Assembly (NCBI RefSeq): GCF_025685415.1
Contig: NZ_JAGSYB010000001.1
Span: forward strand, 1,736,001-1,800,000
Reading direction: 5' to 3'
From: Terriglobus aquaticus
Lineage (GTDB): Bacteria > Acidobacteriota > Terriglobia > Terriglobales > Acidobacteriaceae
DNA length: 64,000 nucleotides
Position numbers and translations under genes: made by a program
Notes under the pieces: generated by a model
Told to the model about the DNA's origin: nothing
Database searches by the model: none
What the model saw: only the letters and a program-made list of their open reading frames with translations
Shown: piece by piece, positions 1 to 64,000 of the stretch
How the letters are laid out: every line of letters starts with the position of its first letter
Numbering within the stretch: position 1 is the stretch's first letter

Positions 1-289
1 CCTGCTCCACGTGCTCCACTTCAGCCTCAGGATGCACGCCGACCAACTGCGCTGGGCGGGCCGGGTTGGTGGATCGAATCTTGCCTGGGGCGTGCACCCG
101 GTTGCCACCGATGATCAGCGGATACTCATGGCCGAGCTGCGACTCCACATAGCGCAGAGCTTCCTGCATGCCGCGCTTCACGTCGGCAAGGGTGAAATCG
201 AGAAATGCCTCGTTGCGGAAAGGCGCGATTGGCGCGGGGCCGCTAGTTGGATCCGTATCGTGCAACGTGGGAATAGTGCTCGTGGCCAT
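1..289 (-). CDS. L-glutamate gamma-semialdehyde (pyrroline-5-carboxylate) dehydrogenase, N-terminal part
   Basis: Partial gene running off the left edge; about 96 N-terminal residues are visible. The translation contains the signature YPLIIGGNRV followed by STNPARPAQLVGVH, typical of the N-terminal region of the aldehyde dehydrogenases that oxidise glutamate semialdehyde to glutamate in proline catabolism (RocA/PruA family). The catalytic domain lies outside the window, so the call rests on this N-terminal motif. The ATG at 287-289 is preceded at exactly 6 nt by TAAACT, so the transcript is probably leaderless. It lies downstream of, and on the same strand as, the large glycosyltransferase. 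Confidence 0.8.
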   Translation of the reverse strand, partial: MATSTIPTLHDTDPTSGPAPIAPFRNEAFLDFTLADVKRGMQEALRYVESQLGHEYPLIIGGNRVHAPGKIRSTNPARPAQLVGVHPEAEVEHVEQ

Positions 290-295
290 AGCTCA

Positions 296-301
296 AGTTT
301 A
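296..301 (-). promoter_or_regulatory. -10-like TAAACT box of the P5C dehydrogenase gene (leaderless type)
   Basis: TAAACT on the minus strand ends 6 nt before the ATG, the spacing expected if transcription starts on the start codon. No -35 element is evident. Confidence 0.45.
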
Positions 302-326
302 CGCCGCACCCGGGCGGGGTTGCAGC

Positions 327-3300
327 TCAGGAACCGGGCGAGGGAGAACCGTTCAGCATCTGATCCGTCGACTTGCTCATTTTGGCAGTGCGCTCCAGCT
401 TGTCCCAGCTAAATGGCCGTCCGTCGATCACGCGCTTCACCGTCTTCAGCAGCACCACCGAGAACACCTGCCGATAGGTGAACCGCTGGATCCAGATATG
501 AACCAGCAGCCAGCCATCCCCCTTGCTCGCCGGATGCTTGCGTTCCAGCATGAACGCCAGCGCCGATGCCGAGAAGTCGATGATCATGAACGCCAGAAAG
601 TACGTCAGCAACTTCAGGAAGCTGGCGGAGCTCGCCGCCTCCGGGTGGAAGTGTCGGTCGTACAGCCAACGGAACAGGCTCGCCACAAACATCAGGTCGA
701 TCAGCGGCGAGACCAGCGGTAGCAGAATCTGGAAGATGATGATGTTGGGCAGTGCGAACAGGCCCATGGCGCGGCGGTTGCGCACCGCACCCAGGTGCTT
801 GAACACTGCCTGCATGATGCCGAAACTCCACCGGAACCGCTGGCGCATCAGGCCGTTGGCATTCACCGGAGCCTCGGTGAAGGCGAGTGCCTGGTCTTCG
901 TAGATGACCTCGTAGCCCTTTTCGAGCAGGATCATCGTCAGGTCGGCGTCTTCAGCGACGGTGTTCGAATGGTAGCCGCCGGCTTCCTGCACGGGAGCGT
1001 AGCGCCACGCGCCGATGGCTCCCGGCACCACCACGACCACATCGAACAGGTCCAGCGCGCGCCGCTCGAAGTTCTGGCTGGTGATGTATTCCAAGGCCTG
1101 CCAGCGTGTCCACAGATTCACACGGTTGCCGACCTTGGCGTTGCCAGCCACGGCACCGATCTTGGGATTGGCGAAGTGCGGCACCAGGCGAGCGATCGCG
1201 TCGTGCGCGATCACCGTGTCGGCATCGATGCCGACGTAGATCTCCTCTTGCACCAGGTTGCTCAAGGCATAGTTCAGCGCCTCCGCTTTGCCGGCGTTTT
1301 CCTTGCGAACTACGACGAGCCGCCCGCTCTCAATGTCGGCCGCGTAGGCCTCGCGCGCAACCTCCGCTGTGCGGTCCTTGGACCCATCGTCGATCACGAT
1401 GATCCGCAGATTCTTGTAGGTCGACATCATGACCGAGCGGATCGTCCGCACGATCACCTTCTCCTCGTTGTACGCCGGAATCAGCACGGCAACACGAGGC
1501 TCATAGTCGGGTCCGGCGTAGACCTTGCGCTTCCGGAAGCGATCGATCAGCGCGAACAGGCCGATGATGATCAGGCGCGCGCTCATCAGGATGTCGCCTA
1601 GAAAGAAGACCGCGACCACAAAGTGGTTGAACGTCGCCAGGCCAAAGAACGCGATCGAATCCACCATCGCAAACGCTTTGCGGCGCCATCCCGTTACGGA
1701 CGGCATCACCTGCTCGCGAGTCTTGCCGACAAGCGCACTGACTGGCACAAGTTCGTAGCCCCGCTTACGAAGTTCCTGGATCAGCACTGGTAGGGCGGCC
1801 ACGGTGGGCGATCGATCACCACCACCGTCATGCATCAGGATGATGGAACCGCGCAGGTCCTGTCGCTTTTCGCTGAGCTGAATCTGCTCCAGCACGCTTT
1901 GGACGATCTCCTGCGGCGTCTTGCGCGGGTGCTCGTCCCAGTCGTTCGTGTCGATCTTGTCGCCGACCACGATGTAACCGAGCTGCTGTACCCGTTCTAC
2001 GGGTGCCGCCTGGTCATTCGTATCGGGTTCCTGATCGATGGAGTATGGCGGCCGGAAGTACAGTGGCTGCACACCCAACTTCGCCGCGAACAGACGCTCC
2101 GTCAGGTTCAGTTGCAGGTCCACCTGCTTGGGTGAAATACCGCTGATGTCCGGGTGCGTAAAGGTGTGATTACCAATCTCGTGCCCCTCGCGGTACACGC
2201 GCTGCATCACGCCGACATTGTCCTCGGCCTCCTGGCCGATCATGAAGAACGTGCCTTTGACGCCGTACTTCTTCAGGATGTCCAAGATGCGGGGGGTGTA
2301 CTCCGGGTCGGGTCCATCGTCGAAACTGATCGCGAGCTTCTTGGGGTGGTAACCGAAATAGGTCACGGTGTACGACCGGGGAAGGATCGCCATTACATCG
2401 GAATCAATCAGCTTGGAATCATCATCAATGGTCAGAGTGCGATGCCCGCTCCGGGGACTTCCGGAGACGTGCATAACGTCACCCTCTCCTTCGATATCAA
2501 GGTCCCAGCCCGGAGGTACATCAGCTAGATCGTGCACCGGGTTCGCCTTCATCGGCTGATCCCATATCTTCCACAACGACTGGTCCTCTTCACCCAAACG
2601 CCACAGGGCAAACGTCTGGATGCCGAGTTGCCGCGCTGCACGCATCTCGTTATAGGTCGTCACAGCGTCCAGAAACCAGATCTCGTGCCGTTGCTGCTTG
2701 TCTTCGTCGTCGTAGGTGAAATGCGGATTTCGAGAAACGTCATCCAAGTCGACTTCGGAACCTGAATCGATGGCGGATTGCCATACGGATTGCATGGTTT
2801 TGTTGTCCGAGTAGATGACTTTCGGAGTGAACTTCGGCGCGGGTTGCTTCTTGCCCCGCTTTGCCTGCCCTTGCGAAGGCGGCAGCGACATGGTCCAGTC
2901 GTACCCGTAGCTGCCGATGGCGCAGACCAGCTTCTCCTTCGGCACCTCTGACAGAATCTTCTTGAGATTGTTGACGAACCAGTCCTGGCTTGCGATAGGG
3001 CCAGGACCGCTGTCGGTCTGGTGCTCGTCATAGTTCATCAGCAGCAAACCGTCAGAGTTCGCGGCCATGAATTTCAGATCCCAATCGTCATCGCCGACCG
3101 GCACGTTGATGTAAAGTCGCAGCCCACGCTGATGCATCAGCGTATACAGGTTTGCAATCAGTTCGCGGTAGCCCGCCTGAGCGTCAGAAGGAATGTCCTC
3201 AAAGTCGAGAGAGAGACCGTGATACCGCTGGTTCGAGGTCAGCAGCCTCATCGTCTGCGTAACGAAATTGGATCGCGCAGCAGGGTCCTTCAGAAAAACG

Positions 3301-3890
3301 CCCACGGCAGGGATAAAGGTCTGCTGTACGTCGTCGAAGTTGTTGACTAGGGGGAAGATTTCCGTGTTCGAGCCAGAGCTGGCGATCAGCCGCTCCACCT
3401 TGTTCTCAATGTCGATGCTGTGCACACCGGCGCGATCAACCACGTCAAATGGACGGCTATCGATGGAGTAGCCGGTCAACTTGCCATCCGGGGTGATGAC
3501 GTGGAGCCACTCGGGGAAAAGAAGATCGATTTGCTGCACGTGCTGCCGCAATGAGCTATAGCTGGATGCGTCGTAATCCACGTAGTAGGCCGCTCGCAAG
3601 CCTTCGTCGGTGTTTAGCGGAACATCCGACGGCTTACGGTCCGTCCGGCGGTGGGCCGAGCGCGCCTTCTTGCCTTTGTCAGCTAACAAAGGTGGCGTAT
3701 TCAGCGCGCGGTAGTTGTGCTTCGGCTGCTCGAGCAGCAGCTCCGGCAGGGGCCGGATGCGCAGAACACCGATCACGAAGATGACAAAGCAGACCAGTCC
3801 GAACGCGGCAGAGATGTCCAGGATGCGGCGCAGGCGCTTCCACCGCCGGCGTTGCTCGTCATAAAAGATCGGCTTGGTGCTGTTCGGCAT
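327..3890 (-). CDS. Trifunctional membrane protein: GH18-like domain, NodB polysaccharide deacetylase, GT2 glycosyltransferase
   Basis: 1187 aa. An N-terminal membrane segment (about 27-45) is followed by a GH18-like barrel with the catalytic-type motif LDFEDIP (D229-E231). Next is a NodB deacetylase domain (about 515-715) with FDDGPD at 523-528, HTFTH at 575-579, RPPYS and LMHDGGG. After hydrophobic segments (about 747-782) comes a processive GT2 domain with DDGS (834-837), DAD (889-891), EDAD (980-983) and QRFRW (1017-1021), then further membrane helices. GT2 enzymes of this layout polymerise N-acetylhexosamine chains; the deacetylase and hydrolase domains would modify or trim the exported chain. 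The ATG at 3890 was chosen because longer in-frame starts run into the divergent gene, because the membrane segment follows at the usual distance, and because TACGAT lies 8 nt upstream. The substrate is not determined. Confidence 0.9.
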   Translation of the reverse strand: MPNSTKPIFYDEQRRRWKRLRRILDISAAFGLVCFVIFVIGVLRIRPLPELLLEQPKHNYRALNTPPLLADKGKKARSAHRRTDRKPSDVPLNTDEGLRAAYYVDYDASSYSSLRQHVQQIDLLFPEWLHVITPDGKLTGYSIDSRPFDVVDRAGVHSIDIENKVERLIASSGSNTEIFPLVNNFDDVQQTFIPAVGVFLKDPAARSNFVTQTMRLLTSNQRYHGLSLDFEDIPSDAQAGYRELIANLYTLMHQRGLRLYINVPVGDDDWDLKFMAANSDGLLLMNYDEHQTDSGPGPIASQDWFVNNLKKILSEVPKEKLVCAIGSYGYDWTMSLPPSQGQAKRGKKQPAPKFTPKVIYSDNKTMQSVWQSAIDSGSEVDLDDVSRNPHFTYDDEDKQQRHEIWFLDAVTTYNEMRAARQLGIQTFALWRLGEEDQSLWKIWDQPMKANPVHDLADVPPGWDLDIEGEGDVMHVSGSPRSGHRTLTIDDDSKLIDSDVMAILPRSYTVTYFGYHPKKLAISFDDGPDPEYTPRILDILKKYGVKGTFFMIGQEAEDNVGVMQRVYREGHEIGNHTFTHPDISGISPKQVDLQLNLTERLFAAKLGVQPLYFRPPYSIDQEPDTNDQAAPVERVQQLGYIVVGDKIDTNDWDEHPRKTPQEIVQSVLEQIQLSEKRQDLRGSIILMHDGGGDRSPTVAALPVLIQELRKRGYELVPVSALVGKTREQVMPSVTGWRRKAFAMVDSIAFFGLATFNHFVVAVFFLGDILMSARLIIIGLFALIDRFRKRKVYAGPDYEPRVAVLIPAYNEEKVIVRTIRSVMMSTYKNLRIIVIDDGSKDRTAEVAREAYAADIESGRLVVVRKENAGKAEALNYALSNLVQEEIYVGIDADTVIAHDAIARLVPHFANPKIGAVAGNAKVGNRVNLWTRWQALEYITSQNFERRALDLFDVVVVVPGAIGAWRYAPVQEAGGYHSNTVAEDADLTMILLEKGYEVIYEDQALAFTEAPVNANGLMRQRFRWSFGIMQAVFKHLGAVRNRRAMGLFALPNIIIFQILLPLVSPLIDLMFVASLFRWLYDRHFHPEAASSASFLKLLTYFLAFMIIDFSASALAFMLERKHPASKGDGWLLVHIWIQRFTYRQVFSVVLLKTVKRVIDGRPFSWDKLERTAKMSKSTDQMLNGSPSPGS

Positions 3891-3898
3891 GCCCTTGT

Positions 3899-3904
3899 AT
3901 CGTA
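3899..3904 (-). promoter_or_regulatory. -10-like TACGAT box of the GH18/NodB/GT2 gene
   Basis: TACGAT on the minus strand, 8 nt before the ATG; supports the 3890 start and a leaderless or near-leaderless mRNA. Confidence 0.4.
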
Positions 3905-3948
3905 CCGTCCCGACTCGCTCACTTGTCAGCAATCCGGTGAACTGCCGG

Positions 3949-3954
3949 TATGAT
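3949..3954 (+). promoter_or_regulatory. -10-like TATGAT box of the GT-C glycosyltransferase gene
   Basis: TATGAT 8 nt before the ATG at 3963. It lies back to back with the minus-strand TACGAT box at 3899-3904, so the two envelope glycosyltransferase genes appear to be transcribed divergently from a 72-bp interval. Confidence 0.4.
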
Positions 3955-3962
3955 GCAAGTCG

Positions 3963-5345
3963 ATGCGAAAGGTCCATTGGCGCGGAGCCGGTTTTCTGGT
4001 TGCCGCGTTCCTGTTGGCGGGGTTGGTTCTGCGCTGGTACTTCGTGCAGTACCAGCCCTTTGTCGCAGGCGATTCCAGCCTCTACCTCGACATCTCGCAG
4101 AACTGGATCGACGCCCACATCTATGGTCTGTCGACGAACGCGGCGCCCCGCCCCACACTGATCCGGCTGCCCGGATATCCCATGGTGCTCGCGGCCATTC
4201 AGCTAGCCGTGCCAAGCTCGAGTGCCGCGCCAGACGGTTCCGGCGTGTTCCGCTTGCTCATGTGGCTACAGGTGTTGGTAGACCTGGCGACCTGCGTTCT
4301 GGTGTCTCGCCTGGCATGGCGCAACTTCGGTCGCCGCGCCGGTCTGTCCGCGCTGGCCATGAGCTCGCTTTGCCCGTTCCTGGCGAACTACACCGCCGTG
4401 CCGCTCACTGAATGCTTTGTGCTGTTCACGGTCGCGCTTGCGTTCTGGGCCGCCGACCTGTGGCGACGGCAGCCACGCATGGTGTGGCTCGTTGTTGCCG
4501 CACTTGCGCTGGGCTACAGCATTCTGCTTCGGCCCGACCAGGGGCTGCTGGCCGCGGCCGTGATCCCCCTGTTTGTCCGCACGTCTGGAGAACGCCACAC
4601 GTGGCGATTTGCTCTGCTCTGCGCCTCCTTGACCCTCCTGCCGCTGGTCCCATGGACCGTACGCAATGCACGCACCTTCCACGTCTTTCAGCCGCTCTCT
4701 CCCAAGTCCGCCACCGACCCCGGCGAGCCGTATGCCAAGGGATTCCCGCACTGGTATCGGACCTTTGCCATCGACTTCACCAGCACGGAAGACGCCTACT
4801 GGAACTATCCGGAGATCGCAGTCGACGCAGCCGACTTGCCCACCCGCGCCTATGACACACCGCAGCAGCGAGCGACCGCAACAAGGCTGCTGCACCAGGC
4901 CGCCGCCGCAAAGAAGCTGCGCCCCGACGTCGAATCCGGCTTCGACAAGCTCGCCGCCGAGCGCATCCACGCTCATCCATTCCGGTATTACGTTGCGTTG
5001 CCCATCGCGCGGCTCGTCAACATGCTGCTGCACCCGCGTATCGAGATGCTCCCGATTGACGAACGTTGGTGGCGCTTCCGCCTCCATCCCGGCCAGACGG
5101 TTTTCGCCACCGCGTACGCTGCGCTCAATCTGGCCTACATGGTGTTGGCGGCGCTCGGCTTGCGATCTGCCTTCCGCGTCGCCCCTGCCCTTTCCGCCAG
5201 CATGTGCGCCTTCGTCCTGCTGCGATGCGCTCTGCTGCTCACACTGGACAACGCGGAGCAGCGCTACACGCTGGAGTTCCTGCCAGTCTTTTTCTTCTTC
5301 GCCGCCGCATGGTTCGCCCGGCCTCCAGGGCGCGAGGCGGCATGA
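3963..5345 (+). CDS. GT-C fold membrane glycosyltransferase (GT39/ArnT-like)
   Basis: 460 aa polytopic membrane protein with about ten hydrophobic stretches. The first external loop carries GDSSLYLDI, with the acidic residue typical of the catalytic loop of polyprenyl-phosphate-sugar dependent transferases, and RLPGYP follows, a common signature of bacterial GT39/PMT-like proteins. Members move a sugar from a lipid phosphate carrier to a protein or glycolipid on the outer face of the cytoplasmic membrane; donor and acceptor cannot be read from sequence. It is divergent from the GH18/NodB/GT2 gene and overlaps the next small gene by 4 bp (ATGA), so the two are probably translationally coupled. 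Confidence 0.8.
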   Translation: MRKVHWRGAGFLVAAFLLAGLVLRWYFVQYQPFVAGDSSLYLDISQNWIDAHIYGLSTNAAPRPTLIRLPGYPMVLAAIQLAVPSSSAAPDGSGVFRLLMWLQVLVDLATCVLVSRLAWRNFGRRAGLSALAMSSLCPFLANYTAVPLTECFVLFTVALAFWAADLWRRQPRMVWLVVAALALGYSILLRPDQGLLAAAVIPLFVRTSGERHTWRFALLCASLTLLPLVPWTVRNARTFHVFQPLSPKSATDPGEPYAKGFPHWYRTFAIDFTSTEDAYWNYPEIAVDAADLPTRAYDTPQQRATATRLLHQAAAAKKLRPDVESGFDKLAAERIHAHPFRYYVALPIARLVNMLLHPRIEMLPIDERWWRFRLHPGQTVFATAYAALNLAYMVLAALGLRSAFRVAPALSASMCAFVLLRCALLLTLDNAEQRYTLEFLPVFFFFAAAWFARPPGREAA

Positions 5346-5638
5346 ACCGCGATGAGCAGATCGCACGCTGGAAGCTGTTGACAGAACACCTGCTGCCCCA
5401 CCGCGCACGCGAACAGCACTGGCCTCTGCGGCTGGATCACTGCTTCAAGCGCGTTTGCCTCGACTACGCCTTTCAGGACGTCTGGTACAACCACCTGCAG
5501 AAGCCAGCGGAGCGGCACATCACAGGCGATGCGCTGGCGCGTGCTCTGGAGTGCGCAGAAGCTCTCCTCTCGGACGATGCCACGCTATTACGCCGACGCA
5601 ACGAAGATAGCTTGCGCTGGCGCGGCAAACTGCGATGA
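5342..5638 (+). CDS. Small conserved-looking protein of unknown function
   Basis: 98 aa soluble, charged protein (starts MNRDEQIARWKLL). Its ATG overlaps the stop of the upstream glycosyltransferase in an ATGA junction, which fixes the start and suggests coupled translation. It contains a Cys/Trp-rich central part (DHCFKRVCLDYAFQDVWYNH) and a basic C terminus. I do not recognise a family. The coupling suggests a role tied to the transferase, but this is inference. Confidence 0.6.
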   Translation: MNRDEQIARWKLLTEHLLPHRAREQHWPLRLDHCFKRVCLDYAFQDVWYNHLQKPAERHITGDALARALECAEALLSDDATLLRRRNEDSLRWRGKLR

Positions 5639-5691
5639 CACTCTTTGCTGATAACGCTTGTCGAGCGCACGCTAACCGCGACGACGAGCTT

Positions 5692-6876
5692 CTAAGCACG
5701 CCCCCTGCGCAGCTTCGAAGCCATCCAGAACTGCTGCAGGATGTAGCTGTCCGTCATGCCTGCGATGTAGTCGGCGATCACGCGCGGCAGCCCTTCGGTC
5801 TTGCTCTCCTCCACATAGCTGGGCGGCATGCGGTCAGGATGCTGCAGAAAGAAATGAAACAGCAGCGCTACGACGTTGTCGGCCTTTTCGTGTTCCGCCT
5901 CCAGCGTCGAGCAGGTGTACAGGTGATCGTGCAGGTAACGCTTCTCCTGCAGGCGCATCGCCTCCATTTCCGGAGAAAAGACGGCGATCCTCTCCGGGAA
6001 CTGCCGCACCTCATCCAGGGTCGCTAGGCCGGCATCGTCCACTCGGCGGCGCATGGTCGCAATCAGGTCAGCCGTCAGTTCGTCCTGCATCCACTGCAGC
6101 GCTTCGTGAAACAGGAACTTGCGATCCACCGTCGGGTGCAGATCGCGCATGCGATCGTACGCCCGGCCCATAATGCCGATGTGATCGCAGATGTGCTCGA
6201 TTTCCAGCAGACCCGACTCCACACCGTCGTCCAGATCCGCCGTCAGGTAGGCGATTTCATCGGCCAGGTCGATCAACTGCGCCTCAAGCGGCGGACGCTG
6301 ACCCAGGTAGTACGCATCGAGCTCCGGGTACTCCTCCGCCGCATAATCGCGCGAGTGCTTGATGATGCCCTCGCGCACGCCCAGCGTCAGGTTCAAACCG
6401 CGGTGCGCGGCGTACCAGTCTTCAAAGTGTTCCACAATGCGCAGCGCGTGCAGATTGTGATCGAACCGGCCACCATGCTCGCGCAGGCATCGATCCAGCG
6501 CACGCTCGCCCGCATGGCCGAAGGGCGGATGGCCGATGTCGTGCACCAGCGCCAGCGCTTCGACCAGCTCTTCGTTCAGCCGGAGGGCACGCGCAACTTC
6601 ACGCGCAATCTGCACCACCTCGATCGTGTGGGTCAGCCGCGACCGAAAGTGATCGCTCTCGCGGCTGGTGAAGACCTGCGTCTTGCCGGCAAGGCGCCGG
6701 AACGCACGCGCCTGCACAATGCGCTGCCGGTCCTGTTCAAAAGGCGACAGCTTCGCCTGCACCGGCTCATCCCACACGCGCGGCGACAGCGCCTGTTCCG
6801 CGGCACCCCACACTGACAGCCGGCTCAGACCAGTTGCGGCTGTGCCGGCTATGTCGTGCTGAACAGATCCCTTCAC
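5692..6876 (-). CDS. dgt: Deoxyguanosinetriphosphate triphosphohydrolase-like HD protein
   Basis: 394 aa. dGTPases split dNTPs into deoxynucleoside and triphosphate. The HD-domain metal motif is visible: RLTHT (H83), then VHDIGHPPFGH (H112-D113), with a later YLTADLDDG supplying the final Asp. The N-terminal RAFRRLAGKTQVF is the usual dGTPase signature. Length matches the short type II dGTPase-like subgroup. It is the last gene of a minus-strand pair, 11 bp after the TPR protein, and presumably shares its mRNA. Substrate preference cannot be read from sequence. Confidence 0.9.
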   Translation of the reverse strand: MKGSVQHDIAGTAATGLSRLSVWGAAEQALSPRVWDEPVQAKLSPFEQDRQRIVQARAFRRLAGKTQVFTSRESDHFRSRLTHTIEVVQIAREVARALRLNEELVEALALVHDIGHPPFGHAGERALDRCLREHGGRFDHNLHALRIVEHFEDWYAAHRGLNLTLGVREGIIKHSRDYAAEEYPELDAYYLGQRPPLEAQLIDLADEIAYLTADLDDGVESGLLEIEHICDHIGIMGRAYDRMRDLHPTVDRKFLFHEALQWMQDELTADLIATMRRRVDDAGLATLDEVRQFPERIAVFSPEMEAMRLQEKRYLHDHLYTCSTLEAEHEKADNVVALLFHFFLQHPDRMPPSYVEESKTEGLPRVIADYIAGMTDSYILQQFWMASKLRRGRA

Positions 6877-6887
6877 TCAGTCCCAGA

Positions 6888-8981
6888 CTACGGCGTCAAG
6901 CGGGTTTCCCGCGAGTTCTTCGCCAGCTTCACCCGCGCGGTATCCAGGCGCTTGTGCAGCTTCGTCACATCGTCCTGCTCGATGTCCGCGGGCAGCGATC
7001 GCGCATACTCTGTCTGTGCGCGCTCCCACTGTGCGACGGCCAGCTTCAACTTGCCGTTGCGCTCCATGGCCTGACCCAGGTGGTCGTGCAGCGTCGGATC
7101 ATTCGGGTTGCGATCGACCGCCTGCTGCAGCTCGGTTTCCGCCATCGCGTACTGGCCCGATTTGAAGTACGCCCAGCCCAGCGAATCCAGATAGGCGTAG
7201 TTCTGCGGGTCCAGCTCGACCGCTTTCTTCAGCATCGCCGTCGCTTCAGTCAGCTTCACTCCACGATCCGCATACATATAGCCCAGGCTGTTCAACGCCG
7301 CCGCATTGTTCGGATCGATCGCGAGCAGAGCCTTCAGGTCCTTCTCCGCCTCGTCAATGTTGTTCTGCTTGTCTGCAATGCTGCCGCGCAAAAACAGCGG
7401 GTAGATCTTATCGTCCGGCTTTTGCGAGAACACTTCGGCCTTCTCAATCGCGGCAATCGCCTCCGGGTACTTCTTCAGCCGGAAGTACATTTGCGCGATC
7501 GTCAGGTACACGCCGCGGTCTTCTTTCTTGCCGGTCAACTGCTTGTTGGCGATGGCGAAAGCCTCGTCCACCTTGCCGGTGTCCAGCAACTGCCCCGCGT
7601 ACAGCGTCTGAATGTCGCTGTCTTTCGGCAGAGCCGTAGCGGCGGCCTGTGCCACCTGCAACGCCTTAGCGTAGTCGTGCACATCCCGATAGGTATCCAC
7701 CTCATCGCTATAGCCGCGCTCGCGCAGGTCGCCACCCAGTTGCACCATCTGCTCGTACACCGCGGCGGCATCCGCAGTGCGGCCCTGCTCGCGGTACAGA
7801 TTTCCCAGCCGCTCCAGGAAGAGGCCGCGATTCGTCTTGTCCCCGTCCGTCGCATTCGGGTCGTACTTTGCCGGCCCGGCAAGTGCGGTTTTCAGCACCT
7901 GCTCCGCGTCGCTGTAGCGGCCCAGCGAGTCATAAATCAGCGCTTCGTTGTAATTCAACTCCAGCGAATCCGGGACAAGCGCTTCCGCCTTCTTGATCGT
8001 GGTCAGCGCCTGGTCGTAGCTTCCCTTCCGGCGCTGCACCTCCGACAGGCGGATGTAGCTCTGCGCGTCCTGCGGTTCGGCAGCGACAATCTGCTTCAGC
8101 TGGTCCTGCGCCGCGTCCAACTGGCCGTCGGTCAACAGCGCACTTGCCAGTCCGCGACGAGCATCCAGGTTGTCAGGGTCGTCATCGATCGCACGCTGGT
8201 AGGCGGCTGCGGCCTCTTTCGGCTTGTGCAACTGATCGTAGGTTCCGCCAAGCGCAAGCTCCATACGCGAGGTACGATCCTCTGGCGGGACGGCAGACAG
8301 CGTCGTCACCACGCGTTGCAGGTCGCCCTGCTCGCTATAGAGCCGTGCCAGGTTCAGCAGCGAATCTTCCGAACCGGAGTCCAGCGCCTGCGCTGCCTTG
8401 AACTGCGCTTCCGCCTTGCTTGAGTTGTGCGCCAGCTCATACAACTGGCCCAGCAGCAGGTGGTTCTCTACCGAATCCGGTTCCAGCTTGACCAGGGTCT
8501 CGTACTCGGTAGTCGCCAGCGTCAGCATCTGCGACTGTTGGCCGTTCTGCACGTCGCCTAGCGAACGGAAGTAAATGCGGCCGAGCAGCCGATGCGCCTC
8601 TACGTCGTCCGGGCTCTGCTTCACCTGGTCCTGCGCCACCTGCACGGCTTCGCGGATGCGCCCGACCTTGAAATACAGTTCGGCAAGTCCGTCCTGCAGC
8701 ATCTTGGAGCTGGGATCGGCCGACAGCGCCAGCTTGTACTGCTCGATGGCCTGCGTCGCGTAGTCCGATCGGCCCTGCGTCGTCGCCAGATCCTCATAGA
8801 TCTGTGCCAGGCCGTAGTGATAGTAAGCGGACGAGCGACCGTTGTTGGACGGGACCGTCGCTACCCCGGCGGATGCTGCCGGCGCAGGATCCTGTTTCTG
8901 CGCGGCGATGGGCAGGGCGCTGATGGCAGCCAGCGCAAGTGCGGCAATACGAATCGGTGTGCTGCGGTGCGGACCGGTCAT
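6888..8981 (-). CDS. Exported tetratricopeptide-repeat protein
   Basis: 697 aa. The N terminus (MTGPHRSTPIRIAALALAA...LPIAAQ) is a signal peptide, so the protein is predicted to be periplasmic or envelope-associated. The rest is an almost continuous array of TPR-like helical pairs (for example AAYQRAIDDDPDNLDARRG and LGYMYADRGVKLTEA), probably a dozen or more repeats. Such proteins scaffold protein complexes; no enzymatic motif is visible. It sits 11 bp upstream of dgt on the same strand. Partner unknown. Confidence 0.85.
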   Translation of the reverse strand: MTGPHRSTPIRIAALALAAISALPIAAQKQDPAPAASAGVATVPSNNGRSSAYYHYGLAQIYEDLATTQGRSDYATQAIEQYKLALSADPSSKMLQDGLAELYFKVGRIREAVQVAQDQVKQSPDDVEAHRLLGRIYFRSLGDVQNGQQSQMLTLATTEYETLVKLEPDSVENHLLLGQLYELAHNSSKAEAQFKAAQALDSGSEDSLLNLARLYSEQGDLQRVVTTLSAVPPEDRTSRMELALGGTYDQLHKPKEAAAAYQRAIDDDPDNLDARRGLASALLTDGQLDAAQDQLKQIVAAEPQDAQSYIRLSEVQRRKGSYDQALTTIKKAEALVPDSLELNYNEALIYDSLGRYSDAEQVLKTALAGPAKYDPNATDGDKTNRGLFLERLGNLYREQGRTADAAAVYEQMVQLGGDLRERGYSDEVDTYRDVHDYAKALQVAQAAATALPKDSDIQTLYAGQLLDTGKVDEAFAIANKQLTGKKEDRGVYLTIAQMYFRLKKYPEAIAAIEKAEVFSQKPDDKIYPLFLRGSIADKQNNIDEAEKDLKALLAIDPNNAAALNSLGYMYADRGVKLTEATAMLKKAVELDPQNYAYLDSLGWAYFKSGQYAMAETELQQAVDRNPNDPTLHDHLGQAMERNGKLKLAVAQWERAQTEYARSLPADIEQDDVTKLHKRLDTARVKLAKNSRETRLTP

Positions 8982-9175
8982 CGGAAAAAACTCACTTTCG
9001 CCCGGGTGTCCGCTCGGTCATGGCCGTTCCGGGTCTTGGCGCGTGTCACTCATTAGACGATAGATGCCGCACGGAGTTGCGCTGTTCCCCCGCGCGACCG
9101 AGCGGAGAAGAAGACAGAAGCCGCCAGAAGCGCCTGCGAGTGCGCCCTGGGCCGCTTCCAGTCCTTCCGTGCGCA
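8982..9175. other. Intergenic gap between purH and the TPR gene
   Basis: 194 bp without a supportable gene. No strong hairpin, repeat or promoter-like box was found; the upstream end presumably holds the TPR gene leader. Confidence 0.4.
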
Positions 9176-10771
9176 TTAGCCGTGGCGGAAATGTCGCATG
9201 CCCGTGAATACCATGGCAAGTCCCAGCCGGTCCGCCGCGGCGATCACCTCGGCATCCCGCACGCTGCCGCCTGGCTGAATCACCGCCGTCGCGCCAGCGG
9301 CTGCCACCACTTCCAGGCCGTCCGCGAACGGGAAGAATGCATCGGATGCGGCGACACTGCCGGCGGTCGGCAGTACGGCCTTCTGCGCCCCGAAGCGGGC
9401 CGCGTCCACCCGGCTCATCTGCCCGGCGCCCACGCCAACGGTCTGGCCGAACCCACCCTCCGCTCGCGCATACACAATCGCGTTCGACTTCACGTGTTTG
9501 CACACCGTCCAGGCAAAGCGCAGGGCTGCCATTTCGTCGTCCGTCGGCTTTCGCTGCGTCATCACTTTCAGATCAGACTCGCCCAGCGTCCCGCGATCCG
9601 CTCCCTGCAACAGCGCGCCGCCTGAAACCTGCTTGAACACAAACTTCGTCTCTGCCGGAACGATCTGCAGCAGCCGCAGGTTTTTCTTGGCCGCGAAGCG
9701 CTCCACCGCCTCTGGCGTGAACGACGGCGCCACGATCGCCTCGACGAACAGCTTCGCGATCTCCTCGGCTGCCGCGGCGTCCACCTCGCGGTTGATGCCG
9801 ATGACACCGCCAAACGCCGACACCGGATCGGCTGCCAGCGCTCGCAGGTAGGCGTCGCGCACATCCGCGCCCTGGGCAGCGCCGCAAGGGTTAGTGTGCT
9901 TGATAATCGCTACCGCGGGGCGATCGAACTCGCCTGCAAGCTCCCAGCAGGCATCCAGGTCGACCAGGTTGTTGAACGACAACTCCTTGCCCTGTAGTTG
10001 CCGCGCGTTCGCGATGCCCTTGCCGGAGCCGTCGGTGTAGACCGCCGCTGCCTGGTGCGGGTTCTCTCCGTACCGCAGCGGCTGCAGCATCGGCAGATTG
10101 ATCCGGATCGCGGACGGCATCCCCGCCGCCCGGTCCCGCAGCGCCGGTTGCGAAGCCTCGCCGGTGGGCGCCTCCAACTCTCCCAGCGCATTGGCGATTG
10201 CGGTGTCGTACGCCGCCGTGGTGGCAAACGCCGCCTTGGCCAAGCGCCAGCGCGTGCCGAGACTCAGCGCTCCTTGAGCCGACTCCATTTCCGCCGCGAT
10301 CGAGTCGTAATCGCCCGGGCTCGTCACAATCGCGACGTCCTCAAAATTTTTCGCCGCCGAGCGCACCATGCTGGGGCCGCCAATGTCGATGTTCTCGACC
10401 ACCTCGTGAAACAGCACGCCCGGCTTCGCAGCCGTCTTTTCAAACGCGTACAGGTTCACCACCACCATGTCGATGGGCTCAATGCCGTGCTGCTCGACTG
10501 CCGCCACATGCTCGGCCTTGCCGCGGATGTGCAGAATGCCGCCATGCACCTTGGGATGGAGGGTCTTCACCCGGCCGTCGAGCATCTCCGGAAAGCCGGT
10601 CAGATCGCTGATGTCACGCACCGGCAGGCCTTCGCCGCGCAGCGCCGCAGCCGTCCCGCCGGTCGAGACCAGCTCCACACCCAGCGCATGCAGGCGCCGC
10701 GAAAACTCAACAATACCGGTCTTATCGGTCACGCTGATCAGCGCGCGACGCACAGGGTTTGAGGGATTCAT
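9176..10771 (-). CDS. purH: Bifunctional AICAR transformylase / IMP cyclohydrolase
   Basis: 531 aa, the normal PurH length. It catalyses the last two steps of purine synthesis, AICAR to FAICAR (with 10-formyl-THF) and FAICAR to IMP. The N-terminal MGS-like cyclohydrolase domain shows [14 protein letters not shown], and [15 protein letters not shown]; the C-terminal transformylase domain has [10 protein letters not shown] and ends in the family-typical TGMRHFRHG. Transcribed with pyrD upstream, but a TACAAT box 8 nt before its ATG suggests its own start site in the 39-bp gap. Confidence 0.97.
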
Positions 10772-10779
10772 TACCGTTG

Positions 10780-10785
10780 ATTGTA
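10780..10785 (-). promoter_or_regulatory. -10-like TACAAT box of purH
   Basis: TACAAT on the minus strand, 8 nt before the purH ATG, in the 39-bp gap after pyrD. Confidence 0.45.
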
Positions 10786-10810
10786 CGGCGCAGAGGAACA
10801 GCGCCCGCTG

Positions 10811-11734
10811 CTACAGCCGCAGCCCGCCGGTCAGTTCGCTGACCTGCGCGACACTGTTCGACGCGCACCATTTCTTCAGGCCCGTCGCGATCTTTTCCAC
10901 CGCGCGCGGATCGGCATAGCTCGCCGTTCCCACCTGTACTGCCGTCGCGCCTGCCAGCAGAAACTCCACTGCGTCCTCCGGCTTTGCAATGCCGCCCAAG
11001 CCGACCACCGGAATCTGCACGGCCTTCGCCGCCTCCCACACCATGCGCACCGCGATCGGCTTAATCGCCGGTCCGCTCAGTCCGCCGGTTACGTTGGCAA
11101 TGCGCGGCCGCCGCGACTTCACATCGATGGCCAGCGACACAAACGTATTCACCAGCGAAACCGCATCCGCGCCAGCCTCCTGCGCCACGCGCGCCATCAG
11201 CGCGATGTTGGTGACGTTAGGCGAGAGCTTCACCATCAACGGACGCTTAGAAACCGCCTTCGTCCGGCTCACCAATTCCGCCAGCGCCTCGGGGTCCGTG
11301 CCAAAGACCATGCCGCCATGCTTCGTATTCGGGCAGCTCGCGTTCAGCTCATACATTGCAACGCCGTCCGCGTCGTTCAGGCGCTCCATCACCGCAACGC
11401 AGTCCTCCACGGTGAACCCGAACACGTTTGCAATGCAGACCACCTGCTTCATCGCGCGGATTGCTGGCAGCTTGTCGCGAACGAACGCCTCCACTCCAAC
11501 ATTCTGCAGGCCGATGGCGTTGATCATGCCCGCCGCGGTCTCGATGATGCGCGGCGCTGCGTTCCCAGCCATGGGCTCGCGCGACAAGCCTTTGGTCACA
11601 AACGCGCCAATGCGCTCCAGGGACAGGATGTCCTCGAACTCCACGCCGTAGCCGAAGGTTCCGCTGGCGGCGATCACCGGGTTGCGCAGCCGAACGCCCG
11701 CAACCGTGACCGCCATCTCCGGGGCCGAACTCAA
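10811..11734 (-). CDS. pyrD: Dihydroorotate dehydrogenase, class 1B catalytic subunit
   Basis: 307 aa. It oxidises dihydroorotate to orotate in pyrimidine synthesis using FMN. The catalytic base of class 1 enzymes is a cysteine, seen here as C134 in NASCPNTKHGG; GLGGI and GATAVQVGTA are the usual phosphate-binding FMN loops near the C terminus. Class 1B enzymes normally pair with a PyrK electron-transfer subunit, which is not in this window. The start overlaps the stop of the upstream phosphatase by 4 bp, indicating coupled expression. Confidence 0.95.
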   Translation of the reverse strand: MSSAPEMAVTVAGVRLRNPVIAASGTFGYGVEFEDILSLERIGAFVTKGLSREPMAGNAAPRIIETAAGMINAIGLQNVGVEAFVRDKLPAIRAMKQVVCIANVFGFTVEDCVAVMERLNDADGVAMYELNASCPNTKHGGMVFGTDPEALAELVSRTKAVSKRPLMVKLSPNVTNIALMARVAQEAGADAVSLVNTFVSLAIDVKSRRPRIANVTGGLSGPAIKPIAVRMVWEAAKAVQIPVVGLGGIAKPEDAVEFLLAGATAVQVGTASYADPRAVEKIATGLKKWCASNSVAQVSELTGGLRL

Positions 11735-13419
11735 TGCCCCGCTCCAGTTACCGGACCGGTCGAGCCCGCCGCCTCTGGCCGCATCACCTGCGTAAGCACA
11801 TGGCCGACCGAAGCCGAGGGCTGATTCAGCCGCAGCAGCGATGCAAACGTCGCTGCGATGTCTACCGGCGCGACCGGGTCGTGATACGTCCCAGGCACAA
11901 ATGCCGCGCCGAACAGATCCAGCGGAACGTGCCGGTCATACGCGTTCTGTGAATAGTGTCCTGCCCCCGCGGCCGATCCCGGATATTGGAACAGCCCCAG
12001 GTTCATGTGCACGGCCCAACGGACATAGGGCGAATAGCTGTTCTGCACACGCAGTCCATACGGATCGTTCGGCAACCGTCCATCGCGCATCTGCGACGCC
12101 GTGTAGACCGCCCGCACCCGTTGCGATTCCGGCAGCCTTTCCGCGGACACGGCGTGTCCCGCCGCCGCAAGCTCCTGCTCCGCGAAGAAGCTGCGTACCG
12201 CCTCAGCCGTTGCCTCCTCTGCGTCCTCTTCCTTCACACCAGCAGCCTGGAATGGCTCCGGCTGAATCTGCAGCCAGGGCAGTTCCGGGCTCAGCACCAG
12301 CGACCGTCCATGCCGATCCACCTGCGGAAAACGCTTTTCCAGCGCCGCCTCGACAAACGCGATCATCTTCGGGGCAGAGAAAGCAGCGCCCGGCATACCG
12401 ATCCGTGCCGATTGCTGCTCGGTCGGTGCCACGCCATGATCGCCGCTCAGGGCGACCACCACATTCTGCAGCCCCACATAGCTGTCGAGCCAAGTGAAGA
12501 AGGCGTCCAGTTGCGCGTCCGCCGCATCGATCATGGCGCGCTGCTCCGGCGAGTCCGGCCCCACACCATGGCCCAGGATGTCCGTCGACGAGATCGACAG
12601 CGTCAGCATATCTGTGACACCGGCCGGGTTCCTGCCCATCTGTTCGCCCTGGATCAGGGCCTTCGCGAAGTCCAGTTGATAGCTGACCGACGCCGGTGTG
12701 CGACCCACCCGGTCATAGAACTCACCCGTGTCCGCGTGCGCCTCCCGGCGGGCCTCCGCCGCGCGCTTCGATGCGTTGAACGCCGCGGCCCACGGCGGCA
12801 ACTGCTGCATCCAGTACGTCGACGTGATCCAGGCACCGCTGGTGTGGTCCGTCCAGAACGCACCCTTGCTTGCATGACCACTCGTCAGGATCGCGGCGCG
12901 ATCCTTGAACGACACACCGTACACCTTGGCCTTGCCGTTCGTTGCCAGCTCCAATTCATCGCCCACGGTCGACGCCAGCTCGTTGTGTGGCGACGCTCCC
13001 GGAGACACCGGCTGCCCGGCAGGCATGCCAACCATCGTGTACCGCGTGTCTTCCACGCTGGTAATCTCGTGCGGCACACCGTTCGGTCCCGTTACCCACC
13101 ACTGGTTCAGCGGAATGCCATGCCCATTGGTGTAGCTTCCGGTGCCGATGGTCGAGTGCCCCGCCGCCGTCACCAGGTTGGCATAGTCGTAATAGCAATC
13201 CGTGAAGTGCGCGCCCTGCTTCAGAAACAGGTTCCAGCCATTCTTTGCGTGAAAGTCCGCGCGGTACCGGTCCAGGTAATCGCCGCGAAACTGGTCAAAC
13301 ACCAGGATGATCGCCAGCTTGGGCGAGCCGTTATACGCGTCTGCATGCACGGCGGCAGAAGGCAGCAGCAGAGCGGCGGCTGCAAGGGCGCAGGAAAGGA
13401 GGCGCATACCCAAAAGCAT
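11731..13419 (-). CDS. Exported alkaline phosphatase / phosphodiesterase (PafA/NPP superfamily)
   Basis: 562 aa with a signal peptide (MRLLSCALAAAALLLPSAAVHA). The metal and nucleophile features of the PafA/nucleotide pyrophosphatase branch of the alkaline phosphatase superfamily are visible: VFDQFRGDY with metal Asp42, VTAAGHST with the probable nucleophile Thr84, GHGV in the middle, and LSGDHGVAP with metal Asp/His. The product likely releases phosphate from periplasmic phosphomonoesters. A second in-frame ATG (13407) fits the signal peptide equally well. Overlaps pyrD by 4 bp, an unusual pairing of a secreted phosphatase with pyrimidine synthesis. Confidence 0.88.
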   Translation of the reverse strand: MLLGMRLLSCALAAAALLLPSAAVHADAYNGSPKLAIILVFDQFRGDYLDRYRADFHAKNGWNLFLKQGAHFTDCYYDYANLVTAAGHSTIGTGSYTNGHGIPLNQWWVTGPNGVPHEITSVEDTRYTMVGMPAGQPVSPGASPHNELASTVGDELELATNGKAKVYGVSFKDRAAILTSGHASKGAFWTDHTSGAWITSTYWMQQLPPWAAAFNASKRAAEARREAHADTGEFYDRVGRTPASVSYQLDFAKALIQGEQMGRNPAGVTDMLTLSISSTDILGHGVGPDSPEQRAMIDAADAQLDAFFTWLDSYVGLQNVVVALSGDHGVAPTEQQSARIGMPGAAFSAPKMIAFVEAALEKRFPQVDRHGRSLVLSPELPWLQIQPEPFQAAGVKEEDAEEATAEAVRSFFAEQELAAAGHAVSAERLPESQRVRAVYTASQMRDGRLPNDPYGLRVQNSYSPYVRWAVHMNLGLFQYPGSAAGAGHYSQNAYDRHVPLDLFGAAFVPGTYHDPVAPVDIAATFASLLRLNQPSASVGHVLTQVMRPEAAGSTGPVTGAGH

Positions 13420-13463
13420 ACCGTCCGCCGGCGTGCGCAGGATGAAACAACCGCAAAGCCGTT

Positions 13464-13469
13464 TACGAT
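13464..13469 (+). promoter_or_regulatory. -10-like TACGAT box of serS (leaderless type)
   Basis: TACGAT ending 6 nt before the serS ATG; there is no Shine-Dalgarno sequence in between. Confidence 0.5.
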
Positions 13470-13475
13470 AGAACG

Positions 13476-14819
13476 ATGCTCGATCTTGCTTTTGTGCGGG
13501 CCAACCTCCCCGCCGTGGAAGCTGCCCTGCGCGCCCGCAACGCCGACCCCGCGGCCCTGCTGGGCAACTTCGGCGATCTGGACCGGCAGCGGCGCGAAGC
13601 GATCACCGCCGCCGAATCGCTCAAGGCGGAGCGCAACCGCCTCTCCGAACAGATTGGAAAGAAAAAGCGCGCCGGCGAAGATGCCACCGAACTGTCGGAG
13701 CAGGTGCGCAGCCTGCGCGAACAGGGCGAGTCGCACGAACAGCAGGCCGCCGCGCTCGACACTCGCCTGCGCCAGATCCTGGAAGCAATTCCGAACCTGC
13801 CGAACGCAACCGTTCCGCAGGGTTCTGATGAACACGCAAACGAGCTGGTCAAGACCGTCGGCGAGCCGACCAAATTCGATTTCACACCCAAGCCGCACTG
13901 GGAACTCGGCGAAGCCCTGAATATCCTCGACTTCGACCGCGCCGCCAAGGTCAGCGGCTCCCGCTTCGCCTTTCAGTACGGCGCCGGCGCTCGGCTGGAA
14001 CGCGCCCTGGCCAACTTCATGCTCGACCTGCACACCCGCGAGCACGGCTACACCGAGGTGCTGCCGCCCTACATGGTCAATTCGCGGTCTCTTTTCGGCA
14101 CCGGCCAATTGCCCAAGTTCGCCGAAGACCTCTTCCACTGCGATGATCGCGGCGCGTTCACTCCCGGCGAACTGCAAGAGAACGACCACTGGCTTATCCC
14201 GACTGCGGAAGTGCCGCTGACGAACATCCTGCGCGATGAAACCGTCGACGAATCGGCGCTCACGCTTTCCCTGTGTGCCTACACGCCCTGCTTTCGGTCC
14301 GAGGCCGGCTCCTACGGCCGCGACGTGCGCGGCATGATCCGCCAGCACCAGTTCCAGAAGGTGGAGATGGTCAAGATCACCACGCCGGACAAGAGCTATG
14401 ACGAACTCGAACAGATGACGCGCAACGCCGAGACCGTTCTGGAACGTCTGGGCCTGCCCTACCGCCGCATGCTGCTCTGCACCGGCGACATGGGCTTCTC
14501 GTCCGCCAAGACGTATGACCTCGAAGTCTGGCTGCCGGGCCAGGGTCTCTACCGCGAGATCAGCTCCTGTTCCAACTGCGAAGCCTTCCAGGCGCGCCGG
14601 GCCAACATCCGCTTCCGCCCCGTAGGCGCAAAGAAGTCGGAATACGTCCACACGCTCAACGGCTCCGGCCTGGCAGTAGGCCGCACCTATCTGGCCGTGC
14701 TGGAGAACTACCAGCAGGCGGACGGCAGTATCCGCATTCCCGACGCTCTGGTCCCCTACATGGGTGGGCAGACGGTCATCACGGCGCAGTCGGCCATCAC
14801 CGCGGGAGCGCATGCCTGA
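13476..14819 (+). CDS. serS: Seryl-tRNA synthetase
   Basis: 447 aa. It charges tRNA-Ser (and tRNA-Sec). The N-terminal coiled-coil tRNA-binding arm (residues about 1-110, starting [18 protein letters not shown]) is followed by the class II catalytic core with motif 2 ([21 protein letters not shown] region) and motif 3 ([18 protein letters not shown]). Full length. Preceded by a TACGAT box at leaderless spacing and overlapping the next gene by one base (TGATG). Confidence 0.98.
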
Positions 14820-15193
14820 TGTTCAAGACCCTGCGCAGCTATATCTTCTGGTCGCATGAGCGCGGCTCCCTGCACTACGACGTGATGGTCACTCTCATCC
14901 TCCTGTTCATCTTTGTCACGCCGCGGTTCATCAACTACCACGACCGGCCCAAATTCCAGTTGCCCTCGCAGATCATGGTGGAAAACGACGGCAGCGGCGA
15001 GCTGATCTACCAGGTCCGCGCCGCCGACGTAGTCAGTTCCGAACGCGGCGGCAAAGATGAAGACACGCGCATCCGGCGTGCCCTTCGCCGTCTGATTGAA
15101 CCCATCGCGGGCGATGTCTACATTGAGCGCTACGAGGCGCTGACCGGCGCCGAAGGCCAGGTGAGCGGATACCGCGTCTGGGCGCATCGCTAG
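14819..15193 (+). CDS. Small single-pass membrane protein, unknown
   Basis: 124 aa. A membrane segment at about 23-38 (VMVTLILLFIFVTPRFI) follows a short basic N terminus, leaving a soluble C-terminal domain of about 85 residues on one side of the membrane. The ATG shares a base with the serS stop (TGATG), so translation is probably coupled to serS. I do not recognise a family. Confidence 0.7.
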   Translation: MFKTLRSYIFWSHERGSLHYDVMVTLILLFIFVTPRFINYHDRPKFQLPSQIMVENDGSGELIYQVRAADVVSSERGGKDEDTRIRRALRRLIEPIAGDVYIERYEALTGAEGQVSGYRVWAHR

Positions 15194-15310
15194 CATTTCG
15201 CCGCGCGTTGGACGAGTGGGACCAGCTATCCGCAACGCAATCGAAAGCGAGACACATCCTGCGACGGCGATCTGTGTCTAACGAAGTGCGCATATGCGCT
15301 TGGAGTCGTG

Positions 15311-15973
15311 ATGTTCAAGACCGCCCTGGCCACCATTGCCGTTCTGCTCTCCAGCACAGCCGCACTCGCCGCTACCGACCCGGCTCTCGACAAGGTGCTG
15401 CGTCAGTTGGACGCTGCCTCAGCGAAGTTCCAGTCCACCGAGGCAGACGTTAAGGATGAGTTCTACGAGAGGGTCGTCCGCGATACCTCGACACAGACCG
15501 GCTCCGTGTACTTCCTCCGGTCGGGCGGCGGCACAGAGATGGGTCTCGCGATCGGCCAGAAGCGCATCAGCTTCAAGAACGGGCAAGGCGTACTCTACGA
15601 TCCGAATGGCGCTTCCAAATTCACCAGCTTCAGTGCCGGCCAGAACCAGCAGAAGGCCGACAGCTTTCTAACCCTGGGCTTTGGTGGCAGCGGCAAAGAC
15701 CTGGAGCGCGCCTGGGACATCAAGCTGCTCGGCACAGAACAGATCACCGACGGCACAACCCCCGTCACCGTCGACAAGCTCGATCTCGTCCCGAAAGACC
15801 CCGGCGTGAAAAACACCTTCACCCACGTCGTCATCTGGATCGACCCGACCCGCAGTGTGAGCCTCAAACAGGAATACACCACACCGGAAGGCGACAAGCG
15901 CACCGTCACCTACTCGCACCTGCGCTACAACACCAAGATCGACACCAAGAAGTACGCCCTGCCCAAAAAGTAG
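15311..15973 (+). CDS. LolA-like outer-membrane lipoprotein carrier protein
   Basis: 220 aa with signal peptide (MFKTALATIAVLLSSTAALA). The mature part resembles the LolA fold: ALDKVLRQLDAASAKFQSTEADVKDEF at the start, a beta-rich middle (GSVYFLRSGGG; KRISFKNGQGVLYDP), then the C-terminal IWIDPTRSVSLKQEYTTPEGD strands. LolA proteins shuttle lipoproteins across the periplasm of didermic bacteria. The ATG at 15311 is used with the purine-rich TGGAG just upstream; a GTG one codon earlier is in frame. Last gene before a strong terminator. Confidence 0.85.
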   Translation: MFKTALATIAVLLSSTAALAATDPALDKVLRQLDAASAKFQSTEADVKDEFYERVVRDTSTQTGSVYFLRSGGGTEMGLAIGQKRISFKNGQGVLYDPNGASKFTSFSAGQNQQKADSFLTLGFGGSGKDLERAWDIKLLGTEQITDGTTPVTVDKLDLVPKDPGVKNTFTHVVIWIDPTRSVSLKQEYTTPEGDKRTVTYSHLRYNTKIDTKKYALPKK

Positions 15974-15980
15974 AGCACCT

Positions 15981-16025
15981 GCAACAGAAAGAGGCGCGGC
16001 CATTCGCCGCGCCTCTTTCTGTTGC
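15981..16025. terminator. Bidirectional hairpin terminator
   Basis: Perfect 20-bp inverted repeat (15981-16000 and 16006-16025) with a 5-nt loop, in the gap between the convergent lolA-like and Asd-like genes. The distal stem has AGAAAGAGG/CCTCTTTCT, giving an A-tract and a U-rich 3' side on both strands. Confidence 0.85.
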
Positions 16026-16034
16026 AAAGATCAA

Positions 16035-17033
16035 TTACTGCACTACACCGCTCGGCCGCATACGCAGCAGTTCGATCGCGCATCCCACCGCGGTTTGCGC
16101 CAGCAGCTTCAGGTTGTCGGCAACGATCCAGAACCGCAACACACCGGAACTGTCCGCGGCAGATTCCACTAGGATCTTGTCCTGCCCCGCCGCCGCAATG
16201 TTCGACGCCGGTGGATCGTCCGCCGCCACGGGCTCGATCAGGTCGCTCCGCAGCGCTTCCTCAACCGTTTCCAGGCTTGCCGCCTCACCTGCTTTGACGA
16301 ACAACGACACCGCATAGCCATGGAAGGCCGGCGCCTGCACCCACTGCAGCATTGGGGCCGGCGCACCGTCCAGCAGCGACCCAAGCTGCCGCTCCACCAG
16401 GGACTTCGTGCTTGCAACCTCGAACTTCGCATCCTCGCCCAGACGCCCCAGCAGGTTGAACGCGACCTGCACGTCGTGCTGCTCGGTAGGCACCGTCTGG
16501 AAGGAAAGAAGGCTGATCGTCTGCTGATGCAGTTCATCCAGCGCCGCAGCACCGTTCTCGCTGGCGGGCTGCAGCACCGTCGCATATGCGTCCTGCAGCA
16601 GACCCGCCTTGTGCAGCGGCACCAGCACGGCTGCGAGCATAGTCGCGGCAGGATGAGCCGCAGCAACTCCAGTGGTCTCCAGCGACAAAGTCGTATGGTC
16701 CCGCACCCGTGGCGAAAGCACCGGCAGCCCGCGCACCGTTCCCGTTGCGTCGATGGCCGCTGCCCCGAATCGCACCGCATCTTCCCAGTAGCGGCCCGCG
16801 TCTGCCGCAGTTGCAAAGATCACGGCATCCGCACCCTCGAACGATGCCGGCTCGACGGCCTGCAACACCGACGCTTCGCCGCCGATGTCCTCCAGCTTGC
16901 CCGGTTCGGCATCGCTATCCAGCAACACGACCGTGCCCGAGCCCAGCGGGCCCGCGTTCAACTCTTCCGCGATCTCGCGGCCCAGCAGGGACGACGCCCC
17001 AACCACCACGATCCGGTGTGTGTCTTCTCTCAT
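16035..17033 (-). CDS. Asd-like protein lacking the catalytic cysteine
   Basis: 332 aa with aspartate-semialdehyde dehydrogenase architecture: N-terminal Rossmann start HRIVVVGASSLLGREIAEEL, then an Asd/ArgC dimerisation-type C-terminal half. In true Asd the catalytic Cys sits in an NP-x-C motif; here the region reads AAHPAATML (127-131), with Ala at position 130. The protein is therefore unlikely to be an active dehydrogenase and resembles the USG-1 type of Asd paralogue. The ATG at 17033 was chosen because the Rossmann motif follows directly; upstream codons overlap pssA. It is the last gene of the psd-pssA group. Confidence 0.8.
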   Translation of the reverse strand: MREDTHRIVVVGASSLLGREIAEELNAGPLGSGTVVLLDSDAEPGKLEDIGGEASVLQAVEPASFEGADAVIFATAADAGRYWEDAVRFGAAAIDATGTVRGLPVLSPRVRDHTTLSLETTGVAAAHPAATMLAAVLVPLHKAGLLQDAYATVLQPASENGAAALDELHQQTISLLSFQTVPTEQHDVQVAFNLLGRLGEDAKFEVASTKSLVERQLGSLLDGAPAPMLQWVQAPAFHGYAVSLFVKAGEAASLETVEEALRSDLIEPVAADDPPASNIAAAGQDKILVESAADSSGVLRFWIVADNLKLLAQTAVGCAIELLRMRPSGVVQ

Positions 17034-17091
17034 ACTCTCTGTCAGATGCGCGGAACGGCGATCCGCTGCGCCGACTCGGCCGGCAAGGATC

Positions 17092-17928
17092 TCAGGCGCG
17101 GGCGTCTCGCCTGCGCTGCCGGCCCTGTGCCGCGTAGACGACACGCGCCCCCATGCCGCTGACCATGTACGCCAGCGCCACTGCAATCAGCAGGTAGTTG
17201 CTGAAGTAGACCAGCAGCGCGCCCAGCAGCACGATCAGCACAAACAACCGCATTGTGTGCTGCGACCGCAGGCCGATCTCCTTGCCGCTCCAGAATCGCC
17301 ATCGGCTTACCATCAGAAATCCGATGAACAGCAGCAGCGACATCCAGACAAACGCGATGTACACGTTGTCGATGGGGGATCCGTCGAAGCAGTGCACCAC
17401 GCTGGCCACCACTCCCGCAGCTGCCGGGATCGGCATGCCCACAAAGTAGCGCCGCCCTGGGCGCCCGGGATTGCTCGGCAACGGATTCACGGTCACGTTG
17501 AACCGCGCCAGCCGGCACGCTCCGCAGACCAGGAACAGGAAGCAGACAAACACGCCCGCATCCACCGCGCTCTGCCGCAACTTCAGGTTGCCAACCAGCG
17601 GCAGCATTCGCGTGCCCCAGGTGTACGCCAGCACGCTCGGCGCAACGCCAAACGTGATCACATCGGCCAGGGAGTCCAGCTCCCTGCCAAAGTCGCTGGC
17701 CGTGTTGGTCATGCGGGCAATGCGGCCATCCAGAGCATCAAACGGGATCGCAAACAGGATTGCCAGCGCGGCCCGATCGAAATACGTCTGGTCGTGCGAC
17801 GTGGTCGCCAGCACGCTCTGCACAATCGCGTAGAATCCCGCGGCAATGTTGCCTGCCGTAAACAGCGACGGCAGCACGTACATGCCACGCCGGGGCCGGG
17901 GACGCGTCTGTACCGGCGCGTCCGCCAA
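17092..17928 (-). CDS. pssA: CDP-diacylglycerol-serine O-phosphatidyltransferase
   Basis: 278 aa membrane enzyme making phosphatidylserine from CDP-diacylglycerol and serine. The CDP-alcohol phosphatidyltransferase motif D-G-x2-A-R-x8-G-x3-D-x3-D is complete (D67, G68, A71, R72, G81, D85, D89). Several membrane helices follow. The start is uncertain: a TTG at 17928 abuts the psd stop, while an ATG at 17883 (MYVLPSLFTAGN) gives the usual short N terminus. It lies directly after psd, so the two steps of phosphatidylethanolamine synthesis are co-transcribed. Confidence 0.92.
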   Translation of the reverse strand: MADAPVQTRPRPRRGMYVLPSLFTAGNIAAGFYAIVQSVLATTSHDQTYFDRAALAILFAIPFDALDGRIARMTNTASDFGRELDSLADVITFGVAPSVLAYTWGTRMLPLVGNLKLRQSAVDAGVFVCFLFLVCGACRLARFNVTVNPLPSNPGRPGRRYFVGMPIPAAAGVVASVVHCFDGSPIDNVYIAFVWMSLLLFIGFLMVSRWRFWSGKEIGLRSQHTMRLFVLIVLLGALLVYFSNYLLIAVALAYMVSGMGARVVYAAQGRQRRRDARA

Positions 17929-18594
17929 CTACACCCCCGCTACAGTTGCGCGCGCCTGCTCAGGCGTTGTGGCTGAAGCGACCGGCATGGTGGCGATGAT
18001 GGAGGCTCCGCCACGCACGCGGTCACCCTTCTTCACGCGCAGATTCGCATCCGGCGGCAGCAGCACGTCTACGCGGGATCCGAACTTGATCAACCCGAAG
18101 CGATCGCCCTTCTGCAGAACGTCACCCGGCTTGACCCAGCACACGATGCGGCGCGCCAGCAGCCCGGCAATCTGCTTCACCTGCACCGAGTACCCGCCAT
18201 CCTCGATCACCATGACATTCTGTTCGTTCAGCACGTTGGAATCGGCGCGCATGGCGTTCAGGAACATGCCCTGCTTGTAGTTCACCTGCGTCACCGTCCC
18301 GCTGATCGGGGTCCGGTTCACGTGAACGTCGAAAACGTTGAGGAAGATGCTGAGCCGAAGCCGGCTGCCCTGGGGCGTCTCGATCCAGTCCGCCTCGGTC
18401 ACCTTGCCGTCTGCAGGGGACACGACCACGTTCGCCTCGGTGGGCACGCGACGCGGCGGATCGCGGAAGAACCAAAGGAAAAACAGCGCCAGCAGCACCG
18501 GAATCCCGGCGATCCAGGACGAACCCGTGAGGCGAAACAGCAGGTAGGACACTACAGCCAAACCCAGGGCGTAGTAGATTCCATCTCGGACCAT
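17929..18594 (-). CDS. psd: Phosphatidylserine decarboxylase (short, PSD-B type)
   Basis: 221 aa. It converts phosphatidylserine to phosphatidylethanolamine. Two N-terminal membrane segments (about 5-42) precede the catalytic part with VSPADGKV, FLNVFDVHVNRTP and the self-cleavage site in KFGSRVD (G172-S173), where Ser becomes the pyruvoyl cofactor. The short length fits the archaetidylserine/phosphatidylserine decarboxylase subtype. The stop codon directly abuts the pssA start region. TAAGAT lies 11 nt upstream of the ATG with an AGAGG-like site between. Confidence 0.93.
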   Translation of the reverse strand: MVRDGIYYALGLAVVSYLLFRLTGSSWIAGIPVLLALFFLWFFRDPPRRVPTEANVVVSPADGKVTEADWIETPQGSRLRLSIFLNVFDVHVNRTPISGTVTQVNYKQGMFLNAMRADSNVLNEQNVMVIEDGGYSVQVKQIAGLLARRIVCWVKPGDVLQKGDRFGLIKFGSRVDVLLPPDANLRVKKGDRVRGGASIIATMPVASATTPEQARATVAGV

Positions 18595-18628
18595 AACTGC
18601 CTCTTATCTTACCGGATAGGGCGCCGCA

Positions 18629-19099
18629 TCAACCGGCCGCCGGCGAAGGTGACCAGCGAAGGGTCATCAGAACGGCATCCTCCACCGGGTCGGGGTAATA
18701 CTGCCGCCGGGTTCCTGTCATGACCATGCCGGCGCTCTCGTACAAGGCGCGCGCCGCGCTGTTGCTGCGCCGCACCTCCAGCCGCAGCACTTCCGCCCCA
18801 TCAGCGCGCGCCAGTTCGATGGCCCGCCGCAGCAGACGCCCGCCCACGCCCTGCCGCCGGCAAGCCGTCGCAACGGCCATGCTCTCCAGCTCCGCCTCCC
18901 CCAGCAGCAACGAGGTCTGCGCGAAACCCACGATTTCAGCGTCAAGCTCCGCCACCAGAAGGCGCCGCAGCGGTCCGTCTTGCGCCCTAGCTGCCTCCAC
19001 CGCCAGAGCGCTGCTGTCCCACTGCGGCAGCTCGGCATCGGCCCGGATGAGGGCCAGCACCGCACCCGTGTCTGCTGCGGTTGCTTCCCTCAGCATCAC
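18629..19099 (-). CDS. rimI: Ribosomal-protein-alanine N-acetyltransferase (GNAT)
   Basis: 156 aa GNAT protein. Acetyl-CoA binding motif A is RRQGVGGRLLRRAIE, followed by LRLEVRRSNSAARALYESAGM, the RimI-type signature around the conserved Asn/Tyr. RimI acetylates the N terminus of ribosomal protein S18 and possibly other proteins. The start overlaps the stop of tsaB by 4 bp (ATGA); the tsaB-rimI pairing is common in bacteria and supports the call. Confidence 0.88.
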   Translation of the reverse strand: MMLREATAADTGAVLALIRADAELPQWDSSALAVEAARAQDGPLRRLLVAELDAEIVGFAQTSLLLGEAELESMAVATACRRQGVGGRLLRRAIELARADGAEVLRLEVRRSNSAARALYESAGMVMTGTRRQYYPDPVEDAVLMTLRWSPSPAAG

Positions 19100-19815
19100 G
19101 GCTGGCTCAGCGCCTGTCGCGCACGCAACGCCAGCTCCGCATCCGGAACGCGCAGGTACAGCGCGTCAATCAGGGCCACGTCGGCCCATCGCTTGCTGCA
19201 AACGGCTTCGGCCGCAGCGGCACGGAGCGCCGCTGCCAGGTCACCCGCGCTCACAAATACCGCACTCGGCCTTGCCGCGCGCAAAGCCTCCTCACACACG
19301 GCAACCGGCTCCCCGCCGGCGGCCGCGGCCGCCTGCTCGAGCGTGAGCACCTGCGCAGGTTCTCGCTCCTCGTTCACGCCGAGCAGGCTCGCAATAGCCT
19401 CAACCCCTGCAAACCCACCAGCACCCATCACAAAGCGCTCGGCATAGACATCGCCTCTGCCCGCCTGCAGCCACGCCCAAACCGGCGCGATTCCTGCAGC
19501 GGCCGCCAGTACCTGTAAGCGCGACAGCGTCACCAAAGGCAGCCCCGCCGCTTCGCACAGCCCCTTCGCCGCAGCCAGGCCGATCCGCACCCCGGTAAAC
19601 GACCCAGGTCCGCGCACCACCGCTATCGCCTTCAACTCACTCAGCACCAGCCCGGACTCGCTCAGGACGGCACCAATAGCGGGCAGCAGTTCTTCCTGCG
19701 TTGCCCGCACACCCAGCCGCTGCTCGCTTCGCGCAGCCGGGGTCACTTCGCCCACCGGGAACACGGCAACGTAACCCTCAGAACCACAGGTGTCGATGAC
19801 CAAAGCCGCTTCCAT
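19096..19815 (-). CDS. tsaB: tRNA N6-threonylcarbamoyladenosine synthesis protein TsaB
   Basis: 239 aa ASKHA-fold protein needed with TsaD and TsaE for the t6A37 modification of ANN-decoding tRNAs. Visible motifs are LVIDTCGSEG at the start and VRGPGSFTGVRIGLAAAKGL near residue 80. The ATG at 19815 was chosen over an upstream extension because the fold starts immediately and because TATCAT lies 9 nt before it. tsaE is also in this window (33596-34033). Confidence 0.93.
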   Translation of the reverse strand: MEAALVIDTCGSEGYVAVFPVGEVTPAARSEQRLGVRATQEELLPAIGAVLSESGLVLSELKAIAVVRGPGSFTGVRIGLAAAKGLCEAAGLPLVTLSRLQVLAAAAGIAPVWAWLQAGRGDVYAERFVMGAGGFAGVEAIASLLGVNEEREPAQVLTLEQAAAAAGGEPVAVCEEALRAARPSAVFVSAGDLAAALRAAAAEAVCSKRWADVALIDALYLRVPDAELALRARQALSQP

Positions 19816-19824
19816 ACAAGTCAC

Positions 19825-19830
19825 ATGATA
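19825..19830 (-). promoter_or_regulatory. -10-like TATCAT box of tsaB
   Basis: TATCAT on the minus strand, 9 nt before the tsaB ATG. Confidence 0.35.
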
Positions 19831-19971
19831 GGGTTCGCCGCTCGCTCGGGCAGGAGTGTCGCTCCCGAAAGAAACCAAGCGACCGGCTCACCACGCCGAA
19901 ATCCGCCAGTCCCACGGGAACAAGTGTCGCTTACGTGGCGTCTACCAGCCGCAGCACAGGAGTTTCCGCCG

Positions 19972-22232
19972 ATGCGCCGATCTGCCCTCCCTGCCTTGTT
20001 TCTGCCGTTGAGCATCGCCGCGCTTCCCACTCTGGCGCAACAGGCGACCCGCTCCGCCCCCGTCGGCCCAACCGCGCTCCATCGCGCCGCAAACGCCACC
20101 CACGAAGGTTCCGAAAGCCTGCCCATCCGCCGCGTCGCGCTCTACAAGAACGGCGTTGGCTTTTTCGAACACTCCGGCACCGTGCGCGGCGATCAGGCCG
20201 TGACCATCGACTTCACCACCGCCCAGCTCAACGACGTTCTGCAAAGCCTGACCGCCGTCGACCTCGGCGGAGGCCGATCCAGGGCGCTGGGTACAACAGC
20301 ACCACGCCTCTGGACCAGCAGTTGAAGGCTCTGCCGCTGGCGCTCGCTGCCGATCCCACCGCGACCGACCTGTACAGCGCCATTCGCGGCGCTCGCGTGG
20401 AGATCACGGGCGAAGGCGGCGCGTTCACCGGCCGCATTCTCAACGTCGAGATCCGCGAAACCGCCACGCCAAAACTAGCAGCCGCGGACGGCACCGCTCC
20501 CATCCTTGAGCGCCAATACCTGACCGTCGTCTCGGACGCCGGCGTGGTTCGCACCTTCGAACTCACCGGCCGCACCGGCGTCCGCCTGCTGGACCGCAGC
20601 GTGCAGGGCGGCCTGGAACGCTACCTGGAAACGCTCGCCAGCAACCACCAGGATGGCCTGCGTCACCTGACGCTCACCGACTCTGGCACCGCCGCCCCCC
20701 GCGAACTGCGCGTCAGCTATATCAGCGAGGTGCCGGTGTGGAAGTGCACCTACCGCGTCCTCTTCGACACGGCCGGTCGCGGCACCACGGCGAAGTCCGC
20801 CACACTGCAAGGCTGGGCCGTCATCGACAACACGGTCGGTACGGACTGGAATAACGTGCAGCTCTCGCTCATCGCGGGCGCGCCGCAAAGCTTCGTGCAG
20901 CCCATTTCGCAACCCACCTACAGCCGTCGCCGGGAGATTGCCTTACCCCAGGAAGCGCAGCTCACGCCGCAGACCCACGAAGGCGGACTTGGCACAGGTA
21001 CGGGCTCTGGCATGCGCTCCGGCAGCGGCAATGGGTACGGTTCGGGTGCCGGATACAACGTGGCTGGGGGTGTCATGGGGAGCCTCGGGTTGAGCACGCA
21101 CGGAGCCGTCCCGGCCGGACAGCGGTCCATCGCTTCCGATGGTGTCCACCGCGATCGGCTTGCCGCCCTTGCGGAGTCGGCGGCTGCTTCGCCAGTCTCC
21201 TACGAAGAAAGCGCGTCTGCCTCGATAGCCCCTCAAATCACCACGAGCAGCTTCGACGACTACTTCGAGTACAAGCTGACGGAGCCGGTCACGATCCGCA
21301 AGAACGAATCCGCACTCGTGCCCATCCTCCAGGCCAAAGTCGAAGTCGACCCCGTTACGCTGTGGTCGCCTTCTGAGCCGCAGCCACTGCGCGCGCTCTG
21401 GGTGCGCAACACCAGCGGCCTCACGCTCGATCGCGGCAGCTTCTCCATCCTGGAAAATGGCAACTTCAGCGGACAGGGCCTACTCGATCCGATCCACCCG
21501 GGCGAACGCCGCCTGCTCAGCTACGCCGCCGATCGGGCTGTTCGCGTCACGCCCGAAGTCGCGGCCCAGCCTGACAGCCGCTCACGCCAGGTGCAGCAGA
21601 TCACCGTTGCCCGAGGTGTGATGACCGTTCGCTCGGCAGAGGTCGCCGAAGAGACCTACCTTGTTCACAATGCCGCGGGTGACGTTCGCACCGTGATCGT
21701 CGAGCGGCCAAAGCGATCCGGGTGGACGCTGGACAGCGATCCCAGGCCGGAAGAGACCAGTGCAAACGCCTACCGCTTTCGCGTAGTCGCGCAGCCCGGC
21801 GAGACGGTCCGCCTCCACGTTGGCGAGCGCCACGACCTCCGCGCACGCTACCAGCTTGCCAACACCAACGAAGACCAACTCCTCCTGTTGCTGCGACAAG
21901 ACGGCAATCCGCCCGCGGTTGTCGCTGCCCTGCAACCAGTGCTGGCCGCCAAACGTCACCTGTCCGACCTGGACGCGGAGGTCGCCAGACACGACAACCA
22001 GGTTCGCGACATCACAAACGACCAGACCCGGCTGCGCAACAACCTGCAGGCGCTGAAAGGCACTGCTGAGGAGCGCGCGCTCGCCAAGCGCTACACCGAT
22101 GAGCTCAATCGGCAGGAAGACCAGATCGCGCAACTACGCACGGAGATCGCTGCGCTCCGCCAGCAGCAACAGGCCACACGCGACGCCCTGGCCACACAAC
22201 TCGAATCCCTGCAATTGGACGTGACGCTCTAA
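19972..22232 (+). pseudogene. DUF4139 (MuiA-like) envelope protein, interrupted by one frameshift
   Basis: Frame 1 begins MRRSALPALFLPLSIAALPTLAQ (signal peptide) after a CAGGAG site and reads PIRRVALYKNGVGFFEHSG, the DUF4139 N-terminal signature, until about 20277. The continuation, GYNSTTPLDQQLKALPLAL onward, is in a frame reached by adding one base near GGCCGATCC (20275-20282). With that base the product would be about 753 aa: DUF4139 core, a Gly/Ser-rich insertion (about 21000-21080), and a C-terminal coiled coil (AEVARHDNQVRDITNDQTRL). Without it only a 117-residue fragment is made. It may be a sequencing error or a recent inactivation. Confidence 0.8.
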
Positions 22233-22283
22233 ACCCGTGCGGCCTGGCTCTGCGGAGAAAGGCCGACACCTTACCCCGGAGAG

Positions 22284-23390
22284 TTACTGCGCTCCGCCGG
22301 CCAGCGCACCGGACGCGTCTGCGCCCACCTTGGGGAAGTATCCGCTGCGGGTCCGCACGCTCAGCCGCGAGTACCCGGGCGCCTTTGCATCCACATGCAC
22401 CTGGCGGTAGCCGCCCAGCCGCGCCGGTTTGGTCGGCTGGTAGCTGATGGTGTACTGCTGCCGAATATCCTCCGCCACCTGGTGCGCAATGTCGTCGACC
22501 TCTTCCAGCCGTCGCGGAAAGTACGCCAACCCGCCGGTCTGCTCCGCCAGCGAGGTGAGCACACGGCGCGCATGGCGGCTCTCGCGCTTGTCCTCGTCTG
22601 GGCCGAACAGGAGACCCACGCAATAGATCGTCGGGCCATCCAGCTCCTGGACGCGTTTGATCGCCTCTTCGAGCGTGGTGCTGGAAGCGTTATCGTCACC
22701 GTCCGTGATCAGCAGCAGCACCTGTTTGGGCCGCTTGGCATTGCGGGACAGGTAGTCGGCGCTGGCGATGATCGTGTCATAAATGGCCGTTCCACCAGAC
22801 GCCTTCACATAGCTCAGGCCGGCCTCCAGCTTGTGAATATCGCTGGTAAAGTCCTGGTCGATGTAGGGATCGAAGCTGAAGTCCACCAGGAATGCCTCGT
22901 CCTGCGGATTGGACAGCCGCACAAAGTCCAACGACGCCTTGCCAACTGCAGCGCGCTTGTCATACATCGACCCGGAGCTGTCGATCAGGATGCCGAGCGA
23001 CACCGGGAGGTCCTCGTGCCGGAACGACGCGATCGTCTGCGGAACGCCGTCCTCGTACACGTGAAAGGCGTCCTTGCCCAGCGTTTGCACCACGCGGCCG
23101 TTGCCGTCCAGCACGGTCGCGTTCAGCCGGACCTCGCCCACGTTGGTGCGCAGCGTATAGGTGCCGCCCTGGCGCTCCACCTGCTGGTTCGGCGCGCTCG
23201 CACCCGTAACGGTTGCAGGCGGTGGAGCGTCCCCGTCCGGCGACGCAATCGGATCACGATCCACCGTCAGCGACGGCGACGAACCGGCAGCGGCAGGCGC
23301 GCTTTGTTGCGCCTTCGCGGCTCCGGCGCCCAGCACCACGCAACACAAGCCTGTTAGAAGAACCTTTCGCACACTACTCCGATGGTGCAT
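22284..23390 (-). CDS. Secreted VWA protein (acidobacterial VWFA-related type), copy 1
   Basis: 368 aa with signal peptide (about 1-27). A short beta domain (EVRLNATVLDGNGRVVQTL then FHVYEDGVPQTIASF) precedes a von Willebrand A domain whose MIDAS motif is IDSSGSM (D137, S139, S141), with LLLITDGDDN as the later metal-site Asp. This is the layout of the VWFA-related domain proteins expanded in Acidobacteria, thought to mediate protein-protein contacts in the envelope. Its start lies inside the 3' end of the paralogue upstream (17-bp overlap), so the two are coupled. Function unknown. Confidence 0.88.
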   Translation of the reverse strand: MHHRSSVRKVLLTGLCCVVLGAGAAKAQQSAPAAAGSSPSLTVDRDPIASPDGDAPPPATVTGASAPNQQVERQGGTYTLRTNVGEVRLNATVLDGNGRVVQTLGKDAFHVYEDGVPQTIASFRHEDLPVSLGILIDSSGSMYDKRAAVGKASLDFVRLSNPQDEAFLVDFSFDPYIDQDFTSDIHKLEAGLSYVKASGGTAIYDTIIASADYLSRNAKRPKQVLLLITDGDDNASSTTLEEAIKRVQELDGPTIYCVGLLFGPDEDKRESRHARRVLTSLAEQTGGLAYFPRRLEEVDDIAHQVAEDIRQQYTISYQPTKPARLGGYRQVHVDAKAPGYSRLSVRTRSGYFPKVGADASGALAGGAQ

Positions 23391-24426
23391 AGTACCCTGT
23401 CCGGTTGTGTACGCTCAGCGGCGGCAGCCCCGGAGGCGGATTCAGACGCACCTTCAGCTTGCGCCACTGCCCGTCCTTCTTCAACTCCGTCGGCTTGTAC
23501 CCCACCACGTATTCGTTCCGTAGCTCGGCAGAGATACGCGACGCGATGTCACCTAACTCATTCACGTCCGACACGCGGAACAGCCGGCCGCCCGTCATCT
23601 CGCAGATGTCCGTCAACAGCGCCGGACCTTCCTTCTCCTCCACGGTGGGTGCGTACTGGTCGAAGATGCCAATGGAGTAAATCTGCACGTCGCTTTCGCG
23701 CACGGCGCGCCGCAACTCGCCCTCGCTGTAGCGAGAGCGGTTGTCGCCGCCATCGCTGATGATCAGCAGCGCTTTGCGCTCGTACTTGGCGTCCTTCAGC
23801 TTGTTGATGCCCATGTAGGTCGCATCGATCAGCGCGGTCCGAGCCGTTGGCTTCAGCATCACCATGCGCGCGTCAATGTCGTCCACATTGCTGGTGTAGT
23901 CCACCACCACCGCGGGCCGATCGTTGAAGGCGATCACGAAAAACTCATCCTGCGGATTAGACGTACGCATGAACTCGCTGAGCGCCTTGCGTGCCCGCGC
24001 ATACTTGCTGCTCATGCTCCCGCTCAGATCAAAGATGATGCCGATGGTCACCGGTGCATCGTCGGTGGAGAAGCTGCGAATCGTCTGCGGCCGGTCGTTG
24101 TCGTACACGTAGAAGTTTTCGCGCTCCAGCCCCGTCACCAGGCGGTTTTGCGAGTCGGTCACCGTCATGGGCACCAGCACCAGGTTGGTCTCCACGCGGA
24201 TTGTCTCGTTCCTGCGTGCGCGGCCGTCGTTGGGCGCCTCTTCCGGAATCGGTTTGCGCGCCGGCTCGACAGGCCGTGTGGGCGTCTTCGCATCGCCCAG
24301 CGGATTCTCCTGTGCCTGCAGACGCGGCAGCGTCCACACCAAACACAGCACGACGCACAGCAGCCATCCGACCCGGCTTCCGCGGAGGAAGCCGTTCCGC
24401 TGCCCGTTACTCAGCAGGTGTGTCAT
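23374..24426 (-). CDS. Secreted VWA protein (acidobacterial VWFA-related type), copy 2
   Basis: 350 aa. Signal peptide WLLCVVLCLVWTLPRLQAQ (about 21-39), then TNLVLVPMTVTDSQNRLVTG and FYVYDNDRPQTIRSF, the same pre-domain as copy 1, and a VWA domain with MIDAS FDLSGSM (D133, S135, S137) and LLIISDGGDN. Clearly paralogous to the next gene, with which it overlaps by 17 bp. The ATG at 24426 was chosen because the signal peptide follows. A tandem duplication is likely. Confidence 0.88.
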   Translation of the reverse strand: MTHLLSNGQRNGFLRGSRVGWLLCVVLCLVWTLPRLQAQENPLGDAKTPTRPVEPARKPIPEEAPNDGRARRNETIRVETNLVLVPMTVTDSQNRLVTGLERENFYVYDNDRPQTIRSFSTDDAPVTIGIIFDLSGSMSSKYARARKALSEFMRTSNPQDEFFVIAFNDRPAVVVDYTSNVDDIDARMVMLKPTARTALIDATYMGINKLKDAKYERKALLIISDGGDNRSRYSEGELRRAVRESDVQIYSIGIFDQYAPTVEEKEGPALLTDICEMTGGRLFRVSDVNELGDIASRISAELRNEYVVGYKPTELKKDGQWRKLKVRLNPPPGLPPLSVHNRTGYYAPSE

Positions 24427-24684
24427 GGTGCGACGCTCTATCCTTACTCCTTCAGATGCGACGGACGCAATCCGCAGCCCGGCGGTAGCGACGTGGCAGC
24501 TTCTAGCGCTCCAGCAAGCCGTTTCGCACCGGGACTCCGCGCTTCGGAACACCGATTCTACGCGACGCCGGCCACAGCTCATGCACCCGGTTTCACGGCA
24601 TCCACATCGTGCGTGCTGCCGTATACCCGTACAATCGGCAGCAATCCCATTCTGTTTCGTACCCCGGAGAAGACCCACAGCCTC
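24427..24684. other. Divergent intergenic region
   Basis: 258 bp between the VWA pair (minus) and the DUF1015 gene (plus). The only feature noted is TACAAT at 24630-24635, a possible -10 box giving a leader of roughly 50 nt to the DUF1015 gene. No gene or hairpin seen. Confidence 0.35.
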
Positions 24685-26127
24685 ATGCAGATCTATCCGT
24701 TCCGCGCGCTTCGCTACAACACGGGCCTCGTCAAGCTGGAAGACGTAGTGACCCAGCCCTACGACAAGATCTCGCCCGCGATGCAGGACGCCTACTACGC
24801 GAAAAGCCCCTACAACCTCATCCGCGTCATCCTGGGCAAACGCGACCCCGACACCGAAACCGACAACGTATACAGCCGCGCCGCCGCCTACCTGGCCGAC
24901 TGGCGGCAGAAGCACGTCCTACAGGAAGACGCCACGCCCGCCCTGTTCGGCTACGCCCAGCGTTACACGGTTCCCGGCACGAACGAAGTTCGGGAGCGCC
25001 GCGGGCTCATCTGCCTCGGCCACCTGTACGACTATGAGCAAAAGGTCGTCTACCGCCACGAACAGACGCTGAGCAAGCCGAAGTCTGACCGGCTGTCGCT
25101 GTTCAAAGCCACTCGCACCTACTGCGAGCAGATCTACATGCTCTACAACGATCCGGCGTTCACCGTGGAAGACCTGGTGTTCGGCAACAAAACCGGCGAA
25201 CCTGCCACCGCGCCCGATCAGACCGTTACGGACGAGTATGGCGTCGTGCACATGCTGTGGCACGTGACCGATCCGCGCACCATCAACTTGATCGTCACCG
25301 CCCTGCAGGACAAGAAGCTGATCATCGCCGACGGCCACCACCGCTACGAAACCAGCACCGCCTACGCACGCGAGCGCGCCGCCGAACTCGGCGTGCCCGA
25401 CTCGACCACGCACACCGCTGGCCGCCCCGAGCCCTTGTACGGCGCCGGCGACGAAGCGCCCTCCGAGTACGCGGACGAACACGGCGAAGCCAGGCTGCCC
25501 TCGCCCCCCTTCCCGGAAGCCGCGATGATGATGACGCTGGTCAACATGGACGCGCCGGGCATCACCATCCTGCCGACGCACCGCGTCGTCTTTGGCCTGG
25601 GCGAGGGTGCAGTGGCCAGCTTCCTGGAGCGCGCTGCCGAGTACTTCGAGGTCAGCCGCGTCGACACCAACCACGACGCGAAGGACTCCGACGCCGAGAA
25701 AATCGAGGACGCCTCCGCCCTGCTGGCTCCCCTAACAGCTTCGCCAGGCGTCGCCTTCCTCGCCGCCACGCGCGACGGCAATTACCTGCTCTCGGCGAAG
25801 CCGGAAGCCATCGATGCCGCGCTGCAGAGTTTCACGCCGCGCCAGCGCGCGCTCGATGTCGTCCAGCTCCACGGCCTCATCTTGGAGCAGCTGCTTGGCC
25901 TGTCTGCGGAAAGCATTCGCAACCAGCAGAACCTGCGCTATCTGCGCTCGGCCCCGGAGGCCATTGCACAGGTCGCACGCGGCGAGGCCGACATCGCATT
26001 TCTCGTTCGCCCCGTCACGCTGGACCAACTCCAGAACGTCTCGCTCTCCGGCGAAGTCATGCCGCAGAAGAGCACCGACTTCTACCCCAAGCTGCTCAGC
26101 GGACTGGCTTTCTACGCCCTCGACTAA
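24685..26127 (+). CDS. DUF1015 family protein
   Basis: 480 aa soluble protein. Family signatures are present: PFRALRYN at the start, VVTQPYDKISP, the HEQTLSKPKSDRLSLFKAT block, and LIIADGHHRYETSTAY near residue 215, the most conserved DUF1015 motif. Function of bacterial members is not established to my knowledge; a relation to ParB/sulfiredoxin-type serine kinases has been suggested. A roughly 35-residue low-conservation insert follows the motif (SEYADEHGEARLPS). The ATG at 24685 is chosen because the family motif begins at once. Confidence 0.9.
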   Translation: MQIYPFRALRYNTGLVKLEDVVTQPYDKISPAMQDAYYAKSPYNLIRVILGKRDPDTETDNVYSRAAAYLADWRQKHVLQEDATPALFGYAQRYTVPGTNEVRERRGLICLGHLYDYEQKVVYRHEQTLSKPKSDRLSLFKATRTYCEQIYMLYNDPAFTVEDLVFGNKTGEPATAPDQTVTDEYGVVHMLWHVTDPRTINLIVTALQDKKLIIADGHHRYETSTAYARERAAELGVPDSTTHTAGRPEPLYGAGDEAPSEYADEHGEARLPSPPFPEAAMMMTLVNMDAPGITILPTHRVVFGLGEGAVASFLERAAEYFEVSRVDTNHDAKDSDAEKIEDASALLAPLTASPGVAFLAATRDGNYLLSAKPEAIDAALQSFTPRQRALDVVQLHGLILEQLLGLSAESIRNQQNLRYLRSAPEAIAQVARGEADIAFLVRPVTLDQLQNVSLSGEVMPQKSTDFYPKLLSGLAFYALD

Positions 26128-26151
26128 CCTGCGGCACCCTCACCTGCCTTC

Positions 26152-26187
26152 CCCACCTTCGCCGCCCCGGTTTGCGGTGAAGGTGGG
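26152..26187 (+). terminator. Hairpin between the DUF1015 and amidase-like genes
   Basis: 14-bp inverted repeat (26152-26165 with 26174-26187; one position is a G-U pair in RNA), 8-nt loop, followed by a short pyrimidine run. It lies just upstream of the TACAAT box of the next gene, so it probably ends the DUF1015 transcript. Confidence 0.6.
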
Positions 26188-26197
26188 TTCTACCCGC

Positions 26198-26203
26198 TAC
26201 AAT
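26198..26203 (+). promoter_or_regulatory. -10-like TACAAT box of the amidase-like gene
   Basis: TACAAT 12 nt before the GTG start at 26216; it follows a terminator hairpin, so a new transcript probably starts here. Confidence 0.4.
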
Positions 26204-26215
26204 CACCTCTGACCC

Positions 26216-27088
26216 GTGAGACGCTCGCCCCTCATCCTGCTCGGCGCACTCGCCACTCTGCCCTGCCTTGCGCAGCAGCCGACGCAGCCGCAGAAGCTCA
26301 CCATCGTTCTCGACCCTGCCCGCGGCGGCAGCGAGTACGGCGCCCGCATCGATACGAAGACCTACGAAAAGCAGGTCACGCTCGACATCGCGAACCGCCT
26401 GCGAGCCCTGCTCGTGGCGCGTGATTTCAACGTGGTGCTCACCCGCGACAGCGACGCCCTGGTCACCAATGAGCAGCGCGCCGCGGTCGCCAACCAGAGC
26501 AAGGCCATCGCCTGCGTCTCCCTGCACGCCACTGCGGCCGGCAACGGCCTCCACCTCTGGACCTCCTCCGTGAACGCCATGCCGGTCGGCAGCACCGCCG
26601 TTCTATGGGACGAGGCGCAGGCACCCTTCGTGCAGCGCTCGCAACGGCTTGCCTCCGAGTTCGCTGCGGCCTTTTCGCGATCCAAGATCGCCGTCTCCAG
26701 CGGCCACACCTGGATCCGCCCGCTCGACAACATGCAATGCCCCGCCGTTGCGCTTGAAATCGCCCCGGAGGACAGTGACACCGTCGCCAGCGACCGCACC
26801 TACCAGGCGCATCTTGCCGACGCCATCGCCAGCCAGATGGTCTTCTGGCGCGGCCACGCCGACGTCGTGCAATCCATCCTGAACCCACCACCTCCGCCCG
26901 CCGCACCGAAGCCGGCCACGCCTGAGAGCGCTGCCGGGGCAGGCAAGACTGCGGCCCACGACACGGCCAACCCTGTCACGCCGGCGCGAACGCGCACCGC
27001 GCCTGCGCCCGTAACGCCCGGCACCGCTGCCGCCTCGCCCGCGACGCGAACGACGCCCGCGACCACACCCGGTGAGGCGCCGCAGTGA
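26216..27088 (+). CDS. Amidase_3-fold exported protein missing the first zinc histidine
   Basis: 290 aa, GTG start, signal peptide (MRRSPLILLGALATLPCLAQ). The domain matches N-acetylmuramoyl-L-alanine amidases (Amidase_3), zinc enzymes that cut peptide stems from peptidoglycan: TYEKQVTLDIANRL carries the zinc Glu, CVSLHAT the second His, VALEIAPED the catalytic Glu. The first motif, normally DPGHGG, reads DPARGG, replacing the zinc-binding His by Arg (codon CGC, one transition from CAC). Activity is therefore doubtful. The C-terminal third is Pro/Ala/Thr-rich, probably a flexible tail. Overlaps the next gene by 4 bp (GTGA). Confidence 0.82.
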   Translation: MRRSPLILLGALATLPCLAQQPTQPQKLTIVLDPARGGSEYGARIDTKTYEKQVTLDIANRLRALLVARDFNVVLTRDSDALVTNEQRAAVANQSKAIACVSLHATAAGNGLHLWTSSVNAMPVGSTAVLWDEAQAPFVQRSQRLASEFAAAFSRSKIAVSSGHTWIRPLDNMQCPAVALEIAPEDSDTVASDRTYQAHLADAIASQMVFWRGHADVVQSILNPPPPPAAPKPATPESAAGAGKTAAHDTANPVTPARTRTAPAPVTPGTAAASPATRTTPATTPGEAPQ

Positions 27089-27795
27089 TTCCCCGCTACC
27101 AGCGCATCCTCTTCGCGGTGCTTCTGCTCGCCTGCATCGGCATGGGCATCGTGCTGTGGAACCATCAGCGCCACAACTACTCCCTGCGCGATGAGGCCAC
27201 CACCGACGCGCCCATCGAAGCTCCCAGCTACGCCGCCGCAGAGAGCGTCACCCTCGCGCTGGCCAACGACAGCGACGGCTCCATTACGCCGACCACGCGT
27301 GACATCGCCCTGCCCTCCACGCCCGCGGTCCGTGTCCGCGCCCTTCTGGAACATCTGCTGGCCGAGTACACTTCGCGCAAATCGCCGCACCCGCTCGGTG
27401 GCGGCGTCGCCGTGGAGGACGTCTACCTGATCGACCTCCCGCTGTCCGCGCCCGCGCCGCGCAATGCAGACGGCTCCTTCGCCGGCAGCAGCCTGCCCAC
27501 TCGCGCCGCAGACACCACCGGGATTACCGACCCGCTCACCCGCGCTACCGGCCAGCTCGCCGTAATCAATCTCCGGTCGGCCTGGTGCGACGCACACCCC
27601 AGCGGCATCACCGTTGAGACCCTCACCATCGACAGCATCCTGGGCACGCTGCACGCTGCCATCCCGCAGGTCACCGAGGTGCGCTTCCTCGTCGATGGCC
27701 AGCCGCGTTCCACCCTCGCCGGCAACGTGGAACTCGACCGCACCTACGACGTCGTCGACACCAGCAACGTCGTCACACCCGCGCAGCATGAGTAG
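27085..27795 (+). CDS. GerMN-domain membrane-anchored protein
   Basis: 236 aa. GTG start within a GTGA overlap with the amidase-like gene. One N-terminal membrane anchor (ILFAVLLLACIGMGIVLW) is followed by a GerMN-type domain recognisable in its C-terminal half (LAVINLRSAWCDAHPSG, then LGTLHAAIPQVTEVRFLVDGQ). GerMN domains occur in cell-wall associated proteins, often next to amidases, and may bind peptidoglycan or regulate wall enzymes. The amidase-GerMN-murI order supports a wall function. Overlaps murI by 8 bp. Confidence 0.8.
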   Translation: MIPRYQRILFAVLLLACIGMGIVLWNHQRHNYSLRDEATTDAPIEAPSYAAAESVTLALANDSDGSITPTTRDIALPSTPAVRVRALLEHLLAEYTSRKSPHPLGGGVAVEDVYLIDLPLSAPAPRNADGSFAGSSLPTRAADTTGITDPLTRATGQLAVINLRSAWCDAHPSGITVETLTIDSILGTLHAAIPQVTEVRFLVDGQPRSTLAGNVELDRTYDVVDTSNVVTPAQHE

Positions 27796-28621
27796 CGCGG
27801 CAGCAGACACCGTGGCACGCCCCTGCATCGGCGTCTTCGATTCCGGCTTCGGCGGCCTCACCGTGCTCCGCGCCCTGCTGCAACACCTTCCCGGCGCCGA
27901 CTTCCTCTACCTGGGCGACACCGCACGGCTGCCCTATGGCTCCAAGTCCGCCGAGACCATCACGCGCTACACCTCTGCTGCTATCCACACGCTCGTCGGC
28001 CACGGCGCCCAGCTTGTCGTCATCGCCTGCAACACCGCTTCGGCGCTCGCGCTGCCACATCTGCAGGGCAACAGCGAAGTCCCGCTGGTCGGCGTCATCC
28101 AGCCCGGTGCGGAGGCTGCAAAGCTCGCTGTCCGCGACATACAACTTCCCGTGCTCGTGCTCGCCACCGAGGCCACCGTCGCGTCCCACGCCTACCAGCA
28201 CGCCTGCGCGCAGCACGGCCTCAGCACCATTGAGAAAGCCTGCCCATTGCTCGTGCCTCTGGTGGAAGAAGGCTGGACCGACCACCCCGTTACCCGGCAA
28301 GTTGCGGAGATCTACCTGGAAGAGTCCGTCGCTGCGACGCGCCCCGGCGCCGTGCTGCTCGGATGCACGCACTACCCCCTCGTTCGCCCACTGCTGGAGC
28401 GCTCCATCCACAGCCTTCTCGGTCCCATCCCCGTGATCGACTCCGCTGAAGCGACCGCAATGCACATACAGGGCATGCTGCCGGCTGCATCGCACAACAG
28501 CAACGCTCCATCCGCGCTCCGCTTTTTCGCCACCGATTCACCCCAGAAATTTCAGCGCCTCGGCCAGCGCTTTCTCGCGCAGGAGGTCGACCTTGTGACC
28601 CTCGTCGACCTCGACCGTTAG
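27788..28621 (+). CDS. murI: Glutamate racemase
   Basis: 277 aa. It converts L- to D-glutamate for peptidoglycan. Motifs are IGVFDSGFGGLTVLRAL, GDTARLPYGSKS, the catalytic Cys in VIACNTASALA and the second Cys in LLGCTHYPL. The ATG at 27788 overlaps the end of the GerMN gene by 8 bp and directly precedes the conserved domain; earlier in-frame starts would lie deep inside that gene. Confidence 0.96.
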   Translation: MSSAAADTVARPCIGVFDSGFGGLTVLRALLQHLPGADFLYLGDTARLPYGSKSAETITRYTSAAIHTLVGHGAQLVVIACNTASALALPHLQGNSEVPLVGVIQPGAEAAKLAVRDIQLPVLVLATEATVASHAYQHACAQHGLSTIEKACPLLVPLVEEGWTDHPVTRQVAEIYLEESVAATRPGAVLLGCTHYPLVRPLLERSIHSLLGPIPVIDSAEATAMHIQGMLPAASHNSNAPSALRFFATDSPQKFQRLGQRFLAQEVDLVTLVDLDR

Positions 28622-28691
28622 TGCGCCTGCAAAGCTCCATGCGTCGCTGCAGACTGCTATCCTCATCCTCGGAAAACAAGAGCTCTCACGC

Positions 28692-29210
28692 ATGCCTTAC
28701 CTCCTAAAATCCGAGCCCGACAAGTACTCCTTCGACGACCTTCTGCGCGATGGCGAAACCACCTGGGACGGCATCAAGAATCCGCAGGCGCTCATCACGC
28801 TGCGCAACATGAAGCGCGGCGAGCACTGCGTCATCTACCACTCCAACATCGGCAAAGAAGCCGTCGGCACCGCCACGGTTGTCTCCGTGGATTCGTCGGA
28901 CACGAAGAATCCCATCGTCCGCCTGAAGGCCGGCAAGCGCCTCAAGCAGCCCAAGTCATTGGCCATGCTGCGCGAAGCTCCCGTCTTCCAGGATTCGCTG
29001 CTCTTCCGGCAGTTTCGCCTCTCGGTAGTGCCGCTGGACGATGCGCAGTACGAGTGGCTGCTGCACGCCGAGGCAAACGTGCCGCCTTCGGCCACGAAGA
29101 AAGCTGCGGCGAAGTCGTCCACCGGCAAAAAGCCCGAGCCCGCCGCGAGCAAGACCGCGGCCAAGAAATCCGCTCCCAAGAAATCTGCAGTTAAAGGAAA
29201 GAAAGCATGA
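28692..29210 (+). CDS. EVE-domain protein with lysine/alanine-rich tail
   Basis: 172 aa. Residues about 1-130 form an EVE domain (PUA-like fold; MPYLLKSEPDKYSFDDLL, TTWDGIKNPQA, GEHCVIYHSNIGKEAVG), a module that binds modified bases or RNA. Residues about 130-172 are a repetitive KKxAAKS-type Lys/Ala-rich tail resembling histone H1-like C termini, suggesting nucleic-acid association. The stop overlaps the fabI start by 4 bp (ATGA). Confidence 0.88.
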   Translation: MPYLLKSEPDKYSFDDLLRDGETTWDGIKNPQALITLRNMKRGEHCVIYHSNIGKEAVGTATVVSVDSSDTKNPIVRLKAGKRLKQPKSLAMLREAPVFQDSLLFRQFRLSVVPLDDAQYEWLLHAEANVPPSATKKAAAKSSTGKKPEPAASKTAAKKSAPKKSAVKGKKA

Positions 29211-29974
29211 TCGATCTCCAGGGCAAAACCGCCGTCGTCTTCGGCCTCGCCAACAAGCGCTCCATCGCCTGGGGCATCGCGCAAAAGCTGAACGAAGCCG
29301 GCGCGCGCATCGCCATCTGCTACCAGAACGATCGCCTGAAGCGCGACGCCGAGTCCCTGTCCGCCGAACTGCGCGACGCGAAGACCTTCCAATGCGACGT
29401 CTCTGTCGACAGCGAGATCGACGCAACCTTTGCCGCTCTCAAAGAGACCTACGGCACCCTCGACATCCTCGTTCACTCCGTAGCTTTCGCCCCCGCCGAC
29501 GCCATGAAGAACGACTTCCTTGAAACCCGCCGCGACGACTTCCGCATTGCGCTCGACGTCAGCGCCTACTCGCTCATCGCGGTTGCGCGCGCCGCCGCGC
29601 CGCTCATGCCCGCGGGCGGCTCTATCGTCACGCTCACGCACTACGGTGCAGACAAGGTGTTTCCGAACTACAACGTCATGGGGGTCGCGAAAGCCGCGCT
29701 CGAGTCCGCCGTCCGCTACCTCGCCATGTCGCTCGGCTCACGCGGCATCCGCGTCAACGCTGTTTCCGCCGGCGCGATCAAGACGCTTGCCGCCCGCGGC
29801 ATCGGCGACCTGCAGAAGATGCTCGACGCCTCGGAAGCCCGCTCTGCGCTGCACCACAACGTCGATACGCTCGAGGTCGGCAACGCCGCCGCCTTCCTGC
29901 TCTCGCCACTCGCCAGCGGTATCACCGGCGAAATAATGTTCGTGGACGGCGGATTCAACATCACCGGCATGTAA
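29207..29974 (+). CDS. fabI: Enoyl-[acyl-carrier-protein] reductase (NADH)
   Basis: 255 aa short-chain dehydrogenase of the FabI type, catalysing the last reductive step in fatty-acid elongation; target of triclosan. Seen: GLANKRSIAWGIA cofactor-binding loop, LVHSVAFAP, and the active-site Tyr...Lys of THYGADKVFPNYNVMGVAK, then ending FVDGGFNITGM. ATGA overlap with the EVE gene upstream; a terminator follows. Confidence 0.96.
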   Translation: MIDLQGKTAVVFGLANKRSIAWGIAQKLNEAGARIAICYQNDRLKRDAESLSAELRDAKTFQCDVSVDSEIDATFAALKETYGTLDILVHSVAFAPADAMKNDFLETRRDDFRIALDVSAYSLIAVARAAAPLMPAGGSIVTLTHYGADKVFPNYNVMGVAKAALESAVRYLAMSLGSRGIRVNAVSAGAIKTLAARGIGDLQKMLDASEARSALHHNVDTLEVGNAAAFLLSPLASGITGEIMFVDGGFNITGM

Positions 29975-29995
29975 CTGCACTCGCGTCATCAAAAC

Positions 29996-30019
29996 GCCCG
30001 CTCCCCGTCCGGAGCGGGC
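29996..30019 (+). terminator. Rho-independent-type hairpin after fabI
   Basis: Perfect 9-bp stem GCCCGCTCC/GGAGCGGGC (29996-30004 and 30011-30019), 6-nt loop, preceded by AAAA and followed by TTCTGCTTT. Confidence 0.75.
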
Positions 30020-30028
30020 TTCTGCTTT

Positions 30029-31336
30029 ATGCTCAATGCCATCCCCATGACTCATGTCCGCATCTGCCTCGCCGCCGTGTCTGCTTTCGCGCTTGCAGCT
30101 TGCCACGTCAGCGCCCAGCAGGCACCAACTTCGCCGGCGCCCATCGTGTTGCACGCAGCGCGCCTGCTTGATATCGCTTCCGGCCGCATCGTCACCCCCG
30201 GCGAAGTCCTCATCCAAGGCGACACCATCCGCGAGGCCGGCAGCGCCGTGTCGCATCCGGCGAACGCCACCGTCCGCGACCTGGGCGACACCACGCTCAT
30301 GCCAGGCATGATCGACGCGCACGTCCACCTGTTCCTGCACGTCGGCAACGAAGCCAATCAGACCGTCGACGAATCCGTACCGCAGCGCGTGCTCATCGCC
30401 GCCGACGCAGCAAAGCACGATCTCCTCGCGGGTTTCACCGCCGAGCGCGACATGGGCACCGAGGGCGCAGGCTGCGCCGACGCGGCCGTGCGCGACGCCA
30501 TCAACTCCGGCCTCATCCCCGGTCCGCGCATGCGCATGAGTTGTAATGCCATCGACATCAACGGTGGCCACGAAGACAACAGCGGCCGCAATCCCGAGCA
30601 GCACCTGCTTAGCAATGCCGACCGCGCCAACAGCGCCTCGGAAGTGATCGCCGTGATGCGCGAGCAGCACAAGCAGGGTGCCGACTTCACGAAAATCTAC
30701 GAGACCGGTCGCGACCACCTGGAGAACGGCGTCTTCACCACGCCCTACCAGTACACCGAGGCCGAACTCGCCGCGGCGGTCGCGGAAGCCCACCGCACCG
30801 GCTCCGTCGTTGCGGTTCACGCCACCGGCGAACCCGGCACGGGCTACGCCGCACAGGCGGGCGTCGCCTCCATCGATCACGCCTACAATCTCTCGCCCGA
30901 GACCATGCGCCTCATGCGCGACCGCAGCATCTTCGCCGTTCCCACCTTCGCCATCGGGGAGTACTTCGCCGATCACGTGGCATCACCGCACCAAGCGGAA
31001 ATCCGCCATGCGGAGGAAGCCTTTCACGCCGCCCAGTTCAAGAAGCAGCTTGCCGCCGGGGTTCCTTTCGCGGTCGGCTCCGACGTTGGCCCGTTTCCTC
31101 ACGGAACCCAGGCCCGCGAGTTAGTCCTGATGGTGCAGAACGGCATGACACCGCTGCAAACACTGCAGGCCGACCTGCTGAACGGCGCAAAACTGCTGGG
31201 CTGGGCCGACAGCATCGGCCAGATCAAGCCCGGCTACAAGGCCGACATCATCGCCGTCCCCGGCAATCCGCTCCAGGACATTCATGTCGTCACCGACGTG
31301 CGTTTCGTAATGAAGAACGGCGAAATCTTCCGCTAG
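30029..31336 (+). CDS. Exported metal-dependent amidohydrolase (prolidase-like)
   Basis: 435 aa (429 if the second ATG at 30047 is used, which gives a better signal peptide MTHVRICLAAVSAFALAAC; the LAAC could be a lipobox). Metal ligands of the amidohydrolase superfamily are in place: DAHVHL near the start of the barrel, the probable carboxylated Lys in FTKIYETG, His in AVHATGEP and IDHAYN, and Asp in AVGSDVGPF. Exported enzymes of this type cut Xaa-Pro dipeptides or cyclic amides; the substrate is not readable. The first ATG lies 9 nt after the fabI terminator. Confidence 0.87.
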   Translation: MLNAIPMTHVRICLAAVSAFALAACHVSAQQAPTSPAPIVLHAARLLDIASGRIVTPGEVLIQGDTIREAGSAVSHPANATVRDLGDTTLMPGMIDAHVHLFLHVGNEANQTVDESVPQRVLIAADAAKHDLLAGFTAERDMGTEGAGCADAAVRDAINSGLIPGPRMRMSCNAIDINGGHEDNSGRNPEQHLLSNADRANSASEVIAVMREQHKQGADFTKIYETGRDHLENGVFTTPYQYTEAELAAAVAEAHRTGSVVAVHATGEPGTGYAAQAGVASIDHAYNLSPETMRLMRDRSIFAVPTFAIGEYFADHVASPHQAEIRHAEEAFHAAQFKKQLAAGVPFAVGSDVGPFPHGTQARELVLMVQNGMTPLQTLQADLLNGAKLLGWADSIGQIKPGYKADIIAVPGNPLQDIHVVTDVRFVMKNGEIFR

Positions 31337-31392
31337 ACCCGCTCACCCTGCGCGATACACTCCTGTCGCAGTCCTGCGGGAGGAGCGGACCC

Positions 31393-31623
31393 ATGAACCC
31401 GAACCCTTTGAAAGAGCCCTGCTCTCAATGCGGCTCGGTGGCCTGGGAACGGCTTGGCCGGCAAAGTACCTGGGAGCGGATCATCCTGCCTTTCCTGAAC
31501 CGCTATCCCTGGCGCTGCGCCCTCTGCAATCGCAAACGCTACCTGTCGCTGCGGCACGATCCCGAGGAGTTCCTGCGCAGACTCAGGTTGCGGGAACAGG
31601 ACCGCGATCGCGAGCGCACGTAG
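31393..31623 (+). CDS. Zinc-ribbon mini-protein, unknown
   Basis: 76 aa. Two CxxC pairs, CSQCG (10-14) and CALCNRK (about 42-48), separated by a hydrophobic WERIILPFLNRYPWR stretch, suggest a zinc-ribbon fold; the C terminus is strongly charged (Arg-rich). A GGGAGGAG ribosome-binding site precedes the ATG. TACACT near 31355 may be its -10 box. No function known to me. Confidence 0.65.
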   Translation: MNPNPLKEPCSQCGSVAWERLGRQSTWERIILPFLNRYPWRCALCNRKRYLSLRHDPEEFLRRLRLREQDRDRERT

Positions 31624-31694
31624 CGCCTGGACCAGCAGTCCCTGTTCCCCGCACCGGAGTAGAAGCATTCACGAGCATTCTGCAGTGTGAGCTA

Positions 31695-33533
31695 TCACGC
31701 GACCTTTTCGCCCAGCTCTGCCCACCGCTCCATCAGCGCATCCGCGGCCGCTCGCGCAGCTTGTTCCTCCGCAAGCGCCTTCTGCAGCCGCCCCCCATCC
31801 GACGCGATCGCCGGATCGCTGAGCGCCGCCGTCGCACGCTCCAGCGCGGCGTCTGCCTCCGCAATGCGCGCTTCGATCCCGTCCCACTCGCGCTGCTCCA
31901 GGTAGCTCAGCTTCTTCTTCGCGGCAGGCGCGGCCGATGCCGGCTGTGTCTGCACAGGAATTGGTGGCGCGACAACCTGCGGGCTCAGCCGTTCCATCTC
32001 ACTCACCGCCTCCGTTCCCATCCGCGCGCGCATCCACTGCTCGCTCTGCCCGTAATCCGCAAAGCGTTCGCTGTTGCCGCGCCCGTCCAGCGCCAGCACC
32101 GTCGTGCTCACGCGATCCAGCATGTAGCGATCGTGCGTCACCAGCACCAGCGCGCCCGGATAGTCCAGCAGGTTCTGCTCCAGGATCTCCAGCGTTGGGA
32201 TGTCCAGGTCGTTCGTCGGCTCGTCCAGCAGGAGCACATCGGCGGGCTGCAGCATCAGCCGCGCAATCAGCACGCGAGCGCGTTCGCCGCCGCTCAATCG
32301 CTCCAGCGGCTGATTCAATTGCTCTCCCGTAAACAGAAACCGCGCTGCCCAGCTTGCCACGTGCACCACGTTGCCGTTGTGCACCACGGAGTCGCCCTCT
32401 GGCGCCAGCGCGCGCCGCAGTGTCAGCGACGGGTCGATCTCGCGCATCTGCGAGAAGTACACCATCCGCAGCATGTTGGCTCGCTTCACCGTTCCCGCAG
32501 TCGGTTCCAGTTCACCGGTCAAGAGGCGCAGCAGCGTCGTCTTTCCGCTGCCGTTCGGCCCCACCAGGCCCAACCGCATGCCGTTGGTCAACAGCAGATC
32601 CAAATCCCGCAGAATCGTGCGGCCGTCCAGGTCCCAGCGCACCTGCTCCATCTCCACCAGACGCTTGGTCTGGCGATCCGTCGCCGCAAAGTCGATGCCC
32701 GCCGTCTTTGTCACCGCCCGGCTGTTGCGCTCGCTCAGGTCGGCGATCATCTCGTGCGCTTTGTCGATGCGTGCCTTGCTCTTCGTCGTGCGAGCCTTGG
32801 GCCCACGGCGCAACCAATCGATCTCCGTTTTGACCGCATTGCGCAGGCTCTCGTGCGCCTTCTGCTGCGCCGCAAGCTGCTCCTCGCGCTCCTCCAGGAA
32901 TCGCGAGTAGCTCCCATTCACCCGCAGCAAGCCGCCGGCGTAGATGCGGTTCAACTCCACCGTCACGTTCGCCACCTTCTCCAGGAAATAGCGATCGTGC
33001 GACACGATCACGGCCGCAAACGGCGCATCCTGCAGCATCTCTTCCAGCCACGCAATGCCTTGCAGGTCCAGGTGATTCGTGGGCTCGTCCAGCAGCAACA
33101 CGTCCGGCTCGGCAATCGTCGCCTCGCAGATCGCCAACCGCTTCCGCCATCCACCCGACAGCGACGCAGCTTCCGCCTGCACATCCGAAAATCCCGCACG
33201 CCCGGCCATCTCGCGCAGGCTCTGCTCGTGCTCATCCGCCGGCACCAGCGAAGCTGCCAGCGCCTGCTCCAGAACCTGCCGCACCGTCACGCCTGGCGCG
33301 AACTCTGAGTTTTGCAGCACCAACGAAACCCGCGCCCGCTTACGAACGGCGACCTCGCCCGAGTCGGCATCCTCGCGTCCGGCCAGCACGGCCAGCAGCG
33401 TCGACTTGCCCGCGCCATTCGGCCCGATCAGGCCAATGCGGTCGCCATCGTTAACCGTGAACGACAAGCCTTCAAACAACGTCTTCGCGCCAAATCGCTT
33501 ACTCAGCGACTGCGCATTCAGAATCGGCGGCAT
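31695..33533 (-). CDS. uup: ABC-F family ATPase, Uup type
   Basis: 612 aa soluble protein with two ABC cassettes and no membrane domain. Walker A GPNGAGKST and GPNGSGKTT, signatures LSGGWRKRL and LSGGERARV, Walker B DEPTNHLD and DEPTNDLD are all intact. The long linker (IDWLRRGPKARTTKSKARI) is the P-site tRNA interaction motif of ABC-F factors, and the C-terminal coiled coil (about 545-612) is typical of Uup. ABC-F proteins relieve ribosome stalling or act on DNA transposition in the case of Uup. TAAACT lies exactly 6 nt before the ATG. Confidence 0.93.
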   Translation of the reverse strand: MPPILNAQSLSKRFGAKTLFEGLSFTVNDGDRIGLIGPNGAGKSTLLAVLAGREDADSGEVAVRKRARVSLVLQNSEFAPGVTVRQVLEQALAASLVPADEHEQSLREMAGRAGFSDVQAEAASLSGGWRKRLAICEATIAEPDVLLLDEPTNHLDLQGIAWLEEMLQDAPFAAVIVSHDRYFLEKVANVTVELNRIYAGGLLRVNGSYSRFLEEREEQLAAQQKAHESLRNAVKTEIDWLRRGPKARTTKSKARIDKAHEMIADLSERNSRAVTKTAGIDFAATDRQTKRLVEMEQVRWDLDGRTILRDLDLLLTNGMRLGLVGPNGSGKTTLLRLLTGELEPTAGTVKRANMLRMVYFSQMREIDPSLTLRRALAPEGDSVVHNGNVVHVASWAARFLFTGEQLNQPLERLSGGERARVLIARLMLQPADVLLLDEPTNDLDIPTLEILEQNLLDYPGALVLVTHDRYMLDRVSTTVLALDGRGNSERFADYGQSEQWMRARMGTEAVSEMERLSPQVVAPPIPVQTQPASAAPAAKKKLSYLEQREWDGIEARIAEADAALERATAALSDPAIASDGGRLQKALAEEQAARAAADALMERWAELGEKVA

Positions 33534-33539
33534 CCCTCA

Positions 33540-33545
33540 AGTTTA
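33540..33545 (-). promoter_or_regulatory. -10-like TAAACT box of uup (leaderless type)
   Basis: TAAACT on the minus strand ending 6 nt before the uup ATG; identical box and nearly identical gap (TGAGGG) to those at the P5C dehydrogenase gene (gap TGAGCT). Confidence 0.5.
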
Positions 33546-33595
33546 CGAGATGGCGAAGACCTCTACGCCACGCACCCAAGCTTCACTGGCTCCAC

Positions 33596-34033
33596 TCAGA
33601 GCATCTGGACGAAAAACCAGCGCTCCTCGTCCGCCTCTCCGCGGGACAGCAGAACCTGCCCTCGCGCACGCTGCGCCACCGACGCGAACTTCTCGCCCCA
33701 CTCCACCAGCACCAACGCGTCCGGGTCCGCCTCAAGTTCCTCGATCCCCAACTGCGCCAAGTCTTCCTCGCGCTCCAGTCGGTAAAGGTCCAGATGGTGG
33801 ATCGTCCGCTTCGGCCCGCGATAGGTGTGCACCAGCGTGAACGTCGGGCTGGACACCTCTTCCTCCGGCGCTCCAATCGCACGCGCCATGCCGCGCACCA
33901 GCGTCGTCTTGCCCGCGCCCATTTCGCCCGTCAGCAGCACCAGGCGTGGCGTAGGCAGTGCCAGTTCCAGGATCGTCTCCGCCAGCGCCAGCGTCCCGTT
34001 CACACTGCGCGTCTTCAATCGCTTCTCAATCAA
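33596..34033 (-). CDS. tsaE: tRNA threonylcarbamoyladenosine ATPase TsaE
   Basis: 145 aa. P-loop ATPase of the t6A complex: GEMGAGKTT (36-44), SSPTFTLVHTY, IHHLDLYRL and VLVEWGEKF are family motifs. The TTG at 34033 is chosen as start: a GGAGGGGAGAG ribosome-binding site lies 6-7 nt upstream, and it overlaps the nnr stop by 8 bp, whereas upstream ATGs would add a basic extension inside nnr. The partner tsaB is at 19096-19815. Confidence 0.93.
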   Translation of the reverse strand: MIEKRLKTRSVNGTLALAETILELALPTPRLVLLTGEMGAGKTTLVRGMARAIGAPEEEVSSPTFTLVHTYRGPKRTIHHLDLYRLEREEDLAQLGIEELEADPDALVLVEWGEKFASVAQRARGQVLLSRGEADEERWFFVQML

Positions 34034-35660
34034 GCTCGGCTCTCCCCTCCGCGGACCACCGCCCTCCGCGCCTGCGCACGCCACAGATCCAGGTCGCTCC
34101 ATCCTCATCCTGCACGCGGTATCGCAGCGCATCGCTCAGGTGCGCAATCGTGTCGGTCGCCAGCAGCGTGCGCTCATCCCGTCGCTGCACCGCCAGGTCC
34201 GCCGCCAATCCATGCAGGTACACCGCCGCCTCCACCGCGCCTGCAACCTCGTGTGGGAACTGCGCCAGCATCGCCGCCACGATACCGGTCAGAATGTCGC
34301 CTGAGCCACCCTTCGCCATGCCCGGATTGCCGGTCGTATTCACCGCCACGCGACCGTCCGGATGCGCCACCAGCGTGCGCCACCCCTTCAGCACCAGGTG
34401 CAGTTGATGCTCCGTCGCAAACTTTCGTGCCAGGTTCAGGCGATCTGCCTGCACCTGCTTCGTGGACACACCCAGCAGGGTCGCCATCTCACCCGGATGC
34501 GGCGTCAGCACAAGCGTCCGCTTCGATCCGTCCAGCAACTCCGCCTTGCCCTTGAACGCATTCAGACCATCCGCATCCAATACGAGCGGCAGCGTGGTTT
34601 CGGCTACCAGCCTCTGCACCATCGCCGGCGTTTCGCCCTCCGTTCCAAGCCCAGGTCCCACTGCCAGCACGCTGATCTTCTTCAGCAACGTCTCAAGCCG
34701 TTCCGGCGAAACATTCGAAAGCGCCAGCGCGCCGCCTTCCGCCTCGTCGAGTGCGGCGGTCATCAGCTCCGGCGTAGTCAGAGCAACCGTCTGCTGGATC
34801 GACCTTGCGACCGCCGCCGTCACCAGCCCTGCACCGGTCCTCAACGCAGCCAGCGAACTCATGCTGGGCGCGCCAGGCTTGCCCGCCGCACCACCCACCA
34901 CGAGCACGTGGCCGTACATGCCCTTATTCGAGTCCATGGGCCGCGGCGTTTCCAGTAGCTTCGTCGAAGCTCCCGTCCAGGTCAGGCGCTCCTCGGAGCG
35001 GACAAGCGACTCCGGAGTTCCAATCGGCGCAACCACCACCGGCCCGAAGTGTCCCGTGGTCAGGTGCCCGAACAAGTGCGCGGGCTTCGGCGCCGTGAAC
35101 GTAATCACCGCATCCGACCGGAACGCATCGGGCGAACTCTGCTCGCGCAAATCCGCGTCCCATCCGCTCGGCAGATCGACGGACAGCACCGGCGTCCGCA
35201 CCTCACGCAACAGATCGCGCAGTGCCGCTGGCAGCTCGCGCAACGGCGGCTTGAACCCCGTTCCCAACACCGCGTCGATCAGCAGGTCGGCGTCCTCCAG
35301 CTTCGTCCGCAGCCCCCGCACCTGCTCCACAGAGCCCACCGCAAACGGCAGCGCGCGCGATGTCTGCAACGCCTTGTACGCCTCGGCCGCCGCCCCCTGC
35401 GCCTTGGCGGGGTCGCCCAGCACGATCACGTCTACCGACAAACCGGTCCGCGCCAAATGCCGCGCAGCAACGAATCCGTCGCCGCCGTTGTTGCCGGTTC
35501 CGCACAGCACCACCACGCGTCGCGCCCGCCGGAACTGCCGTTGCGCAAACCGCGCCACCGCGGCACCCGCGTGCTCCATCAGCTCTGCAAACGGAACGCC
35601 TGCTTGCTCTGCTGTTGCTGTATCGATCGCGGCCATCTCTGCCGCCGTCACCATCTGCAT
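34026..35660 (-). CDS. nnr: Bifunctional NAD(P)H-hydrate epimerase / dehydratase
   Basis: 544 aa, repairs hydrated NAD(P)H. N-terminal YjeF_N epimerase domain (about 1-215) with LCGTGNNGGDGFVAARHL; C-terminal ADP-dependent dehydratase domain (about 240-520) with HVLVVGGAAGKPGA, LTPHPGEMATLLG and GMAKGGSGDILTG. This two-domain form is widespread and often sits next to tsaE, as here. Overlaps tsaE by 8 bp. Confidence 0.93.
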   Translation of the reverse strand: MQMVTAAEMAAIDTATAEQAGVPFAELMEHAGAAVARFAQRQFRRARRVVVLCGTGNNGGDGFVAARHLARTGLSVDVIVLGDPAKAQGAAAEAYKALQTSRALPFAVGSVEQVRGLRTKLEDADLLIDAVLGTGFKPPLRELPAALRDLLREVRTPVLSVDLPSGWDADLREQSSPDAFRSDAVITFTAPKPAHLFGHLTTGHFGPVVVAPIGTPESLVRSEERLTWTGASTKLLETPRPMDSNKGMYGHVLVVGGAAGKPGAPSMSSLAALRTGAGLVTAAVARSIQQTVALTTPELMTAALDEAEGGALALSNVSPERLETLLKKISVLAVGPGLGTEGETPAMVQRLVAETTLPLVLDADGLNAFKGKAELLDGSKRTLVLTPHPGEMATLLGVSTKQVQADRLNLARKFATEHQLHLVLKGWRTLVAHPDGRVAVNTTGNPGMAKGGSGDILTGIVAAMLAQFPHEVAGAVEAAVYLHGLAADLAVQRRDERTLLATDTIAHLSDALRYRVQDEDGATWICGVRRRGGRWSAEGRAELD

Positions 35661-35714
35661 AGAGTGCTTGGATGCGCCCGCACCCGTCGCGACGCACCTT
35701 GCGGCGCCGCTCGC

Positions 35715-36713
35715 CTATCGCAGAGGCACAGGGCTCGTCGCATCGCGGTCGCGATACCACGGCGCCCGGAAGCGCAGAATGTTCGCTCCGCTGCGGCACG
35801 GCTCCATCAGCGACGACGCCAGCAGCACCCACGGATTGTGTACATTGTGCGTGATGCGCCGGAACCAGATCTTGTCCACGTAGTCCTCGCCTACGTTCCA
35901 CAACAGGCCGCCCACGGGCGTCACGAAGAAGTCCACCATGCCGGTTTCATTCGTATTCCGGCCCAGCTTGGGGCTGTAGTACGTCTTGATACCGATGTTC
36001 CCCATCGACGACTCACTTACCGGCCCCACCTTCCATTGCGCGCTGTAGACCGCCGAGTAGGCCGTCGCTCGCAGCCGTCCCATCCAGTAGCGATGCGTGT
36101 TCTCAAACACCAGCGCACGCTGCTTGGGATCGTTCTGCTCATAGATGCTGTTGGTGATTGCGCCCATGATCGGGTGGCCGATGTAGTCGACCCCGAAGGG
36201 GTCGCCATCGTTCCACCGGTTATAGCTGTAGCGATGCAGCGTCAGCTCGTAGTCGTACCAGAAATCGGTGTTCAGAAAGTGCTGCTGTGCGTCCTCATCC
36301 ATCGCCAGATTGCCGCTGTGCTGCATTGACAAAAACAGCATGGAGCTGCCGATCACGCGAACCCAGCTCACGCGGCACGGCTTTCCATGCAGCTCGTGAT
36401 TCTCACATTGGGTGTTGCGCTCGATCTCCGACAGCTCGTGCGGGCTATCCTGCTTGATCGGCAGCGCACCTGCGCGCCCGGCACCTGCAACAGGGGCTGC
36501 ACCTGCGCCTAGAGCCATTGCGGCGCTTGCCACTGTGTGCTCCGCCCATGCGGGCGCGGGTGCCTCGGGCAATTCCAGCGCAACATCCTCGTTGCGAGAA
36601 GCTGCAGAGGGCCGCTCCGCGCTCAGCTCCGCAATCCCCTGTCCGCCCGCGCGGATCGCGCAGATTGCCACCCCGAGCAGCAACAGGCAGAGGCGAAACC
36701 AGGAACGCAGCAT
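35715..36713 (-). CDS. Exported protein of unknown function
   Basis: 332 aa. Signal peptide (about 1-25), an Ala/Pro-rich stretch to about 90, then an aromatic-rich region with FLSMQHSGNLAMDED, FWYDYELTLHRYSYNRWNDGDPFGVDYIGHP and GPVSESSMGNIG, alternating hydrophobic residues that could form strands or helices in the outer envelope. I do not recognise the family with confidence. TAGACT lies exactly 6 nt before the ATG. Divergent from murE. Confidence 0.75.
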   Translation of the reverse strand: MLRSWFRLCLLLLGVAICAIRAGGQGIAELSAERPSAASRNEDVALELPEAPAPAWAEHTVASAAMALGAGAAPVAGAGRAGALPIKQDSPHELSEIERNTQCENHELHGKPCRVSWVRVIGSSMLFLSMQHSGNLAMDEDAQQHFLNTDFWYDYELTLHRYSYNRWNDGDPFGVDYIGHPIMGAITNSIYEQNDPKQRALVFENTHRYWMGRLRATAYSAVYSAQWKVGPVSESSMGNIGIKTYYSPKLGRNTNETGMVDFFVTPVGGLLWNVGEDYVDKIWFRRITHNVHNPWVLLASSLMEPCRSGANILRFRAPWYRDRDATSPVPLR

Positions 36714-36719
36714 CTACTC

Positions 36720-36725
36720 AGTCTA
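36720..36725 (-). promoter_or_regulatory. -10-like TAGACT box of the exported unknown (leaderless type)
   Basis: TAGACT on the minus strand, 6 nt before the ATG at 36713. Confidence 0.5.
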
Positions 36726-36775
36726 CGTTTGCAGCCCGCTAAAAGCCGCGCGGAGCGCACAGAAAGTCGAACCTC

Positions 36776-36781
36776 TACAAT
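36776..36781 (+). promoter_or_regulatory. -10-like TACAAT box of murE (leaderless type)
   Basis: TACAAT ending 6 nt before the murE ATG; no Shine-Dalgarno sequence fits in the gap (TCCCCTC...). Confidence 0.55.
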
Positions 36782-36787
36782 CCCCTC

Positions 36788-38305
36788 ATGCTGTGGTCTC
36801 ACATCCTGCGCGAAACCACGGCGCTTGCGTCCAACCCCGGCTCCGACCCCAACATCACGGACGTGGTGTACGACTCACGGCAGGCCGGCGCCGGCTCACT
36901 CTTCGTCGCCATGCGCGGTGGCACCGCCGACGGCAATCGCTACATCCGCCAGGTTCGCCAGCAGGGTGCGGCGGCAGTGATCACCGACTCGCGCGAGACC
37001 TTTGCCTTTCTGGACAGCTCTGAGTCGCCCGTAGCCCTGGTCGAACACGGCCGCCGCGCCCTCGCGCAAGCCTCCGCCGCCTTCTTTGCGCATCCCGAGC
37101 GCCAACTCGCCACCACCGCCGTGACCGGCACCAACGGCAAAACCACCACCGCATTCCTCACGGAGGCTCTGCTCGCACGAGCGGAACGCACCACGCTCCT
37201 GCTGGGTACGGTCGAAACCCGCGTTGCAGGCCGCGTTCTCGAGAGCAAACACACCACTCCGGAAGCGCGCGACCTGTACGCCCTCTTCCGGCAAGCCGTC
37301 GACGCCGGCGCGACCGAAGCCGTGATGGAGATGAGCTCGCACGCGCTCGACCAGGAGCGTGTCTTTGGCATCCCCGTCGACGTCGCAATCTTCACCAATC
37401 TCACGCAGGACCACCTGGACTATCACGGCACCATGGACAGCTACGCCGCGGCGAAGGCGCGCCTCTTCCAGGGCGTCGGTGCGCCACCGCCGCGCGTCGC
37501 CATCGTCAACGCAGACGACGCCTACAGCAGCACCATGCTCGCCGCGGCTGCTCCCTGCCAGACCACCTGGCGCTACAGCCTGCAGGACCGCGCGGCTGAC
37601 TTCTTCGCCACCGACCTGCGCCTCTCGGCCGACGGCACTCGCTTTGCACTGCAAAGTCCCTTCGGCGAAGCGCTCGTCACGTCGCCCCTCGTTGGCCGGG
37701 TAAACGTGTACAACCTTGCCGCTGCCATAGCCGCCGCACTCGCGCGCGGTCTCGATCTAGACACCGTTGTCGCCTCCGCCGCCGAACTCGCACCCGTTCC
37801 CGGCCGTTTTGAATCCGTCGCCAACACACTCGGCTTGACGGTGCTCGTCGACTACGCCCACACCGACGACGCCCTGACCAACGTGCTCAACCTTGCCCGC
37901 GAACTTGCCGGCAACGCACGCGTCCTCACGCTCTTCGGCTGCGGCGGCGACCGCGACCGCACCAAGCGTCCGAAGATGGGCCGCGCCGCCGCACTCGGCT
38001 CTGACCTCGTCGTCATCACGAGCGACAACCCGCGCAGCGAAGACCCCGCCACCATCGCCGCCGAAGCTCTGCAGGGCGTGCGCGAAGCAGGTGGTGACGC
38101 CGAGGTCGTCCTGGATCGCGCCGCCGCGATCGCGCACATCCTGCGGCTCGCCCGCAAGGGCGACATTGTCATCCTCGCCGGCAAAGGCCACGAAAAAACA
38201 CAGACCGCGAACGGCAGCAGCCTTCCGTTCGACGACGTTGCCGTTGCCGCCGCCGCGCTCCGCACCCTCGAACACGAGCAACAGAAGGACCCCAGGCACG
38301 CATGA
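36788..38305 (+). CDS. murE: UDP-MurNAc-L-Ala-D-Glu: meso-diaminopimelate ligase
   Basis: 505 aa Mur ligase adding the third peptide residue. ATP loop TGTNGKTTTAF, and the specificity motif DNPR (D413-R416, followed by SEDP), which marks meso-diaminopimelate rather than lysine use, as expected for a didermic bacterium. First gene of the murE-murF-mraY-murD run; ATGA overlap with murF. Confidence 0.97.
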   Translation: MLWSHILRETTALASNPGSDPNITDVVYDSRQAGAGSLFVAMRGGTADGNRYIRQVRQQGAAAVITDSRETFAFLDSSESPVALVEHGRRALAQASAAFFAHPERQLATTAVTGTNGKTTTAFLTEALLARAERTTLLLGTVETRVAGRVLESKHTTPEARDLYALFRQAVDAGATEAVMEMSSHALDQERVFGIPVDVAIFTNLTQDHLDYHGTMDSYAAAKARLFQGVGAPPPRVAIVNADDAYSSTMLAAAAPCQTTWRYSLQDRAADFFATDLRLSADGTRFALQSPFGEALVTSPLVGRVNVYNLAAAIAAALARGLDLDTVVASAAELAPVPGRFESVANTLGLTVLVDYAHTDDALTNVLNLARELAGNARVLTLFGCGGDRDRTKRPKMGRAAALGSDLVVITSDNPRSEDPATIAAEALQGVREAGGDAEVVLDRAAAIAHILRLARKGDIVILAGKGHEKTQTANGSSLPFDDVAVAAAALRTLEHEQQKDPRHA

Positions 38306-39702
38306 AGCTCACCCTCGGACAGATCGGCGACATCCTCCACGCCGAAGGCGACTACAACACCGCGACCGCGGCTTACGGCTACTCCATCGACACGCGCACC
38401 CTTGCCGCCGGCGATCTCTATTTCGCCGTCACCGGCGAACGCCTTGACGGTCACGACTTCGTCGAAGCCGCGCTGGAGAAAGGTGCAGCAGCCGCAGTCA
38501 TCAGCACCCGCTGGGTCGTGCCGGATACCGTGGATCCCACCAAACTGCTTCGCGTTCCCGACAGCGAAGACTGCGTGCTGCGCGCCATGCAGACACTCGC
38601 TCGCGCCGTCCGCCGCATGTGGTCCGCGCACCCGCTCGCCACGGGCGAACCGCGCCGCGTCATCGGCATCACCGGTTCCGCCGGCAAGACGACCACCAAG
38701 GAGTGTGTCGCCGCCGTGCTCTCCGCGCGCTTCCACGTGCTCAAGTCCGCCGGTAACCTGAACAACGGCTTCGGCCTGCCGCTGCAACTGCTCAAGCTGG
38801 AGCCCGAGCACGAGGTCGCCGTGCTTGAAATGGGCATGAACCATGCAGGCGAGATCACCGCGCTTGCCCGCATTGCCGAGCCCGACTGGGCCGTCGTCTC
38901 CAACGTCGCGCCGGTCCACCTGGAGCACTTTGCGGACGGTATCCAGGGCATCGCCAACGCGAAGTACGAACTCGTGCAGGCGCTGCCGCCGGAAGGCGTT
39001 CCCTTCCTCAACGCCGACGACACCCACGTCCGCACCTTCAGCCGCAACCGCGAGCAGCACACCGTCTTCTTCGGCGTGGAACACGAGGCTCCCATCCGCG
39101 CCACGGACGTCCAGAACCTCGGCGCAGACGGCATGCAGTTCACCGCGCTCGCCTACGGCGAAACCATGCCCGCGCACATTGCGCTGCTCGGCGAACACAA
39201 CGTCCTCAACGCGCTCGCTGCCATCGCCGTCGGCCGCAAGGCAGGCATCCCGCTCGAGCGCTGCGTAGAGGCTCTCTCCGCCCTCACCCCCGCCGATAAG
39301 CGCGGGGAGCTTCTGCACTGGCACGGCGCGAAAATCATCAACGACTGCTACAACAGCAATCCTCGCGCGCTCGACAGCATGAGCACCGCGCTCATGGCCG
39401 TTCGCGCGGACCGCCGCATCGTCGTCGCGGGCGAGATGCTGGAACTCGGCCCGGAAGCCGCGCACCTCCACCGCTGCTGCGGTCAGCACATGCGCCGCAT
39501 CGGCATCGACCGCCTCATCGCCGTACGCGGAGAGGCCATCCACATCGCCGAAGGCTTCGGCGAAGGCGCCATCTTCGTCGACACTCCCGAACAGGCCGGC
39601 GAATGGCTCCACAACAATCTGCACACCGGCGACGCCGTCTTGCTGAAGGCCTCGCGCGGCGTCCGCCTGGAACGAGCCCTCAGCGCTCTCACACCGGAAT
39701 AG
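38302..39702 (+). CDS. murF: UDP-MurNAc-tripeptide: D-Ala-D-Ala ligase
   Basis: 466 aa Mur ligase that completes the pentapeptide. ATP loop GSAGKTTTKE, MNHAGEI, and INDCYNSNPRALDS are MurF signatures. Starts inside the murE stop (ATGA). Confidence 0.97.
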   Translation: MKLTLGQIGDILHAEGDYNTATAAYGYSIDTRTLAAGDLYFAVTGERLDGHDFVEAALEKGAAAAVISTRWVVPDTVDPTKLLRVPDSEDCVLRAMQTLARAVRRMWSAHPLATGEPRRVIGITGSAGKTTTKECVAAVLSARFHVLKSAGNLNNGFGLPLQLLKLEPEHEVAVLEMGMNHAGEITALARIAEPDWAVVSNVAPVHLEHFADGIQGIANAKYELVQALPPEGVPFLNADDTHVRTFSRNREQHTVFFGVEHEAPIRATDVQNLGADGMQFTALAYGETMPAHIALLGEHNVLNALAAIAVGRKAGIPLERCVEALSALTPADKRGELLHWHGAKIINDCYNSNPRALDSMSTALMAVRADRRIVVAGEMLELGPEAAHLHRCCGQHMRRIGIDRLIAVRGEAIHIAEGFGEGAIFVDTPEQAGEWLHNNLHTGDAVLLKASRGVRLERALSALTPE

Positions 39703-39810
39703 CCCCGCTCAGCAGGCTTCCGTTCTCTCCGGGCGAACATCGGCGGATGCCCGAAGACCGTCGTGCTCCGGTAATCTGAAAGCACTGCACCCGGCCCGCG
39801 CGGAGGAACG

Positions 39811-40947
39811 TTGCTCTACTGGCTCCTGTACGAAAAGCTCTACCCCATCTTCCGCGTCTTTCGCATCTTCCGGTATCTCACCTTTCGCTGCGTCTTCGCC
39901 AGCCTGACCGCCCTGCTAATCGGCATGCTGATCGGTCCATTTGTCATCCGGCGCCTGCGCGAGTTCCAAATCGGGCAGTACATCCGCGACGAAGGCCCCG
40001 AGAGCCACAAGACCAAGTCCGGCACGCCCACCATGGGCGGCGTGCTCATCGCCATCGCCATCCTCATCCCCACGCTGCTGTGGAGCGACCTGCGCAACCC
40101 GTTCGTCTGGCTCGTCATGGCGTCGACCGCGGCGTTCGCCGGCATCGGCTTCGCGGACGACTACATTAAGGTCGTACACAAGCGGAACCTGGGCCTGACC
40201 GGCCGGCAGAAACTTGCGCTGCAGTTCCTCGTCTCCGGCGCGGTCGCGGTCACGCTCACCATTCTTCAGGGCAAGGGCTTCTATTCCACACGGCTCGTCG
40301 TTCCCTTCCTGAAGCACTTCCGGCCCGACCTGATCATCGGCTCCATCCACTACACGCCCGGCCTGTACTGGGTGTCCTTCCTGCCGTTCGTGCTCTTCGT
40401 CATGTTCGTCATCACGGGCGCATCCAACGCCGTAAACCTGACGGACGGCCTGGACGGCCTCGCCATTGGCTGCACCATCGTCGCCGCCGGCGCACTCACG
40501 GTGCTCACCTATGTCAGCGGTCACGTGGTCTTCTCCGACTATCTCGAACTCCAGCGCATGCCCCTGGTCGGCGAACTGACCATCTTTTGCGGCGCCATGG
40601 TCGGAGCCTCCATCAGCTTCCTTTGGTACAACGCCCACCCCGCCGAAATCTTCATGGGCGACGTCGGCTCGCTCATGCTCGGTGGCGCAATCGCCACCGT
40701 CGCCGTCGTCATCAAGCAGGAGCTTTTGCTCCCCTTCATCGGCGGCGTCTTCATCCTGGAGGCGCTCAGCGTCATGCTCCAGGTGGGCAGCTACAAGCTG
40801 CGCGGAGGCAAGCGCATCTTCAAAATGGCACCGCTGCACCACCACTTCGAGCTCAGCGGCTGGTCCGAGTCCAAGGTCATCACCCGCTTCTGGATTCTCG
40901 CCCTCGTCTTCGCCCTCTTCGCGCTTACGACGCTCAAGCTGCGTTAG
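39811..40947 (+). CDS. mraY: Phospho-MurNAc-pentapeptide transferase
   Basis: 378 aa, ten-helix membrane enzyme that makes lipid I from UDP-MurNAc-pentapeptide and undecaprenyl phosphate. Seen: [12 protein letters not shown], the FADDYIK catalytic Asp pair, [10 protein letters not shown] and MAPLHHHFE. The TTG start at 39811 is supported by GGAGG at 39802-39806 and by the normal MraY N terminus. 12 bp before murD; 108 bp after murF, with no clear hairpin between. Confidence 0.97.
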
Positions 40948-40959
40948 CCTGTAGACCGC

Positions 40960-42321
40960 ATGGACCTGAAGAACAAGCGCGTCCTCGTCGTCGGCCTCGG
41001 CAAGTCTGGTGTCTCCGCCGCCCTTTACCTGCGGCGCATGGGCGCCCGCGTCACCGTCTCCGACGCACGGCCCAGCGAGTCACTCGCCAACGAAATACCC
41101 GCCCTGCTCGCGGCCGGTGTCATGGTCGAAACCGGCGGTCACGGCGTGCTCACCTTCCGCCGCCAGGACCTCGTCGTCGTCTCGCCCGGCGTTCCTCTCT
41201 CCACGCCAGAAATCCAGCAGGTCCTGCGCTACGGCACACCTCTCATCGGTGAACTCGAGCTCGCCGCACAGTCCATGCAGGGCCGCGTGATTGCCATCAC
41301 CGGCTCCAACGGCAAGACCACCACGACCTCGCTCATCGGTCACATCCTGCGCCATGCCGGACTCACCACCCAAGTCGGCGGCAACATCGGCCTGCCTGTC
41401 GTCGAACTGCTCGCAGCGGACACGCCAGACACCTGGAACGTGCTCGAAGTCTCCAGCTTCCAGCTCGAAACCATTCAGACCTTTCGCCCGCACATCGCTC
41501 TGGTGCTCAACATCACGCCGGACCACCTCGACCGCCACGGCACTTTCGAAAACTACGCCGCGGCCAAGGCGCGCATCACCGAAAACCAGACCGCAGCCGA
41601 CCATCTGATCTTGAACGCCGAAGACAAGCCCACGCAGATGATCGCGGCAAAAACCGCTGCGCAAATCCACTGGTTCAGCGGCAACCGCCGCGTCAAGCAG
41701 GGCGCGTTCGTGCACAACGACGGCATCTATCTCATCCGCAGCGAGGGCGACACACCCGAACCCGTCCTGCCCCTCGTGGAGATCCCGCTGCGCGGCGCGC
41801 ACAACGTCGAAAACGTGCTCGCCGCCATCCAGGCCGCAGCCCTCGCCGGCGTGTCCCTCGCCACCATTCGCGAGGCGATCGGCACCTTCCGCGCCGTCGA
41901 CCATCGGCTCCAGTTCGTCGCCAACGTGAAGGGTGTCGACTTCTACAACGACTCAAAAGCCACCAATGTCGACGCCACCATCAAGGCGCTGCAATCGTTC
42001 GATCGCGGCGTCCGCCTCATCCTCGGCGGCAAAGACAAGGGCAGCGACTACACCGTTCTCGCGCCGCTGCTGCGTGAGCGCGCCTCCGCCGTCTACACCA
42101 TCGGCGCCGCCGCACAGAAGATCGAGCAGCAACTCGCTAACGTCGTCCCAATCCGCCACTGCGAGACGCTGCAGAACGCGCTCACTCGCGCCACGGCGGA
42201 AGCACGCACCGGCGACACCGTCCTGCTCGCTCCGGCCTGCGCCTCCTTCGACCAGTTCCAAAGCTACGAACACCGAGGCCGCGTCTTCGCAGACCTGGTG
42301 CACGCCCTCAGCAACGCTTGA
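40960..42321 (+). CDS. murD: UDP-MurNAc-L-alanine: D-glutamate ligase
   Basis: 453 aa Mur ligase. N-terminal Rossmann start VLVVGLGKSGVSAALYL, ATP loop TGSNGKTTTT, then VSSFQLET and NDSKATNVDAT. In many genomes murD is followed by ftsW-murG-murC, but here it is followed by an unrelated alginate lyase gene, so the division cluster is split. Confidence 0.97.
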   Translation: MDLKNKRVLVVGLGKSGVSAALYLRRMGARVTVSDARPSESLANEIPALLAAGVMVETGGHGVLTFRRQDLVVVSPGVPLSTPEIQQVLRYGTPLIGELELAAQSMQGRVIAITGSNGKTTTTSLIGHILRHAGLTTQVGGNIGLPVVELLAADTPDTWNVLEVSSFQLETIQTFRPHIALVLNITPDHLDRHGTFENYAAAKARITENQTAADHLILNAEDKPTQMIAAKTAAQIHWFSGNRRVKQGAFVHNDGIYLIRSEGDTPEPVLPLVEIPLRGAHNVENVLAAIQAAALAGVSLATIREAIGTFRAVDHRLQFVANVKGVDFYNDSKATNVDATIKALQSFDRGVRLILGGKDKGSDYTVLAPLLRERASAVYTIGAAAQKIEQQLANVVPIRHCETLQNALTRATAEARTGDTVLLAPACASFDQFQSYEHRGRVFADLVHALSNA

Positions 42322-42404
42322 GCGCTGCGCAGTCGGGCCGCATGGCGTCCCGCCGCATCAACAACGCGCCGTTTTGACGCGCGCAGCTCACCCCGGCAAG
42401 CGAG

Positions 42405-42410
42405 TACGAT
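42405..42410 (+). promoter_or_regulatory. -10-like TACGAT box of the alginate lyase gene
   Basis: TACGAT 7 nt before the ATG at 42418. Confidence 0.45.
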
Positions 42411-42417
42411 CAAGCGC

Positions 42418-43572
42418 ATGGGGCGTGCATTCAGTTCCGGCCTTCCTCTCGCGCTGGCGATGCTCGGCGCCACGGCCCGCGCGGAACATGTAGTCGCGCC
42501 AAAGGCCTCCCTCCTCGACATCACCGCTCGTCGCGCGGAGCTGAAGGCGAATCGCAACCCTCGCGTCACAGAAGCGGTGCAGCATCTGGACTCCTGCGTC
42601 GCCCTGCCAGCGGTTCCCGCGCCCACCGGCCGCATGCTCATCCCGCACCACTATCTCAGCGGCAGCCACGGCCCGGTCAACCCCGAAGAAGCCAAGATCA
42701 CCCACACCTACAACGAGTTCGAACGCCGCATCTCCGCAGGCATGAACCAGTTCGTAGCCAACGGCAGCCACGCCGAGGCCGACTGCGCCCAGCAGCAGAT
42801 CGACACCTGGGCACAGGCTGCAACGCTCCTCGACTACGACCCCAAGGAAAGCTCGCAGGCCTGGTTTCAGGTCGAATGGACGCTCTCCTCCGTGGCAATC
42901 GCCGAATCCGTTCTGGTGAACGATCCCGCGCTCAATCAGCCCATTCTTCAGCGCGACATCGCCTGGATGAACAAGGTCGCGCACCGCACGGTCGACTTCG
43001 ACAAAGCCAGCAACCAGCGCAACAACCACCACTACTGGCGAGGCCTGGCTGCCACCGCCGTCGGCGTGGTCTCGTCCGACGATGACCTCTTCACCTTCGG
43101 CCTCAACACCTTCCGTGAAGCCGTGAACGAGATTGACGCGAACGGCGCTTTTCCGCAGGAGATGGCCCGCCACGAACGCGCCATCCACTACCAGGAGTTC
43201 GCGCTGCAACCGCTGATACCCATCGCCGAATTCGCGGAGCGCCAGCACATCGACCTCGATGCCTACAAGTCGCCCACCGGCAAAACCATCGCCGACGCGG
43301 TCGCTTTCCTTGGCCGTGCCGTCGCAAATCCGTCCATCGTGAAGCAGTACGCCTCCGAGGACCAGATGGTCGAATCCAACGCACGCGACTTCTACTCCTT
43401 TGCCGACTTCTACCTGCACCGCTTCGGCATCAACAGCACCACGCAGCAGCTCGCGAACGGCATGACCGCACCCAGCTACGCCAGCCGTATCGGCGGCAAC
43501 ACCACCGTGCTCGCCGCACCCACGCAACTCTCAACCGCGGCAACGACCAACACTTCAGCGAACACGCGCTGA
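42418..43572 (+). CDS. Alginate lyase, polysaccharide lyase family 5
   Basis: 384 aa, probably exported (short hydrophobic N terminus LPLALAMLGATARA). The PL5 alpha-helical barrel signature NNHHYWRGLAATAV (202-215; canonical NNHSYW) and the catalytic-type RHERAIHYQ (251-259) are present, so beta-elimination of mannuronate-rich chains is likely. The stop codon lies inside an 8-bp tandem repeat. Own promoter-like box suggests independence from the mur cluster. Confidence 0.87.
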   Translation: MGRAFSSGLPLALAMLGATARAEHVVAPKASLLDITARRAELKANRNPRVTEAVQHLDSCVALPAVPAPTGRMLIPHHYLSGSHGPVNPEEAKITHTYNEFERRISAGMNQFVANGSHAEADCAQQQIDTWAQAATLLDYDPKESSQAWFQVEWTLSSVAIAESVLVNDPALNQPILQRDIAWMNKVAHRTVDFDKASNQRNNHHYWRGLAATAVGVVSSDDDLFTFGLNTFREAVNEIDANGAFPQEMARHERAIHYQEFALQPLIPIAEFAERQHIDLDAYKSPTGKTIADAVAFLGRAVANPSIVKQYASEDQMVESNARDFYSFADFYLHRFGINSTTQQLANGMTAPSYASRIGGNTTVLAAPTQLSTAATTNTSANTR

Positions 43573-43603
43573 CTTGCTGACTCGCTGACCTGCTGACTGG
43601 CTG
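43568..43603 (+). repeat. Tandem repeat of an 8-bp unit (GCTGACTN), 4.5 copies
   Basis: Units GCTGACTT, GCTGACTC, GCTGACCT, GCTGACTG and partial GCTG run without gaps over the alginate lyase stop codon into the short gap before the VWA gene. Each copy holds an in-phase TGA in some frame. Confidence 0.9.
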
Positions 43604-43609
43604 TTCCAG

Positions 43610-44875
43610 ATGAAACGCACCCGCTACACCAAGTACAACGGCGACCTCGCCAGCGAGCTCGCGCTCGACGACCTGATGCAGGCGCTCTCCGACTTCCTGC
43701 TCGACTCCGGCTTCCAGGACCCCTTCTCGCAGTTCCAGGAACTCAACGGGGAGCACACGCTGGAGAACCTGCGCGAAGCTCTGCGCCAGGTGCTCGAATC
43801 CGGCGAGTTCATGAACGAAGACGAACAGGCCCGCTTTGACGAGATGGACGCCGACCAGCGCGAGCAGATGCTCAGCGACCTCATCGACCGCATGCAGGCC
43901 GAGAACTTCATCAGTTCCGACCAGCAGCAGCCCGGCCAGTACTCTGATGGCAAAGTTGATCACGCCAACTCACCCGGCGACATCGCGCAGCCCGCGCCAC
44001 CGCAGGGCGACGCGCGCTTCAACGTCACCGACAAGTCCATGGACTTCCTCGGCTACCGCACCCTGCGCGACCTGCTGGGCGCCAACGGCCGCGCCATCGC
44101 CGGTCGCCACGAAACGCGCTACGAGGCCAGCGGCGTCGAGTCCTCCGGATCCTCCAAGCCCTACGAATTCGGCGACGTCCTGAACCTCGACGTCAACGCC
44201 ACGCTCTCGAACGCCATGCAGCGCGAGGGCATCGGCCTGCCGCTCAACGTCGAGTACAGCGACCTCGAAATCCGCCAGTCCGAGTACCAGAGCGCCTGCT
44301 CCACCGTGGTCATGCTCGACTGCTCCCACTCGATGATCCTCTACGGCGAAGATCGCTTCACGCCCGCCAAGCGCGTCGCCATGGCGCTCTCACACCTCAT
44401 CCGCACGCAGTACCCCGGCGACGACCTTCACCTCGTCCTCTTCCACGATTCCGCAGAAGAGATGCCCGTGCAGCAGGTCGCCCGCGTCAAGGTCGGCCCC
44501 TGGTACACCAATACCCGAGAAGGCCTGCGCGTCGCGCAACGCATCCTGCGCCGCAGCAACAAGGCAATGAAGCAGATCGTCATGATCACCGACGGCAAGC
44601 CCTCTGCGCTTACCATGCCGGACGGCCGAATCTACAAAAACGCCTTCGGCCTCGATCCCATCGTCATCGCCGAAACGCTGGAAGAGGTGAACCGCTGCAA
44701 GCGAGCCGGCATCGTCATCAACACCTTCATGCTCGCGCAGGACTTCGCCCTCATGCAGTTCGTCCAGCGCGTCACCGCCATGTGCCGCGGCAAGGCCTAT
44801 TTCACCAGCCCCGAACGCCTCGGCAGCTACGTCCTCATGGACTTCATGCAGCGCCGCATGAAGACCATCCAGTAG
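43610..44875 (+). CDS. CoxE/YehP-type VWA protein
   Basis: 421 aa soluble protein. An acidic, helix-rich N-terminal half (about 1-130; ELNGEHTLENLREALRQVLESGEF) precedes a VWA domain (about 231-410) with MIDAS DCSHSM (D237, S239, S241) and VMITDGKPSAL. Cytoplasmic VWA proteins of this kind usually work with a MoxR AAA+ ATPase as a metal-insertion or remodelling chaperone; no moxR gene is in the window. Convergent with the next gene, which ends one base away. Confidence 0.85.
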   Translation: MKRTRYTKYNGDLASELALDDLMQALSDFLLDSGFQDPFSQFQELNGEHTLENLREALRQVLESGEFMNEDEQARFDEMDADQREQMLSDLIDRMQAENFISSDQQQPGQYSDGKVDHANSPGDIAQPAPPQGDARFNVTDKSMDFLGYRTLRDLLGANGRAIAGRHETRYEASGVESSGSSKPYEFGDVLNLDVNATLSNAMQREGIGLPLNVEYSDLEIRQSEYQSACSTVVMLDCSHSMILYGEDRFTPAKRVAMALSHLIRTQYPGDDLHLVLFHDSAEEMPVQQVARVKVGPWYTNTREGLRVAQRILRRSNKAMKQIVMITDGKPSALTMPDGRIYKNAFGLDPIVIAETLEEVNRCKRAGIVINTFMLAQDFALMQFVQRVTAMCRGKAYFTSPERLGSYVLMDFMQRRMKTIQ

Positions 44876-44876
44876 C

Positions 44877-45854
44877 TCAGTCGTTCGCGGACCTCCCGCC
44901 AAGCGCGCGGCGCACACCGCGATAGCTCTTCTTCAGCGCACCACCGGTGTGCCGCGCCGCACTGCCCAGCGCGTGCCCGGTTTTATCCGTCGTCACTACC
45001 ATCGCTGTGTTCGTCCCACGCGCGCCGGTGGACGCGCCAAGCCCAGCTCCACCCAGCCCTGCGTTGACACCCAGAATCGCAGCCTGCGCTGGCCGCTTCT
45101 CCGGCGTCGCCCACGCAATGTCCGTCTCCGGCAACCGCTCCAGCCGCGACATGCGGGCCACAGTGAAGTCTGAACGTGTCATCTTCTCCAGCAGCGGCCA
45201 TTGCGGCGCATGCGTCCACGCCACACTCGGCACGTTCGCCTCACCAAGATTGATCAAGTCACCCGCCGGCAGTTCGTGCATGTGCACGCATCGATCGCCA
45301 CCGCAACCGTAGTTGCACAGCCGTTCGGCGAAGTACGAGGCATGCTTCCCCGCGGAGACCCACACGCGCGCGCCGTGATCGACAGCATCGATCGTCGACG
45401 CCCGCGTCACCTGCCCTGCATCGCACACCGTGTCCTCGTGCGCCGCTGCGTACCACGCACTCGCCTTCCAAGACTCTCCATCGGAACGCAGCAGCACCGC
45501 TACGTGCTCCGTATCCAGCGCATGCCCCATCTCACCGCAGTCGCGCCGCCACAGATGGTAGTAGTGAATCTCCACCTCACCGGCCCGCCCACCAGGACTC
45601 GCCTGCGCATAGATCGTGCCGTCGTCCGCACCCACCCGCGGCACCGAAGCATCCGGCACAAACCGCGCCGGCACCTTCGAACAGTCGTTCTCGCTCACCA
45701 TCCAAACCGGCCGAAACTGCTCAATCAGCCGCGCCTCCAGCGCATCGCTCAGCCCATCACCATCCGAATCGATCCCTGCGACCCGCTGGCCGCTCGCCGC
45801 GGACACAAACACGCAACTCGCAGCGATCAGGAAACAAGCAGCGGTTCGTGTCAT
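44877..45854 (-). CDS. Exported protein with calcium-loop motif, Vps62-like
   Basis: 325 aa with signal peptide (about 1-22). IDSDGDGLSDALE (28-40) matches a DxDxDGxxD calcium loop. The central part contains paired cysteines and the ARVWVSAGKHASYF motif, resembling the GxHASY block of Vps62-related secreted proteins. The C terminus is Gly/Ala-rich and basic. No enzymatic role visible. TAGCAT lies exactly 6 nt before the ATG. Confidence 0.75.
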   Translation of the reverse strand: MTRTAACFLIAASCVFVSAASGQRVAGIDSDGDGLSDALEARLIEQFRPVWMVSENDCSKVPARFVPDASVPRVGADDGTIYAQASPGGRAGEVEIHYYHLWRRDCGEMGHALDTEHVAVLLRSDGESWKASAWYAAAHEDTVCDAGQVTRASTIDAVDHGARVWVSAGKHASYFAERLCNYGCGGDRCVHMHELPAGDLINLGEANVPSVAWTHAPQWPLLEKMTRSDFTVARMSRLERLPETDIAWATPEKRPAQAAILGVNAGLGGAGLGASTGARGTNTAMVVTTDKTGHALGSAARHTGGALKKSYRGVRRALGGRSAND

Positions 45855-45860
45855 ACAGGC

Positions 45861-45866
45861 ATGCTA
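45861..45866 (-). promoter_or_regulatory. -10-like TAGCAT box of the Vps62-like gene (leaderless type)
   Basis: TAGCAT on the minus strand, 6 nt before the ATG at 45854; 19 bp from the divergent TACACT box at 45886-45891. Confidence 0.4.
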
Positions 45867-45885
45867 CGCGCGTAGGATCGCCAGT

Positions 45886-45891
45886 TACACT
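45886..45891 (+). promoter_or_regulatory. -10-like TACACT box of the small membrane protein gene
   Basis: TACACT 10 nt before the ATG at 45902. Confidence 0.35.
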
Positions 45892-45901
45892 CAGACGCAA
45901 C

Positions 45902-46396
45902 ATGGTCGCATCGCTTCGACGAGCTCGGGTCGCAATCGGCATCGTGATGCTCGGCCTTTTCGTCTCCGGCGTGACTGCTTTCCCGCTCGAGACCGAATTG
46001 CGCGGCTTTGTTCGCCTGCTTCACCGTCCGGCACTCGTCAGCTTTGCAATGCAAAGTCATCTTCTGCCCTGGTTTGAACGCGTTCTCCAGGCGCTCACTG
46101 ACGCAAATCAGCGCTACCCATTTCTCGCATACGGGACAGACTGGCTCGCCTTCGCTCACCTGGTACTCGCAGTCCTGTTCATCGGCCCCTTTGTGGATCC
46201 GGTCCGCAACAAGTGGGTCTTGCAATTTGGCTTGATCGCCTGCGCCGGCGTCTTGCCTCTTACCTTCATCGCAGGGCCGATCCGGACCATCCCGTTCGGC
46301 TGGAGTCTTATCGACAGCTCCTTCGGCGTGTTCGGCTGCGTTCCTCTCGTCGTCGCCCTGCGACAGGTGCGTCGACTGGAGCGCCAGCACCTGTGA
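45902..46396 (+). CDS. Four-helix membrane protein, unknown
   Basis: 164 aa with about four hydrophobic segments (VAIGIVMLGLFVSGVTAF; LAFAHLVLAVLFIGPFV; FGLIACAGVLPLTFIAGPI; SFGVFGCVPLVVAL) and short charged loops. I do not recognise a family. The ATG at 45902 is chosen because an upstream in-frame ATG at 45848 would overlap the divergent gene and its promoter box. Confidence 0.7.
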   Translation: MVASLRRARVAIGIVMLGLFVSGVTAFPLETELRGFVRLLHRPALVSFAMQSHLLPWFERVLQALTDANQRYPFLAYGTDWLAFAHLVLAVLFIGPFVDPVRNKWVLQFGLIACAGVLPLTFIAGPIRTIPFGWSLIDSSFGVFGCVPLVVALRQVRRLERQHL

Positions 46397-46429
46397 AGCT
46401 CCGGCTCACTTCTTTCTCGCATCGATCAC

Positions 46430-46936
46430 ATGAGCTCGAACATCAAGCACATGATGCCTGACTCCAAGCTCATTCTGCGCGACTTTCGTCCCGGCGATGA
46501 AGCCGCCTTCCGCAGCCTGAACGAGGCGTGGATCACGCGCTTCTTCAAGCTGGAAGCCTCGGATCTCGCCGTCTTCGACGATCCGCAGTCATACCTCATC
46601 GACAAGGGCGGCCGCCTCTTCTTTGCCGAACTCGACGGCGAAGCCGTGGGTTGCTGCGGCCTGCTGCCCATGCGCCCCACGGAATACGAAGTCGTCAAAA
46701 TGGCCGTCAGCGATCGCGCTCAGGGCCGTGGCATCGGGCGCCGCCTCCTGCAGCACACCATCGATCAGGGCTTCGCCATGGGTGCAACGCGCCTCTACCT
46801 GGAGAGCAACACCGCCCTCGGACCCGCGCTCCATCTCTACGAAGCGCTCGGCTTCCAGCACCTGCCGCCCGAACGCATCACGCCCTCACCCTACGCGCGC
46901 GCCAACGTCTTCATGGAACTTCTGCGTCCCGCCTAA
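46430..46936 (+). CDS. GNAT family N-acetyltransferase
   Basis: 168 aa. GNAT fold with acetyl-CoA loop QGRGIGRRLLQHTI, preceded by VVKMAVSD and followed by LYLESNTALGPALHLYEALGF. Substrate unknown. A later in-frame ATG at 46451 (MMPDSK) is also possible. The stop overlaps the convergent NUDIX stop by 4 bp. Confidence 0.85.
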   Translation: MSSNIKHMMPDSKLILRDFRPGDEAAFRSLNEAWITRFFKLEASDLAVFDDPQSYLIDKGGRLFFAELDGEAVGCCGLLPMRPTEYEVVKMAVSDRAQGRGIGRRLLQHTIDQGFAMGATRLYLESNTALGPALHLYEALGFQHLPPERITPSPYARANVFMELLRPA

Positions 46937-47616
46937 CGATCGCTGCCGCCCAGCCGCTTCCACACCAGGTACGTGCCCCACGCTGCTAGCGTGCAGTTGT
47001 CTCGAACGCGGCCATCCAGCAGCATGCGCTCAAACTCCTCCACGCTCACCCGGTGAACGGTCAACCCGTCCTCCTCCGGCTCCAGGTCGCTCTCTCCCTG
47101 GGTCAGGTCCTCGCACAGGTACACGTTGTGCTCCTGCCGCATGGCCCCGTACGCAATCCAGTTCTGCCCGATGCGCGTGATGCGACCCGCGCGCAGCCCG
47201 GTTTCTTCGCGCAGCTCGCCGCGAGCCATCTCTTCCACGTCGGCGTCCGGATCTTCCCATCCACCCTGCGGCAGTTCGAAGTAGCTGCCCTGCACCGTGT
47301 AACGGAACTGATGCACCAGCGTGATGAAGTCGCCCTGCGGCGTGTGCTCCAGCGGGATCAGGATGCATGCCGGTTCTTTGTCCAGCACGCCATAGATGCC
47401 ACGCACCCCTCCACGCCGTTCGATCACATCCTCGCGCACGCGTGACCAGTTGTTGCGGTACACCTCACGCGAAGAGATCGTCTTGATCGGCGCCTCTTCC
47501 GGCAGCACAGGCCCCGTCGGCAGACTCTTCCACTCAGAACTCAGAACACACCCCTTGCAAACCCTTTCCCACGTCGGCGGACACGGCCCGAACGCACGGC
47601 CTGCTTCTCCGCGCAC
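46933..47616 (-). CDS. NUDIX hydrolase, ADP-ribose pyrophosphatase-like
   Basis: Up to 227 aa. Nudix box GGWEDPDADVEEMARGELREETGL has the metal-binding Glu residues in REETGL, though the first Arg of the consensus is Gly. Surrounding LVHQFRYTVQGSYFELPQGG is typical of ADP-ribose/sugar-nucleotide pyrophosphatases. The true start is unclear: the GTG at 47616 lies in the U-tract of the terminator of the gene upstream, and there is no internal ATG; a non-ATG start such as CTG at 47544 behind AAGGGG is possible. Convergent with the GNAT gene. Confidence 0.82.
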   Translation of the reverse strand: MRGEAGRAFGPCPPTWERVCKGCVLSSEWKSLPTGPVLPEEAPIKTISSREVYRNNWSRVREDVIERRGGVRGIYGVLDKEPACILIPLEHTPQGDFITLVHQFRYTVQGSYFELPQGGWEDPDADVEEMARGELREETGLRAGRITRIGQNWIAYGAMRQEHNVYLCEDLTQGESDLEPEEDGLTVHRVSVEEFERMLLDGRVRDNCTLAAWGTYLVWKRLGGSDR

Positions 47617-47649
47617 AAAAAAGGCGCAGCCGGAACTCGTCTGCGCCTT
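47612..47649 (-). terminator. Rho-independent terminator after the CDGSH gene
   Basis: On the minus strand AAGGCGCAG/CTGCGCCTT (47649-47641 and 47629-47621), 11-nt loop, followed directly by a run of T. It ends the CDGSH transcript and means the NUDIX gene needs its own start further down. Confidence 0.8.
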
Positions 47650-47669
47650 CGTTTCTGGAACGGCTTACA

Positions 47670-47948
47670 TCACTGCCCAGTCAGGTTTCCGCTCACCGGC
47701 TGCATCACGTTCGTCGCCGGGCTTTCGCCGCCGGTCAGGTTACCCGGCGAGGCGTTGCACTGCCACCCGATCTTGTTGTGGCTGCCGTCGCAAAACGGCC
47801 GCTTCTCGCTCACGCCGCAGCGGCACAGGCTCACGGCGGGTTTGCCCGTCAGGTCCCACTCCGCTCCGTCCGCATCGATCAGACGAATGCCACCCTCTAT
47901 CCGCAACGGTCCGTTGCGCTTGACCGTAATCGTTACCGCATCTGCCAA
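47670..47948 (-). CDS. CDGSH iron-sulfur domain protein
   Basis: 92 aa. The 2Fe-2S motif C-x-C-x2-S-x3-P-x-C-D-G-S-H is complete in CRCGVSEKRPFCDGSH (42-57). Bacterial CDGSH proteins bind a redox-active, pH-labile cluster; role here unknown. The C-terminal tail repeats GNLTG twice. TTG start behind an AGAGGTGA site. Followed by a terminator. Confidence 0.88.
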   Translation of the reverse strand: MADAVTITVKRNGPLRIEGGIRLIDADGAEWDLTGKPAVSLCRCGVSEKRPFCDGSHNKIGWQCNASPGNLTGGESPATNVMQPVSGNLTGQ

Positions 47949-48082
47949 GAACTCACCTCTTCACCCTGCCATCGTGTCGCGCGGCTCGCGCTCGCGTCCG
48001 CATGCAACGGTGTAGCGGCAGCATAGCAGAGCGCCGGTGCCGCCCCACCATCGCGAGGCCACAGACTCGCCTGCTCCGATCG

Positions 48083-48595
48083 CTAGTGAGGCCGCAACCG
48101 AATCCGCAAGTCGTCCGCCAGCGCACGCATCTCACGCACCTTGGCTTCAGCCGCCGGGTTCAAATCGCCATCGCGCAGTACTAGGTCGCTCTGCAGCAGC
48201 AGACCCGTGATCGGTCCCCGCATGCTTTCCGCCAGCGAGCGTGTCACCTGCTCGCGGACCTGCATCTCCATCTGCTGACGACGATTCAGAATGCCGCGCA
48301 ACAGCCGCGCCACACCCGAGGCGCCCAGTGCTCGCAGGTCGACCTCCACCGGCAATGCGTCGCCGGTGTTCTGCCACAGCATCTGCGTCGGTGTCACCTC
48401 GCCATCCGGCAGCGTGGCATCCACCATCACCGCGTCAAAGCTGTAGCGCCGCAGCGACGCCAGCGCGGCCCGCCGGCTCCGCACCAGTTCAATTACCACC
48501 CCGGCGCGTTCGCTGATGGCTTCCGCCATGTTGTCCGCACCGGTGATTGCCGTCACCAGCAGTACCGTCGGCGCCAGTTCAATTTCATGGCTCAT
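48083..48595 (-). CDS. Degenerate receiver plus DHp-like signalling protein
   Basis: 170 aa. N-terminal half looks like a response-regulator receiver: VLLVTAITGADN at the first strand (the usual acidic pair is missing) and VMVDATLPDGE around a possible phospho-acceptor Asp. The C-terminal half, ESMRGPITGLLLQSDLVLRD, resembles the DHp helix of sensor kinases (HELRNPLTG-type) but lacks the phospho-histidine, and there is no ATPase domain. It could bind partners of the regulator encoded 99 bp upstream on the same strand. ATG 48595 has a GGAGAG site. Confidence 0.65.
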   Translation of the reverse strand: MSHEIELAPTVLLVTAITGADNMAEAISERAGVVIELVRSRRAALASLRRYSFDAVMVDATLPDGEVTPTQMLWQNTGDALPVEVDLRALGASGVARLLRGILNRRQQMEMQVREQVTRSLAESMRGPITGLLLQSDLVLRDGDLNPAAEAKVREMRALADDLRIRLRPH

Positions 48596-48694
48596 CGCCA
48601 ACTCTCCTGTCCCCACTACCCCGCTTGTCCAATGCATTGCAGTTCCTCCTGGCACCGCGGCCGGTCAGAGGCGCTCCGAATCGATCCGAAACGC

Positions 48695-50377
48695 TCATGC
48701 CGCCAACTCGCCTATGCCGTACTCCTTCAACTTCCGGTACAACGTCGTCTTCCCGATTCCCAGCAGCTTTGCGGTCATGATCTTGTCGCCGTTCAGTTTC
48801 TGAAGCGCCAGCAGGATCATCCGGCGCTCCATCTCCGCAATCGGTTCAATATTGATTTCCGCGGACACCGGCGTTGCCGCTGCCGTAACCACCGCTGCCG
48901 CACCTTCTTTTCGGCTGCGGCCATCAATGCGCACCGCCTCTTCGGCCGCCGCGACATCCTGGTGCAACTGCGTCGGCAGGTCCGCCAGGTGCAGCACTGG
49001 TCCGCTGGACACCGTGCACGCACGCTCAATTACCGCCTCCAGCTCCCGCACGTTCCCCGGCCACACATACTCCATCAGCACACGCATGGCGTCCGGTCCC
49101 AGGCTGAAGCTCAGCAGCCTTTCCCGGCTGTGCTTCTCCAGAAACACGGCGGCCAGCAGCGGCAGATCCTCGCGCCGCTGCCGCAGCGGAGGAACCCGCA
49201 GGTTCACCACATTCAAACGGAAATACAAGTCCTTGCGAAACGCTCCGCGCTCGACCAGCAGCGGCAGATCGCGGCTGCTCGAAGCCACGAGGCGCACGGT
49301 AAGTGGCCGCGACATCGCCGATCCCGGCGGCCGGACCGCGCGATCCTTCATCGCCCGCAGCAACTTCGATTGCAGATCCGGCGGCAACGCGTCGATCTCG
49401 TCCAGGAACAGCGTCCCGCCGCCCTCGACCGTCAGCAGCCCCACCCGCTCTTCCCGCAGGGCCGTGCCCTCGTTGCGCACATAGCCGAACAGCTCCGTTT
49501 CCAGCGTCGCCGCACTGCCGCTGCATAGCACCTGCAGGAACGGCGGGTCTGGATTCCTGGCTCCGGACTCGCCTGCTCGCTGGCGCGCACCCACCGCTGC
49601 GGCTTCGTGCAGAACCCGGGCAATCCGCTCCTTGCCCGAACCGCTTTCGCCCAGCACCATCACGGGATGGTCCGACACAGCCACGCGCAGGACCATGCTC
49701 ATCAGCTTCTGCATCGCAGGGGACGCCGCCGCCACCTGCTGCATCGCCGGGCTGGTCCGCATCTGGTGCTGCATCCGCCGCAGCTCCACGTCAAAGCTGC
49801 GCTGCTCCGCCGCCAGGTGAAGCGTGGTCGTCAGTTCCTCCAGCGAAAACGGCTTAGTCAGAAAGTCGGAAGCTCCGTTGCGCAGCGCTTCCACCGCCGT
49901 CTGCACGGAGGCAAACGCTGTCGTCACCAGGATCGGCACTCGTGGGAATTTCTGCCGCAACTGCCGCAAGACGTCCAGCCGCGCCGCTTCGGGCGACAGG
50001 TCCAGCAACACCACATCGCATTCCAGCGCGTCCAGCATGCCCGCTACTTCCGCTGGCGAGGCGCCGCGCACCGTGAATCCCATCTGCCGGCCTACTTCCA
50101 TCAGCGGCTCGCGCAGATGTTCGTCCGGCTCCACAACAAAAAGATGCAGGGGAAAGGTGCCCGCCGGCAGCGCGCTCACGCCGCCCATCTGCATGGCCCG
50201 CAGCAGTACCTCCGCGGTCGTCATACCGCTTAGCGGCACCACGTCGTCTGCGCCAGCCTGCTCGCGCGCTGATGCAGGGGCCTGCGCCGCTGCGGCTGAG
50301 CTCGCAGGCGCATTTGCCTCGCTTCGCGCGTGGCCAGGTTGGGGTGCTCTGCCGGGAACGCGTTGCCCTGTACTCAA
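48695..50377 (-). CDS. NtrC-like AAA+ response regulator without GAFTGA
   Basis: 560 aa. An Ala-rich N terminus (1-75) is followed by a receiver domain (about 78-190; EPDE, phospho-acceptor D126 in LLDLSPE, K175 in LTKPF). The AAA+ domain has Walker A GESGSGKE (243-250), Walker B GTLFLDEID (D326, E327) and the FRKDLYFRLNV arginine region; the C terminus has a Fis-type HTH (KLLGIGKTTLYRKLKEYGI). At the place of the sigma54-contacting GAFTGA loop it reads ELFGYVRNEGTAL (295-307), so sigma54 activation is unlikely. TTG start with GAGGAGAG about 7 nt upstream. Confidence 0.87.
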   Translation of the reverse strand: MSTGQRVPGRAPQPGHARSEANAPASSAAAAQAPASAREQAGADDVVPLSGMTTAEVLLRAMQMGGVSALPAGTFPLHLFVVEPDEHLREPLMEVGRQMGFTVRGASPAEVAGMLDALECDVVLLDLSPEAARLDVLRQLRQKFPRVPILVTTAFASVQTAVEALRNGASDFLTKPFSLEELTTTLHLAAEQRSFDVELRRMQHQMRTSPAMQQVAAASPAMQKLMSMVLRVAVSDHPVMVLGESGSGKERIARVLHEAAAVGARQRAGESGARNPDPPFLQVLCSGSAATLETELFGYVRNEGTALREERVGLLTVEGGGTLFLDEIDALPPDLQSKLLRAMKDRAVRPPGSAMSRPLTVRLVASSSRDLPLLVERGAFRKDLYFRLNVVNLRVPPLRQRREDLPLLAAVFLEKHSRERLLSFSLGPDAMRVLMEYVWPGNVRELEAVIERACTVSSGPVLHLADLPTQLHQDVAAAEEAVRIDGRSRKEGAAAVVTAAATPVSAEINIEPIAEMERRMILLALQKLNGDKIMTAKLLGIGKTTLYRKLKEYGIGELAA

Positions 50378-50485
50378 TGCTGCTCTCCTCCGCGTGTCAT
50401 CGCGGGGTGTTTTTCAACACAGATGGAGAGAACAACAGCAGAAAACAGGTGCTCGCCCCTTACCGGTATCCGGCTGAGGTCTAAA

Positions 50486-50505
50486 GCTTCGGCTACAGCC
50501 GAAGC
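50486..50505. repeat. Perfect 9-bp palindrome (operator or hairpin)
   Basis: GCTTCGGCT and AGCCGAAGC separated by 2 bp, about 110 bp from the NtrC-like start and 120 bp from rph. It could be a binding site for the Fis-type HTH regulator or an RNA hairpin in its leader; there is no adjacent T-run. Confidence 0.5.
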
Positions 50506-50610
50506 AGCGCACGCGCGATAAGTATCTTTGCACAAATCTTCGGGCTACGCACCCTGTCGCTGGCGGTTCTGCTTCGCCCGGTGAAACTCTAGGTAACCCC
50601 GGCCAAACTC

Positions 50611-50616
50611 TATACT
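50611..50616 (+). promoter_or_regulatory. -10-like TATACT box of rph (leaderless type)
   Basis: TATACT ending 6 nt before the GTG start of rph. Confidence 0.5.
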
Positions 50617-50622
50617 CGGGGT

Positions 50623-51366
50623 GTGAACGTCCACCCCATCTTCCGTGCGGAGAACCGCGCCGCCGACCAGCTCCGCCCCATCCGTCTCACCCCGGACTTC
50701 GTCGCCACCGCCGAGGGTTCCGTGCTCGTCGAGTTCGGCCACACCCGCGTCCTCTGCAACGCCACCGTCGAGCAGACCGTGCCCGGCTGGCTGCGCAACA
50801 GCGGCAAAGGCTGGGTCACCGCCGAATACTCCATGCTGCCCCGTGCCACCCTCACCCGTACCCCGCGCGAATCCGAGCGGGGCAAGATCGGCGGCCGTAC
50901 CCACGAGATCCAGCGCCTCATCGGTCGCTCCCTGCGGTCCGTGGTCGACCTGCGCGCCCTCGGCGAACGCTCCATCATCCTCGACTGTGACGTCCTGCAG
51001 GCCGACGGCGGAACCCGCACTGCCGCCATCACGGGCGCAGCCGCGGCGCTGTCCCTGGCGCTCAACAAACTTGTCGCTTCCGGCACGCTGCCCGCCTCGC
51101 CCATGCGCGAACTTGTTGCCGCGGTCTCGGTCGGCATCGTCGAGGGCCAGGTTCTCCTGGACCTCGACTACCAGGAAGACTCCCAGGCCGAGACCGACAG
51201 CAACGTCGTCATGACTGCCTCGGGCGGCCTGGTCGAAACCCAGGCCACAGCCGAGCGCACGCCCTACACCCGGGACCAGCTCACCGAGATGCTCGACGTC
51301 GCCTCCCAGGGCATTCAGCAGCTCATCGCCACCCAGGCCGCGCTGCTCGCTCCGTCAGCCTCCTGA
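50623..51366 (+). CDS. rph: Ribonuclease PH
   Basis: 247 aa phosphorolytic 3' exoribonuclease that trims tRNA 3' ends. Motifs: [52 protein letters not shown] and [22 protein letters not shown] start at 50623, fitting the family N terminus ([14 protein letters not shown]) and the TATACT box. Confidence 0.97.
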
Positions 51367-51475
51367 CGGAGCGCCTCCCGCCACTCTCCGCAGGAACACG
51401 CCTCCGCACGCCACCATCTTGTTGCGTCGTCGCCTGCCGGTACACCGCAGCACGGCGCGCACCATCCCACGTGTC

Positions 51476-51691
51476 ATGGAAAACAACGCGTACGAAGCGA
51501 ACCGCGATCCCAAGTCGCCCAACAAAGGCGTGAACACCCCCGTATTCCTCTTCTCCATCGGTGCGTTCCTCATTGCCTGCCTGCTGGCTGCCACCTGCTG
51601 GTTCTGGTACGCCGGCCATCGGGGCCTGTCTGCCACGCCGCACGAGGGCCCGACCGGTGTTGGCGGCATGACCGCAGGTTCGAAGAAGTAG
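51476..51691 (+). CDS. Small single-helix membrane protein, unknown
   Basis: 71 aa. A polar N terminus (MENNAYEANRDPKSPNKG) is followed by one membrane helix (PVFLFSIGAFLIACLLAATCWFW) and a short Gly-rich tail. Lies 109 bp after rph. An upstream TTG would extend it by 19 residues but gives an atypical Arg-rich start. Function unknown. Confidence 0.6.
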   Translation: MENNAYEANRDPKSPNKGVNTPVFLFSIGAFLIACLLAATCWFWYAGHRGLSATPHEGPTGVGGMTAGSKK

Positions 51692-51801
51692 CCTCTCTCG
51701 CGGCATCGGCTCCGCGCCGGCTCCCGGTCACGGGACGTTCAAGCGTCCACCTGCGCCTATCCGTTACCATCGAACAGTCAGTTCGGGAGGAAATGTAAGT
51801 C

Positions 51802-52815
51802 ATGGCCACCAAGCCCACTGCCGGAAAACTCGCCGGTCTTCAAGCCGTCTCCGACGCCCGCGGCGTCATCGCCGCCGCCGCCATGGACCAGCGCGGTTCC
51901 CTGCAGAAGTCCATCGCCGCCGCGCGCGGCGGCACGGCTTCCGATAAAGATCTGGAGACCTTCAAGGTCCTGGTCACAGAGGTGCTCACCCGCTACGCGT
52001 CCGCAATCCTCATGGACCCGGAGTACGGCCTGCCCGCGACCAAGGTGCGCAACGACGCCGGCCTTCTGCTGGCCTATGAAAAGACCGGCTACGACGCCAA
52101 CACGGCCGGCCGTCTGCCCGACCTGCTCGACCACTGGAGCGTTCGCCGCCTGAAGGAAGCCGGTGCCGACTGCATCAAGATCCTGCTCTACTACTCGCCG
52201 CTTGAGCAGACCGCAATCAATGACGTCAAGCACGCCTGGGTCGAGCGCATTGGCGATGAGTGCCTCGCTCACGACATCCCGTTCTTCCTCGAAACGGTCG
52301 GCTACGACGTCGATGGCGCCGGCGAAAAGACCCTCGAATACGCGAAGAAGAAGCCCGTCATCGTCTCCGGCTCCATGGCCGAGTTCGGCAAGACGCGCTA
52401 CAACGTCGACGTCCTCAAGGTGGAAGTGCCGGTCGAAATGAGCTTCGTTGAAGGCACCGCCGCCTACAAGGGCGAGAAGGCCTACACCCGCGCCGAAGCC
52501 CTGGAGTACTTCCGCGATGCCGAGGGCATGAGCGACAAGCCTTTCATCTATCTCTCCGCCGGCGTCTCCAACCCCGTCTTCATCGAAACGCTCGAACTCG
52601 CCGCCGAGTCCGGCACCAAGTTCAACGGCGTCCTGTGCGGCCGCGCCACCTGGAAAGACGGCATCGACATCTACGCCAAGCAGGGAGAAACACCCTTCCG
52701 CGCCTGGCTCGAAACCAAGGGCGTCGAAAACATCCAGAACGTTAACAAAGCCCTCGAAGCCGCAACCCCCTGGTACACCAAGTTCGGCGCCACCAGCTAC
52801 GACGAACTCCGCTAG
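51802..52815 (+). CDS. Tagatose-1,6-bisphosphate aldolase-like (LacD family)
   Basis: 337 aa class I aldolase. The Schiff-base Lys is expected in ADCIKILLYYSP, and AAAMDQRGSL, ILMDPEYGLPA, VDVLKVEVPVEM and YLSAGVS are LacD-family motifs. It cleaves tagatose-1,6-bisphosphate to DHAP and glyceraldehyde-3-phosphate, and such enzymes can also act on fructose-1,6-bisphosphate. No other lac/tagatose genes are nearby, so a general glycolytic or other aldolase role is possible. GGGAGG ribosome-binding site; followed by a strong terminator. Confidence 0.9.
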   Translation: MATKPTAGKLAGLQAVSDARGVIAAAAMDQRGSLQKSIAAARGGTASDKDLETFKVLVTEVLTRYASAILMDPEYGLPATKVRNDAGLLLAYEKTGYDANTAGRLPDLLDHWSVRRLKEAGADCIKILLYYSPLEQTAINDVKHAWVERIGDECLAHDIPFFLETVGYDVDGAGEKTLEYAKKKPVIVSGSMAEFGKTRYNVDVLKVEVPVEMSFVEGTAAYKGEKAYTRAEALEYFRDAEGMSDKPFIYLSAGVSNPVFIETLELAAESGTKFNGVLCGRATWKDGIDIYAKQGETPFRAWLETKGVENIQNVNKALEAATPWYTKFGATSYDELR

Positions 52816-52836
52816 CACACTCCAAGAACACAGCCG

Positions 52837-52864
52837 AGAAAGGCGGACTTCGGTCCGCCTTTCT
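52837..52864 (+). terminator. Hairpin terminator with UUCG loop
   Basis: Perfect 12-bp stem AGAAAGGCGGAC/GTCCGCCTTTCT closed by a TTCG tetraloop, 21 bp after the aldolase stop. Confidence 0.85.
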
Positions 52865-52935
52865 GCGTTAGCGCTTACGAAAATCGACCGCGCAGGCCCG
52901 GACAAAAGCATCCGAAACAGCCCCGTTTCCGCTGC

Positions 52936-52941
52936 TACACT
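52936..52941 (+). promoter_or_regulatory. -10-like TACACT box of the POTRA gene (leaderless type)
   Basis: TACACT ending 6 nt before the ATG at 52948. Confidence 0.5.
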
Positions 52942-52947
52942 TCCGCC

Positions 52948-54224
52948 ATGCGTTTCCCTGTTTTGCTTTCTGTCGCGGCGCTTGCCGCCTGCCTTCCCGT
53001 GTCTGCGCAACAGCACTTCACACTCAAGCGCATCGTCTTCCAGGGCAAAACACCCTACACCAACGAGCAGCTTCAGGCCGCATCCGGCCTCAAACCCGGT
53101 CAGACCATCACCACCGCCGACCTGACCGCAGCCGCACAACGTCTGATGGACACCGGCGCAATGCGCGACGTGGAGCCCTCTCTCGACGGAGCCGTCACCG
53201 GCATCACGGCGATCCTTAAAGTCACGCCGGTCGACGCGAAGGAGCTACTGCCCACCGCCGTCGACAACCTCATCTGGCTCGATCCCAAGCAGCTTTCATC
53301 CGAGTTACACCGCCGAGTCCCGTTGTACTCTCCGCAGTTGCCGCAGGCAGGCACACTCGGCACGCAGGTGCGCGACGCCCTGCAGGCCATGCTCGCCGAA
53401 AAGGGTGTCACGTACAAAGTTGAGCTGGTCGACACGCCCTCGACCGACACCGCGCCGGAGACGCTCCACTTCCGCATCAACAATCCAACTCTCGTGCTGA
53501 ACAGCGTTCACCTGGAAGGCCTAATCACCGAAACTGCGCCCGCACTTCGGCAGAGTCTGCGCGGCGTCGTGGGCAAGCCCTATGACGAAGGTTCTGGCGA
53601 ATCGCTCGATGATCGCCTGCTAACGCCTTTCCGGGACACAGGCTACCTGGATGCCACCATCAGCGGCCTTTCTCGCTCGGCAGAGGCCGAAAAGGCGGGT
53701 GTGGTGGGAGTCGTCATCTCCGGCACCGTGACTGCTCTTACCATGTTGGCACTCTCACCTACGCGGGCGCACCGCTGTACTCACCCCAGCAGTTCGCGGC
53801 GACTCAGAAGCTGCATGCCGGTGACGTCGCTTCGCAAGCGGCGCTGCAGGCTTCCTTTCAGCCCATCCTCGACACGTACCACGACCAGGGTTACGTCGAC
53901 GTTCGCGTGGACACCGCTCCGCAACTCGATCGCACGGGCCACACCGTCAATTACGCCATCACCGTGATACCCGGCCAGCAGTACACCGTCGGAGCCGTCC
54001 ACGCGGACGGCCTGACCGGTCAGGCCCAGACCGACTTCGACGGGAACTGGAAGCTCAAGCCAGGCAGCGTCTATAACGCGTCGTACCCGCGAACGTTCCT
54101 TCGCAACAACTCCGCTCTTCGATCGCTGCAGCCCTACACCGCCGTGTACGACACCAAGGCCGATCCAGCGACGCACACCATCGATCTCAACATCCACTTC
54201 CTGCGCAACAACAACCGGGGCTAA
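52948..54224 (+). pseudogene. Exported POTRA-repeat protein, interrupted by one frameshift
   Basis: Signal peptide (MRFPVLLSVAALAACLPVSAQ), then POTRA-like repeats: FTLKRIVFQGKTPYTNEQLQAASGLKPGQ and LVLNSVHLEGLITETAPALRQSL. The frame is lost near 53734-53739; adding one base there gives HVGTLTYAGAPLYSPQQFAATQKLHAGD and a third repeat (YTVGAVHADGLTG) to 54224, about 425 aa in total. No beta-barrel follows. POTRA domains of this kind act in outer-membrane protein assembly or secretion. Either a sequencing error or an inactivated gene. Confidence 0.78.
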
Positions 54225-54228
54225 CGCC

Positions 54229-55959
54229 TCACGGAAACTCAGGCACCTTCGGCGTCACGCGGTGCGGCGCTACCTGGGTCGGGCCGCCCTTGTCGTCGAT
54301 CACGTTTTCAATGGCGCCCAAGTTATCCAGCGCGACCGTGATCATGTGGTGGAAGCGCACCTCCGGCGTTTTCGGCACCTCGATGGCGCGGTCCAGCACC
54401 ACGTCCGGATGCCGAAACACGCTGTACACACCCAGCCCCCACGCCTCATGCTGCTTCACCGTGTCAGCCACCTTGTAGCTGGCCCATCCGCGCGCTCCGT
54501 TCGCATCCGTCCACGCAGCCTGTGTCGGCGGATCGTACGGGATCTCCGATTGGTAGAAGTACGTCCGTCCCGCCTCGCCGCTCCACAGCACTTGGTACTT
54601 CTCGTGGTGCTCAACGAACAGGCCGTACACCGTGACACGATCGCCCCGCACTACCAGGCCGTTGTCGCTTTCGTTCACGGTCCAGCCCACGCCGGCCTTG
54701 CCGTGGTCCGCACGCCAGATCCACGTGTGGTCCACAATCGTGTCGTCACTGTCGATCACCAGGTTGGCAGACACCTTGCCGACCGCGGCACCACCGACAC
54801 GGAAGAACACATCATGCAGCACAATCGGACGCGCATCATGCCGCAGGTGCACCCCTGCAGTACCCACGTGCAGCAGCGACGGCGACTTCGCCTCGCCCGC
54901 GTCGAACAGCAGGCCTGCGACGGCCACACCATCCACATCGGCGACCGTCATCGCCTCGGTTCCCTTAACCGCGTGCAGCGTCGCAAAGCCCAACCCCAGC
55001 ACCGTCGCATCTTTGCGCGTCACGCGAATCGGCTGATCCAGGTCATAGATACCCGGCGTCAGCAGCAGGTCTTTACCCTGTGACAACGCCGCATTGATCG
55101 TTGCTGCCGAATCTCGGTCCGCCCGCGCCACGTAGAACCGGCTCAGAGGCACCACCCGCCCGGGCGTCTCACCACCGTGCCAGCTCACACCACTGCTGTC
55201 GCGCCGCAATCCCGGCACACGCACCGCCAGCGTGCCGTCCTTCTCCTGCTCGAGAAACGGCTTCTCGCGTACCTCCGGCGTACGCCCCACCTTGGTGAAT
55301 GGAGGCTGGGGCCACTCGCCTTCCGGCATCTGCGGCGTGCCCACGAACACCATGTTCCAGTTCGCACCCGTCCACTGCTTCCACTCGCTGTTGCGCGCAA
55401 TCCACTGCTGTTGCGTGCCGGAGTTCACAGTCCCGTCGACGGTCGCATCGCTCATCCATCCGCCGCTCGCCCAGCCGTGACGCTGATTCAGCACCATGTC
55501 GCCTAGCACATGCATGCGACGGAACTCCACCGCCTGCGACACCGCCCACTGCATCGTCCCGCTCTCTGGCTTTACCGACAGCCCTTCCGCTCCTCTCCAG
55601 AAGGTAGTCGTTGCATTGTCATTCTTCAGAGCCGCGTCTACGCGTACATCACCATCAATGCGCACCGCATCCGGAGTCGCGCCCAGACCAAGCACCTCGG
55701 TATAGAACCCGATCGGCACTCTCAGGTGATACGTACCCGGCGCGAACAAGATCGCATACCGCCCGCTACCGAACTCACTGTGCTGCTGCTCGGTGTAGAT
55801 CGCATCGATCTTCGCCTGGTCCGCCGCCATGTCATCCGTCGGCCGGAAGACGACGACATTGCTGCCCATCTCCGGAAGCGCCACAGGAGGCTTCTGCGCA
55901 ACCGCTGTCGCAGCAACCGTAATCGACAACACCACTAAGCCAAAGCGCGAAGCCAACAT
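54229..55959 (-). CDS. Exported parallel beta-helix protein (GH55-like)
   Basis: 576 aa with signal peptide (MLASRFGLVVLSITVAATAVAQ). Two pectate-lyase-like beta-helix halves are suggested by repeated turns such as YAILFAPGTYHLRVPIGFYTEVLGLG and LLLTPGIYDLDQPIRVTRKDATVLGLG. A later stretch GLFVEHHEKYQVLWSGEAGRTYFYQSEIPYDP is shared by proteins often annotated as GH55-like or coagulation factor 5/8 type. No catalytic residue can be assigned safely. The ATG at 55959 lies 2 nt after the guaA stop with GAGTGGGAG before it, so expression is coupled to guaA. Confidence 0.8.
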   Translation of the reverse strand: MLASRFGLVVLSITVAATAVAQKPPVALPEMGSNVVVFRPTDDMAADQAKIDAIYTEQQHSEFGSGRYAILFAPGTYHLRVPIGFYTEVLGLGATPDAVRIDGDVRVDAALKNDNATTTFWRGAEGLSVKPESGTMQWAVSQAVEFRRMHVLGDMVLNQRHGWASGGWMSDATVDGTVNSGTQQQWIARNSEWKQWTGANWNMVFVGTPQMPEGEWPQPPFTKVGRTPEVREKPFLEQEKDGTLAVRVPGLRRDSSGVSWHGGETPGRVVPLSRFYVARADRDSAATINAALSQGKDLLLTPGIYDLDQPIRVTRKDATVLGLGFATLHAVKGTEAMTVADVDGVAVAGLLFDAGEAKSPSLLHVGTAGVHLRHDARPIVLHDVFFRVGGAAVGKVSANLVIDSDDTIVDHTWIWRADHGKAGVGWTVNESDNGLVVRGDRVTVYGLFVEHHEKYQVLWSGEAGRTYFYQSEIPYDPPTQAAWTDANGARGWASYKVADTVKQHEAWGLGVYSVFRHPDVVLDRAIEVPKTPEVRFHHMITVALDNLGAIENVIDDKGGPTQVAPHRVTPKVPEFP

Positions 55960-55961
55960 CG

Positions 55962-57548
55962 TCACTCCCACTCAATCGTTCCCGGAGGCTTGCTCGTCAC
56001 GTCGTACACCACGCGATTGATCCCGCGCACCTCGTTCACGATGCGGCTGCTGATCGTCCGCAACACCTCGTACGGCAACGGCACCCAGTCCGCCGTCATG
56101 CCATCGCCCGAGTGCACCGCTCGAATCGCACACGTGTAGGCATAGGTCCGCTGGTCACCCATCACGCCCACCGACTTCACCGGCAGCAGCACCGCAAAGC
56201 TCTGCCATATCTCGCGGTACAGCCCGGCCTTCTTGATCTCGTTCACGACGATCTCGTCTGCGTTCTGCAGAATCGAAACGCGCTCCGGCGTCACCTCGCC
56301 CACAATGCGCACCGCCAGCCCTGGCCCCGGAAACGGCTGCCGCTCCAGCACCTCCTGCGGCATACCCAGGTCCGCACCGAACCGCCGCACTTCGTCCTTG
56401 AACAGGTCGCGCAGCGGCTCAATCAGCTTCAGCTTCATGTTTTCAGGCAAGCCGCCCACGTTGTGGTGGCTCTTGATCGTCTGCGACGGCCCCTTCACGC
56501 TGCTCGACTCGATCACGTCCGGGTACAGCGTGCCCTGCACCAGCCACGCGACCTCCTTGCCGCCCACATCGTGCGCCACCTCGCCGGCCTTTTCCTGCCC
56601 GCGCAGAATCTTCGCCGCCTCGTCATCGAACACCGCGATGAACTCGCGGCCGATGATCTTGCGCTTCGTCTCCGGATCGGTAATGCCACCCAGCTGCGAC
56701 AGGAACCGCTTCGACGCGTCCACCGCAACCACGTTCAAGCCGAGCTTCTCGCGCATGTTGCGCTGTACCTGCTCAAACTCATTCTTGCGCAAAACACCGT
56801 TGTTCACAAAAATGCACGTGAGCCGGTCGCCAATGGCGCGAGCCACCAAGACCGCCGCCACCGCCGAGTCCACGCCACCACTCAAACCGCAGATCGCATG
56901 CCCATCCGGCCCCACCTGCTCGCGAATGCGCGCCACGGTCGACTCGATGAACGCCTCGCTGGTCCAGTCCGCCTTCGCCCCGCAGATCTCAAACACAAAG
57001 TTCCGCAGCAGCTCCGTCCCCTGCTTCGAGTGCGCAACCTCGGGGTGCCACTGCACCGCATACATCCGCCGCGTCTCGTCCGCAATACTCGCCAGCGCGC
57101 TGTGCGACGTCGCCGCCACCACAAACCCCTCCGGCAGGTCGATCACGCTGTCGCCGTGAGACATCCACACCTGCAGCTCACGCGGCAGTCCGGCAAACAG
57201 CCGGTTCTCCACCGCTACCGTCGCAACCGCATCGCCGTACTCGCGCTTGTCCGCCGGCTCCACGCGCCCGCCCAGGTGGTGCGCCATGAACTGCATGCCG
57301 TAGCAGATGCCCAGCACCGGCAGCCCCAACCCCAGTACCGCCGGATCAGCCTTCGGCGCATCCGCGTCATACACCGAGCTCGGTCCGCCCGAAAGCACCA
57401 CGCCGACCGGGTTCAGCGCCCGGATCTCCTCGAGTTGCGCCGTGCACGGCAGCACCACGCTGAACACGTTGAACTCACGAACGCGCCGCGCAATCAACTG
57501 CGTGTATTGCGCGCCAAAATCCAGAATTACGACCGTCGAACTACTCAC
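55962..57548 (-). CDS. guaA: GMP synthase (glutamine-hydrolysing)
   Basis: 528 aa. It aminates XMP to GMP. The class I glutamine amidotransferase domain has Cys in GICYGMQ, and His/Glu in WHPEVAHS; the synthetase P-loop is [10 protein letters not shown], followed by the dimerisation domain ([12 protein letters not shown]) and the C-terminal ending TIEWE. GTG start at 57548 is chosen because TACACT lies exactly 6 nt upstream and because VILDFGAQY begins right after. Confidence 0.97.
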
Positions 57549-57554
57549 GCCCCC

Positions 57555-57560
57555 AGTGTA
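57555..57560 (-). promoter_or_regulatory. -10-like TACACT box of guaA (leaderless type)
   Basis: TACACT on the minus strand ending 6 nt before the GTG start at 57548. Confidence 0.5.
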
Positions 57561-57652
57561 CCGGCAGGCAGAGCCAGCTTCGATCTCCAGACGCAGCAAA
57601 GCAGTGAGCCTGGGCCCACTGCCTTGCTTGATCCTGGCTTACTGAGCCAGCT

Positions 57653-57823
57653 CTAGTTCGGATCCTTCGTCCGGGTCCGCGTCACTGCCGTCAGAATGCC
57701 GGCACCGAGCATGATCACAGCCACGGCGGCAATCCACTGCGAGTGGATGTGTGCCAGGTTCATCGCGTACACCACGCCCGCGATCACGATAATGTAGCCA
57801 ATCAGATAGATACCGAAGTTCAT
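57653..57823 (-). CDS. Two-helix membrane mini-protein, unknown
   Basis: 56 aa with two hydrophobic helices (FGIYLIGYIIVIAGVVYA and IAAVAVIMLGAGILTAV) and a basic C-terminal tail (TRTRTKDPN). ATG at 57823 chosen over an upstream extension (57847) because the first helix follows. Function unknown. Confidence 0.55.
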   Translation of the reverse strand: MNFGIYLIGYIIVIAGVVYAMNLAHIHSQWIAAVAVIMLGAGILTAVTRTRTKDPN

Positions 57824-57878
57824 GGGACGCAAGGCTCCTGTGCGCAACGTTCGCGCACACCCGTCTAGGGGCGCGCGT

Positions 57879-58829
57879 CTACTCGGATGCAGCCTTTTGC
57901 CGGAACGTAACCTCGTGTCGCCGCAGCAGTTCGCTGAACGCGTGCAGCCGCGTCACATGGAAAAAATCCGAAGCCGCAAAGTACCAAAGGCCCACGAGTC
58001 CCGACCACATCAGCACATACTCTTCCGTCACGATAGTGGTAAACGGCAGTGGAAACGCCGAAAACGCCAGCGAAAGCACGATCAGCATGATCTTGACCAC
58101 GCTCAGCACCAGGTTGATCTCCACCATGCCGCCGCGCGCACCCTGCGCCCGCGCCGCCCGGCTCAGGCTGGCGAACACTCCGGTGTTCTCCCGCATCGCC
58201 ACAATCGGCGCAGCGGCAAACACCCAGCTCATCGCACCCGTCAGCACAAACAGCCCAAGCGTGATCACGATCGCGCCACCGGTGTAGAGCATCATTTGCG
58301 GCTCACCACCGCGCGCAATCGGGTCCGCAATGCTCACCCGCGCCATCCACTGCACCAGCAGCCACCAAACCCAGGCCACCACCAGCGAGAGCACCAGCCG
58401 CATCGCCTGCAGCCCGCACAGCACGAACCAGCGCCCACGCATCGCCGGGTCCAGGCGCCGCAGCACCAGCGTTCGCCCAGCCGACGACAGCAGCACCCAG
58501 ACCAGCGCAAACACCGGCACAGCCCACAGAGCAGTACGCTCCAGCACCGGCACGATCATCTGCACAAACGCACCGATCGCCGCCGCCGCGCCCATCGGGT
58601 CCGTCAGCAACTGGTTGGCGGAGACGCGCTGCACCCCCGTCACCTGCCACGGCACCTGATCCAGCGCCTTTTGAAACGCCGTCCAGCACATCCACAGCAG
58701 CGGCGCCCCAAACAGCCAGCGCCAGCCGATCTCCATCAGCACCACCAGCGGATGCCGCCACGCCCACGTGACATTGGCGACGAAGCCCTGCGTTGCCCTC
58801 TGCGGCGATGCTGCGGTGTGCACGGCCAT
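57879..58829 (-). CDS. Polytopic membrane protein, unknown
   Basis: 316 aa with about six hydrophobic segments, starting with a basic N terminus (TWAWRHPLVVLMEIGWRWLFG). The arrangement LVVAWVWWLLVQWMARV, GGAIVITLGLFVLTGAMSW and NLVLSVVKIMLIVLSLAFSAF suggests a membrane-integral protein of no known family. It lies 3 bp after the leuS stop and is probably co-transcribed with it. Confidence 0.7.
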   Translation of the reverse strand: MAVHTAASPQRATQGFVANVTWAWRHPLVVLMEIGWRWLFGAPLLWMCWTAFQKALDQVPWQVTGVQRVSANQLLTDPMGAAAAIGAFVQMIVPVLERTALWAVPVFALVWVLLSSAGRTLVLRRLDPAMRGRWFVLCGLQAMRLVLSLVVAWVWWLLVQWMARVSIADPIARGGEPQMMLYTGGAIVITLGLFVLTGAMSWVFAAAPIVAMRENTGVFASLSRAARAQGARGGMVEINLVLSVVKIMLIVLSLAFSAFPLPFTTIVTEEYVLMWSGLVGLWYFAASDFFHVTRLHAFSELLRRHEVTFRQKAASE

Positions 58830-58832
58830 GCG

Positions 58833-61352
58833 CTACTTCACAACCAGGTTGACCAGCTTGCCCGGCACCACAATCGTCTTCACCACGGTCTTGTCCACCA
58901 GCCGCGCCGCAATGCGCTCATCGCTCATCGCCGCCGCCTTCACCGCGTCGTTGTCCGCGCCCGCCGGCACCTTCACCACATTCGCCAGCTTGCCGTTGAT
59001 CTGCACCGGGATCTCGATCTCGTCCTCGCGCGCCAACTCCGCATCCGCCGCAGGCCACGGCTGCCGGAACACCACACCCTCATGCCCCAGCTCCGTCCAC
59101 AACTCCTGCGCCAGGAACGGCGCAAACGGCGCCAGCAACAGCGTCAGCGACCGGAACAACTCGCGCTGCGTCGCCTCGCTCACCTCGCCCGAGTCCATCG
59201 CAGCCTCTGCCGCGATCAGTTCATTCACCAGCACCATCACGCTCGCGATGCAGGTGTTGAAGTGCCAGCGCCCGCTGAAGTCCAGCGTGATTTTCGCAAT
59301 GGTCTGGTGCAAGGTGCGCAACAGCTTCTGCCCCGCAGGCGACAACGCCTCCGTCGCGCTCGATCCCTCGTGCGCCTTCAGCCCCGGCGCAAACTTCATC
59401 GTTACGCGGTACACGCGCGACAGGAACCGCGAGATGCCCGCGACACCCTCTTCCTGCCACTCCAGGTCGCGATCCGGCGGCGCCGCAAACAGCGCGTACA
59501 TGCGCGTCGCATCCGCGCCGTACTTCGCAATCATGTCGTCGGGCGACACCACATTGCCCTTCGACTTCGACATCTTCGCGCCGTTCTTGATCACCATACC
59601 CTGCGTGAACAACCGCTTCGCCGGCTCGCTGTTCTCGATCAGGCCCAGGTCGCGCATCACCTTGGTCCAGAACCGCGAATAGATCAGGTGCAGGATCGCG
59701 TGCTCCACGCCGCCAATGTACTGGTCGATCTCAAACCAGTAGTTCGCCACCGCACTGTCGAACGGCGCCGCCGAGTTCTTCGGGTCCGTGTAGCGGTAGA
59801 AGTACCAGCTCGAATCTACGAACGTATCCATCGTGTCCGTCTCGCGCTTCGCGGCACCACCACACGCCGGGCATGTCGTGTTCAGAAATTCCGGCACGCT
59901 CGCCAGCGGCGATCCCTGTACGTTCTGCACGTCGATGTTGTCCGGCAACAGCACCGGCAACTGCTCCGCCGGCACCGGCTGCATGCCGCACTGGTCGCAA
60001 TACACCACCGGGATCGGCGTACCCCAGTACCGCTGCCGGCTCACGCCCCAGTCCTTCAACCGGAACGTCACCGTAGCCTTGCCGAAGCCCTGCGCCTCGG
60101 CATGCTTGGCCATCTTCTCCAAGGCCTCCAGCACCGGCTCGCCCGTCCACTCGCCGCTGTCGACCAGCACCGCCTCGGCCTTGTCCGTGAACGGCAGGCT
60201 TAACTCCTCCGTGTCCAGGTTCGGAGCCACAACGCGCTTGATCGGCAAACCGTACTTCGTCGCAAACTCAAAGTCGCGCTCATCATGCCCCGGCACACTC
60301 ATCACCGCGCCCGTGCCGTAGCCGCTCAACACGTAGTTCGCCACCCACACCGGAATCGGCTCACCCGTGAACGGGTTGATCACCTTGCGCCCAGTGTCTA
60401 CGCCATGCTTCGGCAACTCGCCCAGAGCGTCGGTGTCCTTCGCCGTCTTCTGCTCGGCCAGCATCGCTTCCACTTCGGGCCGCAGCTTCTCATCGAAGCC
60501 ACACCAATGCGTCACGATCGGATGATCCGGCGCCACCTGCAAGCTCGTCGCGCCAAAGATCGTATCGATGCGCGTGGTGAACACTGTAATCGTCATCGAG
60601 TCCGTACAGCCCTCGACGGCAAACGTCACCTCCGCGCCCTCGCTGCGGCCGATCCAGTTGCGCTGCATCGTGCGCACCTTCTCCGGCCATCCGTCCAGCG
60701 CATCCAGACCGTTCAGCAGCTCATCCGCGTACTTCGTAATGCGATAGAACCACTGCGTCAGGTCGCGCTGCTCGACCAGCGTGTCCTCGTGCCGCCAGCA
60801 GTAACCGCCCACCACCTGCTCATTCGCCAGCACGGTGTTGCACTTGGGGCACCAGTTCACCTTGCTCTTCTTGCGATACGCCAGGTCGCGCTTCAGCATC
60901 TCCAGGAAGAACCACTGGTTCCAACGGTAGTAGTCCGGCAGGCACGTGGTCACCTCGCGCTGCCAGTCATAGCTCAGCCCCATGCGCTGCATCTGCTTGC
61001 GCATCTCGGCAATGTTGCTCAGCGTCCAGTCACGCGGCGGCGTGTTGTTCTTGATGGCAGCGTTCTCCGCCGGCAGGCCAAAACTGTCCCACCCCATCGG
61101 GTGCAGCACGTTGAAGCCGTTCATCCACTGATAGCGCGCCAGCGCGTCGCCAATGCTGTAGTTCCGCACATGCCCCATGTGCAGCTTGCCGCTGGGGTAC
61201 GGCAGCATCTCAAGAACGTAGTACTTCGGCTTGCCGCCGGTGTGCGGCTCCGCGGCATACAGCGCCGGGTCGGCATCCCACTGCGCCTGCAGGCGCGGCT
61301 CAATCTCGGCGGGGTTGTAACGAATCTCAACGTTCTGGGCGGCTTCAGGCAT
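58833..61352 (-). CDS. leuS: Leucyl-tRNA synthetase
   Basis: 839 aa class I synthetase. HMGH (58-61) is the HIGH box and KMSKS (593-597) is intact; the connective editing domain (about 220-420) lies between and shows the zinc-binding type CPKCNTVL and, later, CPACGG. ATG at 61352 is used; TACAAT lies 8 nt before it, and an in-frame GTG at 61355 lies one codon upstream. It is divergent from the fluoride riboswitch and exporter. Confidence 0.97.
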
Positions 61353-61360
61353 CACTTCTC

Positions 61361-61366
61361 ATTGTA
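61361..61366 (-). promoter_or_regulatory. -10-like TACAAT box of leuS
   Basis: TACAAT on the minus strand, 8 nt before the leuS ATG. Confidence 0.45.
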
Positions 61367-61430
61367 GAAGCTGGCAGGCAACTTACACCTCTGTCCCGCT
61401 GAACTGATAGCTTTTAAGCAGGCTTTCCAT

Positions 61431-61497
61431 GGCGATGGGGTTCGCCAAAACCGCCCGGAACGGGCTGATGACTCCTGCGACATTCCTCAGAGGAGTC
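61431..61497 (+). promoter_or_regulatory. Fluoride riboswitch (crcB motif) with SD-sequestering platform
   Basis: Stem 1 GGCGA/TCGCC (61431-61435, 61442-61446) with loop TGGGGT; stem 2 GCCCG/CGGGC (61453-61457, 61461-61465); then TGATG and ACTCC (61471-61475), which pairs with GGGGT (61437-61441) to make the aptamer pseudoknot (one G-U). The same ACTCC region can pair instead as GACTCCT (61470-61476) with AGGAGTC (61491-61497), covering the AGGAG ribosome-binding site of the downstream gene. Fluoride binding should therefore expose the site and switch translation on. Confidence 0.93.
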
Positions 61498-61507
61498 TCC
61501 TCCACAC

Positions 61508-62827
61508 ATGCTTCGCAACTATCTCGCGCCTGACTTCAAACGCAGCCTGCTCGCCCTGCCGCAGTACCTCGTGCGCTGGGTTCCCATTGCTGGCATCGCC
61601 GGTATTCTGGCTGGCGCGGCGTCGGCTCTGCTCATCTGGTCGCTGAACCAGGCCACGCGCATCCGCGAATCGCACCTGTGGCTCATCGCCCTGCTGCCGC
61701 TTGCCGGCCTCGTCGAGGGCCTGCTCTACCTCTACATCGGGCGGGACGTCTCCGGCGGCAACAACCTCATCTTCGAACAGATCCAGCAACCCACGCGTCG
61801 CCTGCAGTTCCGCATGACGCCGCTGATCCTGCTCACCACCTTCATGACGCATCTGTTCGGCGGGTCCGCGGGCCGGGAAGGCACCGCGCTCCAGACCGGC
61901 GCATCCCTCGCCGATCAGCTCACCCGGCCCTTTCGCCTGGACGAGCGTGGCCGCCGCATCCTGCTCATGGCCGGCCTCAGCGCCGGCTTCGGCTCCGTCT
62001 TCGGCGCGCCTCTCGCCGGTGCCGTCTTCGGCATGGAGGTGCTCGCCATCGGTTCGGTCAGCTACGACGCCATCCTCCCCTGCTTCGTCGCTTCACTGAT
62101 CGGCAACATCACCACCTCCGCGCTTACGGAGCATGAGGCCGCCTTCCGCGTCGGCTATGTTCCATATCTGAACGTGCGCACGCTCGTGCTGGCCGCCATC
62201 GCAGGCGCAATCTTCGGCGCGGTCGGCCTCGCCTTTTCCTGGATCGCTCACCAGATCGAGCTTTTCTTCAAGAACCATGTGCGCTACGTGCCCATGCGGC
62301 CCTTCTTCGGCGGCGTCCTCGTGGCGCTCGCTGCGGCTGCCATCCACAGCACACGCTACCTTGGTCTGGGTGCCCGCCCCATCGTGGAGGCGTTCGCCCT
62401 CCGCGTCAGTCCGTGGGACTGGCTCGGCAAGCTTCTCTTCACCGCGCTCACCCTGGGTGCTGGTTTCAAGGGCGGCGAAGTGACACCGCTCTTCTTCGTC
62501 GGTGCCACGCTCGGCAACGCCCTGTCCCGCTTCATCGCTTTACCGATGCCGCTGCTGGCGGCCATGGGTTTCGTGGGAGTCTTCGCCGGAGCAGCCAACA
62601 CGCCCATCGCCTCCACCCTGCTCGCCATGGAGCTCTTCGGCGCGGAAGCCGGCAGCTTCGCCGCGATCGCCTGCATCTTCTCGTACCTGTTTTCCGGCCA
62701 CTCCGGCATCTACCGTACGCAGCGCGTCCAGGTCAACAAGTACGGCGTGATCACAGAAGTTCCGGCCAACACGATCACGCATCCAGAGGATGCGATCCAC
62801 CCGCAGCACGACAACGTCCAGATCTGA
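61508..62827 (+). CDS. CLC-family fluoride/proton antiporter (CLC-F type)
   Basis: 439 aa, about ten or more membrane helices. GSAGREGTALQTG carries the gating Glu (E124) in the GREGT form, which differs from the GKEGP of chloride transporters and fits the CLC-F fluoride exporters. A second pore motif appears as GFKGGEVTPLFF. A fluoride riboswitch controls it, which gives independent support for a fluoride substrate. AGGAG lies 12 nt before the ATG, a slightly long spacing. No CrcB/Fluc gene is in the window. Confidence 0.93.
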   Translation: MLRNYLAPDFKRSLLALPQYLVRWVPIAGIAGILAGAASALLIWSLNQATRIRESHLWLIALLPLAGLVEGLLYLYIGRDVSGGNNLIFEQIQQPTRRLQFRMTPLILLTTFMTHLFGGSAGREGTALQTGASLADQLTRPFRLDERGRRILLMAGLSAGFGSVFGAPLAGAVFGMEVLAIGSVSYDAILPCFVASLIGNITTSALTEHEAAFRVGYVPYLNVRTLVLAAIAGAIFGAVGLAFSWIAHQIELFFKNHVRYVPMRPFFGGVLVALAAAAIHSTRYLGLGARPIVEAFALRVSPWDWLGKLLFTALTLGAGFKGGEVTPLFFVGATLGNALSRFIALPMPLLAAMGFVGVFAGAANTPIASTLLAMELFGAEAGSFAAIACIFSYLFSGHSGIYRTQRVQVNKYGVITEVPANTITHPEDAIHPQHDNVQI

Positions 62828-62893
62828 TCTCCAGGACCAGCCCCGTGCCGCTGCATTCACCGCCACGGATCTCGCGGCCTGGCGAACGCTCGC

Positions 62894-63220
62894 CTATGCC
62901 AGCGAGATCGGGTTCCCGGTATGCTCGCCGATCAGCCGCTCCGTCAGCGGCAGCAGCGCTTCACCCGTCTTCGGCAGCGCAAACGCCTCGCCATTCCAGT
63001 CCAGCTTGAAGCTCGTCGACAGCGCCGAAATCCAGATCTGCCGCACCGGCGTATTCGGCGTAAACACAAACTTCCCCTTGGGGTCGTCGAACACCACGTT
63101 CAGCACGCCGCCGTTCTCTTCCACCTCAAAGCCGCCGTCTTCCTCGGCCTCGATCAGGCTCTGCTTCAGCGTGTGCAACGCGCGGTCTGCCTCGCGCCGA
63201 AAAGTCGTCTCGTCCATCAT
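62894..63220 (-). CDS. cyaY: Frataxin-like iron-binding protein
   Basis: 108 aa. Acidic first helix (READRALHTLKQSLIEAEEDGG) followed by the frataxin beta sheet, FEVEENGGVLNVVFDDPKGKFVFTPNTPVRQIWISALS and FKLDWNG, matching CyaY. Frataxin regulates iron delivery for Fe-S cluster assembly. TAGACT lies exactly 6 nt before the first of two adjacent ATGs. No isc/suf genes are nearby. Confidence 0.93.
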   Translation of the reverse strand: MMDETTFRREADRALHTLKQSLIEAEEDGGFEVEENGGVLNVVFDDPKGKFVFTPNTPVRQIWISALSTSFKLDWNGEAFALPKTGEALLPLTERLIGEHTGNPISLA

Positions 63221-63226
63221 GCGCCC

Positions 63227-63232
63227 AGTCTA
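63227..63232 (-). promoter_or_regulatory. -10-like TAGACT box of cyaY (leaderless type)
   Basis: TAGACT on the minus strand ending 6 nt before the first ATG of cyaY. Confidence 0.5.
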
Positions 63233-63262
63233 AATGCCGCCCCGGCAGCGACCCCTCGCACG

Positions 63263-64000
63263 TCAGAACCGGAGCGACAGAAACGCATTCACCACCCGGT
63301 TCGCCGCGGTGGTCTGCGACTGCTCCGCATTCAGTGACAAGCTCCGGCCGAAGTAGGGCGAACTCAACTGCCCGATCGGCATCGACCGGTTCACATGGTT
63401 CAGCAGGTTCTGCACCTGCACCCCAAAGAAGCAATGGAAGAAGCGATCCGGCGGCGCAGGTTTGGCTCCCGGTGCCGTCGGCTCTGCCGCCAGCCTCGGC
63501 CCAAAGATAAACTCCCGCCCAAACTGCCCCTGTACCGAGACCAGCCCCGGCGCAACGCCATAGTCGATGGGGATCACCCTCTGTCCGGCCACCGGAGCCG
63601 TGTCGAAATTGCCGATCGCCGTCCGCACCACCGTCGGCCGGCTCAGGTCCGTCGCAAACGCCGGCCGGTCATTGAAGATGGAATCTCCATTGTTGTCCTG
63701 CCCGGTCGTCACGTTGAACCGCGTCGCCGAGTGCATCGACAGAAACGCCGTTCCGCTGAAATTCCACGGCAGGTTGTACGAACTTCCCACAAACAGCCGG
63801 TGCCGTGTCATGTACGGTGTGCGCCCGTAGTCAGCCGAGACGTCGTAGCTGTTTGAGACAAAGCTGCCCGGCCCAAATCCCGCCGCCTCGCGGAAGCGGA
63901 AGCTGTAGTTCACCCACACAAACCCGTGGCTTCCGAACGACCTTGTATAGCTTGGCGCCAGCGTTGTCGTGTCCGACGTTCCCAGCGACGCGAACTGGTA
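63263..64000 (-). CDS. TonB-dependent receptor, Oar-like, C-terminal part
   Basis: Open to the right edge; about 245 C-terminal residues are visible. They read as the last strands of a large outer-membrane barrel: YDVSADYGRTPYMTRHRLFVGSSYNLPW, FNVTTGQDNNGDSIFNDRPAF, a NLLNHVN motif and final residues VNAFLSLRF ending in aromatic Phe, as expected for a BAM-assembled barrel. The TPY/RHR/DNNGD-FNDRP order is typical of acidobacterial carboxypeptidase-regulatory-plug (Oar-like) receptors. The plug domain is outside the window, so the ligand is unknown. Confidence 0.87.
   Translation of the reverse strand, partial: YQFASLGTSDTTTLAPSYTRSFGSHGFVWVNYSFRFREAAGFGPGSFVSNSYDVSADYGRTPYMTRHRLFVGSSYNLPWNFSGTAFLSMHSATRFNVTTGQDNNGDSIFNDRPAFATDLSRPTVVRTAIGNFDTAPVAGQRVIPIDYGVAPGLVSVQGQFGREFIFGPRLAAEPTAPGAKPAPPDRFFHCFFGVQVQNLLNHVNRSMPIGQLSSPYFGRSLSLNAEQSQTTAANRVVNAFLSLRF

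Follow-up and report, generated by a model that had tools for sequence, protein, structure and literature searches.

Does the TANNNT hexamer that recurs a few nucleotides before start codons in this part of the Terriglobus aquaticus genome mark promoters whose transcripts begin on, or right beside, the start codon? Acidobacteria are abundant in soil and their transcription is little studied. Here, the window denotes the whole 64,000-nt stretch of DNA that was analysed.

TANNNT boxes in the window

The first-pass annotation had counted at least 16 operon-leading genes with a TANNNT box 6–9 nt before the start codon. Re-reading the coordinates gives 17 (Table 1): all ten boxes that had been placed at exactly 6 nt are there, and seven more lie at 7–9 nt. 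The description 'operon-leading' is less sure for genes 289, 10771 and 63220 because a same-strand gene lies 37–42 bp upstream of each. Gene 289, called P5C dehydrogenase in the first-pass annotation, was assigned to the aldehyde-dehydrogenase family; the name 'Vps62-like' given to gene 45854 was not confirmed by profile matching. Another candidate, with a spacer of 9 before gene 40960, was rejected from the count, the match being the TAG stop codon of the upstream gene.

Table 1. TANNNT boxes before start codons in the window, with one Shine-Dalgarno (SD)-led gene for contrast
Motif	Position	Strand	Distance and start codon	Gene
TAAACT	296..301	-	6 nt before ATG 289	Aldedh (Pfam), aldehyde-dehydrogenase family, 550 aa, runs past left window edge
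TACGAT	3899..3904	-	8 nt before ATG 3890	deacetylase/GT2 fusion
TATGAT	3949..3954	+	8 nt before ATG 3963	PMT_2-like
TACAAT	10780..10785	-	8 nt before ATG 10771	purH; same-strand gene 39 bp upstream
TATGCT	13415..13420	-	7 nt before ATG 13407	type I phosphodiesterase family
TACGAT	13464..13469	+	6 nt before ATG 13476	serS
TATCAT	19825..19830	-	9 nt before ATG 19815	Pfam TsaD family
TAAACT	33540..33545	-	6 nt before ATG 33533	ABC-F ATPase, top match Uup, under Uup cut-off
TAGACT	36720..36725	-	6 nt before ATG 36713	no family match
TACAAT	36776..36781	+	6 nt before ATG 36788	murE
TACGAT	42405..42410	+	7 nt before ATG 42418	alginate lyase family
TAGCAT	45861..45866	-	6 nt before ATG 45854	weak TSP3 match only
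TATACT	50611..50616	+	6 nt before GTG 50623	rph (RNase PH)
TACACT	52936..52941	+	6 nt before ATG 52948	weak BamA/POTRA match
TACACT	57555..57560	-	6 nt before GTG 57548	guaA
TACAAT	61361..61366	-	8 nt before ATG 61352, 5 nt before GTG 61355	leuS
TAGACT	63227..63232	-	6 nt before ATG 63220	cyaY/frataxin; same-strand gene 42 bp upstream
GGGAGG (SD site, contrast)	51785..51790	+	before ATG 51802	DeoC/LacD aldolase family

A gene caller that picks starts blind to upstream sequence, and which recovers the annotated start for just 29 of the 44 E. coli genes compared, chose the same start for 13 of the 17 boxed genes. The remaining four are 289, which is cut by the window edge; 42418 and 45854, for which internal starts were favoured (at 42460, and a GTG at 45812); and 52948, which was missed. 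Alignment to family profiles supports five starts: residue 1 of SerS, residue 2 of frataxin and residue 8 of RNase PH each align to profile position 1, as does residue 7 of GuaA in its GATase domain, and residue 5 of PurH aligns to position 3.

Lead genes carry the box more often in the window (11/33) than in the rest of the sampled genome (51/377, p = 0.009), so the window overstates the genome-wide rate.

Excess of the box in the sampled genome and in other genomes

Enrichment was measured on 864 kb of the 4.16-Mb Terriglobus aquaticus genome, using motif-blind starts for 410 lead genes. TANNNT stands 5–9 nt before the start in 62 of them, against 11.7 expected; a spacer of 6 alone accounts for 23. 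Because the measured background is 2.34 per position among the 410 genes, about 1 in 175, the first-pass estimate of 1 in 64 or less was cautious, and the genome-wide excess at a fixed position relative to controls, which that annotation had proposed as a check, is present on the 864 kb. The enrichment is position-specific: when alternative starts are allowed, 71/410 genes have a box at 6–8 nt, compared with 14–15 at three shifted positions. An open search for gapped triplets returned exactly T-A-N-N-N-T at rank 1, and among the 64 patterns with this spacing TANNNT is the most enriched (5.3-fold; next 2.3-fold). Chance or general A/T richness was rejected as the source of the boxes. Within the hexamer, A is preferred in the middle, then C or A (TANAMT).

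Box and SD site nearly exclude each other. The SD core, which the first-pass annotation had described as mostly absent at boxed genes, is found at 4 of 62 boxed and 117 of 348 other lead genes (p = 3e-6). The box is also nearly restricted to lead genes. Among operon-internal genes it occurs in 8/112, and in five of these eight, gene 40960 included, it is the upstream stop codon; with such overlaps removed, 3/112 internal genes are boxed as against 62/410 lead genes (p = 1.4e-4). Stop codons, true for those five matches, explain none of the lead-gene boxes and were rejected as their source. The 16S rRNA 3' end reads GGATCACCTCCTTTCT and keeps the CCTCC anti-SD, which rules out loss of the SD system in this organism; the leaderless and SD modes would thus coexist.

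Boxed genes rarely start with TTG (1/77 vs 39/513, p = 0.048). The sign of a −35 element is weak: matches of at least 4/6 to TTGACA lie at 17 nt in 6/77 genes, compared with a mean of 2.05 at other spacings (p = 0.018), with a spacing of 27 also giving 6. Neither an extended −10 TG (6 vs 4.9 expected) nor a pyrimidine at −1 (61% vs 55%) is in clear excess at boxed genes.

With the same caller, E. coli has 4 boxed genes among 59 lead genes, an excess of −1.2%. Pools drawn from 80 loci (8, 15, 10 and 17 loci, picked by title and length) gave an excess of −2.0% for mostly Desulfobacterota, including one alphaproteobacterial record, −9.8% for Bacillota, and +21.6% for Acidobacteriaceae-like loci, two of whose eight carry just Acidobacteria or Acidobacteriales as their title; in the 'other' pool of 15, three loci have Acidobacteriaceae in theirs. 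No box excess was seen in 4 of 9 Acidobacteria-phylum genomes sampled.

Orthologs and short head-to-head gaps

The box is conserved before several orthologs in related genera, namely guaA, rph, serS and about half of murE, and not before leuS. For guaA it lies 5–6 nt before the start in 12 of 16 family relatives; for rph a boxed start occurs in 11/15. In the family comparison of guaA and serS, the loci L108 and L109 share the same upstream DNA and are not independent. The serS box is near the start in 6/8 family relatives; in a wider comparison of 51 of the 80 loci it is found in 16/17 of the nearest acidobacterial loci, missing in 9/14 more distant ones, and present in 2/19 outside the phylum. 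In murE it stands at 5–10 nt in 7/13 family relatives, several with a full TATAAT at its position, and leuS keeps it in only 3/14, one of them doubtful; from the murE, rph and leuS comparisons one edge locus each was dropped, and L308 and L325 are not given. The SD-led aldolase gene behaves differently: 12/15 relatives have the SD core and 1/15 a TANNNT start.

A separate observation concerns short head-to-head gaps: the box is enriched there, and in the Terriglobus aquaticus genome both ends of a gap frequently carry it. Three such pairs lie in the window, all boxed at both ends: 3890-/3963+ (gap 72 bp), 13407-/13476+ (68 bp) and 36713-/36788+ (74 bp). After starts were re-chosen, the box is at 16/26 short-gap ends versus 37/170 others, with 2/26 and 8/170 in the shifted control; the 80- and 120-bp gap cuts were set after seeing the data. 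Start misplacement was rejected as the whole cause, because it is the short-gap ends that have the lower share of SD sites (2/26, against 48/170) and because the contrast survives re-chosen starts. The enrichment is not significant in relatives at the 80-bp cut, in a sum that omits the sets with no leaderless excess (G085, G086, G053, G110 and the Desulfobacterota pool).

It is tempting, though rather doubtful, to suppose that leaderless promoters allow very compact head-to-head pairs. In a gap of 46–74 bp, two −10 boxes could form abutting or overlapping core promoters giving two leaderless mRNAs. Within such a bidirectional module either promoter would fill most of its partner's upstream region, and serS or murE and their neighbours might then be coupled by RNA polymerase competition. 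The literature matches listed, some of them eukaryotic, contained no matching experimental paper on leaderless divergent pairs.

Origin of the boxes and known systems

With high confidence we read the TANNNT boxes as sigma-70-type −10 elements that start leaderless or near-leaderless mRNAs at about 12–14% of lead genes, so that the mRNA of many first-in-operon genes probably begins at or beside the start codon. RNA polymerase, directed by these putative housekeeping promoters, would start on the start codon or 1–3 nt upstream, and ribosomes would load at a 5'-terminal AUG or GUG with no SD helix; operon-internal and other lead genes would use SD sites or neither. We infer the transcription starts from sequence, and likewise the −10 role of the box and the mode of translation initiation.

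The spacers bear on how exact the start would be. A −10 element usually lies 6–7 nt from +1, and 41 of the 62 boxed lead genes have spacers of 6–7 nt, with 3 more at 5 nt; where the spacer is 8–9 nt, leaders may be 1–3 nt long rather than zero. Spacers of 8–9 nt are common in relatives (12/15 among Acidobacteriaceae-like loci) and predominate in serS orthologs, as expected if the boxes are −10 elements from which transcription starts a few nucleotides off or at several sites, giving many leaders of 1–5 nt, or transcripts that begin shortly within the gene and use a start codon further downstream. Given the mode in this genome, and given that the guaA spacer is 6 nt in 10 of the 12 family relatives that have the box and 5 nt in the other two, we regard this alternative as quite unlikely. 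Still less probable, to the point of being hard to defend, is that TANNNT serves translation, as an unstructured A/T-rich stretch next to the start codon, rather than being a promoter. Its fixed place beside the start codon and its substitution for the SD site would suit such a role, but the enrichment is specific to T, A and T at offsets 0, 1 and 5, A/T patterns with the same spacing but other letters are less enriched, the box matches the −10 consensus, and operon-internal genes, which are also translated, are nearly devoid of it. Finally, chance plus start-codon choice, whereby some of many alternative starts fall near a TANNNT, could draw on the richer window and the caller's imperfect agreement with E. 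coli annotation, but it has almost no probability left given that upstream-blind starts still peak here and not in E. coli or other phyla under the same processing, and that several orthologs retain the box.

If the leaderless reading of the boxes is true, a fairly stable leaderless core set (guaA, rph, serS and partly murE) would matter for start annotation, expression vectors and promoter prediction in the family. For leaderless or TSS work in Acidobacteria, no matching experimental paper was among the literature matches listed; they include a Granulicella transcriptome/proteome study (PMC7074687), whose entry has no TSS terms. The Mycobacterium tuberculosis leaderless transcriptome is said to have been mapped by TSS sequencing, with a TANNNT −10 and mRNAs starting at the start codon: the same TANNNT-led mode, but in Actinobacteria and TSS-mapped, whereas ours is read from sequence.

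In Deinococcus radiodurans, according to PMC12340547, TANNNT beside the ORF drives leaderless mRNA transcription with the −35 region as an optional enhancer, at an estimated one third or so of genes; that system gives the leaderless reading an experimental precedent, while the one here is predicted and involves fewer genes. The leaderless mode is not new in kind, and its use beyond Actinobacteria and Deinococcus, Acidobacteria included, was predicted in 2011: Table 2 of Zheng et al. (PMC3160421) lists leaderless genes for three of three Acidobacteria genomes, with a mean of 13.3% (9.7–19.4), which already addresses the generality in Acidobacteria that the first-pass annotation had left open. 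Our phylum samples fit that prediction for some lineages, with 4/9 genomes lacking an excess. The TA-led genes of that study share with ours the phylum, the interpretation and the signal, a TANNNT some 12 bp upstream of the start. Our 12–14% of lead genes is comparable in size to its 13.3%, although the denominators may differ. As tabulated there, the prediction is made at genome level and covers three genomes; the present analysis adds a further genome, together with the conservation of the box before orthologs, a contrast gene led by an SD site and the short gaps between divergent genes.

Boxed starts in the window and across the genome

The first-pass annotation reported at least 16 window genes with a TANNNT hexamer (box), read as a -10 element, 6–9 nt before the start codon, ten of them at exactly 6 nt. 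Re-reading the hexamers, we counted 17, comprising all ten at 6 nt and seven at 7–9 nt. Thirteen of these 17 starts were independently recovered by a custom gene caller based on codon statistics and a start-codon prior alone, ignoring upstream DNA. Benchmarked on 46 annotated E. coli genes, the caller found 44 by stop codon and placed the annotated start in 29 of the 44; such limited start accuracy should dilute the signal, not create it.

Features discussed, with coordinates in the window unless stated otherwise
Feature	Position	Strand	Description
Gene 327-3890	327-3890	-	1187 aa; polysaccharide deacetylase part (about residues 510-720) fused to GT2 part (767-1152) resembling poly-beta-1,6-GlcNAc synthase; the 25 NCBIfam scores listed all under curated cut-offs
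serS	13476	+	boxed start
Gene 35715-36713	35715-36713	-	332 aa; head-to-head with murE; unmatched in Pfam and NCBIfam at E <= 0.001
murE	36788	+	boxed start
rph	50623	+	boxed start
Gene 51802	51802	+	DeoC/LacD aldolase family; Shine-Dalgarno-led
guaA	57548	-	boxed start
leuS	61352	-	boxed start
Own-genome divergent gap	L238:7108-7155		46-bp head-to-head gap

The assembly comprises 4.16 Mb in two contigs (99.99% complete), with the window at C1:1736001-1800000. The window's SerS is closest to Granulicella and other Acidobacteriaceae records (69–72% identity for the best three), which confirms its placement in Acidobacteria. In a first sample of 464 kb (the window plus 20 stretches), TANNNT at 5–9 nt matched 34 times in 212 lead (first-in-operon) genes, compared with 5–16 matches for each of seven other A/T patterns of identical spacing and 7.3 ± 2.6 genes after shuffling of upstream DNA. 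In the larger sample of 864 kb, TAnnnT was the most enriched of all 64 patterns with that spacing (5.3-fold), and an open gapped-triplet search ranked T-A-T at offsets 0, 1 and 5 first.

Extended to 864 kb and 410 lead genes, the counts at spacers (nt between box and start) of 5, 6, 7, 8 and 9 nt were 3, 23, 18, 10 and 8, over a background of 2.34 per position, an excess of 12.3%. The excess was 15.5% in divergent genes, 9.3% in same-strand genes at ≥60 bp and 8.5% in 68 genes at 21–59 bp. When any in-frame ATG or GTG within 75 nt was permitted as start, 71 of the 410 lead genes had a box at 6–8 nt, against 15, 15 and 14 at shifted positions, or about 14%. Boxed lead genes are denser in the window (11/33) than elsewhere in the sampled genome (51/377; p = 0.009). 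The 112 operon-internal genes showed a raw excess of 6.0% (8 boxed), mostly accounted for because five of the eight boxes are the stop codon of the upstream gene.

Features accompanying the box

The 3' end of 16S rRNA is GGATCACCTCCTTTCT, with the anti-Shine-Dalgarno (anti-SD) core present. As proposed earlier, boxed starts mostly lack SD sites: the SD core precedes 4 of 62 boxed lead genes versus 117 of 348 unboxed ones, and 58 of 112 internal genes. The -35 element is likewise mostly absent; a slight surplus at 17 nt (6/77 boxed genes; p = 0.018) is equalled at another spacing. The hexamer middle shows a preference for A followed by A or C, the pattern that a -10 element should have. TTG starts are scarce in boxed genes (1/77 vs 39/513; p = 0.048), and no clear pyrimidine preference was seen among them at the base before the start. 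Taken together, enrichment, near-exclusion of SD sites and the conservation described below indicate that the boxes are real and were probably rightly read as marking leaderless transcripts.

Both ends are boxed in three head-to-head gaps of the window (68, 72 and 74 bp). Among 98 divergent pairs of the genome, split post hoc into 13 gaps <80 bp and 85 longer ones, boxes occupied 15/26 short-gap ends versus 22/170 longer-gap ends (p = 2e-6), and double-boxed pairs numbered five and zero, respectively (p = 2e-5); SD sites showed the opposite trend (2/26 vs 48/170 ends). Summed over six sets from relatives, all with leaderless excess, boxed ends were 33/92 in gaps <120 bp, a cut also chosen post hoc, versus 27/166 in longer gaps (p = 6e-4); at 80 bp the difference was not significant (12/38 vs 48/220; p = 0.21), and double-boxed pairs occur at longer gaps too. 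The simplest reading is geometric, short gaps being enriched in boxes because little space remains for leaders; abutting promoters might conceivably couple the paired genes as well. In the 46-bp own-genome gap, a box lies 7 nt before each start; the two are 20 bp apart, and the core promoters of both genes should therefore overlap.

Distribution and conservation among relatives

Eight other genomes of the phylum (200 kb each) were passed through the identical caller. The box excess was 7.8% in G083 (same family), 12.2% in G111, 11.2% in G010 and 8.7% in G096, and absent from G085, G086, G053 and G110 (-7.2 to 0.5%). It reached 21.6% in Acidobacteriaceae-like loci and 14.5% in other acidobacterial loci; outside the phylum no excess was found in a mostly-Desulfobacterota pool (-2.0%), Bacillota (-9.8%) or E. 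coli (-1.2%). All these samples were small, at 58–154 lead genes. The spacer mode is 6–7 nt in the window's genome versus 8–9 nt in Acidobacteriaceae-like loci (L022-L027, L030, L031), with spacers ≤7 nt in 44/62 versus 3/15 (p = 6e-4; small numbers).

Upstream of guaA, TANNNT at 5–6 nt is kept in 12 of 16 same-family relatives (two sharing identical upstream DNA) while the remaining upstream DNA diverges, and eight of the 12 read TTTACACT-N6-GTG. In the rest of the phylum (13 genomes), the nearest guaA start is never preceded by a box at 5–6 nt; one genome carries a box 5 nt ahead of another candidate start, and five have an SD core. The box is found in 11/15 relatives for rph and, as TATAAT, in 7/13 for murE. 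Only 3 of 14 family relatives (leuS loci within L293-L307), one doubtful, have a boxed leuS; in seven of the 14, TGTAAAAT 11–44 nt upstream replaces the start-proximal box, which points to a leaderless/leadered switch between relatives. The SD-led gene 51802 keeps an SD core in 12/15 relatives and has a boxed start in one of 15. For serS, a box at 4–12 nt occurs in 6/8 family relatives versus 2/16 others. Across a wider set of 51 loci, a box precedes serS by 7–11 nt in all but one of the 17 closest from Acidobacteria (L022-L038). Boxed starts were also seen in 5/14 loci of more remote Acidobacteria, in one Aminicenantes locus and in 2/19 loci of other phyla. Initiation mode thus appears to be a gene-specific trait, with family-level retention for several, not all, of those tested.

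Comparison with described leaderless genes

Among the open-licence matches listed, there was no experimental paper on transcription start site mapping or leaderless transcripts in Acidobacteria. Zheng et al. (2011; PMC3160421) predict leaderless genes in 3/3 acidobacterial genomes (mean 13.3%), with a TANNNT signal identical to the one found here; PMC12340547 reports experimentally that such boxes drive leaderless mRNA in Deinococcus radiodurans. The TANNNT-led starts described here are another case of an already described kind, not new in principle.
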